A stretch of 64,000 nucleotides of DNA from Corallium rubrum. Taxonomy: Eukaryota; Cnidaria; Anthozoa; Scleralcyonacea; Coralliidae. Each line of letters begins with the position of its first letter. Positions within the stretch are counted from its first letter, which is position 1. A program made the position numbers and the translations under genes. Below are positions 1-64,000 of the stretch, one piece after another. The stretch lies in the NCBI GenBank assembly GCA_964035015.1, contig CAXIUP010000256.1, forward strand, positions 118,501 to 182,500. The letters are read 5' to 3'. Below the pieces are notes generated by a model, which was not told the DNA's origin, ran no database searches, and saw only the letters and a program-made list of their open reading frames with translations.

Positions 1-239
1 AAATAAAATTAAAGTTAGCAAACGTTTTCGCTGAACGTTCGATTTTGCCGTGATTTACGCAGTCATTTATAATTTAATATACAGCCAAATAAATTATGAC
101 GTCCAGCGCCATTAAAAATTTGAAATTGCGTTCCTTCAAGTAGTTCAATACTGAAATTGCATTAGTTTCTGAAATTTTGAAAAACCGGTTTTACGGTTTA
201 ACCCGCGGTTTAATTAGAGTCGGACGGTTTGGCGGTTTA

Positions 240-1440
240 TACTTTAATTAATCAAAACCGCCATTACCATTACCTATATGTAATGTTGTTATTACCTTAT
301 TACCTATTACCATTATATATATTATGCTACATGTGTTATATATGTAAAGTTGTTATTACCTTATTACCATTACTCTATTGCTATATTATGCTACATATGT
401 TATATGTAAAGCTCTTATTACCTTATTACCATTACTCTTTTGCTACATGTGTTATATATGTAAAGTTGTTATTACCTTATTACCTTATTACCATTACTCT
501 ATTGCTATATTATGCTACATGTGTTATATATGTAAAGTTGTTATTACCTTATTACCTTATTACCATTACTCTATTGCTATATTATGCTACATGTGTTATA
601 TATGTAAAGTTGTTATTACCTTATTACCTTATTACCATTACTCTATTGCTATATTATGCTACATGTGTCATATATGTAAAGTTGTTATTACCTTATTACC
701 ATTACTCTATTGCGATATTATGCTACATGTGTCATATATGTAAAGTTGTTATTACCTTATTACCTTATTACCATTACTCTATTGCGATATTATGCTACAT
801 GTGTTATATATGTAAAGTTGTTATTACCTTATTACCTTATTACCTTATTACCATTACTCTATTGCTATATTATGCTACATGTGTTTATATGTAAAGTTGT
901 TATTACCTTATTACCTTATTACCATTACTCTATTGCGATATTATGCTACATGTGTTATATATGTAAAGTTGTTATTACCTTATTACCTTATTACCATTAC
1001 TCTATTGCTATATTATGCTACATGTGTTATATATGTAAAGTTGTTATTACCTTATTACCTTATTACCATTACTCTATTGCTATATTATGCTACATGTGTT
1101 ATATGTAAAGTTGTTATTACCTTATTACCATTACTCTATTGCGATATTATGCTACATGTGTTATATGTAAAGCTGTTATTACCTTATTACCTTATTACCA
1201 TTACTCTATTGTTATATTTTGCTACACGTGTTTTATATGTACAGCTGTTATTACCTTATTACCTATTACCATTACTCTATTGCTATATACATATTATGCT
1301 ACATGTGTTATGTGTAAAGCTGTTATTACCTTATTACCATTACTCTATTGCTTTATTTTGCTACATGTGTTATATGTAAAGCTGTTTAGTGTTACCTTAT
1401 TACCTATTACCATTACTCTATTGCTATTATATTATGCTAT
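240..1440. repeat. Minisatellite, unit about 63-79 bp
   Basis: About seventeen head-to-tail copies of an AT-rich unit containing ATGCTACATGTGTTATATG, GTAAAGTTGTTATTACC and ATTACTCTATTGC. Copies differ mainly in how many times the 8-mer TTATTACC is repeated (one to three), so a short repeat is nested inside a longer one. Copies degrade toward 1200-1440. Long open frames across it in several registers are artefacts of the repeat. Confidence 0.95.
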
Positions 1441-1728
1441 ATATTATTATGCAATCTATTAGAAATTTGGAGTGTTCATCGCTTCCATTCAATAAGGGAA
1501 AACTGAGAGTCTAAGTAAATATTTCAACGAAGAGAAACTAAGAGAACATTTCAGTTGCAAGGAAATTAAGTAAACATTGCATACACATGCAAGAAAACCA
1601 AGTGTGTATTGCACGCATGTATAAGATGCACACCAATACCATTACATGTAGCACATTTACACGCAAACCCTTATTACCTTATTAACGGTAATAAGAAAAA
1701 AAATGTGAAAGTACTAGCCTAATTTTAG
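1441..1728. other. No gene recognised; upstream flank of the integrase exon
   Basis: Contains a short echo of the minisatellite (TTATTACC near 1670) and a T/A-rich tract ending in TTTTAG at 1723-1728, which serves as splice acceptor for the next gene. An upstream coding exon is expected but was not found here. Confidence 0.5.
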
Positions 1729-4133
1729 GCATGGTATACGAACAATCGAAAGACGTATGGCAGAGTTTGGGTTAAGTATTAGATCTACGTACTCGGATAT
1801 ACAGGACGAGGAACTTGATCGTATAGTACATGAAATTATGCGAGACTTTCCCAACACCGGATATCGAAGAATGACTGGTATATTAACGAGCAGAGGAATT
1901 AGGATTCAACAATGGCGAATAAGACAAGCAATGCGAAGAGTGAATCCGGCTGGGGTTATGTTACGAGCCCTCGAGATTCGTACGATTTATAGACGTCGCT
2001 ACAGCGTACCTGGTCCACTATCATTATGGCATATCGATGACAACCATAAACTTATAAGGTATATGATAATTCTACTTTCTTTAGGGTTAATAAAACAAGT
2101 CAATACCCAATATATCTGCCGATTACTACTAAAACAACTTTGTCTTTCTTAATTAAAGATGGAGGTTTGTTATCCATGGGGCCATAGACGGCTATTCTAG
2201 AATGGTCTTCTTGTTTTTGCAGTGCAACACAAATAATCGTGCTGTCACAGTATTTGAATTATTTCAGAAAGCTGTCAACACTTATGGCCTAGCTTCTCGA
2301 GTTAGAACAGATAAAGGGGGAGAAAACGTTGACATTGCATGGTTTATGCTATCACATCCTTTGAGGGGCCCCAACAGAGGTAGCCATATAGCTGGTAGAA
2401 GTGTTCACAACCAGCGTATCGAAAGACTGTGGAGGGATGTGTACACTGGCTGTACATTTGTCTTCTATAATTTATTTTATGACATGGAATCCCAGAATCT
2501 ACTAGACCCATCAAATGAAATACACAGTTTTGCACTATGTTACATTTACTTGCCAAGAATACAACGCAGTCTGTCTATTTTCATGCGTGGACACAACAAT
2601 GGTCCCATTTCAACAGAGAGAAACTCTACACCAATCCAATTGTGGGTAAGGGGTAGTATTTACTCACAAGCATCAAACCACATGGATATACCACACCTTG
2701 ATGAACAGGTTAGTATCATACTGATTAGAAAGTTATTTGAGTGTGATAATTTTAAAATCATTTCAAAAATAGTGACATAAAATAATATAAATTTATCTCA
2801 AAATCAAAGTGATAAACTATAAATTTATCACACTTCAAATTTACTTTAAGTAACTTCAACTTGTCATTCAAGTGTAAATGCCAAATAAATTGTTAGAGAA
2901 TGAATGTGGGTGATTTATGGGATTTAGTGTCCCAAGTATTTAGATAGAAGGAAAAAGGGTAAAAGTGTGGTACATAGGACAAAGGTATTTGACAGGCCCA
3001 CCAAGAGACAACTGGAGGCCTGGAGAAAATGATCAGGTGGAAGCCCCTCTAGTTTTTAGGTGGGTCTGGCCCCCAGAATTGTTTTGAATTATTGGGTTCT
3101 CAGAAAGGGTATTTCCTGCATTTTAAGGTCAAACTATTTTCATATTTTTACCTGCAGTGCGGAGCCCCATGTTGTATGAGGCCCAGGGACAAATTGCCTC
3201 TTCTGCCCTGGTGCCCCCTCTCTGCAGTCATGAGTACTGATGGTACTCATTAGTATTCTCTATTAAAGTACTCAGTTTATATGAATACTAATATATAAAA
3301 AATACTAATCGTTAAGGCCTTTGCTTTTCTTTGAGCACTAATAACCTTGATTAGCATTTTCTATATAGGGAATGTCATTGAGTTATAACCCAAATTAGTT
3401 AAATAAACCCACTGTCTTGCAAAACTCTGAAGGTTTTTCGAAATAGAACATCAAAATACTGGGGTTGTGATTGGCTGAGACCTTGTTAAATAATGAAGGT
3501 AGATGTTAACAGTAAAGCCACCTAACTAAACATAAAGTACTTGTTAGTAATGATTTACATCTTATCAAATGTCACAAACATTTATTGTACCAGATGCAAC
3601 ATCTACATTTTACATTATTCTTTAGATCTGTTTTTCTAAAAAAGTTCTATTAAATTAGAATCCCATCATTAAAATGTTTCAAATTTTCAAAAATTAAGAT
3701 AGGAACAAAAAAAGAAATAAATAATCAGCCTTTGTACAAGACAATACTTTGGGCAAAGTTTCCTTGTACAAACTTACCATTTGTAAATGATGTATGTGAA
3801 ATAGCTACAGTTTCTTACAATTTTTGTAAAAACATTGTTTAACATCAAAATTTGATTTATATACTTTTTTATTTATAATTGTAGACAGACTTGGCTAACT
3901 TTGGCATTGACTGGGAAGGGCCAACTCCCTCAAGTGAATGGGATGGACCATGTTCCATTGAAACAAATGAACCAGTTGAAGTACCTGACACTGCCATACC
4001 ATTATTAAATGATGATTATGCTGAACTCAGAAGAACAGTGAATCCACTTCAGGAATCAGAGTATCACGGAGTAGATCTCTACCTTCAGACCTTGGGATTT
4101 ATCGCGGAAAAAATGAGGGGTCCTGCACTTTAA
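1729..4133 (+). CDS. DDE integrase-core protein, three visible exons, 5' incomplete
   Basis: Integrase-core protein, presumably a transposase or transposase-derived DNA-binding protein acting in the nucleus. Exons 1729-2058, 2159-2708 and 3885-4133 join in phase: acceptor TTTTAG at 1728, intron 2059-2158 (AG|GT...AAAG|AT restoring the codons for IRWRFVIHG), and intron 2709-3884 (CAG|GT...TGTAG|ACA). The catalytic triad is intact: D in [11 protein letters not shown] in [10 protein letters not shown] in [11 protein letters not shown]. The N-terminal part ([16 protein letters not shown]) looks like the end of a helix-turn-helix. No start codon with a sensible N-terminus is visible upstream, so a first exon is missing or lies outside. 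The intronless gene at 56157 is a divergent relative. It lies tail to tail with the HECT gene at 5486-10145. The second intron (1.2 kb) holds nothing recognised. Confidence 0.85.
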
Positions 4134-4153
4134 TAGTCAAGTTTTATGTACAG

Positions 4154-4513
4154 TCAGGCCTTTTCGTAAGGAAAACTGCACGTGTGCGGTAATAATTAAT
4201 TTGCGTGCGGTAATAATTTGCGTGCATAAATAATTTTGCGCGTGCGAAATCGCACGTGCGAATCGTCACGTTCTACACGTGACCTGAAATGTTGCTGGAT
4301 ATTCATTGTATAGTTTAGTTGTAAGACGTAAAACCTACTACGCTGTGAAAACTGTTACAGTAGCCTACATTAAAGACGATATACGTTACATTGCAATACC
4401 TTACGTTGTGAAACGTTATGTTACTTTGTGAGACCTTGCGTTACGCTTAGTTGGGTTTGCGTGTGTGCCGGCGTGTGCGCGTGCCATCGCACGCGTCAAA
4501 CGAAAAGGCCTGT
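4154..4513. mobile_element. MITE-like element with 13-bp terminal inverted repeats
   Basis: CAGGCCTTTTCGT at 4155-4167 is mirrored exactly by ACGAAAAGGCCTG ending at 4512. The interior is rich in GTGCG, CGTGC and CACGTG words unlike the AT-rich surroundings. No coding capacity. Target-site duplication is not clear; ACAGT occurs near both ends but not abutting on the right. Confidence 0.7.
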
Positions 4514-5485
4514 AACAGTATGTAACTATGTATAAGTTTTGTTTCATTTTAATGCTCTTACTTAAAAAATAACTCAACTGTATTTTTGTAAGAATTAATC
4601 AAAGTACATGAATTAAGTGTGATTAAAGATTTAACATCTTTACTGAAGCATTAACAATTAAAACAGGTTCGGGTACCAGTAGTGGACATACGTGTTGTAT
4701 AATCAAGTTTCACAAGTGATGTTAATTAGAACTTATTACCGGCGCTAAGGGAAAACAGTGTGTTTGTCGTGGCCCAGAGACCAACATTGTTGTGCAAGGC
4801 AATATAATATGGGGGCCACAAACACTGTTTTTCTTTGGTACTGGTAAATACATGTAAGTAGTTTTGTTTAATATACCAAGTGTCAAATGATGTAAATATT
4901 CTTTTGAGTATACAGACAGTAACAAAAAACACAACTGGTTAAACAAAGACACACTGGACCTTACGTTCTACATGTATTTGTACTTTTCATACTTTTCCTT
5001 AGGGTAAAATAAAACAATCCATGCTCGCAGCTATGGATCACGCAGACTCGCAGATGATATAATAAATTTCAACAGGCTCGCAACAGCAGTTTGTCCAATG
5101 ACAAAGCCTGCCTGCCTAAAAATACGAACTTTGGCACTTGGTATATAATAAAACCCTTTATCACACAAGTGACTTCATTACCTCCTGACTCACCCACAAA
5201 GAAATTCTTTCTTAAATTTACTAAAAACAGAATGCTGGGAAATATTATACATTACTGGTGATCAGTTAATAGTTATAATTTATTGCTTTGGTTACAACAA
5301 TGAATTATGAGTGTTTCATGAGAATATGAACTGAATTTTCTACTTAAAAACAGTGAATGTCAATGTTACTTTTTTCCAACTTTAAATCCTAATATCAATC
5401 TCAATAAAATATTGATCATAACAAGAAACAGAATCCAGTTTTTGAATTGTTTGTACAGATACTTAAATGGAGCAAATCGGGTTTC
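4514..5485. other. Intergenic, tail-to-tail gap; one short hairpin
   Basis: AT-rich spacer between the integrase and HECT genes. The only structure seen is an imperfect inverted repeat of about 85 bp at 4750-4837 (AAAACAGTGTGTTTGT against ACAAACACTGTTTTT, GGCC on both arms), probably a small fold-back remnant. Confidence 0.5.
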
Positions 5486-6562
5486 CTAAATATCACCAAA
5501 TGAGCAACAGCCATGTCTGAGTGTAATTTTCATAGCTTCTGAAAATGCTTCAAAGTCATCTGCATATTTAGTTGGTAACTTTAAAACATGAAAACATGAA
5601 TTGGCATCAGCAAGTTCACCTGTGGGTAGATACTCAATAGTTATCTTTGGCTGTAGTCCCAAGATAGGTATTCTTGTGCGTGCTGTCACAAATTTCATAA
5701 GGAGAACTGGGATTGAAACTACACCACCCATGGCTGGAATGTCTTCTGCAACATAGAAATAAGACATTTTATATTAAGACAAGAACACATCAATTCTCTT
5801 GTTGAGATTCTCACTCTAGTTCTGTTTAATAGGATTCTATATTCCTTACAATTATCATTTCCTGGGGGATGGGAAAATCCACCCAGAAAAATTACAAGAA
5901 AAATTAAATACAATTTTAAAAAAATCCCAGAAATTCAAGTTACCCACCTGTATCATGTGTGCATTGTTCAATAAACTGTAGCAGATTATTAAGGGTAGCA
6001 AGCTCTTCTGGTTTGCTTGGCTTGACAATCTCTATGCAGTTTTGTAAACACTGAACAGTAACATCAGTTTCCTCTTGGTATCTAAACAACTGCTCACCAA
6101 CATTTGGTGCCTTTTTTAACATGTCAACCATACCAAAATAATTTAAGCCTTTGCATAAATTGTTCAGGGCACCAAGGCGTTTTGTTAGAAGTTCTTCACA
6201 CAAGAGCAAATTAATGAATTCATCTTTGTTTTCAATTGTCAGCATACGTTCTACTGGCCATCCTGAACTATCGAATACATGACAATATTGGGGGGTTTCA
6301 ATGGTTGCAAGAATTTCATCATTAGTGTTTGTACCTCTGAGCTAAAACAAAAATGAGAAAAGAGAAAGAAAAATCTATATAACATTTTACCTTTAAGATT
6401 TTTATTCCTGAGTTGATTAGCCACACTAGACTGGAGGGGAGGGCTGGGATATCCTGACAACAGACAGACAGACAGACAGACAGACGGACGGACAGACGGA
6501 CGGACGGACGGACGGACGGACGGACGGACGGACGGACGGACGGACGGACGGACGGACGGACG

Positions 6563-6604
<42 letters not shown>

Positions 6605-9600
6605 GGTGAAAGCATATTAATCTCCTGACAGAGGTAACAATCTAGTACATTAACTTACCTGATCTATGAAGGAGTTAATATTACTGTAGGTTGGGTTTTT
6701 GGGCATGTCATCAACTTTTATATAACCTGCTGCCAATTCTGAGTTTCCAGTAACAATATACTGGTACACATAAGGTGCAAGAACTGGAAAGCCAGGCCCA
6801 CCATGCAAAATTGAATGTGAAATCATGATTCCAGCCATTTTTTGCAGGTTTGCATTCTCCCAGCTACGCCCAGGTATTCTGCGAGTTTCATGGCCCTCAA
6901 ACAGTTGTTCACTGATGACTCTTAACAAACTTTCAAAGAATTCTTGCTTTAGGGCACCTGCATCAATTCCACATTCATTTGAGCCATCAAATGACACAGA
7001 AAGAGGTCTCTTCAGCTCTTCACAGCTCTTTGATTTGTAAAATATCAAGGCATGTTTCCACAAATTTGCCCGATCAATATCTAATATCAACGCAGAACCA
7101 TTTGTTCTTTGGCTTTGGTAATTTTCAAGAAGCTTCTGAATGGATGGGGTTAGATCTATTGAAAAGTGAAATAAAAACAAATCAACAAGGCAAGTACACA
7201 CATATGTAGTGATTTGTACAAGTAAGCATTCTGTAATTATTTAATTGAAATAATATTCTAGTGGTCAGAGGGGAATAGTTAGTGAGCACTTACATGTATA
7301 CTCATTTTCTTCAAGTGGGACCCCTAAGGATTTGGAAGACATAAGAATGATATGGTAAATGATAAGTCAGATATTAACCCTTTCCCTAGTAGGTCACCTA
7401 AAACTGGCCACTTTGTTATTTTACTCTCTTTAATGTCAGACGATTTGGGGACTTAGAGGGAAGGGGTTAAAGACCCTACAAGGAGGCTAATGGGCATATA
7501 AACTTAATTCATTTTTGCCTCAATGACATGTGTTATACCTTCACTAATATAATTATTAACTGGTTTAGGAGAAAGTAATTTTGTGATAGCATCATCTATT
7601 TCTCCACAAGCTTCTTGCAGGATTGCATTGATTTCAACAGGGTCATTATCAGGAAACATTTCCTGTAGTATTCGTACCTTATCTGCATATACAATGAAGT
7701 AAAAGAGTGAATATTAGTTATACAGTACATAATTAAAAAATGAAATGGCTATACCTTTTTATAATTACAATTACAAGAGTGAGTGAGAAATTTAATCCTT
7801 TATGTAATCACTGAAGGGTTTACTTTATGTTAGTCATATAGTACATACAGATCATTCAATTTCTATTTTTATAAAATAATATTAAGAAATTGGATTCATT
7901 TCGTGCATGTTTAAGTTCCAATGCAATACCACCATGGACTACTCCAATTTTCATAAGCATCCCCTGTTGATTGAGAACCATATAATTTCCAGGGGCTATA
8001 GCCATAGAGGCCAATTTGAAGCATGGAAATTCCAAGGAAGGAAGCCCTTTGAAACATTTCAAATTTTTTGGGGACACTTTTGAAGCACTAGAAATTCTGA
8101 AGAGGGGGGCAAGTGCAACATAGAAATTTCAGGGAGAGCAAACAAATACTATCTAGAAATTTTGGAAAGGGGCCAAAATGCTACCTGGAAATTCCATGGA
8201 GTGCTGGTTAACAAGGGGGCTGCGGATAATGCATGGATCAATTCTTCATGTAACAATCCCCCCCTGGCAACACCCCAGAGATTTGTCATTTATGTAGTGC
8301 ATGTGGTACTGTACTTATATAATTTCCTTTTAAACTTAAACATAAAAACCCCATAAGAAGAAGGCCAAATGTTTCAACAATTGTGGAATAGACAATTAGG
8401 AGTTTATGATTATCATACTGTTACTGTAAAAATCATGTACTGTATTAGTTACATGTACACTGTCACACTTTAATTCAAACTGAATTAAGGCTAGGATTTT
8501 TATTTTAATAAATTTGTATCTATGATGTATAACAATATAATTATCAGAAAGCCAAGAAAAACACATACCTATCTCAGGTAGCCAAATTATTACATGTGCC
8601 TCCATCCCTATACTCCTACCCCTATCAATCACTTCCCCACACCCATTGCATTATCCCCACTGGGTTGCCCAAGAGGGGTGGGCCATGGTAATTAACAGGA
8701 AGAATTGATTCATGCATAATAATTGGAAATATATCCTAATATCATGGTAGTTAAGACATTTCACTAAAAAGTTATGAATGTGTTACTAATACCTCCCCTT
8801 TCTAGTAGTTTATCTTCATCATCTTTAACAAGGACACTAACATCATCATGAGGTATGTCGTCCTGAAAATTATAACAAATTTTTAGTCATCAGTGTATTA
8901 AACATAGATGGCTAACAACATACAAATGGCAAATGCTTAGTTATTCATGTTGGAAATCTCAAAAACAACAAATATAAGGTAATAAAAATTTATAGAATGT
9001 GATTATGAAATTTGACACATTGCTTGTGATTACCTGTGGAGATTTGGGCTCACTGGAATTTTGGACTCCACACAACTCACGGTGTCTCCGCATATTTGTC
9101 AATGGAAACTCTTCTCCGCATTTGAAGCAATTGACTTTCGGTGTAGACTGAGATGGAGCCTAATAATATGTAAGAATGTTTAAATTATTGAACTGTCACT
9201 CATGTTTTTCCAAGCATGGAAATATGAAACAGTACAAACTAAAACATGTGATACATTCATAAAAGTGATACAAAGGCTTGTGTGAATATATATTAAACTG
9301 CTATAATTCAAATTCTAAACTAAACAAAATACCTGATCGATTTCCACTTCTGACATATCCAAATGAGCTTGTAGCGGACGAATATAACCCAAAGCTTGTC
9401 CCAGTCCTGACTGATCGCGAAGGTATGGAACAGAATATCCAGAAGCAGGTGCAGGTATTAAGATGAGGTCGCTGTTTGTTCCACTTCTCAAGATTTCAAA
9501 TCCGCCACCAGTTTTAAGTTTTGGGTAAACAGATTCAAGTTTGTCCTTAACCTTTAATGCGTTATCTTTATTTCCAAATACGATTTTTTTCCTGCCTAAC

Positions 9601-10145
9601 CCAGCTGATTGCAAATTTAACTTTTGCAATCTGGAAGGTAGTACCTTCTGGTCAGGATTTTCTAGACAAATAAATTCATGGGTCCAAGTTTCTTTAATTC
9701 GGTAGTATGGAGAAGGTCGATTACATGCACGTCGTGAAGCCGAAGGGCGCGATGCTTTCTGTATTGTTGAGAAACTCGAAGAACTTGGCCCAATGTTATT
9801 CGGATAAGGAGCAAAAAGGCTGCGGAAATTTGAAAGGATAGCTTGTTCTCGACCACTAGCACTGGTATTTAATTCATTCAAATTACTCGAACATGCAGGA
9901 GCAGGTCGTCCGGGTCCTGGACGTTGGTTTGGACCACTGGAATTTGAATGATCAGGCGATCTTGCTTGCTCAGATCCTTGGTTTGGATTCTCTTGTGAAA
10001 CTGTTGCAGTCGCACCTACTCTCGTTTGAGTACCTGAGCTTGACAGAATGTCTGTTGCTTGTCGAAGTAAATTTATAGCCGTGGAAAAGACACTTTCATC
10101 TGCCATGTTGAATGTGGTGCGAAGTGGCTGGGAGACTGGAGCCAA
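5486..10145 (-). CDS. HECT-type E3 ubiquitin ligase with zinc finger and CUE domain, 767 aa
   Basis: Predicted E3 that takes ubiquitin from an E2 onto its own cysteine and passes it to substrates. Exons (reverse strand): 10145-9333, 9159-9034, 8862-8793, 7682-7539, 7155-6659, 6341-5948, 5745-5486. All have GT-AG ends with matching phases, totalling 2304 nt, exactly 768 codons. Order: low-complexity N-terminus (Ser/Pro/Asn, 1-135), a conserved region with ETWTHEFICL and GYIRPLQAHLD (150-265), a C2HC-type finger (FKCGEEFP...HRELC, 280-301), a CUE domain in exon 4 (LQEMFPDNDPVEINAIL), HECT N-lobe in exons 5-6 and C-lobe in exon 7. The catalytic cysteine is about residue 732 in ADANSCFHVLKLP. An alternative start at MADES lies 13 codons in. 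Resembles the G2/M-phase-specific E3 ligase family expanded in fishes and cnidarians. No stop or frameshift, so apparently intact. Confidence 0.92.
6464..6604. repeat. Tetranucleotide microsatellite (CAGA)n / (CGGA)n
   Basis: Compound array in the intron between HECT exons 5 and 6: CAGA, then about 16 CGGA units, then CAGA again. The symmetric flank-core-flank order suggests a CAGA array in which an internal A-to-G variant expanded. Confidence 0.97.
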
Positions 10146-10182
10146 AAAATGGCGGGAACCGCGTGCAATCTTCTGTTGAGTG

Positions 10183-10332
10183 GAACAGAAAATTCAGTTT
10201 GTCACAAAATAGGACATGGAACAGGAAATGCGGATTTTCTGTCGTGTCCTATTTTGTGATACATTGGACTTTCTGTCGTGTCCTATTTTGTGATACATTG
10301 GATTTTCTGTTGTGTTCTATTTTGTGCTAAAG
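10183..10332. repeat. Tandem 38-bp repeats with an inverted copy, upstream of the HECT gene
   Basis: Three direct copies of a unit containing TGTCCTATTTTGTGATACA (10238-10330), preceded by the inverted word CACAAAATAGGACA at 10182-10195. It sits 40-190 bp upstream of the HECT start codon, so it may overlap the promoter; this is positional inference only. Confidence 0.8.
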
Positions 10333-10505
10333 TGAATTTTTTTATGCCATATAAATAGCAGTTTTAGTTTCTCAAGAAATGCAGGTAAGCACAAAATAGT
10401 TTTAAGCAACGTTAAATTCATTCTAGCAGAAAACTAAACGATCCGTAAAATTCAACCTAACCCAGAAAAATCAGTAGTTAATTTTGACGGGAATCACCCA
10501 CCATA

Positions 10506-10507
<2 letters not shown>

Positions 10508-10543
<36 letters not shown>

Positions 10544-10585
10544 CGAAGCAGAATTCGCCAAGCGTCGGATTGTTCACCCGCCAAT

Positions 10586-10640
<55 letters not shown>

Positions 10641-11029
10641 TAGAAGTGTTGTTGCAATAGTAATTCTGCTCAGTACGAGAGGAACCGCAGATTCAGACAA
10701 TTGGCATTTGCACTTGGCTGAAAAGCCATGGTGCGAAGCTACCATCTGTTGGATTATGACTGAACGCCTCTAAGTCAGAATCCGTGCTAGAAAGCAACGA
10801 TTCATTCCTCTGGATGATCTTAGGCGAACGAGAATAGAGGCCCCCGGGCCTCCTGCGTCACAACGTGCCGACGAGCAGACTACGCTCCGATGTACTACCC
10901 TGACCAAAATCTAAATTTTCCAGAGCTAAATCCTTTGCAGACGACTTAAATAAAGAACGGGGTATTGTAAGCAGTAGAGTAGCCTTGTTGCTACGATCTG
11001 CTGAGATTAAGCCCTTGTTCTAAGATTTG
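10508..11029 (+). rRNA. 28S rRNA 3'-terminal fragment (pseudogene)
   Basis: About 520 bp matching the end of eukaryotic large-subunit rRNA: TTTTTGATCCTTCGATGTCGG, the GGGTTTAGACCGTCGTGAGA block, the sarcin-ricin loop CTCAGTACGAGAGGAACC at about 10667-10684, GACTGAACGCCTCTAAGTCAG, and a 3' end at about TTCTAAGATTTGT. The rest of 28S is absent to the left, where the sequence changes abruptly around 10505. Small indels (a shortened CCCTACTGTAGAAG, GCCATGG for GCCAATGG) also argue for a displaced fragment. It may have moved as DNA with adjacent spacer or through an RNA intermediate. Confidence 0.93.
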
Positions 11030-11868
11030 TGTTACCTTTTTTTTCTTTTTTTCTTGCATCACTACATCCTCCTGTCTTGTTGGTCGTACAAATATTTTGC
11101 CAAAGGCCCTCAAAAGTACTGCAGTCCAATGACCTTCTCTCCTACTTGCCCACCCAAGGGCGAATCCACGAGAGCCAATTTCGTTTCCTTTCTCCTGGAA
11201 GAGAACAAGCGACAAAATTGCAGCGAACGTGAGCGAAGCTTCCTTCGTTTCGTCCGAGAGAAACGTAACGAGCGTAGCCACTTATGGTGGCATCGCCCCG
11301 TCTATTTTTTTTTTGTGTATTTTATTTAATTTTTTTCCCTTTTTTTTTTGTCTGTTTCGTGAGTGGCACAGCAGACCTAAGATTTGCAAAAAATTCGCAA
11401 TTTCGCCACCAAAATAGGCAGGTCTAGTGTGGGGTTTAAGAGGGGTAGAGCGTTTTTCAACTTTCTCAACAGGTTGACCGCGACTCGCTATCTGGCAAGA
11501 AGGGGCTTTTGGCGTTGACGCCGTCGCCGCGACTTCCGGTAAGTGAAACGCGCCTGTTAAGCCAGGACGCTATTGAGTACGACGAACTGTCGGTGGAAAG
11601 AGAGCTCTGCAACGTTGGTTTGATACCCCCCACGGCGTTTTCAAACAGCTCCAGTTCAACCGCGCTATAGAAGAGGGGGGGGGGGTGCTTAGGGCATATA
11701 TGTTGTGTCTGCACTATAGCCACGCGCCTTGAGCGGACGCGCCTTGTCTCCCGAAATGCAGAGGAAACGAATCAACGGCGTGCAACGGTCGATTGGCGAA
11801 GCCAAAAAAAAAAAATTGTTATTTTTTACGCGACTTCGCCGTCGGACCCCGTTGACAAAAATCGCCGT
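11030..11868. other. Possible rDNA spacer-like sequence, no gene
   Basis: Directly follows the rRNA 3' end. Starts with T-rich tracts (11036-11055) as expected downstream of a large rRNA, later a G9 run near 11680 and several CG-rich stretches. GC content and CpG richness exceed neighbouring DNA. Calling it intergenic spacer is inference from position; no repeated spacer motif was recognised. Confidence 0.4.
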
Positions 11869-12030
11869 ATTCGCGGGTCGCGGGTAGAGAGCGCGGGTCC
11901 GCGGGTAAATGCGCGGGTGTTTGCGCGGGGGTACTAAAACGTAGCGCGGCTAAATTTGCGGGTCGCGGGTAAATGCGCGGGTGTTTGCGCGGGAAAATGC
12001 GCGGGTATTGTAACCGGGCACTTTTGCCCG
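11869..12030 (-). repeat. GC-rich CCCGCG-word repeat, copy 1
   Basis: Array of words such as CGCGGGTAAATGCGCGGGTG and GCGGGTCGCGGGTAGAGAG, ending in ACCGGGCACTTTTGCCCGGT (a small palindrome). The reverse complement of the same array occurs at 35711-35870, also near 28S rRNA sequence and also linked to an ACCGGG...CCCGGT palindrome, so this is a dispersed repeat family. Confidence 0.85.
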
Positions 12031-12563
12031 GTGGAAATTTACTGTAGGAAAATGAATTTTGATAGTGATAAGTGGACAATGGATCATACATACGATTTCT
12101 TTTCTGCTGAAGTATTGCCGGCGGGCTTGTTTTGCTTTGTTTGGCTTGAGAATAAATTTCTTCTTGCGAATTACAATGTTTTTGCTGAGGAGCATTATCT
12201 CTGCTTTTAACTAATAAATAATGCTATAAGCAGACATATCAAGAAAACATCTTACGATAAAAAATGATTCCCTTAACAATAAAGTTTGGCATAATAAGGT
12301 ACAAAGATATAGTGTCCTTGCAAATTAATGTTATGGTCAAATGTCAATCTATGCCAACTACTAACATGGCCTTTTTAAAACCAACAAAACCCCATGAACA
12401 TATTAAATATCAAACTCAACAAAATTGATTTAATAAAGTGTACGTGATCTCAAAATTGGTTTATTGTATATTTGGGTGGACTTTTCAAAATGATATAATA
12501 AAATAAATTCGTTTAAAGATTTTCATTTCCTTGCGTTGGTGTTGAGATATTTCAGTTTGTTTG

Positions 12564-12720
12564 GGTAATTGATAAAAGGAGAATAGTTGCGAATAGTGGC
12601 GAATAGTGCGAATAGTGCGAATAGTCGACGAATAGTGCGAATAATCGGCGAATAGTGCGAATAATCGGCGAATAGTCGACGAATAGTCGTCGAATAGTCG
12701 AGTGATCGGCGAATGGTACA
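12564..12720 (+). repeat. Left terminal inverted repeat of the MULE, minisatellite-built
   Basis: Unique outer 18 bp, then iterated GCGAATAGT / CGACGAATAGT words of 9-13 bp to about 12715. Shorter than the right terminus, which has at least twice as many units. Confidence 0.88.
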
Positions 12721-12768
12721 AAACCGCATATTAAACTGTCTTCTTTGACAGCATGGTCGCAGGAAAAG

Positions 12769-15700
12769 ATGTCCGAGACGACAAAGACATTCTGTGAGGT
12801 ATTTATTCCTTTTTTCTTTCTTTTATTTAAACTATATAACTAAAATGAAAAGTATACTCGAGGTGAATGTTAATGTTTGTTAATAATGTTTTAAGGCGAT
12901 TTGTTTATATATTTTATGTAAATTTGTATGGCCGTATGCGCAAATATTTCGCACTGTGAACACTCCAAATCGAGGGAAATCAAGCATGTTAAGGACCTAC
13001 AGGCGATCGCATTTCGACATGTAATTATGCAAATTCACTTTGAATTTGTAAACAAAGATTATCCGTCTGTAAATCGTTCTATATGGATGAAATACAGTGT
13101 AATGTATACAATTTATAGTACTCAACACTTCTCACGCATGTGGCCGTGGGGATATAACTATAAGCGGTTTAATAGGGCTGTTTTCTATAGGCACTGAAAC
13201 ACGTATTAATTAAGTATACCTTATTCATAAAGGCTGCCGATTTAAAGTTCTCTATAAACATATAGTAATTTTGAATTAAATTCAACACCAGCATGCTGTC
13301 TGAAATGGATTTTATGTCCACTTTATATTTTTTTATTGCCTATACAGGGGAGTGTCCTAATATAGTGGGATTTTGTGTTAGTATTTTGCACAAATTTGTT
13401 TTAAAAAATAATTTTGCATTCAAAATTGTGTAGAAAAACATGTTATACTCATCACACGAGTCAAGTGTGAAACAAAAAAGGTGAAACTGCTATGTTATTC
13501 ATGCATACTGTAGACCCGTGGGCTTATAGTAAAGGATGGTGCTTATATTTACAAAAGCCAAATAGCCATGTGCTAGTAGATTTGTGGGCTTATGTACAAG
13601 AGCTGGGGTTTTTTTTTGCGGGGCAGTGGTGGAAAGCATAGGGCAACTCCCCCACCTTTAAGGCAAAATGGCAAATACATATGATTTATGGGGAATTTCA
13701 ACCTGAAAAAATTTATAGTATATGACATGCACATAGCTATTTATGGTACAGTATATAACATGCACAAATATAGCTAATATTTATCAATTGAATATTTATC
13801 ATTTAGAAAGAGACTATTTATATTTCAAGCTCAGAATCTGAACCTTCCCCGAAAAAGGTATGACGGTATAATATTACCATACAGTATTATGGCATGGTTT
13901 AATCATTGTCATACTTGTCTCAAAATTATGTTTAAAATCTTGTTTGAACATTCCAATTATCTAAATTATCATGCATGGTAAGTAAATTCACTCAATTTAC
14001 TGAATAAGCAATATTACTGTAAACTTGGTTGGGTATCACAATAAAGAAGGCAATGTAAAAATAGCTTGCCAATAGAGACTCAACTTAATGGAGGGTTGAT
14101 GCCAAGCCCAGGGGGTATGCGACCCCCAAGCCGAGGTAACTGTGGCAACCCCACCACAGCCCACCTCCTGGCACCAGTCACACTGCCAAGCAGTGGAAAA
14201 TTATACTTACCCTGCCTACCTTTAGGTGTGGGTGGGTGGGTAGACAAAAACCCACGATCTCCGATGCGAGTAGTGCAAACACTGGTCAGACACTCCTTTG
14301 GCCATATAGCTTATCATTCTCTTATCAAATTGAACTCTGCCCTTTCAACTTCCTTTTACCAAATATGGTGCATTTGCAACCAATCACGCTGTGATCACAT
14401 TCTGATCACACTGGTGTGACTGTGATCCTACAACAGCTTAGTCAACACTGGCAGGACTGTAATGCAATACTCTCATTTTATCATGCATTTTATCAGTCAA
14501 GCTCAGACCACGCTGGCTAAACTGTATTAAGTCAGCTCATTGTCTTCTTTTTTACCTAGGCTAAATTTTCATTTAGCCATATATAATATGATATACTTTC
14601 TTGTTAGAATTCATGTACAAATATCACCAGAATTCAATGTTTTGTTTGTAAATGCAGGAGTATTTGCACAATCCTATAGTACCACTTAGAAATAACCTAA
14701 CAGTGCAGTCGAGGTTGTGGTTAAGTTAAACAAAGATAGAAATGGTACTAAACTTTAGTAAAGGACAATAAAATTGGCTAGTAACACAGAAAACACTCCA
14801 TATTTTTATTCATAGTGATTTAGAGACAGTTTTACTAACAGCTTACTGCTTTACACTTAAATACAAAGGATAATTATAAGCAGAGGATCAAAATAGGAAT
14901 AAATTATCCTATCAGATGTTTTTGTATGGTCCAACCCTTAGTCCAACCAATGGTGATAGTCACTGTTTTCATTTAAATATTCTAAATTTCCTTTAAAATG
15001 TTGGTGAACTTCTGTACAGCCAACATCCAGGATCTGACAAAAATGCAAGGTGAATCTCTAAGTCCCTGTGGGCACCCAGCAACTAATTATTGTTTTTGTT
15101 TATTTTGCATAGATTAAACATGAGCAAATTATTGATTTGGAATGCCTAATTGAAAATAGTGAACAAGCATCACAGCCTGTACAGTGCAAAACTGAGGTTG
15201 ACACAAATGGCCAAAGGTACATTATTACTGATTCATAGACTCAAATTAAATTAGAAGCATCAAATAATTAATACAGTAAATATGAAACCTTGTATTTTTG
15301 TAAAGTCCATAACTCCAGGCCCGTAACTAAAACATACATCAATTGATATTATTTTTGACCAAAATGCAGGAAAAAACCCATACCAGGAAACACGAAAATA
15401 CTTTCAGTAAATGTTTTCATGTGTTTAATATTTCAATTCTGCCTTTGGCAAATCTAGGTGTGGAGATTCTGTAAATGAAAACTACTGTAATCACATTTAT
15501 GATATAATTTACTATTTTGTCAATAACTTGTTTATCTCTTAGCCACAAAGCTCTTCAGATACAATTTCGTGCCAAACCTTTGGACTACTACCAAGGGAAC
15601 CGTGAAACATCTGTCCTTGAGAAATGTTCCGCACTATATTCACATTCCCTTGCAATGAACATCCTCCTGGATAAAGCAGTATGTTCCACCTATCCAACCT

Positions 15701-18700
15701 GTTCCAAAGTCCCCAAAGCATGCAGAAAAAACTGTGTCTTTTTTATGGATCTTACAAAGTTAAAATCACCCAAAGATCTTCTGGCAGATGATAATGGTAA
15801 GTGGAAGTGGGGAGGACAAGCTAAGACGCAGTACACAGTGGAAGAAAGTGCAGCAGGCATTGATATAACCTACTATGGTCGAAAGTCAAGTGGAAACACC
15901 CATTCTAATGCAAGTGGCAGTGACGAGCCCCATGATCTAGAAAATCGACAGCCAAAGAAAGGCATATTTGTGCTGAAAAGATCGTATTGGAAGCACAAAA
16001 CAGCAGATGGCAAAACGTCGTTTCGAAGATCGGTCACTTGTGTGGAACGAGAAGGTCAACAGCTCCCAGTAATCATTCTTCATTACTACTATGAAAATGA
16101 CGAAGAGGTTCCGTTGGTTATGTCTCCACACAAAAACAGGAAATATGGAACACAGTCACATACAAGAACACAGCACACCACGCTTAGAGAATTAGCTGCT
16201 TCGACAAAAACGCCTAAAGAAACTTTTACCAAAAGTTGGACAGAGAAAGAGGGAATAGTAGAAATCGACAGTTTCTCGGATGTGCCAAGGGACCAGAGGC
16301 AAGTTTACAACGCTCGGAAGAACATTCAAGGCGATAACAACTCAAGTAGCAGTGGGGATTCTGTTGTAGACCTTATCGCCATGGCAAAGGAACACGAATG
16401 TAGATCCGATGGTGGCATAATTAGGGACCTACGAATACACCCGGACTTGAGCTGTGTGGTTGCAAGCAATCAACAATTAGATGATCTCGTACGTTTCTGT
16501 ACTAGCCATGTCGATTGTACCGTTCTTGGAATAGATTCTACTTTTAACATTGGTAAATACGATGTTACATTTACAACATATAACAATTTGCTTCTTGAAA
16601 CTCGGGTACCTGATAATACTGGCAGACGACATTCCCCAGTTATGCTTGGGCCAGCCTACATACAACACCGCAAAGATTTTGATTCGTTTTACAACTTTGT
16701 CAGCAGTTTACGGCGATTAAGAAAAGAACTCGTTCATTTAATCGCTTTTGGAACAGATGGAGATGAAGCTCTTATCAACGCACTCATAGCCGCGTTTCCA
16801 GAAGCAACTGGTCTTCGCTGTTTCCTCCATTCTATCCGGAATCTGAAAATCAAGATATCCGAATTCAACTTGCAACCAATCCAAGCGCAGTTATTACTTG
16901 ATATATTTGGCAAGCAAGATGACAACGAAGTAGTTTGCGGCCTTCTCGACGCTTTTGACACCCAGGAATTCGACGGGAAACTTGCTGCCTTAAAGAGTAA
17001 ATGGGATCAACTCGAAGCGGCCCATTGTCGAAAGTCCTCTTTAGCTACGTCCTTCCATAGTTGGTTTTCGAAATACCACGTGCCTTACATGCGTGAATCC
17101 ATGATCTCTTCTGTTCGAGCTTGTGTTGGCCTCAAAGGAGAGCCTACCCCATGGTACACGACCAATAACAACGAGTGCATTAACAAAGTATTCAAGAATG
17201 ATGTTGCCACGAAGCTTTCAATTCCCCAATGTATTGAAAAAATAGAAGAGTTTCTCAAGTCACAGTCGTGTCAAGTCGAGCTTGCTATCACAGGTGAAGG
17301 TCTCTACCGTTTCCGCGGAAGCTACCGGGATTTAGAGGTTACGAAAGAAGAATGGCTTAAGAAATCCAAAGAAGAAAAGAAAAAGCACGTTGCTAAAGTG
17401 CTTGGATGTCAAGTTAGGCCTGTTGCTAACATCCAAAATAATGCGCCTATGGAATTAGGTAGTAGTCACCACGATGTCGGGGAGCTTGGTCAAGACAGCA
17501 ACTTGTCAACACCTATCCACAGAGCCAGAAAAATTTCTGTTTCCCATTCAGAATCGGGGCTTTCTGTCGATATTCCACCTCACTCATTAGCTACTATGTG
17601 GAAGAAAGCGGAAACAATCATAAATTCTGAGCGTGCGATATGTAAGGTGGTTGGAAAATTCCATGATGATGACCACGCAAGACAAGTTGCGAGCGAGTCA
17701 AATCCTCGTCTGCCTCATTTTGTGTACCAGCACAACACTGGAAAGGTTGTTTGCGATGACTGGCCTCTGTACAAGGCATTTAAGATTTGCCAGCACTCCG
17801 TAGCGGCGGCCGAGTCACGTGGATCATTGGCCCAATTTCTCAAGTGGAGAAAGTCGTTGTCAAAAGGACAGAATTCGGCTGAAACTCTAAGCAGATCTTC
17901 CCTGCCCATGGCTACAACAGGGAAGAAAAAGAACGACAGGAGAAGGTTGCCTAAGAAGAAAGCCAGCACTACCACCACCCGGAATTTCGTTGATCCATTG
18001 GACCACGAGCTTACTGTCTCCGAAGAACCGTTGTCTTCCTCTGATGCGATGGCACAAATGTCCAGTGCTGTTGGCGATAATCCAGAAATCCAGATTTCGT
18101 CGGGTGCAATCCAGAATAATGTTCAGGCGCAGGTACTGTGCAGTATATCAAGGGACATACATGGGTGTCCCAAATAACTTTTGTAATGTGCAATTGAAAA
18201 TGCAAAAAAATTCTCATAAAATTACCTGAAAAACTTAAAAAACTCAGCAAATCTTTTTATTGTGGTCAAAAGAGTGGATTTACAGAATTCAATTTTTTTT
18301 AACAAATATCAATATTTGTTAATCTTAAAATTTGAGACATGTAGGTAATTCAGTTGTGGTATGTTTTAGCATACAGTGTATAGCTTCTTTACATCCACTA
18401 TTGTAAAACCGTTAATTTTTTAGCTTTTGCTAATTGGCATAAAGCAACTTTGTTTTCTTTCCTAACCGAGTATAAGCTTGATTACAATTCCCTTCGTGGA
18501 TGACTCATAACGAAAAGCAATCGTTTTTGAAATATATTTTATACTATTTCCGTTGATTTTGAATACAGGTCATGCAACTTCAAATGTTTGTTTCTCGGCT
18601 AGAATTTCATGAAAATCTACGAATAAAAACTGTTTTATTGGGACACCAGGACCTGACATTAGCTAATCTTTTAGTGCGTTGCATGTTTGTGTGTTGCTGC

Positions 18701-19848
18701 ATTACATTTTTACTATGTGTACACTACATTACATTTTAATAGCCGTGGTTATCCCCAGCAGCCCAATCCTCCAGTCAACACCAAGCAACCTTTCAATCTC
18801 AGGTAAACATTGGTGAACGTTAACTGTTTATTGCGTATACTGAAAATGTAGTAATCGTTATCACCCTCATTACTGTCATTCTTATAGCATACTCAACTAC
18901 TTGGCTCAGCTCAATCCCCTACAATAAACCAGCATAATCTTTCTGGAAGTGCGATTAGTACACAATTCAGCCAAGCAGCGGTTTACTCACAGGTATACAA
19001 CTGAAATATATGCATCATGCTGTAAATAAGATTTCGCAAAAAATTGACCTGAACTAAATTGACCTGAACTAAATTGACGAACACAACAGTCTAACAGCAT
19101 TATTCATGCAACATTGTATTTAAGTGTTCTATATTTTTTTAGATTCAACGACCATTTTCAGTTCAACCACTTCTTGCTAACCTTCGTTACCATCCTGCTG
19201 GTATGATTAACGCAGGGAATACCCAACAACAGCATGCAACTTCTAGTTCACAGGTAATTATATATCCTGATAAGCAAACAGATATTTATATTGGTAAAAT
19301 TAGAATGCTACCATGTACACTTTTCCAACATCATTAGATCATTAAGTGTATTTTGACGATCATCATTCATGTTCTTTTTTGACATGCACTTTTCTTACAT
19401 TCAGTTTCAGAGAATAATGCCAACGGGTCCAGTATCGCAACCACCAGTACCTAGTCAGTTGCCTAATCATCAACAGTGCAGTCCTTCAACTAGCAAACAA
19501 TGGCATTCGGGTAACTCCCCGTATCGGTACGAACTAGTAACCCTTAATAATAGGGTAAAAAAATGCTACGGTTGTGCTCAGAATTTTGCGGAGTGCTACA
19601 GAGAAGCGCCGAAGAATGTTGTTGTAAGGCACTACGACAAGCGTGTCAAGGGGAAAGACCAACAAGGGAATCTGGTCTACACCGAAGGCTTCCAGGCTGC
19701 TTACTACCACCTTAATCCCAGTCACATATTAATGAAAAATTCTATGTTCGATGGACGAGTTATGGTGGCAAGAGAATTGTGGGAGAGTTTCTCGGAAGAG
19801 ACCAAAGTAAATATTCAGTCTTCGGGATTACATGTGCAATTCATGTAA
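12769..19848 (+). CDS. MULE-type transposase with SWIM-like finger, eight exons, 1164 aa
   Basis: Transposase of the surrounding element, expected to bind its termini and cut and join DNA. Exons: 12769-12798, 13807-13857, 15113-15216, 15543-18132, 18743-18802, 18888-18992, 19143-19253, 19405-19848. Phases agree and total 3495 nt, 1165 codons. Candidate catalytic residues are D393 (GIDSTFNIG), D467 (FGTDGDEAL, followed by LRCFLHS) and E606 (NNNECINKV). A SWIM-like motif (KVVCDDWPLYKAFKICQH) lies near residue 800 but lacks the first C-x-C cysteine pair. After a basic tract (about 855-875) come Gln/Ser-rich segments from three short exons (60, 105, 111 bp), each phase 0 and ending CAG|GT. The C-terminus has a cysteine motif CYGCAQNFAEC. 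Exon 1 encodes only MSETTKTFCE; exon 2 carries a SIM-like IYISSSESE. No stop or frameshift seen. Confidence 0.88.
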
Positions 19849-19877
19849 ATAAAGTACTATTGCCTTATACATTAATT

Positions 19878-19972
19878 GTGTTATGTTATGTTATGTTATG
19901 TTATGTTATGTTATGTTATGTTATGTTATGTTATGTTATGTTATGTTATGTTATGTTATGTTATCTTATGGT
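19878..19972. repeat. Pentanucleotide microsatellite (TTATG)n
   Basis: About 18 uninterrupted TTATG units, shortly after the stop codon of the MULE transposase, ending with a TTATC variant. Confidence 0.97.
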
Positions 19973-20404
19973 ATAATTATGGGGTTTACTATGTTTGGGA
20001 AATTTAGAGAACTTTATGGTATCTAAATAGTCTGTAACTTTCACTTGTTTTCATACTAATTAATAGATGCCTTGCGTATTCCTGCCAGGCAACGTAGATG
20101 AATTGCATTGTTTCCCAACAAGCAGGTTTTTGAAAGCCCCGAAAAAATTAGTTACTGTGAAACGTATTGTGGAATCACAAGGCACAATCAAGAACACAAT
20201 TCATTGTACAGTATGATCGGAATTCGACCGCTAGAAAAATGTGAACAAAACATCACCATGCAACTCATGTAATTATCGTATAAATAACGATCGTGACTAT
20301 CAATATTTACTATGAATATGCACCACATGTATGTATGGGTAAAGAAGAATATTTTTTTCTGATTTTTTTCGTTGTGGTTGGCTTAAATACATAAATCGGT
20401 ATTC

Positions 20405-22217
20405 AATAGACCTTTTCGATAATTACGTCATGTCACGCTTCATGAAAACGAGGCTCCCAGGCCAAAGTTTCACAATTTTGATTATCATAGTAATCCCGTC
20501 ATATCTGTTTATGGAAGAAGATGGCTAATAACGTCCAAACTATATAAGGTAGAAATACATCGTGTACGTATGTTGTTAGGCATTTCATAAGCTTTCATTT
20601 GATGTATATTTTAAGTTTCTGTGTTGTGTGTAACTTTTTAAAATGTCCCAAATGTTCGCATATCATGTTTATTACTTGACGAGCAATGGTGGATTTCCCA
20701 CAACTGTTGTAGAATTTCGAATACCGTTTTTAAAATATTTAACATACAACTTTGAAATGTATATCAAACAGAAGATACTGTAAAATGCTATTTGTGGTAG
20801 AACTTTCAAGTTTCTAGCTTAAGGGGAAGTATTTTAAAAATGAGAAAAATTAATGTTATCTTGGTCTGATGGATGAATTGTTAAGTTTGTTTTGTTTACA
20901 ACTCAGACCAAGATAATAGTACGTTTTCCCATCAGTTTTAAAATACTTTCTCTTAAACTAAAAACTTGAAAGTTGTACCACAAATAGCATTTTACAGTAT
21001 CTTCTGTTTGATATATGTTTCAAAGTTGTGCGTTATGTATTTTAAAAACAATATCCGAAATCCTACAACAGTTGTGGGACTTCATTATTAATACTTGACG
21101 GGCAATGGTGCGAACATTTTGGACATTTTAAAAATTACACACGTCACAGAAACTTATAATATACATCAAATGAAAGCTTACGAAATGCCTAACAACATAC
21201 GTACACGATGTGTTTCTACCATATATAGTTTGGACGTTATTAGCCATCTTCTTCCATAAACAAATACGGCAGGTTACTACGATAATCAAAATTGTGAAAC
21301 TTTGGCCTGGGAGCCTCGTTTTCATGCAGCGTGACGTAGATAGATAGATAGATAGATAATCTTTATTTATCCACGGTCAATTCATCAGCTATACAAAAAA
21401 TACTACAATACATACTACAACTATATATATTTACATGTTTATAAAATTAAAATTATTATAAGAGCTGCTTTCCACGAATGCCGTGCCTCAAAGTACTTTT
21501 TTGACTGCGCGTTTGAATCTCCCTAGGGATTCTATTTGTCTTACGTCATAAGGAAGACTGTTCCAAAGAATGGCGCCACTATAGCTAAAGCTATTTTTGT
21601 AATAATTTGTGCGCGGTAATGGAACATTGACCTTATTTTCTGAGTTCCTAAGGTTATATGTAGATATTTTATTTTCGAATGTGGAACATAGATATTCTGG
21701 GGCCAACCCATGTAGTGACTTATAAACCATTATGGCTCTTTGAATTTGTTGCTGGCGAATTAGATTTTTCCATCCTAGGATTTCAAATAGATCACCAGCA
21801 TCAGCATCATAATTTGAAAAAGTCAAAACACGGGCTGCTCTGTTTTGTAATTTTTGTATCTTATCCTGTAAGGTTGTCCCACAGTTCCCCCAAACAATAT
21901 TGCAGTAATCAAAGTGCGGTTGAATTAAAGCTTGATATATGAGATGCAAGGTCGCCTGAGGGACAAGGTGCCTAATTCGTTTCATGGCCCCAATCCCAGA
22001 GGCGATCTTCTTTGTTAATTTCTCTACGTAGCTACTCCAATTGAGTTTGTCATCGATAATTACTCCAAGTGATTTTGTAGTAGCTACCTTGCTTACTTCA
22101 GCACCATTGATTGCAATTGCTGGGGAATCTGTGAGAGTATTTAACCTCTGCCGTGATCCAATAAGCATGTATTCAGTTTTGGTCATATTTAGAGTTTAAT
22201 TATCGAAAAGGTCTATT
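20405..22217. mobile_element. Fold-back (long inverted repeat) element split by a LINE fragment
   Basis: AATAGACCTTTTCGATAATTA at 20405 is mirrored by TAATTATCGAAAAGGTCTATT ending at 22217. The arms are about 450 bp (for example TTTGGCCTGGGAGCCTCG on the right against CGAGGCTCCCAGGCCAAA on the left, and the ACCAAGATAA words around the centre near 20880). The right arm is interrupted at GTGACGTA|AATTATCG by the LINE fragment at 21339-22197. The whole sits inside the MULE transposon. Confidence 0.85.
21339..22197 (-). pseudogene. 5'-truncated non-LTR retrotransposon, reverse-transcriptase C-terminal part
   Basis: Reverse-strand frame of about 232 residues from MTKTEYMLIGSRQRL to the end of the RT-linked region, with the typical words LGVIIDDKLNW, FDYCNIVWGN and LQNRAARVLT. 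It lacks the catalytic RT core. The 3' tail is a (GATA)n-type repeat at 21339-21358, typical of LINEs that end in short tandem repeats. The 5' truncation at 22197 abuts the fold-back arm directly, and the pair of junctions marks the insertion into the older element. Closest by character to the jockey/CR1/L2 group; exact clade not determinable by eye. Confidence 0.85.
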
Positions 22218-22454
22218 TGTTTATTGCGCTTTCTGGCCCAGTGTTTTACGCCTATATAGGGCCCGACCCGGGCTTGTCTTATGCCAATATGTAAATTTCG
22301 CGATTTTTCCGAGGATATACTTTCGCGATTTTGATCAGAAAAGTAAAAAAAGGGCTTAAAACGGCATAAAAAGGCTAAGGATTTTATTCACGAGGCTTCA
22401 ATTCAGCGATATTTTTTTTTCAAATTAAAGACGCGCGAAATTATCTTAAGTACG

Positions 22455-22978
22455 TAGCCCACTATTCGACATATACGCAGCTATTGGTTAACTATTTGCG
22501 ACTATTCATCGACTATTCCCACTATTGGTTGACTATTCGCACTATAGGTGGGGACACACTGCGAATTCGACCTTGTCCCCAGGGCTTTCTTGGGCCACAC
22601 GTGGGAAGAAAAAGCCATGGCAAAGGCTGGAATCACGTGGGAAAGTATTCCAATGTATTTGGAAAGTTTTCCCGCCAGTTTGACCCCTGTGTAATTGTTA
22701 CCAGTCTCTTTCCCGCGTATTTTATATTTTTAGCCAATAATTGCAGTTTTAACAACTTAAATTAATTAAACGCTATTCGTCGACTATTCGCACTATTCGT
22801 CGACTATTCGCCGACTATTCGTCGACTATTCGTCGACTATTCGCACTATTCGTCGACTATTCGCACTATTCGCCGACTATTCGCACTATTCTCCGACTAT
22901 TCGCACTATTCGCCGACTATTCGCACTATTCGCCGACTATTCGCACTATTCGCAACTATTCTCCTTTTATCAATTACC
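22455..22978 (-). repeat. Right terminal inverted repeat of the MULE, expanded and interrupted
   Basis: Blocks of CGACTATTCG and CGCACTATTCG words at about 22455-22555 and 22770-22965, then the outer 18 bp. Between them about 210 bp of unrelated sequence with GGGACACACTGCGAATTCG and CACGTGGGAA words has entered the array. Confidence 0.85.
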
Positions 22979-22990
22979 GTTTGTTTGCTA

Positions 22991-23188
22991 TGTAAATGTC
23001 CGGGATTTACTTCACACATGTATAATGGCTTATCAAAGAATGCTCATATTCTTGTGTTCATTAAATAAAAAGGCCCAAAATGTAGATAAGGCAATACGTG
23101 TCAGACTTTGCATTTGCAAACGAACATGGTACACAAACATTTCCTATGAGTTATATAAAAGTCTGACGTAAATTCCGGGCATTTACAT
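22991..23188. mobile_element. Short MITE-like element, about 20-bp inverted ends
   Basis: TGTAAATGTCCGGGATTTAC at 22991 against GTAAATTCCGGGCATTTACA ending near 23187 (two mismatches). No coding capacity. It begins 3 bp after the MULE target duplication. Confidence 0.6.
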
Positions 23189-26100
23189 TCTGCACCATAT
23201 ACTACAATGACAAATTTTGAGGTCAGTGCACTCTAATGTACAAAAAGTGAGAGTGAATGAGTAGTAATAAATACTCATTATTCAATACCAGTAAGAAGTT
23301 TGCCTAGTGATTTATCACATGTTTTTAAATTATTCAGTTCCTCCTGAGTAATCGAGTCGTGTACATTGATTTTAGCGGGTGGCGCTAAATTAATCCAATG
23401 TGGGATTCTTTGCATGCAACCAAATTTGGGGCAATAGTAAAATGTTGTTTCTACCACTAAGTTTTGTTCGTATGGCACATATAACCCAGTTACACTGATA
23501 CATAAATCCCCATCTGACTGTTCCTCTCGGCAACTGCGACAACGAGGAGTTGGACCTCTTTTTTTTCTTTCTTCTTCAAGATCCATATTTTTGGCTTACC
23601 ATTCCTGTTGTCATTCATAAGAAGACTTTTTACAATGTCTTGTCTGCTTCTCTTTTTTTTCTCAGGAACATATTTGAAATTTTCCGGAACCTGAGCAGGA
23701 GTATTGGACAGGATTTCAGAGGATTCTGCTTCTGTTAAAAACACTTGCTGCAAAAGTTCACTCTCCTCCGGAACCTTACAAATGTTCAGAAGCACCCAAA
23801 TTATGTGTTTGCATATTTCTTTCTCCGCATTCTTTGAAAAGTCCAGGCATTGGCAGAAATGTTTCCTACCAATGCTTACTCTGTAGATTGAGGAGGTTTT
23901 TGTAACTAGGGTGAAACATTTCATCCCGTCAGCGGTAGACGTATCTTTCACTGTAATCTTGCCCCTTTCTTCCTTCGCCTTTCGCAATCTGCCTAAAAAT
24001 ATTTTACTACGCGTCGGCCTATACCGACCGTTCCTTTCTCCCTCTGATCGACGAGGTCCGCTTTTCACGCTTGCGTTGTGTCTGTCGTGAGGATTTGAAA
24101 CCTCTCTTTGACTCTCGTGCTCCCTTACAATGTCACTATCAGTGAGATCTTCCCCAAGAAGTTCTTGTCCTAGAATATGTGCTCTATTTATCTGATATGC
24201 ACAGTTTTCTGTCTGTTGAGCCTGAATCGAGGGGCCATTTCCACCATCACCAGAACCATGCTGGAATTTTTACGCATTGGCCACATCCAACAGTGAAAGA
24301 TTTTCTCTGTCTCTTTTGACCCAACTGGCATGTATTGTTTCTGCCATATTCATTTTTGATCCACCTTGCTCACTTTGAAATGCAGGGAAAATAAAAGCTC
24401 TTCGTTTATCCCACCATTCAACCCACGACTTTAAATAACTAAGTTTATCGTCATCAGCAATAAAATTGAACAGATCCTCTTTCGCTGCTTCATAACCGGT
24501 TGTACTTTCAGCTTTAATCAAAGCCTGACAAAGTTTCTTGAACTGAGATCGTAAATCCTCATCCAGTTTACGGGCTTGTCTGTTACGACAGTCTTTAAAA
24601 TGGAATTCGCACGTTTTTACACGATCCGCCACTGCTGTACCATACACCTTTTTAAGTCCTTCAATATTCGAACCAGCCATGTCGGTGATCCAGCCGCGCG
24701 GATTGAATACGTATGTCACATCGCCACTTTCTTTTTTTAGCACTTCGTTAAACGTGCTCCAGAAGAGAGAAACAGTAGACGTATTTTCAGCGCTACATTC
24801 CATTATTGCTAACGGAATAAGCTTTCGCAACAACGGGTGGTAAACGCTCGCTGTAAGCGTGACAAAACCTTTGCACCGTTTAACCTTACCATCAAAGTAA
24901 CAAAATTCTTTGCTCAATAAATGTTCTCCTGTCTGGTTCATGTCTAATGCCATTTTTAATTTAAGTTTACTTGTTTTGAAAACGTACGATTGTCCAATTG
25001 TTTTGTCAGCATTATATTTTACTTTGTACACATAATAAGGGTCACGTACATCAGCATACTCTTTGAAATGAGCCACAGATTCAAAGTCATGCCCATGGGG
25101 TTCACTTTTCTTTTTGATTTCCTGTTTCTTGTTCGAAATCCACTTCTTATCAGAAACTGAAGCAGCAGCCTTTTCAACCTCTGACCAATCGCACCGTTGT
25201 CTCATTTTCGATAAAATAACACTGCTTTGTATCTGCGAGGGTGTTGCGTCCGGATTTTCACTGATCATCCGCTGGACATCCTTTTCTGCTCGTTCGGTTA
25301 TTGGCGTAAACAGGCAAGTGTGTTGCCCGCAATGATACACAAAGGTTTTCCCCCGCCGTTGTGTAATGTACTTCCTTCCAGGGCAGGAAACAAATTCGCC
25401 AGTTTCTCCGCACGCTTTGTAGGCATTTGTTTTTGTGTTGAACTGCTTCTTGTTAATCACTCCATATTCTTTAAAGAAACTGCAGTGCTCGTTTTTACAC
25501 CGACGTGATCCCCGACAGTTAGAAAATCGTACTTTCTCAAAACCTTTCCACTGACTTTGCGAATCTTTTTGCCAGTGTCTACCATCTCGCAGTGCTGATT
25601 TATGTTCATCCGATCTGCAGTTTATTTCATAACACTTTAACCCGTCAATGTCTTCAGGTAAACCATTTACTTTAATTATCGGAATATCTTCCCATAGAGA
25701 TGGTCCAACTTTTCTTTGTATCTTTTTTGAAGGCTCTACATCACTTTCATCAACACTTGAGCTACTTGAAAGAAGTCCTCTCCTACACATATGCAAAATC
25801 AAACTTAATGTAAAATAAACTTAATTCTCCATACGCAGTAACTCTATAATTAATGCTACTCATTTATAAGCTATTTATTGATAGAAAGCTTGTAACAAAT
25901 TATACAGATACAGTACTTCAGTAGCCGATTACTCAAAACGGTTCTAATATCAGATACCTATGTTCTTACCAAATATCAACTAACAAAAGGGCTTGTATTA
26001 ATTTTAACTTGTTCAACAGTTTAACATTAATCGACCTGAATGTCATTTGCTAATTCGTACTAAATCAACTTTTCCCTGCATTTTACATGTATATGAAACG

Positions 26101-26262
26101 AAATAGAACACCGACTCAGTTAACTCGAACACTCACTTACTCGAACCGGCAATTTTTCCCTTCCCTTAGGAGTTTGAGTTAACCGGGTACTCAGTACTGC
26201 AATTAGCAACTGTTTGACCTTAATACTTATTCATTGATGAATTTAGATTTATTCACAGACAA

Positions 26263-26733
26263 ACTGTAGGCCGTTTGCTGTGAACTCAAATAGTGCCTAG
26301 AAAACGATTTTTAATTAAGCATCTCTTGCAACTATAATTTTTGCACTTTATATTTACCACTTTTTATATGCTGAACACGATTCCGAAGAATTCCAGCTCT
26401 GGTTGGGCGCAGTTTTCTCAAAAAATGCTATTTCATCTTCAATAATTTGGCGGTCTTTGTTTAAAAAGAGAGACTGGTTCATAGGAATTATTCTTTAACA
26501 CAATGTGTTATACAATCGTATGTTGTCATCCATCCTTGTTAAAAGGATGAAATTCTCGTGAAATTTTTTAAAAAATAGCATTTTCTAAGAAAACTGCGCC
26601 CGACAAGAACGGGAACTCTTCGGAATCGTGTTCAGCATATACGAAAGTGGTATATAAAGGGCCAAAAATACAGTTCCAAGAGATGCTTAATGAAAGTGAA
26701 CGATAAGGTGGCTCGGCAAATGGCCTACTGAAT
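26263..26733. mobile_element. Palindromic MITE-like element, 0.47 kb
   Basis: Long imperfect inverted repeat in an intron of the OTU/MULE gene: ACTGTAGGCCGTTTGC against its mirror near 26715-26733, and nearly perfect inner arms (TGCTGAACACGATTCCGAAG at 26368 against CTTCGGAATCGTGTTCAGCA). No coding capacity. Confidence 0.8.
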
Positions 26734-27454
26734 GAAAAAATCGTTGGTCATTTTTTGAGTCACAATATACCTTGTCATTGACATTGAAGTAGCTTTTCTA
26801 GCTGATGGAAACTTCCTTTTTGCGTGTTTTTCGACGTAGGAGGCAAAATCATCGCTGGATTCACTCGATGTTGACGAGATTCTGTAATTTAAAGGAGAAA
26901 TAATGTACCCTGTTGCTTAACAGACACAATTTCAAGACTCTGTAACTGAAACGGCTCCTGAGTCAATAAAATTCAATCGCTTTGCTTGAACTGCGAATTG
27001 TCGCTAAAGATCATTCCGTGTAACATCATTATAGGTATTTACTCTTGACGTGTATGCATTCTAGATATATTCCCATTTTTACTGACATAACATTTACAAG
27101 CCAATAAATAATAATTCTTTATCTTTAATTCTCGACGTATGTTTTTACCTACCCTTCGTCCGAATCATCATACATTGCAACGTCAATTGTTTCCTATATA
27201 GGAATAGCACAAATCAGTCATCGTAACAATTAAAACGCACCGATTACTCTTCTGATGAATTACGAACCCCAATGGTAAATGTGTCCCATCTCTTCTGCTT
27301 TAATAACTTCGTCGGTATTTTGTCGAAATGGATGATCATTTTCTTGTTCACTATCCGACACTAGTACAATGTCATTGAAGCTGCTCCTTTCCTGCAAATG
27401 ATTTTTCCACATTCTTAAAAATTATTGGGGGTATGCGGGTATTATTACTGTGTT

Positions 27455-27745
27455 TAATACCTCAGGGTTTGACGTCCCTGCCCTGCATAGTTGAAACCCG
27501 CTGCCTTGTGGTCAGCCTTTTGATGCAAAGGCTAGGGGACCCCACCCCAAAAGAAAAGGCGTGCGTATGGCAGCAGGTGGGCTTGTAGGGGATGCTGGTG
27601 GACGACTCCTCCCGGAGCAACAGCGGCACCTCCATTTGTAGCCTGAAATGGTTATACTGCGGTACGCGACAGGCTTCGCTAGCCGGCAAGTACTACGCAC
27701 CGCAAGGTGATACTTCGACACCAATAAAGGGAAGATGTGTTGGAG
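27455..27745. other. GC-rich block of unknown origin in an intron
   Basis: About 290 bp with much higher GC than its surroundings (TGCGGTACGCGACAGGCTTC, CGCTAGCCGGCAAGTACTAC), sharp at both sides and ending near AATAAAGGGAAGATG. Possibly a SINE or a retroelement untranslated region; no tRNA-like A/B boxes were confirmed. Confidence 0.4.
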
Positions 27746-29073
27746 GAACTGTAGTATACTGGTTAATTCAATTTATAATTCATCCAAAATTCACCTGCTT
27801 CTCAATATTCGTGTTATCCAAGTTCCTTTTCCTTACATCGTATTTGACACCCTTAAAGACACTTATTCCAGGGTTGCAATTATCTTTTTCAACACATTGT
27901 GCCCAAAAATCATCATCATTAGTTTGTTTCACCTTCCCTCTCTTAACTTTAAAAGAACTTGTAGCCTATAAATAAATTGTCAAAATTAAGATGTACAGTA
28001 AGTTATTCCAATATAACAATAAATTACACTTATGGCCGTCAACTCATACACAAGTGTAAATATATAGCAGCTTGTCTTCAAATGTTTTTTTTCTCACATA
28101 AGTAGGAATTATCTCTTTAATATACCCTGGTTATGATATGTTAAGTAACTTACTTTTTTGGGAGAAGCATCAGAATCAGATGATACAACTATCACCTGTT
28201 TGTGTTCAGCATTTACCTACAAATAGAAAAGGGGTTATTGCTTATATTTAGTACATAACTTCATAACATTGAAATGTTATCATTACTAAATAACATTTTT
28301 AATTAACATGAACATACATGTTCTTGAGTTCGCCTAGTATTGGGCCCTGGCAAAATCTGGGAACAATGTGTATGCACAGGGATGCCAAGATCTGGATAAA
28401 TACAAAATCGTCCCATCCAGCCACACATTTGTGCAATATTACCATTTACAAAATACTCACTCCCTTCCAGTTAATTATTATGATCTCCAAACAAAACAAA
28501 TGGGCAGAAGCAAGAATCACAGCATGCATTGTCATTTGATTTCTTAAAGCCAGCACTGACTCAGCCCAGGTTTCAGGTCTTTTTTTCATTCTTGGGAAAT
28601 CAGTACCCGAAAGGAAATCATACAGATCCGTGTTCACTAACTCTCCATGCTGAAGAAAATATAAAATTTAAATAGAAATGAGATGTCTGCTCAAGGCATG
28701 CACTCTGGCAACAGGCAAAACATACAGGTCGTAGAATTCACAGTAACGGGTACAGCTCATTAAAAAAGTGTAGGGTACAGTAGTCGAAGACAAGAATACT
28801 TCGCTGTATATTCATTGATTTACATACACTGTACTGTAATTGTCCATGGATTCATAACCAACATGCGTTTCTATTTTTTATTTTTATTTTATTTTATTTT
28901 ATTAACTTCGCCATATAACATACATAGAAATAAACATATAAATAAAAGCAGGTTTAACAATGGCAGGGGAACCACAACAGCGTTAGCCAATTACTGTGGG
29001 CCCTAAACATACAAAGGATATAGAGAGATAACTATGAAAAATAAAATTACAGCACATTATAAGTATTACATAA

Positions 29074-31008
29074 TTACATACAACAAGAAATTGGGTCACT
29101 GAGACTCCGAACAGAGTTGCATTTGAGACAGATTGTTTTAAACGTGCGAGGGTCTTCACAGTTATAAGAAGTTACCAACGATAAAAAATAATACTTAAGC
29201 ATAACTGATTTAAATAAAGAAAGAGTATCTGTGTTAAGGTCAAGTTTGTCTGCAAGAGAGTTCCAAATTCGGCAAGTTCTGATGACGTAGGATTTTTGAT
29301 AGGTAGTTGTTTTACATTTACGAATGATGAATTTAGGTGTGTCGCCATTAGAGGATCTAGTTGGTCTGGATGTACGGATAACTGGAAGAACGGAAGATTT
29401 TAAACTGATTAATCCATGTGTTATTTTGTAAAAGAAAACCATGTCTAAATACTCGTGCCAATAACAAAGTGGAAAGAGCGACAAATACTGCATCCTATTA
29501 TTGTAGTCAATATCACAAGAAAATGACAGGTTGAGAATGTATTTGGTTGCTCTCCTCTGAATTTTTTCCAACAGCATAATCTGTTCTATCGACTGTGGAG
29601 CCCAAATTTGTGTCGCGTATCCCAAGTGGGGACGCACCAAAGCAAGATACAGCGTGCGCCTCACCGCAGTATTCTGGATAAACCTAGTGTTCCTTCTAAT
29701 GTAACCTAGAAGTTTATTGCCGCGTGAAGATTGCTCGTTTACTTGTTTGTTCCATGTTAAATTACTCGCTACCCAGACGCCAAGATCTCTTTCAGTTTCG
29801 GCGGTTTCTAGGGTGGAGTTGTTGAACGTGAAAGTGGATTCTATTGGCTTGATCCTCCTCGTGATTCTCTGGGCTTTACATTTGGTCTCATTGAAGGCGA
29901 GGCCAGACAGTGAAGACCAGGTTTGTAAACTGTTCAGGTCTTCTTGGAGGGATGTACCGTCGTCCGAAGAGTTGATAGCCTTGAAGAGTTTTGTGTCGTC
30001 AGCAAACATTGAAATTTGCCTGGATTTAATTACGCTAGGCAGGTCATTGACGTATAGTACGAAGAGAGCAGGACCAAGAATAGAACCTTGAGGCACACCT
30101 GAACTAACGGGCAGTGTATCCGATGTGGCGCCAAGTACAGTTACACGTTGGTGGCATTCCATCAGATATGATTTGAACCACTGGAGAAGATTGCCTCCAA
30201 AACCAGCCCTGTGTAGTTTGCGTAGCAGGCGCTTATGATTAACCTTATCAAAAGCCTTTGACATATCGAGGTACATCGTATCGATTTGTCCTCCGTTATC
30301 TAGTACTGAACCAATGTAGTCGATGGCTTCCAAAAGATTGGTTACGCAGGATCTACCAGTAATAAATCCGTGCTGGCGTGTCTTGATTTGCTCGAATAAA
30401 TGGTGCTTGATGTTGTTAAATACACAGCGTTCCAAGACTTTCGATACTATTGATAGTAGTGAGATGGGTCTGTAGTTTTCCGTGTACTGCTTTTCTCTTT
30501 TTTTATACACAGGCACGACGTTAGCCAGTTTCCACTCATGTGGGAGTACACCTTGTTGTAGCGATTTATTGAACAGCGTGCACAAAGACGAAGAAATGAC
30601 GGAAGCTATTTCTTTGAGTAATCTTGCTGTTATGTTATCAGGACCAGTGGCTTTTGTAACGTCAAGGGATTCAAGTACTGCTTGGACTTCCTGGACAGTT
30701 AGAGTTAGGTCGATCATAACAGGCTCCACTAGTTCACAGTTGGGGTCCTCCGGGAGGTTGTCAGATGTAAATACCGATGTGAAGTAGTTGTTGAACATAT
30801 TAGCTATTTCTGCAGGGTTATCAGCGGTGGTTCTTGACGACTGGACGCCTTGATCAGCAGTTGTTGCACTTGCATTAGCCATGGAAATAAGATCAGGAAT
30901 GTTACGGGTTTTCGATTTCTGTTTCAGTACTGACCAAAAACGTTTTGGATTATTCTCAAAGTGGCTTACAAGAGAACTAAAGAAATTCTCGCGGCTATCC
31001 CGTAGCAT
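29074..31008 (-). CDS. LINE reverse transcriptase portion
   Basis: 644-residue frame. RT landmarks in order: KATGPDNITARLLKE, YRPISLLSIVSKVLERC, RQHGFITGRSCVTNLL, MYLDMSKAFDKVNHKRL, SSGVPQGSILGPALF and the catalytic MFADDTKLF. The C-terminal region (LGYIRRNTRFIQN, IWNSLADKLDLN) is typical of the jockey/CR1/L2 group. It is offset by one base from the endonuclease frame: the join near 31015-31025 needs one extra nucleotide to give continuous ...LRA-QEVKRMLRDSRENFF. So one frameshift separates the two enzymatic parts of what would be a single polyprotein. Confidence 0.92.
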   Translation of the reverse strand: MLRDSRENFFSSLVSHFENNPKRFWSVLKQKSKTRNIPDLISMANASATTADQGVQSSRTTADNPAEIANMFNNYFTSVFTSDNLPEDPNCELVEPVMIDLTLTVQEVQAVLESLDVTKATGPDNITARLLKEIASVISSSLCTLFNKSLQQGVLPHEWKLANVVPVYKKREKQYTENYRPISLLSIVSKVLERCVFNNIKHHLFEQIKTRQHGFITGRSCVTNLLEAIDYIGSVLDNGGQIDTMYLDMSKAFDKVNHKRLLRKLHRAGFGGNLLQWFKSYLMECHQRVTVLGATSDTLPVSSGVPQGSILGPALFVLYVNDLPSVIKSRQISMFADDTKLFKAINSSDDGTSLQEDLNSLQTWSSLSGLAFNETKCKAQRITRRIKPIESTFTFNNSTLETAETERDLGVWVASNLTWNKQVNEQSSRGNKLLGYIRRNTRFIQNTAVRRTLYLALVRPHLGYATQIWAPQSIEQIMLLEKIQRRATKYILNLSFSCDIDYNNRMQYLSLFPLCYWHEYLDMVFFYKITHGLISLKSSVLPVIRTSRPTRSSNGDTPKFIIRKCKTTTYQKSYVIRTCRIWNSLADKLDLNTDTLSLFKSVMLKYYFLSLVTSYNCEDPRTFKTICLKCNSVRSLSDPISCCM

Positions 31009-32620
31009 ACGTTTTACTTCTTGCGCGCAGGTTTTTGAATTTCTGTTTTTGGTGATCAGTCGGAGAAGATTTCAATTTTTGACGGATGGTGTTCTTTTTC
31101 TTGATCATATTTAAGATGGTACCATTGATCCAAGGTACGGGATTGCGTCCTTTTAATTTCTTGCATGGTATATGCTCAGAGACTGCCGCCAGAAAAACAT
31201 CTTTCCAACTTTGCCAGTCATCATCTATATCTTCATGTTCTAGGACTGAGGACATGTTTATAGCCGAGAGAGTAGTACGCAATTTTTGGAAATCTCCTTT
31301 TTTGTAATCGTATACCGATCTTCGACTTTTCGTTGGAGCTTTAATAAACGCATTAAATCCGTAGTAGATGACACAATGGTCCGTGAAAACCGCAGCATTT
31401 TCAGGTGATAGTACCTCGGTTATGCTAACATGTTCTGGTACACTAGTGATTATAAGATCGAGGATGTTATTCCCGCGTGTAGGGGTGCTGTTGAGTTGCG
31501 TCAAAAAGTGATCGTTTAATGTTTTGATGAAGGGAAGTTCTTTAGTGCCCGATGCTCTAACAATATTGTTCCAAGAGATGTTCGGAAGGTTGAAGTCACC
31601 AGAAATTACCACGTTGTCGAATTGATCGCAAGCTTCGTTTAGGAAACTGTTAAATATATTAGGCCAGTTTGAGTCGGAATCCGGTGGGCGATAACACGAA
31701 CAGAAAAGTATCTTCTGAGCCGATGCCGTTGTAAGCTGCACCGAAACGATTTCTAGTTGTTGTAACCCCTCGGTTGCGTTGATTGTGGTTGGTAAATATT
31801 GATCCACTGATGTGAATGAAGTGTTCTTTACTGCGATCAGAACTCCGCCAGCACGCCGAGTATTTCGATCTTTCCGGTAAATGGTGTAACCGTCATGAAG
31901 TATTTCAAAGTTCGATATACTTTGGTCCAGCCAAGTTTCATTTACGCAGACAACATCAGAGTCATTTGCGTAAACTAGGTCCTGGAAGCACTGTAAGTTG
32001 GTAATTATTTTGTTTCCGGTGGTGGTTTTGTGGATACTTTTCAAACTTCGAGCGTTCATAACAACACACTTGATTCCATCTTTCGTACTGTTAGTAGTTT
32101 GTGGTCCAGGGTTAGTCTCGATATCTCCGGATAAAACTTCAATGCCGAGGTGACAATTTGGAGAAGAAAGACAAATGTAGCCATGCTTAGACCAAACTGA
32201 TACCTGAGGAGAATGGACTAATATCTTAACCCGTCGTTTGTTTTTTAGCAACCAGTTCGGTATGTACGGGTTATACAACCATACACGTCTTGTTTGAAAT
32301 TTGTCTGAAAAATGTTTTCTGTCAAGACATAATATCTTCACAGACTGATTTCGAAGATCGTCATCAATTTGTTCTACAGTTATTTCATCTGGTATGCCGT
32401 AGTTTATCGAAAGAAAGCTTTGTATCAAACTATTTTCATTAGTAAGTTGGTGTTGATCAGATGTAAATGAAAATCCATTTAGATTCAAATAACATGAGTT
32501 GTACGAGCAGGAAAACATAACACGAAGTGAGCCAAAAATTATTAAAGTAAAGAAAAAATAAACGATGACTGTTCTTTGGAAGGACATCGTGGTCCACTGT
32601 AGTCTTCGGTGAGTACACAT
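30995..32620 (-). CDS. LINE N-terminal part: hydrophobic leader, 2A-like motif, APE-type endonuclease
   Basis: 541-residue frame. A hydrophobic segment near the N-terminus (VIVYFFFTLIIFGSLRVMF) could act as a signal or membrane segment. At 32128-32102 the peptide GDIETNPGP matches the 2A consensus D-x-E-x-NPGP, known in some APE-type LINEs, where ribosome skipping separates the leader from the enzyme. The apurinic-like endonuclease follows: NARSLKS, DVVCVNETWLD (catalytic E), RRAGGVLIAV, VISGDFNLPNISW (GDFN), LDLIITS and FTDHCVIY (DH). Ends at a frameshift into the RT frame. Confidence 0.9.
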   Translation of the reverse strand: MCTHRRLQWTTMSFQRTVIVYFFFTLIIFGSLRVMFSCSYNSCYLNLNGFSFTSDQHQLTNENSLIQSFLSINYGIPDEITVEQIDDDLRNQSVKILCLDRKHFSDKFQTRRVWLYNPYIPNWLLKNKRRVKILVHSPQVSVWSKHGYICLSSPNCHLGIEVLSGDIETNPGPQTTNSTKDGIKCVVMNARSLKSIHKTTTGNKIITNLQCFQDLVYANDSDVVCVNETWLDQSISNFEILHDGYTIYRKDRNTRRAGGVLIAVKNTSFTSVDQYLPTTINATEGLQQLEIVSVQLTTASAQKILFCSCYRPPDSDSNWPNIFNSFLNEACDQFDNVVISGDFNLPNISWNNIVRASGTKELPFIKTLNDHFLTQLNSTPTRGNNILDLIITSVPEHVSITEVLSPENAAVFTDHCVIYYGFNAFIKAPTKSRRSVYDYKKGDFQKLRTTLSAINMSSVLEHEDIDDDWQSWKDVFLAAVSEHIPCKKLKGRNPVPWINGTILNMIKKKNTIRQKLKSSPTDHQKQKFKNLRARSKTYATG

Positions 32621-34741
32621 TGGGAATGTCTTTTTGTTGTTTCTGCTTATATGTCAAGGGAAAACCCCGAACTTGAAAAAAAAATAGTTTCGAGTTTCGA
32701 AGGTCAGGGTTCAACTAAGACGAACTGAAGAAACAACCAACGGCCAAATAATTATAAAAACATGAATAATTCGAAATCTTTGTTAAATATAGAAATGTAA
32801 TTTGGACTCAAGGATAAGAACACCAAAACCAAATAAATGATGAAATTTCGGCAAGCGTGCTGTACAGATAGCGTAGAAAAGTCAAGAAATCAAATTCTCA
32901 GGATTTAAAGGCCAAGCGTTCGGGAGACGGTTAATTATCACCAACGGTCAAATATATAATATTGAACAATTCAAAATTCGCAACAGATCTGGAAATGAAA
33001 CTTGAACAGGAAAACAGGAACACCAGGTCCAAGTAAATGATGGAGTTGTTGCTCACCAGCTGTACGAGTTATGAAGAAATAACGTGAAGACAAAACCACG
33101 TAATAATGCAGCGAGACAGGCCAAACGGCAAATAAAACAATCCAAATTATTCTCCGAAAAATAATAAACCACTCCCAAAAAAGTTGCACAAGTTGATCAC
33201 GACACTTTTAACAATAAAGTAATCCAAGATTGACACAAAGGCTCCTACTGAAAAGGGATGTTAGAGAAGGCCAAAGTCGAACCACCAAAATACACGTCTG
33301 TCTGTCTGTCTGTACATTTCAAAGCAAGTTTTTGTTTCCTTTCTATAACTTTTAGTAATTATGTTTGTGCAATGTATGCAACTAAGCTATACTGTATTAT
33401 ACTACATATATCTTGGGTTTCTGTGGAAATGCAGGTTTGTAAGTTATATACAGTAGCTTAGTTGACCTCAGAAAAGATCCATACCCCCCCCCCCCATGGA
33501 GGAAATTTCTGCTGTCCAGAGAGGGGGGAGGAAAATTTACTTAAGATGTCCAAAGGGGAGAGGGTAAATGTGGAAAAATGTTTGTCCAAAGGGTCAAAAG
33601 AAAGAACTTTGTTTGTTTACATGTGTAAAAGTTCAAATTTGAAGGTTGAAATCTTACATATGGGTGCAATTAATTTTCAGATGGCATTTTCTTTCACCAA
33701 ATAGGCAAATACAGCTATTTAATGCTTTGCAAATTGCGAACTGGAAATAAGCACTCTAGTTTTTTACAAATGTCCAATGGGGAGGGGTAATTCCAGTCTT
33801 GGATGTCCAGGGGGAGGGGGAGGTTTAACTATCTTTGGATGTCTGAAAGGGGGAGCAAAGGCATTTTCCATTTCCTGCATAGGGGGAGTATGAATATTTC
33901 CTGGAATTTCCCAATAAAAATAATGCAAAAACCAGCAGCATTTGTCAACTCTGCCACTCATGCCGGAGTTACTATATCTATTCACACAGACATGTTATCC
34001 TCAGCATTCAGCACTGGGATATGGTATATTTGTAAAATTGCATTGCAGATCTTAATTTGTATAGTATGAGAGTGTGCAGTACTAGTCATTTTTGGAATTT
34101 TGGTGTATAAATTCATGACAGTGGAACCCAGCCTCTTACGGCCACCTTGGTAATATGTTTTTCACCTTATTACAGCCACATATTCTTGTCTTAAAGATGC
34201 CACATTAATATGGCCACCCTGATAATTAAACTGCAATTTTATTTCTGGCCCATCCTTGGCTGCCTGTATTAACAGGGTTCTTCTAAATTTGAAAGTTCAT
34301 TGTAGTTCTTCAGTGCAACCTACATGGAATGCAGCCTGCCATCCAATGCATTAAAATAAGAATTCAGAACAGTAAAAAGCAAATGAAATCAATTACCGTA
34401 TCAATGTAATGTATTATACCTAATACATTTAATTCATAGTATGTAATACACTATATTAAAAAGGGTGTAAGGCTCGGTTACTATTAATAGAATTTAATTT
34501 ACACAATTCCTCACAGAAAGCATGGGAAACAACGAAGTATAAATACCTCATTCCCTACTTGTATGAACTGGTTTTCTAACATATACTTTTCCACCATGTC
34601 TACGACTTTGCTGTCGTCCAACTTCAAAAACCTTCCCAGACAACTATAAAAACAACGATTCCCAACTCCAGAAGGATCGTATCTCAAACTAAAACCTCTC
34701 TTTTTGGCTTCGACCAAGCAAGAATCGCTAAGGCTTATCAT

Positions 34742-35710
34742 CTATCAACAAAAATATATGCGAATATATGTTTATTTATAGTCGTGCATAATTTAATAAT
34801 AATTAAATAGATACACCGTCACATTAGCAAAAAATAACAAAGACCACTTCACTTACCTTCAAGGAATAACAATATGCTACCTTCTCCAGTAAAAAGATCA
34901 AGATTGCAATTCGCAAGAAGGATTTTATTTTATTCTCAACAATGCAAAACAAACTTGCCGGGAATCACGATCGAGAATCGCCTAGAAAATCGGCCACTCT
35001 CATGGGGTAGTTCGCCGGCCACGAAGCGTGCTGGCTCAAGTGAGTTGTCGGCCGAGCTTGAAGAAATTTTTAAAGTTCTAAACACACACACACGCAAAAG
35101 AATAACAAGTGAACTGTTCATATATAACCAAAAACAACATCAAGACAAAGAAGAAATCAATCAAAGTTATCTTATAGTTGAGATATTTATTCATGTTCCA
35201 TGGTTGATTGGGTTTGTTTTATGTCAACTCGTTACTTGGTCAGTCGTCAAGTATACTTTCCACGATTGATTCGAACTTGGAAATCCGTTTTAAAGGCCGA
35301 TTGGGTACACACATCTGCCAACAAAACAACCCGACTTCCTTTGGGGTTAGTGAACGACCAACAAACAACACATTTTAGTCATTTTACATAAAAATTTACG
35401 ATTCAGCCTCCTTGTTCTTCGTCTAATTTTTCCGCCATATTTCCTTTCAAGTCAGGAAATGCTTGATATCCTACAGTATCCCTACTATCCTCTTCAATGG
35501 ATCCATTATTTTCCTTTATCTTCCTAATTTTATCGTATAAACCCACATTTACCACAACGATCCTTTACACCTGGTCGATCTCGCGCCAGCCTTGTTCGAT
35601 CTCGCGTGTATTGATGACGTTTACACGCAAGATATTCGTTCTACGCATGCGTAGCTAATACCGGTCAGCCGGTATTTCGCGCGACACGACAGCCGCGAAT
35701 TCTGATCGTG
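34742..35710. other. No confirmed coding gene; possible 5' leader exon of the OTU/MULE gene
   Basis: A good reverse-strand donor (CCTTGAAG|GTAAGTG at about 34858) lies upstream of the acceptor before the OTU-exon ATG at 34741, so a leader exon may extend rightward from 34859. The frame there has no ATG. A short plus-strand frame at 34874-35269 has no recognisable homology and is not called. Confidence 0.35.
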
Positions 35711-35873
35711 ACTTCAGCAGAAACCGGGCAATAGTACCCGGTTAAAATACCCCAACCTCGTTCCCAGGCTCTTTACCTAACGAGGTTGAAAATACCCGCG
35801 CTTTCACCCGCGCAAACACCCGCGCATTTACCCGCGACCCGCGCTCTCTACCCGCGACCCGCGACAATTAGAT
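35711..35873 (+). repeat. GC-rich CCCGCG-word repeat, copy 2 (inverted relative to copy 1)
   Basis: ACCGGGCAATAGTACCCGGT palindrome, then CACCCGCGCAAACACCCGCG, CATTTACCCGCGACCCGCG and CTCTCTACCCGCGACCCGCG, the reverse complement of the array at 11869-12030. It abuts 28S rRNA sequence directly at about 35874. Confidence 0.88.
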
Positions 35874-36054
35874 ACTCCCTCTTCCGGGGGACGACGCCGG
35901 AACGGGCAAGGGACTTCTCGTGGATTGGCTCAGCTGTGACCGTCAGGTCGATTCGGCAGGCAGTTAACAACCGACTTAGAACTGGAACGGACAAGGGGAA
36001 TCCGACTGTTTAATTAAAACAAAGCATTGCGATGGCTGGTGACTGGTGTTGACG

Positions 36055-36088
<34 letters not shown>

Positions 36089-36111
36089 AGTGAAGTAATT
36101 CATCCAAGCGT

Positions 36112-36144
<33 letters not shown>
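35874..36144 (+). rRNA. Internal 28S rRNA fragment ending at the R2 insertion region
   Basis: Matches eukaryotic 28S: GACGCCGGAACGGGCAAGGG, GATTGGCTCAGCTGTGACCG, CAACCGACTTAGAACTGG, GACTGTTTAATTAAAACAAAG, GATTTCTGCCCAGTGCTCTG, GTAAACGGCGGGAGTAAC and TATGACTCTCTTA. In intact genes this continues TTAAGGTAGCC, the R2 target; here it stops at CTCTTA and R2 sequence begins. The 28S sequence downstream of the site is absent. Its 5' edge joins the GC-rich repeat. Confidence 0.95.
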
Positions 36145-36222
36145 GGGGCTCCATGCAGAGAGACCTTCACGTGGTGAGCCCTGTCAAACCACTTGCTGGT
36201 TTGCGAACTGTCTCTGCATAAA
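36145..36222 (+). ncRNA. HDV-like self-cleaving ribozyme at the R2 5' end
   Basis: Folds by hand into the double-pseudoknot pattern of R2 ribozymes. P1: GGGGCTC (36145-36151) with GAGCCCT (36176-36182). P2: ATGCAGAGA (36153-36161) with TCTCTGCAT (36211-36219). P3: ACC (36163-36165) with GGT (36173-36175). P4: CAAACCA (36185-36191) with TGGTTTG (36197-36203). The cytosine at 36204 in the CGAA strand after P4 is the candidate catalytic base. Self-cleavage would free the element's transcript exactly at the 28S/R2 junction before G36145. R2 elements are known to use this device; the fold here was not computed. Confidence 0.82.
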
Positions 36223-36253
36223 GAGGTAATTTATATCTCTTATTTGTGTCGGA

Positions 36254-37956
36254 ATGGAAAATTATTTAAACAGTGACGGCGGTGCCGCCGCGCCGCCTAC
36301 CGGCACGCCTCAAGAGGGTGCGGTAGATTTTGAATTTGTTCATGCTTGCGAAATTTGCCGAAAATGTTTTAAAAGTGACCGTGGGCTTAATGCCCATAAG
36401 CGGCGTGCTCATGCCGAAGAGTACCATCGCGAAAACGTACCTGCTCCACGTGTAAAGGCTCGCTGGGATGATGAGGAACTTGTTATTCTTGCTCGTGAAG
36501 AAATTCGATTAAGTACTTTGGGTATAAAGAAGTTAAATGTCCCTTTGCAGGCGGTTTTGCCGCATCGAACAATTGACAGTATTAAAGGCGTGCGTCGTAG
36601 AGCTAACGTTAGGTATCATCGTGTACTTGACGAGTTGCGTTCTGCTGACGTATCTAACGAAAACGAAAGTGAACCGAGCAATAATAATGGTGAGGGAACT
36701 TTGAGGGATAATACATGTAATAATGGTAATGTAAATGAAATAGAACTTATTGAAGAACTTGATGAACATTATTTATGGCATGACATTGTGTGGAATGAAA
36801 TACGTGATTATGAATATTATGTTAATGTAAATGTTATAGCTGTCGTACCGGGATGCCCCACTGACGAGGTGCGTAAACTCATTGATGATGATTTTGACGC
36901 GTGGATTAATTCTTCTTCTTGCGTCTCATCAAGGAGGATACGACCACCAGTTGTTAGATCATTTGAATCTAGTTCCAAACAGAGAAAGGCCGACTTTTCT
37001 CGTGTTCAAAATTTGTTTCGGCGGAACAAATCCAGATGTGCTCAGGAAGTTTTAGCTGGCAGTTGGGCCTATGCAGGGGCGCGGCCCACTCTGTCTGAAC
37101 TTGAGCCATTTTGGAGAGATATTTTTGAACGTGAGTCGATGCCAGACAGCCGCCAACCTGAACCGATTGGTCCTATTGTGTGGGATATTGTGGCACCAAT
37201 TATGATGCCTGAGCTTGAGCGTACGATCGCTCAGATGACACCAGGTTCACCAGGTCCTGATGGGATGGTTCTCAGTCAGTTCAAACAAATGCCCAGGGAA
37301 GCCATAAGAGCTAGATTTAACCTGTGGCTTTTAGCCGGCTACTCCCCAACGAAATGTTGTATGGGAGAGACCGTGCTCATCCATAAGGATCAGAACGACA
37401 TGAGTCCTCCTAAGCATAGACCGATAACTAGGGCAGATATTGTCATAAGGTGTTATCATAAGCTCATGGCTAAACGACTTGGTTGTCTACTTCCGTTCTC
37501 CGATAGGCAAAAGGCCTTTAGGTCTGGTGATGGTTTGGCTGAGAATGTGCTGTTATTGAGTGCTATTATCGACCACCATAAGAAAAATCGTATTCCTTTG
37601 AATGTCGTCTTTATTGACATAGTGAAGGCGTTTGACTCTGTGTCGCACCAGACAATTATCTTAGCGGCACAAAGAATGGGTGTTCCACCACCGTTCTTGA
37701 GTTACTTGCGAGAATTTTATGCAAGAAGTCAAACTCGTATAAGAGTCGGCAGCGATTACAGCGCCCCCATTATAGTCCGTCAAGGGGTCAAGCAGGGTGA
37801 CCCAATGTCTGTTCACCTGTTTAATGCTGTAATCGACTGGACTTTGACAGCATTGGATCCAATGTTGGGAATAATGATCGACGGTGGTGTAGCAATTAAC
37901 CATCTTGCGTTTGCTGACGATATTGGCCTATTAACACGTACTTCTGTTGCGGCACA
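36254..37956 (+). pseudogene. R2 open reading frame, N-terminal part through RT core
   Basis: Starts ATG at 36254. Residues 31-56 form a C2H2 finger (CEICRKCFKSDRGLNAHKRR...H), followed by a Myb-like basic region (ARWDDEELVILAREEI). RT motifs: GSPGPDGMVLSQF, HRPITRADIVIRCYHK, VFIDIVKAFDSVSHQ, VRQGVKQGDPMS and catalytic HLAFADDIGLL. The frame stays open but changes identity after AAQSQ, where Penelope-like sequence begins in the same register, so the 714-residue frame is a chimaera and not one protein. Confidence 0.9.
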
Positions 37957-39480
37957 GAGTCAAAATGCCAACTTATTTGTTGGTTATGTGGAAAAACAAA
38001 TCTTTGAACAATACACTGGTTTCCTACCTGACTACTATGGTCGGTTCATTGATGATTGCTTAGGCACTGCATCATGTTCGCGCGCTGACCTGGTTTGCTT
38101 CATTAACTATGTTAATGACTTCCACCCAGCACTCCAGTTCACATGGGAGATCAGTGAGACTAGTGTGTCGTTCTTAGATATTCTCGTCTCCATTAATGGT
38201 AATAAGCTGAGCACTTCTGTCTTTTACAAGACCACTGACTCTCATAGCTACCTCCTCTTCTCCTCTCATCATCCTAAACACACCAAAACTTCCATTCCTT
38301 TCTCTCAATTTCTTCGTCTTCGCCGCCTCTGCAGTGAAGATGATGATTTCAATGCCAAATGTTTGGAAATGTTTGGAAATGAGAAACTTTTTTGTTAATC
38401 GCGGTTATCCTTCCCACCTCTTAGACACTGCCTTACACAAGGTCTCCAACATTTCCCATTCAGACACCTTAAGCGAACCTTTGGCTACCATTTCTAATGA
38501 AAAAGTACCTCTAGTTCTCACTTTTCATCCCTTCAATTTCAAAGTAAGGGACATCATTAGCCGCAATTTCGACCTCATTAAAAATGACCCAGAAACATCT
38601 TCCATTTTCTCTGAGAAACCCCTAGTATCTTTTCGGCATAGCAAAAACATCCGGGAAAACGTTGTTCACAGCTCACTGCAGCAAGCCTTGGTATCACATG
38701 TTGGCACCAGCTCTTGCTGTCGTGGTAGGTGCAACACCTGTAAATACTTAGACTCCTCAATTTCAATTTCGGCTCCAAAATGTAGGTTCAACATAACCCA
38801 CAGTTTCACTTGCACTTCCTCCAACCTCATTTACTGTATCTCTTGCAGTAAATGTCCCATGCTTTACATCGGAGAAACTGGAAGACGTTTAGGTGACAGG
38901 TTTGTTGAACACCTTCGTGATGTCAAAAAGAATGTGCCAAACAAACCTGTTGCCAGGCACTTCAACAGTGCCAACCACTCCTTTTCCAACATGAAAATCT
39001 GTGCCATTCAGCCCATTACAGGTTGTAACGATACTCGTCGTAAACAAGAAATGCGTCTCATTTACAAACTTGGTACCATTCACCCTCACGGCCTCAATGA
39101 GCGATTCTCTTTCATTTAGCTCACTCCACCACCATATTCCACACCTTTTCCTTAACCTTTTTCTGATGATTTAAATAGTAATTTATAACCTGTTTCTTTG
39201 CCTATTTACAGGTAGCTGACCCACAAATTGGGTCAGCACCTGCACACAGGCTAAAATTACATATTAATTTATTTGTTTACTTTGTTTTTATTGGCTTACA
39301 TGTGTTCACGTGATTCCCATTGTAGCTCTGCTATAAATACGCGTGACCACATGTGAGTTGTTTACTAATTTCTCCTGACGAAGGGCCTTCGCTCGAAACG
39401 TCGAGAAGATTTTTCTCTGTTTTTCAGGCCAACGTGACTTAACCCTGGTAATATTTGGATTTCAACCGTGGCCGACGCTT
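37957..39480 (+). mobile_element. 5'-truncated Penelope-like element with GIY-YIG endonuclease
   Basis: Begins mid-RT with FVGYVEKQIFEQYTG and YYGRFIDDCLG (the D-D motif), continues through SVSFLDILVSI and FYKTTDSH, then switches frame. The cause is visible: GTTTGGAAAT at 38361-38370 is duplicated at 38371-38380, shifting the frame; without the copy it continues KCLEMRNFFVNRGYP. The second frame (to 39119) contains CCRGRCNTCKY and a GIY-YIG domain (LIYCISCSKC...LYIGETGRRLGDRFVEH, ARHFN). A 3' region of about 360 bp with a hammerhead-like motif follows. No target duplication was identified at the R2 junctions. Confidence 0.9.
39371..39409 (+). ncRNA. Hammerhead-ribozyme-like motif in the Penelope-like 3' region
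   Basis: Core words CTGACGA (39375-39381) and GAAAC (39395-39399) followed by GTC, with a weak hairpin between (GGGC...GCTC) and pairing flanks TTCTC/GAGAA. Penelope-like elements are known to carry minimal hammerheads with this CTGACGA...GAAACGTC signature. Not folded computationally; activity unknown. Confidence 0.65.
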
Positions 39481-40381
39481 AGAAGCTTTGAATTGAAAAA
39501 GAGTGGTCTTTCAATTAGTGTGGGCAGAACGGGTAAATCGGCATCTATAAGAATAGACGTTGATGGGAAAAAGAAAAAGTGGGTAGTGAATCCCTATGAG
39601 CACTTGCACGTGGATGGAGAGGTCATTCCTGCTAAATCCATTAAGCAGGCGTATAAGTACTTGGGTTTGCCCTTTTCCGCCGAAGGCGCAATTCCCAAAG
39701 TTAAGGAGGCATTGCAGACTTACCTTGACAATACTTCAAGAGCACCACTAAAGCCACAACAGCGAATGTACATCTTAAAATGACATATTATACCATCATT
39801 GTACCACCAGTTGGTACTCGCTAGATCAACGGGCAAATCCTTGCGATATTTAGATGCGAAAATACGGGGAGCAGTAAAGTCTTGGCTAAAAATGCCAAAG
39901 GATACAAATAATAATTTTTTGTATGCTCCCGTTCAGGAAGGTGGACTGGGTATAGTAAATTTACAATATACTATCCCCATCTTAAAGAAATCTCGCTTGG
40001 AAAAAGCCCTGCGGTCTAGCGATCCTGCCATTAAAGCTGTCTGCTTTACCATACATGTGTAACATGTTAAGCAAGCTGTCTTTACCACTTACTATGGGCG
40101 ACACGGTGATCAGTGATAAACCCTCTTTAAAGAGGGCTTTTACCAACCAACTACATACTTCTGTGGATGGCTTCGGACTGTCCAGTTGCAGCCTGATCCC
40201 GGACATACATCGTTGGGTGACTGAACCAAGTCGCCTAATGTCCGGCGCTAATTACATCGGAGCGCTAATGATCCGGGGTAATTTAATGCCTACGGCTTCA
40301 CGGACACTTGCAGCTAGAGACAGGAATGGCGCCGACGCCATATTGGTCAATATAAATAGATCTTTGTCGATGACGTTATAA
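39481..40381 (+). pseudogene. R2 open reading frame, thumb/linker part, decayed
   Basis: Resumes with RSFELKKSGLSISVG and DGKKKKWVV, then AYKYLGLPFSAEG as in R2 after the RT core. Broken by TGA at about 39781 where CGA is expected (MYILK-stop-HIIPSLYHQ) and by a frameshift near 40055 (CFTIHV then CNMLSKLSL). The last recognisable words are GNLMPTASRTLAARDR, before which the zinc knuckle should follow. Homology ends by about 40330. Confidence 0.85.
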
Positions 40382-40559
40382 ATTAAAGTTGAAGACCGCT
40401 GCTTCAAGTTTCAGTAACTTATTCGTGGGAACCTGATTACGCGCCATATTTAAAACACCGGTATGCTTCATTGCTTTTATATTATGAATATTAATACGTT
40501 TTCCAGAGAAACTGTAGGATATAAGAGCTGGAATAGTCAAGCAGTTTATGTAAACAAGA

Positions 40560-54513
<13,954 letters not shown>

Positions 54514-54815
54514 ATCTGGATAATATATCAAAAAATCCAAAAACACTATGTAGAGTTCAAGTTGTATAATTATGCAGTAGAATTCACTTTAAAATAAACC
54601 ATCTTGATTGAAATAACTCCTGCAATTATAAAGATTAGCATTCACAACTCTTTCATATCTCATTTCCTAGCTTCTTCAGAGATTAAGATTTTTTGTCCCT
54701 GAGCCGGGCGTAGGGCCGAAGGCCCGGAGCCCGGTGAGGGTGCTAATCTCGACATGCGTGGAGTTCACTTTACACGCGTGTTCAAATGCGAATCAGTTTG
54801 AGCGATCTGAATATT

Positions 54816-54871
<56 letters not shown>

Positions 54872-55434
54872 GACGGACCATGCGCGGTGAAGATTGTAGG
54901 GCACTGGAAACAATATAGTTCTTGACAAAAAAGATTTGAAGTAATATATTCTTGACAAAAAGACTTGAGAAAGGAGTTTTGGGGATACGTACATTCATTT
55001 CAAAAGAACAGAAACAAATCAACGTCTTGACTAAAGGAAACCCGTCAAACCGAACCTCGGAAGAGGGAAAAAGATAGGAAACCAACGATGATAAAGGCCG
55101 AAAAGTTTAAGCTACGGTAAAAATATAGAGCAGTCGCTCTCAGTAATCACGAACACTTAGTAGCAAAACTGTTCGAGTTTCCCTGTTTACATCTATGACT
55201 GTTAATTTTGTTTTATATTATGACATTTTGTGTGTCCTTGAAGTCCGTTTTAAACGTATCATATCCATAATTGCATGTTTTTTCTTGCCGATGCCCGTTG
55301 TATTTTTTACCTGTGGCTGCCGTCTTATCTTCTTTTAAATAGTTTTCTTTTTGTAAAACTACTTAATATGTACGGTGGCCCACAGCGGCAACAGATATAT
55401 ATATTAAATACATCATAAATATATGTACAATACA
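54514..55434. other. No gene; GC hairpin and (TA)n tract
   Basis: GC-rich hairpin CGTAGGGCCGAAGGCCCGG at about 54709-54728 and a (TA)24/(TG)n microsatellite at 54818-54870. The rest is unremarkable AT-rich sequence. Confidence 0.6.
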
Positions 55435-56075
55435 CTGAATATATTTTCAGTACACAGATATATTTTCAGTACAGAGATATATTTTCGGTACACAGATATA
55501 TTTTCAGTACAGAGATATATATTTATATTTTCAGTACAGAGATATATATTTTCAGTACAGAGATAATATTTCCAATACAGAGATATATATTTTCAGTACA
55601 GAGATATATATTTTCAGTACAAAGATATATATTTCCAATACAGAGATATATATTTTCAGTACAGAGATATATATTTTCAGTACAGAGATATAATATTTCC
55701 AATACAGAGATATATATTTTCAGTACAGAGATATATATTTTCAGTACAAAGATAATATTTCCAATACAGAGATATATATTTTCAGTACAGAGATATATAT
55801 TTTCAGTACAGAGATATATATTTTCAGTACAAAGATATATTTCCAATACAGAGATATATATTTTCAGTACAGAGATATATATTTTCAGTACAAAGATATA
55901 TTTCCAATACAGAGATATATATTTTCAGTACAGAGATATATATTTTCAGTACAAAGATATATTTCCAATACAGAGATATATATTTTCAGTACAGAGATAT
56001 ATTTCCAATACAGAGATATATATTTTCAGTACAGAGATATATATTTTCAGTACAGATATATATTTTCAGTACTAA
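55435..56075. repeat. Minisatellite of about 20 bp, two alternating variants
   Basis: About 30 units of ATATATTTTCAGTACAGAG alternating irregularly with ATATTTCCAATACAGAG. Ends 80 bp before the start codon of the integrase gene. Confidence 0.96.
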
Positions 56076-56156
56076 ACTACTAATATACATATACTATGGG
56101 TATTTCCCAGGCTCTGTAAGGCTTTAAAACTCGGTCACATATGTCTGTCATCCAAC

Positions 56157-57326
56157 ATGGCTACCTCAACGACCTCGTTTGATTTAGATTCTATGGAAGA
56201 TGAACGAAGTTTGATAGAGTACTATTTTTCGAGAGGATATCAGTATAAAAGCATTGTCGATTTCTTGTCTAAACGACATGGAATCAACATTTCTGAACGA
56301 ATGCTGCGAAATCGTTTGAAGGAATATGGTCTCCAAAGGAGATCTCCCGACTTTGATATCAATGAGATACGTCGAGTTATACAAGATAAGTTAAACGGCC
56401 CAAGTAGTATGGGAGGATACCGTTCGATGTGGCATGCTCTTAGAACGGAGGGACATCAAATTCCAAGGCGTATTGTTGAAGAGTTGATGAGAGAACTCGA
56501 TCCAGATGGTTGTGAAGCCAGGCGTGGAAAACGTTTGCGTAGAAGAACCTACAGAGTGCCGGGCCCTAATTTCTGCTGGCATACGGACGGCTACGATAAG
56601 TTAAAGCCATACGGCTTTCCCATACATGGGTGTATCGATGGGTGGAGTCGAAAAATTATATGGTTGCGCGTCGCGAGATCCAATAACAAACCCGAGATCC
56701 CGGCATCATTTTACCTACAAAGTGTTGAGGCATATGGCTGTCCGGTGAAATTGCGTAGCGACTGCGGTACTGAGAATGGCATTATGGCCGCAATGCAGTG
56801 CGAGTTTCGTTCAAGTGGTGATGCTCATTTTTACGGCACATCGCCTGCTAACCAGAGGATCGAATGTTGGTGGTCTCACTTCAGAAAAAACCGTTCTACC
56901 TGGTGGATTAATTTCTTCAAGGATCTGTGTGAAAGGAATCTCTTCAATCCAGATAATGATCTTGAAAAGGAGTGCCTTTGGGTCTGCTTTTCGGATGTCA
57001 TTCAGAACGACCTCGACTTTGTAAAGGAGCAGTGGAACACCCATCGAATCCGGGATTCCAAACACGACACAATTCCTGGCATACCTGATGAGTTGTACTA
57101 TTTTCCAGAGAAGAAAGAAGGTGTCGAGAATTTAAGTCTTCCAATTCCCACTCAACAAATCCAGTTTGTAAAGGAGAATCTTTTACAATTTGATGAAGAT
57201 GAAAATATAATGCAGGAGTATTTCAAATATATTTTCGAAAACAGTGAACTTCAACAACCAAATAATTGGGAAGAGGCTGAACAATTGTATTTCACACTCA
57301 TGGCAATTGCTAATGGCACGGAATGA
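56157..57326 (+). CDS. Intronless DDE integrase-core protein, 389 aa
   Basis: Single-exon gene. An N-terminal helix-turn-helix-like region (about 18-60: EYYFSRGYQYKSIVDFLSKR, ERMLRNRLKEYGL) precedes the integrase core. The triad is D144 (CWHTDGYDKL), D202 (LRSDCGTEN) and E236 (NQRIECWWS), spacing D-57-D-33-E, near the usual DD35E pattern. IHGCIDGWSRKI and EQWNTHRIR are family words shared with the gene at 1729-4133, where the corresponding coding sequence has introns. No stop or frameshift, start ATG in good context (ACATGG). Its tail faces the HECT-type gene at 58530-63578. Probably a transposase or a domesticated relative; transposon termini were not found. Confidence 0.9.
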   Translation: MATSTTSFDLDSMEDERSLIEYYFSRGYQYKSIVDFLSKRHGINISERMLRNRLKEYGLQRRSPDFDINEIRRVIQDKLNGPSSMGGYRSMWHALRTEGHQIPRRIVEELMRELDPDGCEARRGKRLRRRTYRVPGPNFCWHTDGYDKLKPYGFPIHGCIDGWSRKIIWLRVARSNNKPEIPASFYLQSVEAYGCPVKLRSDCGTENGIMAAMQCEFRSSGDAHFYGTSPANQRIECWWSHFRKNRSTWWINFFKDLCERNLFNPDNDLEKECLWVCFSDVIQNDLDFVKEQWNTHRIRDSKHDTIPGIPDELYYFPEKKEGVENLSLPIPTQQIQFVKENLLQFDEDENIMQEYFKYIFENSELQQPNNWEEAEQLYFTLMAIANGTE

Positions 57327-57470
57327 CTTACAATAGAACTTGGTACATGTACTTTTTGAAAAAACGTTTTTGGCAAATCACAATAAATCTGAAACTTAGA
57401 ACTTATTTTTGTAGTTATAATACGTTAACACGCTATTACCTTGTATTATTTCATATTTGCAACATTTCAC

Positions 57471-57641
57471 TAAGGCCTGGTTTCCATATAGCCGAAGAGC
57501 TGGTGGAGCTGCTGGAGGAGTGATGGTCCAATCAGACAGTGCTGAATTGGCCAGCAATAAAAAGCCATATGTGATTGGATCATCGCCCCTTGCCGCAGCC
57601 ATGTCACTGGCTCTTACAGCTATATGGAAACCAGGCTTAAG
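57471..57641. mobile_element. MITE with TAA target duplication, PIF/Harbinger-like
   Basis: TAA then GGCCTGGTTTCCATATAG, mirrored by CTATATGGAAACCAGGCT then TAA. About 165 bp, non-coding. The TWA-type 3-bp duplication suggests PIF/Harbinger. Confidence 0.75.
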
Positions 57642-58529
57642 TCTAAATGAAGTGCTAGCCACTGCAGGTGCACAAAGCTAGGGGAAATTGTGGACTCTCA
57701 AAGTCTCTGAATAATTTTCTGCATAATTTGAGGGCATTTTAGGAAAAGGTGTGAAAAAAGATTTGAGGGCATTTTAGGAAAAACAGTGAAAAAGCCCTGG
57801 CTTTGAGCTACTATAAGCACATGTTTTGATCTACCAACGACTCACTTTGGGTAGAAGACAATGATACATTAACCTTCTTTTTTTTAACAAATTTATTTGG
57901 ATCATATATATTTAACAAGAATAGAACATTAATAGTATTACATAACAAGATGACGAAAGACATGCAGTATAAAAATGTAATAATAAGATCCAAAAGGGGA
58001 AGGGTGCGAACGGGACTCTAAGGCCCATGCAAGGCACCCACCCAAATAAATTTAAAAAGTCTACAAAAAATTAGATATGGAAGGAAGAAGTGAATGACAA
58101 AGTAAATCAACGAGTGATCAATGAGTGAGCGACCGAGTGAGTGGGTGGGTGAGTGACTATAGTGAGAGTGAGTGAATGTGAGTGAGAAACACTGATGTTA
58201 CTTTACTTACTTTACTTACTTTACTTACTTTACTTCAACACTGATGTTAACCTAACTTTAAAAGTTAGGTCCTCCAAAAGCATCCCATTTGAAATTGGAC
58301 CAACAGGTAGCTACAGCCTATAGTCATGCTATATATATATATACTCAGTGCAAGAAACAGTTTTTTTTAAACTTCAGTTTTTAACAAGATAAGTTGTTAA
58401 AGAAATGGATACAGCTGTATTACTTTGTCATTTGTCTACAACAAATAATACAATGGAAAAATTTAAACCAAGATTTTTTTTAATGTGTACACAAAAGGTT
58501 GAATTAAATATATATGTTGCTATAAATGT
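57642..58529. other. Intergenic; minor simple repeats
   Basis: A 22-bp direct repeat (GATTTGAGGGCATTTTAGGA, near 57725 and 57760), GAGT-rich stretch 58095-58185 and (TTAC)n at 58199-58236. No gene seen. Confidence 0.6.
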
Positions 58530-61500
58530 TCAATTAAGCAAGATTTCTGGTGAGCTTATTATTCCAGTCATCATTTCATCCTTGAACTCTTTGAAATCCC
58601 CATAGTTAGCAACAGGCAACAAAATGGTAGGGCCGCATGTTCGTGCTTGAGGCAACTTTGACTCTCGTGATGGTGCTGTTCCTGTTGTTGATGGCAGATC
58701 AGATTCTATAAACATTATCATCGGAGAGTTATTTACTCCCCATCCAAGCATCGGTTTTTCCTCGGAACCACTTGCAAAGCGTAGTATATCTTTCGGCTTG
58801 ACTGTGGAATCTGGCTCTATGACAAAAATTATGTACATATATTCAAGTGACGCCAAATTACAGAATATGTCTTGGATGAAAAAAACTGTTCACAAGATAA
58901 TATGTATTTATTAAACTGTAACATAGGATAATTTATTAAACTTTAACACAGGATTGACCAGCTCTAACCTGAAGTGCTCCTGACAAAAGACATCCACATT
59001 TCATACACATCTTCTTCTTTCTCTCTTCTATTGCTTCCAATTTCACTGAACTGTGGCAAGAAGGTCGTGATTATGTAGTCAGCAGAAACATCTTTGTGCA
59101 GACCATCACCATGTACAAACACAGAGCGGAATGATGACACATTCATCCTGATTAGTTCCAACAGTTTATAATGTGACAAGCCTTGGCAGAATTCTTCCAG
59201 TTCATTTCTACATAAAGGAATATAATTCAAAACCCAATAATAAATATTTAGAGATCAATTTGAATGACAAAGTGCATCAAAGGGCATGGCAACCAGAACA
59301 AGGTTCAAAACAAGCAGAATCATGGGGTGCCAGGCCTCTTGCCATAGTACTAGCATAGGTAGCCCAATAATTCAGTCATGACACGAGTAGTATCACCTAC
59401 TGTCTGTCGTATTATATAATATTAAGTATATTACATACGACAGACAGTCACATGATACTACTCGCGTCATGACTGAATTCTTGGGCTGCCTATGGTACTA
59501 GCTGGGATCACAGAACAGTAATACAACCAGAAGTCCAACTCGCGTGAACATAGGTGCATTTTGTCTGCGCATGCGTGAGATTGGCAAAAACAAGATGGCG
59601 GCAACAAACCAGTCTAGATTGAAAAGTCTCTTTGCTAGTGTCCTAAACTAAAAAAAGTGGGACGAAGGAATATTTGGGATATCGTTGTACATCATATCGT
59701 AATTTTTTCATAAATCGCAGAATGTTAAGAACTTGGAATGCCCTTCATTATTACTGTAAATATCCAATTGAGGTACATGTTTAAATTTGGCAGTTTGCAA
59801 ATTTTTACAACTAATCAAACATTTGAAAATTACTAGATACATAATAAGGACACTTATATATAATTTTGGTGAGGTTTCTAGGAGTAGATTTTGAGAAAAT
59901 ATATTTTAAAAAAAATATTATTCTATGTTTCTCAAAACCTACTCCTAGAAACCTCACCAAAATTATATATAAGTGTCCTTATTACGTATCAAGTAATTTT
60001 CAAATGTTTGATTAGTTTGTCAAATGTTTGAAAAATTTGCAAACTGCCAAATTTAAACATGTACCTTAATTGCATATTTACAGTAATAATGAAGGGCATT
60101 CCAAGTTCTTAACATTCTGCGATTTATGAAAAAATTACGATATGATGTACAACGATATCCCAAATATTACTTGGTAATGCTTTTTTTAGTTTCGGACACT
60201 AGCAAAGAGACTTTTTAATCTAGACTGTTTTGTTGCCACCATCTTGTTTTTGCCAATCTCGCTCATGCGCAGACAAAATGCACCTATGTTACTCGCGTGA
60301 AAACTTGTCCGCATTTCATCAACGCACATGCGCGATATATTTACACCCGACGCCACTCCAAGCAATCCTGGCAAGTTCCCGACGCCATCCTACGCAATCC
60401 TGGAAAGTTCCCCCGGCAGTTTTGACCTTCCTGCCGGGGAAACTTGCCAGGATTGCGTAGAATGGCGATGAATGAAGATGCGCGACGCGACATGCGCGAG
60501 GACATAAACTTGAAAGGTTCCGACGTGAGTTGGACCTCTGGTTGTATTACTACTCTGTGCTGGGGTGCCTCATAGTGGCTCACGGCCCATAATATTTTGT
60601 CCGTCCAGTACAGATTGATTTCATCATGCCAAAACAGTATATTTATTGAGACAGAGATTCCAGGTGGAAAACACAATTTAGTTAAAAATATCAGCTATAT
60701 TGGTTAGTTTATTAAAGCCCTGCATACACTAGAGAAAATTTCCGAAACAAGTTACCGAAACACGGTTTCAGAAACAAAAGTTTCCAGTGTATGTTGAAAA
60801 GTTTCCGAAACTTTGTTTCTGAAACAAAGTTTCTCTGATTAGAACACTGTTCTATTTTTTGAAACTGTAATGTTACCCCAACACTTACTAGAATCTAATC
60901 AAACTTTATTCACATATGCGGGAGTATTTATACTTACAGGCTCATATATTATTCAGAACTCATCCAAGCATTCAATAACACCACAGAAACATTTAAAGTT
61001 TCGGAAACTTGTTTCGGCAACTTGTTTCAGAAACTTGTTTCGGAAAATTGTTTTGGAAACTTGTTTCAGTGTATGCCAGGCTTAAGAATTGCCAATGAAG
61101 CTACAACAAACATTGTAGTCTACAAGTAAAGTGCACTTTAAGTGCAGTACACCCTTGTTCATTGATATACACGTAGGTAACACACTTCATTTCAAATTTA
61201 TTGTAATTATAATTACTGTACAGTACCTGCATTTACCAACCACCAAATACTTAATGACATTATCCACAATAGATTTGATATCTTTCAATTTGAACGACAA
61301 GTTCTGGTAGCCTGCTTCAAGCATAAGCTCGGTGACCGCTTCTTCCTGTATTACCTTGGAAAGGACCATTTGGTTATCAATTTCCAGGAGCTACAACAAA
61401 ATAAATTCAACACGTTAATACAGTGCTGTAAAATAGACTGCACATGTATTCGAGTGGCCTGGTAGCCATGCAGGCTTCGCCTTGGACTAGCCATTGTGCC

Positions 61501-63578
61501 ATTTTGTGCCAGCACTATGGCAACAATGGCTGGCACAATAGCCAGTCGAAGTCTGCCAGTATAGCCACTTTCAACTATTCAATATTTCCCACAAATAGAA
61601 AGAGCACAAAAAGGGACTTTTACTGACTTTTTAAAAAATATATTTTACAAAATGGCCATTGATAGCCGTTTAACCGTCCTGACTCTGATCACATGAGAAT
61701 TCACGGCACCTCTTCTGGGCATTCCTTGGGTCACAATAACTTGTACATTGCTTGTTTTTTTGTTTGAGTTCTTAGATAGTTTATGGGTGCCAAATGGTAA
61801 CTGTTGCCTGCTTGGAGTCACTCTCGAGTGTACACAGATATTGCGCTAGTTACTCACCTTTTTAAGGATGTCTCTATGTGGGGCATAGGGGACTTCATCT
61901 AAAGTTGGCTTTGTACTATCATATCCAATAGTGATATAGTTGTAAATGGATGGTGAAAGAACAGATGGTGGATCCCCACCAAAGATTAATGAAACAGCAA
62001 ATGCCCTTCCTGCCATATAATATTCATGACTATTCAGCTTATTGGCATTGTGTGTCAATACATATGCTCCCACATTGGCTGTTTTTTTGAAAACACCTGA
62101 ACATTCCACAACATTATTCCTAAGCAACCTTAGGAAATCTCGTCTTGGTCCTTTGTCATCAACAGTGTTCATGCTATCAGTGAACTTTACCTATATGAAC
62201 ACAAAATGTCAATGAACTAAGTATGTGCTGCTGTGCATACTGTGTAGTAATGGCCTTGCATGCTTAAACATTTAGATTAAAATTTTGGCAGAACACTATC
62301 ATATTCAAAATTTGAAACTTCCACACACTGTAATTGCCTGTGAGATTCCTGTCAGTTGGTATTTGGTACATGAAAATATAGTTCAACATTACACCCCTAA
62401 ATGTCACTTAAAGTGTTTAGTTAATACATGTATACAGTTTAAAATTTATAATTATACTGTACAAAATTTATAGTATCCAGTATAAAATGATGGAAGGAAT
62501 GTTACATAAAGTAATTAATAAAATAAAATGATAGGTCTCCAAGTGGTGTTACAATACAAGTACAAATGAGCTCAGTGAATAGCAAATGATAATTTTGTCC
62601 AACTCTAACTGAAATGATGGATACAGATAATCCTCTTTTCAAGCTACAACAAACAGCTTGCTGCAATCCCTTTATTAATGCCGTTCGTACAAGAAGAATT
62701 AATAATGGCTTGAGAACCATTTCAGAAAATATGCCTCTGAAATATTCATCTGTGAATCTTGTACGCGGTCAAAAAATTTGTTGCTCACAGTGGTTGCTGC
62801 AAAAAGCTATTAATATCAGACTAGTGAGGCAAGTTCTACAACTCAAACAGAAATGATTTCAGATGAAGAAATACCTCAAACAGACCAAGATTTCACCAAT
62901 AACTAGGGTAAATATATAAGAGAGTATAATTATACCATTTTAAAATGATAGACTATGCTTATCCTCAGTGGACATGAAAATACACAAAACCATGATTTTG
63001 AATGGCCTGCTTGGTATATTGTAATTGCTGCATCTCTACAACAATACGAGATCCCATCCTGATTTTTTTTGTGAAAGATCCACTGATTATTAATGAGTAT
63101 TATGACAAAACAGAAAAAAAATTTTAAAAATGGTTTTTCAAATATCAAAGTTTGAAATGTTGAAATTTAGCTATCTCATATTTTCCCCTGAATGTTTCTA
63201 AAAATGCAAGATGTGTAAATCGCAGTTCAAGAGCGTCATTGTGACAATAAACATGGCTTCTTGATTGGCAGTCAGGTTGTCGAACCAGCATAAAGGTCAA
63301 AAATTAAAAGTATAAATATCTTGACTTAAATCTCTTCTGGCTAACACTGGTTTGGTGCAAAAAAGTGTTTACTTTACGTAAGTGTTCCAATTTTCCATAC
63401 CTGAAAATCCATTGTATCATCTACATTTTGCTGTGTCATCTCTCTCACAAAGCTTTTCCATGGTTTGGATCTTCTAATGACTAACACAACAGACTTAGTA
63501 AATGATGTAGCTGAGCTAATATGTTGCTGTAATAATGTAGGTGCATCGAGCACATCATCACATAAAGGAACATCATCC
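58530..63578 (-). CDS. HECT-domain protein, 3' five exons, 5' end beyond the window
   Basis: Predicted ubiquitin ligase. Reverse-strand exons 63578-63401, 62190-61858, 61390-61227, 59207-58969, 58816-58530, total 1201 nt, consistent with one base left from an upstream exon. HECT N-lobe words: VDDKGPRRDFLRLL, FAVSLIFGGDPPSVLSP and PYAPHRDILKK. Last exon: FASGSEEKPMLGWG and the catalytic cysteine in LPQARTCGPTILLP, 34 residues before the end. Same domain type as the gene at 5486-10145 but clearly diverged; no CUE or zinc finger is seen in the visible part. Phases agree throughout and no stops occur. Its fourth intron holds two fold-back elements and a MITE. Whether the gene starts just right of the window is unknown. 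Confidence 0.87.
59346..59502. mobile_element. Palindromic MITE, about 157 bp
   Basis: TACTAGCATAGGTAGCCCAA and ATTCAGTCATGACACGAGTA on the left mirror their counterparts on the right, with ACGACAGACAGT/ACTGTCTGTCGT near the centre. Nearly perfect hairpin. Confidence 0.85.
59512..60558. mobile_element. Fold-back element of about 1 kb with an insertion in its right arm
   Basis: AATACAACCAGAAGTCCAAC at 59519 mirrors GTTGGACCTCTGGTTGTATT ending near 60550. Arms of about 400 bp meet near 59920 (CTAGGAGTAGATTTTGAGAA against its mirror). The right arm carries about 220 extra bp (60300-60520) that itself contains an inverted repeat, GCAATCCTGGCAAGTT against AACTTGCCAGGATTGC. No coding capacity. Confidence 0.85.
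60714..61084. mobile_element. MITE with GAAACAAGTTT words and TAA duplication
   Basis: TAA-AGCCCTGCATACACT at the left against AGTGTATGCCAGGCT-TAA at the right. Subterminal iterations of TTTCCGAAAC/GTTTCGGAAA words lie on both sides. Shares end sequence and TAA target with the element at 57471. Confidence 0.75.
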
Positions 63579-63659
63579 CTTAGAACAGATAAATAAAATA
63601 AACAGGTAAGATACAGTACTGCTCTGCCTCAGAATTAAAATGAAAGACGCATTACAAAC

Positions 63660-64000
63660 ACATGCAAAATGCAAGCTGAGAGATTTTGGAACACGTTCAG
63701 AACGTGTTCGGACGTGTTCGGAACAAGGGTTGGAAGCACTGATCTCTATATAAACTGGATTGTTTGTCTGGCTCCAAAAATGAAGTCAGTGAAGATGACA
63801 ATTATAAACTATTACTACTCTTTAAAGCCCGCAAAGAGTATTGGACAGGGAGTACAGTAGTAAGATGGTGGATCTGGCTTCAAAATTTTAATTGCTGGAC
63901 AGAAGGAATCCGCTATCCATTATATATGTATACTGTCGATCAGTGGTTGGAACTCGTTCTAAATGAGTTCCAGAACTCATTCTAAATGAGTTCCAGAACA
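63660..64000. other. Window edge with iterated AACACGTTC / GAGTTCCAGAAC words
   Basis: GGAACACGTTCAGAACGTG and TCGGACGTGTTCGGAAC at 63689-63725 and GAGTTCCAGAAC twice at 63965-64000 suggest subterminal repeats of an element continuing beyond the window. No exon of the HECT gene was recognised here. Confidence 0.35.

Follow-up and report, generated by a model that had tools for sequence, protein, structure and literature searches.

The window, a stretch of 64,000 nucleotides from a Corallium rubrum contig (C265), carries two convergent gene pairs, each made up of an integrase-type transposase on the forward strand and a HECT ligase gene on the reverse strand. Pfam matches to rva_4 and to HECT C-lobes confirmed that both pairs are present and convergent, 1.35 and 1.2 kb apart, as an earlier note on this DNA had described. 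The features are given below, with position 1 as the first letter of the window and negative positions lying upstream of it.

-8832..10505 (C265:109668-129005): left transposon with HECT, of probable IS3EU/GingerRoot type, 19,338 bp, nested insertion included
-8477..-8121, + strand: left integrase first block, outside the window
about -8120..1733 (window part 1..1733): nested transposon in the left integrase, TIR ATGCCTAAAATTAGGCTAG.., includes minisatellite 275-1427
1734..2058, + strand: left integrase coding block, with an HTH-like region and, read by eye, the first catalytic D in LWHIDDNHK; approximate ends
2159..2708, + strand: left integrase rva_4 core, with the second D in RTDKGGEN and the E in RIERLW; residues and splice sites judged by eye
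3885..4130, + strand: left integrase C-terminal block, assigned from visual resemblance to intact relatives at the C-terminus
5486..5773, - strand: left HECT last block, C-lobe with catalytic Cys (NSCFHVLKLP), Pfam HECT 3e-9
5943..6341, - strand: left HECT middle block, from similarity to relatives, approximate ends
6653..7240, - strand: left HECT N-lobe block, from similarity to relatives, approximate ends
7504..7713, - strand: left HECT gene, block with a CUE domain (ubiquitin-binding), E 3e-7
8959..9159, - strand: left HECT gene, block with a C2HC-like zinc finger, a weak match below the Pfam cut-off
9318..10110, - strand: left HECT gene, N-terminal block (MADESVFSTAIN...), a portion of which shares 43% identity with an intact relative's N-terminal region
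10143..10505, - strand: left element 3' TIR (TATGGTGGGTGATTCCC...), partner arm -8832..-8494
55371..68235 (C265:173871-186735): right transposon with HECT, of probable IS3EU/GingerRoot type, 12,865 bp, window part 55371..64000
55371..55861, + strand: right element 5' TIR, takes in part of the ATATATTTTCAGTACAGAGAT minisatellite
56157..57326, + strand: right transposase, single open frame, 389 aa from ATG, rva_4 core
58530..58889, - strand: right HECT last block, C-lobe with catalytic Cys (ARTCGPTILLP), Pfam HECT 1e-4, just under the cut-off
58967..59254, - strand: right HECT middle block, assigned from its place and from a weak match in translation to relative L032
61849..62190, - strand: right HECT N-lobe block, assigned from its place, its open frame and a visual resemblance to the left block
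~66951-67640, - strand: right HECT gene first coding exon, outside the window

End searches within the window found no termini for either pair, because both elements extend past the window edge. The left element is bounded by the TIRs TATGGTGGGT..ACCCACCATA and by a TSD, GCTTTT. Its two arms share 87% identity over 373 columns including gaps, and 59 of the 60 outermost bp match. A degenerate 28S rDNA copy forms its insertion site, and it was through this interrupted copy that the true 3' end (10505) was located. A flank scan stopping at -6000 located the ends of the right element but not those of the left; the best candidate it gave on the left, -2853/13189, was dropped for want of an extended inverted repeat, and other TAYGG/CCRTA motifs were set aside once 10505 was established as the 3' end. 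Among nine two-ended elements considered below, 28S sequence was noticed at the left window copy alone, in a search of flanks for rRNA limited to the window contig, and we make no claim that these elements target rDNA.

The right element has the TIRs TACGGTGGCC..GGCCACCGTA and the TSD AATATG, and the outermost 80 bp of its 5' TIR are identical to the opposite end (68235..68156). Within this element, 64001-66500 (2.5 kb) reads as N. When the sequences flanking the right element were joined, they aligned across the junction to an uninterrupted repeat at locus L017 with 71-75% identity and a 1-base gap at the junction, as expected of an empty site. The right HECT gene, which the earlier note had ended at 63578, reaches farther, to the first coding exon at ~66951-67640.

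The two minisatellites that had been noted upstream of the integrases differ in nature. At the right, the minisatellite belongs to the TIR of the HECT-carrying transposon, with one array at 55439-56072 and its inverted counterpart at ~67744-68213. The left one (275-1427) was assigned to the nested transposon via an inverted copy near -5270 to -3920. This nested transposon is ~9.85 kb long, has its own inverted repeats and is inserted within the left integrase coding sequence. The earlier description of the left integrase as a gene with introns may hold in part: judged by eye, 2059-2158 could plausibly be a GT..AG intron of 100 bp, but the stretch between the first block and about 1734 is the nested transposon, and the gene starts at -8477.

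The rva_4 family (PF24764) matched the right integrase at 1e-37 and the left main exon at 2e-69, and in the right transposase the DDE residues can be placed by eye as D (HTDGYD), D (RSDCGTEN) and E (RIECWW). Beside rva_4, the transposases gave weak Pfam matches to HTH_21/Clr5, and the left core also gave a weak match to rve. No Pfam match to a zinc-binding integrase domain was found at E 0.1 or better, in a search covering all but the left first block (-8477..-8121). The second gene is predicted to encode a HECT-type E3 ligase capable of ubiquitin transfer, judging by its N-lobe, C-lobe and catalytic cysteine. The N-lobe blocks of both window copies gave no Pfam score; an intact relative of 659 aa (L029) matches Pfam HECT at residues 356-656 with E 1e-14. 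Among solved structures the best matches were E6AP and AREL1, and the E6AP HECT domain aligned in two stretches, N-lobe and C-lobe, with cysteine on cysteine. The catalytic cysteine is present in both window copies and stands in frame in 17 of 18 relatives from about eight families, being frameshifted in one.

Similar ends recur elsewhere in the genome. In all nine elements with two ends, the termini read TA[CT]GG..CC[AG]TA and are flanked by a perfect 6-bp TSD (ATAAAA, TATAAT, GAAGCA, GTTTGG, AATCTC, CTTATG, CTGGAA, GCTTTT and AATATG), and the TIR arms measure ~255-491 bp. Eleven other pairs were considered: seven begin with TATGG at the start of inter-copy homology, their far ends lying beyond the sequence examined, and four yielded no end. 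Two-gene copies that share 99% identity over 5.8 kb occur at four separate sites, each with a different TSD. Inverted repeats, perfect 6-bp TSDs, the empty site, dispersed copies and recurrent pairing together bear out the suggestion of the earlier note that a DDE recombinase and an E3 ligase form a two-gene mobile unit.

The same note had offered an old local duplication of a host gene pair, integrase-derived and HECT, as the alternative; although the pairs share one contig ~46 kb apart in like order and orientation, this is scarcely credible, because the two transposases are only 29% identical over the core, the pairs show no DNA-level alignment of the kind expected of a simple segmental duplication, their TIRs and 6-bp TSDs are different, and further pairs occur by the dozen elsewhere in the genome. 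The copies are diverged, as had been noted. Equally far-fetched is a virus, a Polinton-like or a retroviral element with an integrase in place of a cut-and-paste transposon: the integrase-core nature of rva_4 and the weak rve match at the left would fit such an origin, but the complete elements L019, L029 and L032 have no frames of 150 aa or more besides those of the transposase and HECT genes, apart from one that runs antisense within the L032 transposase, and the ends and TSDs agree with IS3EU/GingerRoot. Searched against IMG/VR, the right transposase gave four pattern matches, none of them confirmed as relatives.

Ginger1 and Ginger2 elements have 4-bp duplications and TG..CA ends. The elements described here have 6-bp TSDs and TA..TA ends, and membership of Ginger1/Ginger2 was rejected. 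Published hallmarks of IS3EU/GingerRoot are TA..TA ends and usually 6-bp TSDs, with TAYGG..CCRTA ends and TIRs of >30 bp in fungal members. Our elements share with them TA..TA termini, 6-bp TSDs, TIRs and an IS3/integrase-like DDE transposase with no matched HHCC, and the class is assigned from termini, TSD, TIRs and transposase type rather than from placement in a transposase tree. We conclude that the two pairs are very probably DNA transposons of the IS3EU/GingerRoot superfamily, each with two genes and both of its ends.

Adjacency of the two families was compared with chance, as the earlier note had proposed, and lies far above it genome-wide. Within 5 kb of 28 of the 150 scored rva_4 places there is one of 131 scored HECT places, and all 28 pairs are convergent, where 0.41 were expected; near-identical copies are scored separately in this count. 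In the right lineage, a HECT N-terminal exon lies convergent within 10 kb in 70 of 106 integrases (query included), and 71 of 75 integrase/N-terminal-exon pairs are convergent against 0.67 expected. Pooling the lists, we found 99 of 256 integrases linked, whereas 200 shifted controls averaged 5.9 and peaked at 11. The lists hold no convergent HECT-gene piece within 10 kb for 122/150 and 35/106 integrase places. On closer look, two loci listed as unpaired (L012 and L047) do have a convergent HECT piece, and two others (L011 and L046) have none within ~1.5 kb; elements without HECT may exist.

Integrase places with no HECT nearby fit the view that the ligase gene hitch-hikes: taken from the host and enclosed by the ends, it would be moved passively and do nothing for the element. 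Transposons commonly capture genes, and two copies (L030 and L033) keep an open transposase frame beside a broken HECT frame. Against this, the convergent slot is unchanged across transposase lineages ~30% identical, the catalytic cysteine is retained as described above, and none of the seven best-scoring HECT places, which are likely host genes, has a listed integrase within 10 kb. The ratio pN/pS is also low: in one family pair (transposase 75% and ligase 67% identical) it was 0.12-0.45 across transposase regions and 0.22-0.44 across HECT-gene regions, an estimate that reflects low pN in a single family pair with dS near saturation. Within-family comparisons of the L030 HECT, the L033 HECT and both L028 rows were left out owing to indels or frameshifts between copies, and the L019/L018 and L019/L017 transposase rows owing to a frame offset, and those that remained had too few changes to carry weight. 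As read from this one family pair, the HECT gene is apparently under purifying selection, much like the transposase, and we regard passive carriage as very unlikely.

How the two genes might work together can be outlined from the layout of the element. Gene 1, read inward from the left end, codes for the DDE transposase (rva_4). This enzyme presumably excises the element at its TA[CT]GG..CC[AG]TA termini and makes a staggered cut of 6 bp on insertion. Gene 2, read inward from the right end, would supply the HECT-type E3 ligase, whose N-terminal part varies between lineages and appears to include zinc-finger and CUE-like (ubiquitin-binding) segments. We infer, tentatively and at somewhat less than even confidence, that the ligase ubiquitylates a nuclear host protein that limits transposition, such as a silencing or defence factor, and the variable N-terminal part may select this target.

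A different reading, which we consider a real possibility, has the ligase acting on its own transposase or transpososome, either capping copy number or clearing the strand-transfer complex for repair. Both genes travel together and both seem to be kept by selection, and in other systems transpososome disassembly is known to involve host unfoldases and proteolysis. We saw nothing, however, that points to contact between the two proteins. Transposase and HECT distances, compared as a measure of tree congruence, were correlated across 10 families with short C-lobes (Mantel r 0.65, or 0.71 without the right copy), but after one of the two families in the only close pair was also removed the correlation fell to r -0.09 (p 0.67). 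As separate roles, control of the transposase's own level appears rather unlikely and disassembly or repair of the strand-transfer complex a little less likely again; the remaining probability goes to other roles or to none.

Some parts of this arrangement have precedents. In the fungal TET+ IS3EU elements described in excerpts of PMC12730594, TAYGG..CCRTA ends and 6-bp TSDs are likewise found and a second enzyme gene lies opposite the transposase, but the enzymes there are an alpha-kinase, oppositely oriented to the transposase, and a TET/JBP dioxygenase, in contrast to the HECT ubiquitin ligase here; the words 'hect' and 'ubiquitin' are absent from the main text of that paper. They are also absent from the main-text description of published IS3EU/GingerRoot elements, which differ from ours in the HECT E3 ligase found opposite the transposase. 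Excerpts of PMC9741609 describe Helitrons with VTD/OTU deubiquitinases, proposed to protect proteins or to overcome host limits. Like our elements these are transposons bearing an enzyme of the ubiquitin system, but they are rolling-circle elements with a ubiquitin remover inside the main reading frame, whereas ours are cut-and-paste elements with the ligase as a separate gene. E6AP/UBE3A, AREL1 and G2E3 share the N-lobe and the C-lobe with its catalytic cysteine; the ligase described here differs in being transposon-borne and in having N-terminal parts weakly or not matched in Pfam. We take G2E3 to be the likely database label for this transposon HECT ligase. Unclassified repeats with G2E3 matches appear in excerpts of a study of a fish genome (PMC5638112), and these may represent a HECT-carrying element of this kind.

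No report of a HECT-carrying IS3EU or other DNA transposon was found in the literature searched, which took in neither Repbase nor most subscription journals. In lupin, pine, Passiflora and coelacanth papers retrieved with HECT and transposon terms, 'hect' stood for hectares or was absent from the main text, and in the excerpts of a Colletotrichum paper IS3EU figures only as a repeat class. A broader proposal, which we hold to be possible but on the unlikely side, is that IS3EU elements keep an effector slot facing the transposase, filled by HECT here and in fungi by an alpha-kinase, sometimes accompanied by a DNA demethylase. HECT would then be an ancient core gene in this genome, tagging silencing or defence proteins of the host for destruction while its N-terminal part diversifies to follow its target.

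Cut-and-paste transposons are usually thought to require one protein. Our results suggest that these elements may interfere with the protein-disposal system of the host, and the proposed role, if true, would amount to a ubiquitin-based counter-defence aboard a cut-and-paste transposon. With a ligase apparently kept under selection in a fixed slot beside the transposase, this large family provides a case in which the action of a DNA transposon on protein turnover in its host can be put to the test, and transposon cargo accounts for some of the many HECT genes of this genome. The TA[CT]GG ends, the 6-bp TSD and the convergent two-gene layout provide rules by which such elements can be found and masked elsewhere.

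The two integrase–HECT pairs described in an earlier note are real, as both loci gave Pfam matches to rva_4 and HECT. At the left, the integrase core block matched rva_4 (2e-69) and the last minus-strand exon of the HECT gene matched HECT (3e-9); at the right, the transposase matched rva_4 (1e-37), while the last minus-strand HECT exon matched at 1e-4, slightly under the Pfam cut-off. The copies are as diverged as had been claimed: no DNA alignment was found between the left and right pairs, and weak protein similarity was limited to the integrase, whose cores are 29% identical. The assembly searched comprises 474 Mb in 312 contigs (window, G000:C265:118501-182500) and, judging from introns and the genes present, is probably that of a eukaryote; coordinates below 1 or above 64000 lie outside the window and come from flanking stretches L035 and L036. 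Each pair lies between terminal inverted repeats (TIRs) flanked by 6-bp duplications.

-8832..10505, left element, integrase (+) and HECT gene (-); duplication GCTTTT; ends located via an interrupted 28S rDNA copy
55371..68235, right element, same layout; duplication AATATG
about -8120 to 1733, transposon nested in the left integrase; TIR ATGCCTAAAATTAGGCTAG.., with large minisatellite arrays in inverted orientation

The ends of the left element were found because a degenerate 28S rDNA copy stops after GCGACGTT-GCTTTT at -8833 and picks up again at 10506, where GCTTTT is repeated; the inverted repeats of this element are 87% identical across 373 columns. The split rDNA copy occupies 10506-11028 and about -8880 to -8833, and a second 28S stretch lies at 35989-36240, so that rDNA remnants are present on the contig. 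In the right element, the TIR is identical over 80 bp and 92% identical over 502 columns including the minisatellite. When its flanks were joined, they aligned at 71-75% to a repeat copy adjoining another element, the second piece of the alignment spanning the junction with a 1-base gap. Judged by this alignment, the repeat copy is a paralogous empty site. The minisatellite noted earlier at each pair is present in both, the left one belonging to the nested transposon and the right one to the element's own ends. The nested transposon, which is about 9.85 kb long and breaks the left integrase, has inverted repeats agreeing at 58/59 bases, an approximately 14-bp stretch (GTATACGAACAATC) common to both flanks and, by eye, a Tc1-like HTH fragment at -5876 to -5604.

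For comparison, 18 further integrase/HECT pairs were fetched. Four copies, 99% identical across 5.8 kb (one with an additional 0.9 kb), carry inverted repeats some 410 bp long, with TATGG..CCATA ends and 6-bp duplications. Overall, all nine elements with both ends in sequence showed TA[CT]GG..CC[AG]TA ends and 6/6 duplications in a single pass. Seven of the other 11 pairs begin with TATGG at the start of inter-copy homology, their far ends lying beyond the sequence examined; in the remaining four (L024, L025, L026 and L034) no element end was found within the stretch examined. Published descriptions give IS3EU/GingerRoot elements TA..TA ends and usually a 6 bp duplication (PMC10045372), and fungal IS3EU elements TAYGG..CCRTA ends and TIRs >30 bp (PMC12730594). 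The window elements resemble these in ends, duplication length and inverted repeats, and by those features match the IS3EU/GingerRoot superfamily. According to the fungal study, TET-carrying IS3EU elements have an oppositely oriented transposase and alpha-kinase (PMC12730594), a layout identical to ours except that a HECT ligase takes the place of the alpha-kinase. None of the literature matches listed reports a HECT gene in an IS3EU/GingerRoot-type element, a combination that Repbase or the GingerRoot paper may note. A fish study mentions unclassified repeats matching G2E3 among others (PMC5638112), and these could include a member of the HECT-carrying elements. As far as checked, the HECT-carrying form is a new variant within a known superfamily.

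Adjacency of the two genes, which the earlier note had proposed comparing with chance, was scored genome-wide for 150 rva_4 places (the best 150 of 1351 candidates) and 131 HECT places (129 of 515 candidates scored). A HECT place lay within 5 kb of 28/150 rva_4 places, near-identical copies entering separately, against an expectation of 0.41 pairs, and all 28 were convergent. The right-hand lineage, searched with its own proteins, gave 106 integrase places and at least 150 places of its HECT gene's first exon; within 10 kb, this exon accompanied 71/106 integrases in any orientation and 70/106 convergently (query included). Of 75 such pairs, 71 were convergent (expectation, 0.67 pairs). With all lists pooled, a convergent HECT-gene piece lay within 10 kb of 99/256 integrases; in 200 shifted-position controls, this number averaged 5.9 and never exceeded 11. 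These counts are lower bounds, since scoring covered the best candidates only. No listed integrase lay within 10 kb of the seven best-scoring HECT places, which are likely ordinary host genes. Upon closer inspection, L012 and L047, tallied as HECT-less, have a HECT C-lobe nearby on the opposite strand, whereas no HECT was found within about 1.5 kb of the L011 and L046 integrases; therefore, elements without HECT may exist. With this layout recurring genome-wide and the window pairs lying between TIRs and 6-bp duplications, the two-gene mobile unit, one of the two readings first offered, is the correct one for the window pairs.

The transposase reads inward from one element end and consists of a helix-turn-helix-like N-terminal part and the rva_4 core; its D, D and E are present in both window copies (by eye). 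The ligase gene reads inward from the opposite end. In the intact relative L029, a single 659-aa frame makes up most of it; residues 356-656 match HECT (1e-14), and a C2HC zinc finger is weakly matched. The left window ligase has an additional CUE domain (3e-7), and the right one starts with a zinc ribbon (1e-4, under the curated cut-off). Among solved structures, the E6AP and AREL1 HECT domains are nearest, and the catalytic cysteines coincide in the E6AP alignment. A C-lobe with an in-frame cysteine was found in 17/18 fetched relatives (about 8 families), the remaining one being frameshifted.

Between the L029 and L032 families, transposases are 75% and ligases 67% identical. Three transposase parts gave pN/pS values of 0.23, 0.12 and 0.45; in the ligase gene, the value was 0.25 for the N-terminal part, 0.44 for the linker and 0.25 for the HECT domain. 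In this one family pair, whose synonymous sites are near saturation, the values clearly point to purifying selection of comparable strength on both genes, and because of that saturation they are read no further. As a counterpoint, in L030 and L033 the HECT frame is broken beside an open transposase frame; individual copies can therefore lose the ligase. Transposase and ligase distances across 10 families correlated (r 0.65, p 0.0006), driven by a single pair of close families and by the right copy, a distant one; minus these, r was -0.09 (p 0.67).

Other features of the window are as follows.

15508-18177 and 50694-52301, MULE-type transposase frames (Transposase_mut/MULE; ZSWIM-RNaseH-like); 23490-24269, SWIM zinc finger frame
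29074-32653 (-), non-LTR retrotransposon with overlapping endonuclease and reverse transcriptase frames
35989-39119, 28S rRNA piece (model 2121-2337), ribozyme match and reverse transcriptase frame (RVT_1, 3e-20)
42379-43890, 503-aa frame, marginal Ulp1-type protease (C48; 20.8 bits, cut-off 20.7), also with a proline-rich tandem repeat
48225-50223, 41119-41535 and 44010-45278, simple arrays of great length: TTGC-like repeats over 2 kb (all six frames open), GCTT, and ATATAAT and TAATG

The HDV/CPEB3-like ribozyme match (36134-36214; 36.3 bits, cut-off 35) overlaps the 28S piece, and we take 35989-39119 to resemble an R2-type rDNA retrotransposon with a 5' ribozyme.

The two genes are co-mobilised between well-formed ends, and this recurs across lineages that share about 30% transposase identity. 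The transposase would carry out cutting and joining, and the ligase would modify a protein important to the element's success. Tentatively, the likeliest target would be a host factor that limits the element, an option favoured by analogy with fungal transposon demethylases, for which escape from silencing has been proposed (PMC12730594), and with Helitron deubiquitinases, proposed to shield proteins required for transposition (PMC9741609). The main rival is that the ligase controls the transposase or the joined complex. Whether the target is a host factor or the element's own machinery, these elements raise a clear, testable question: why does a transposon retain a ubiquitin ligase?
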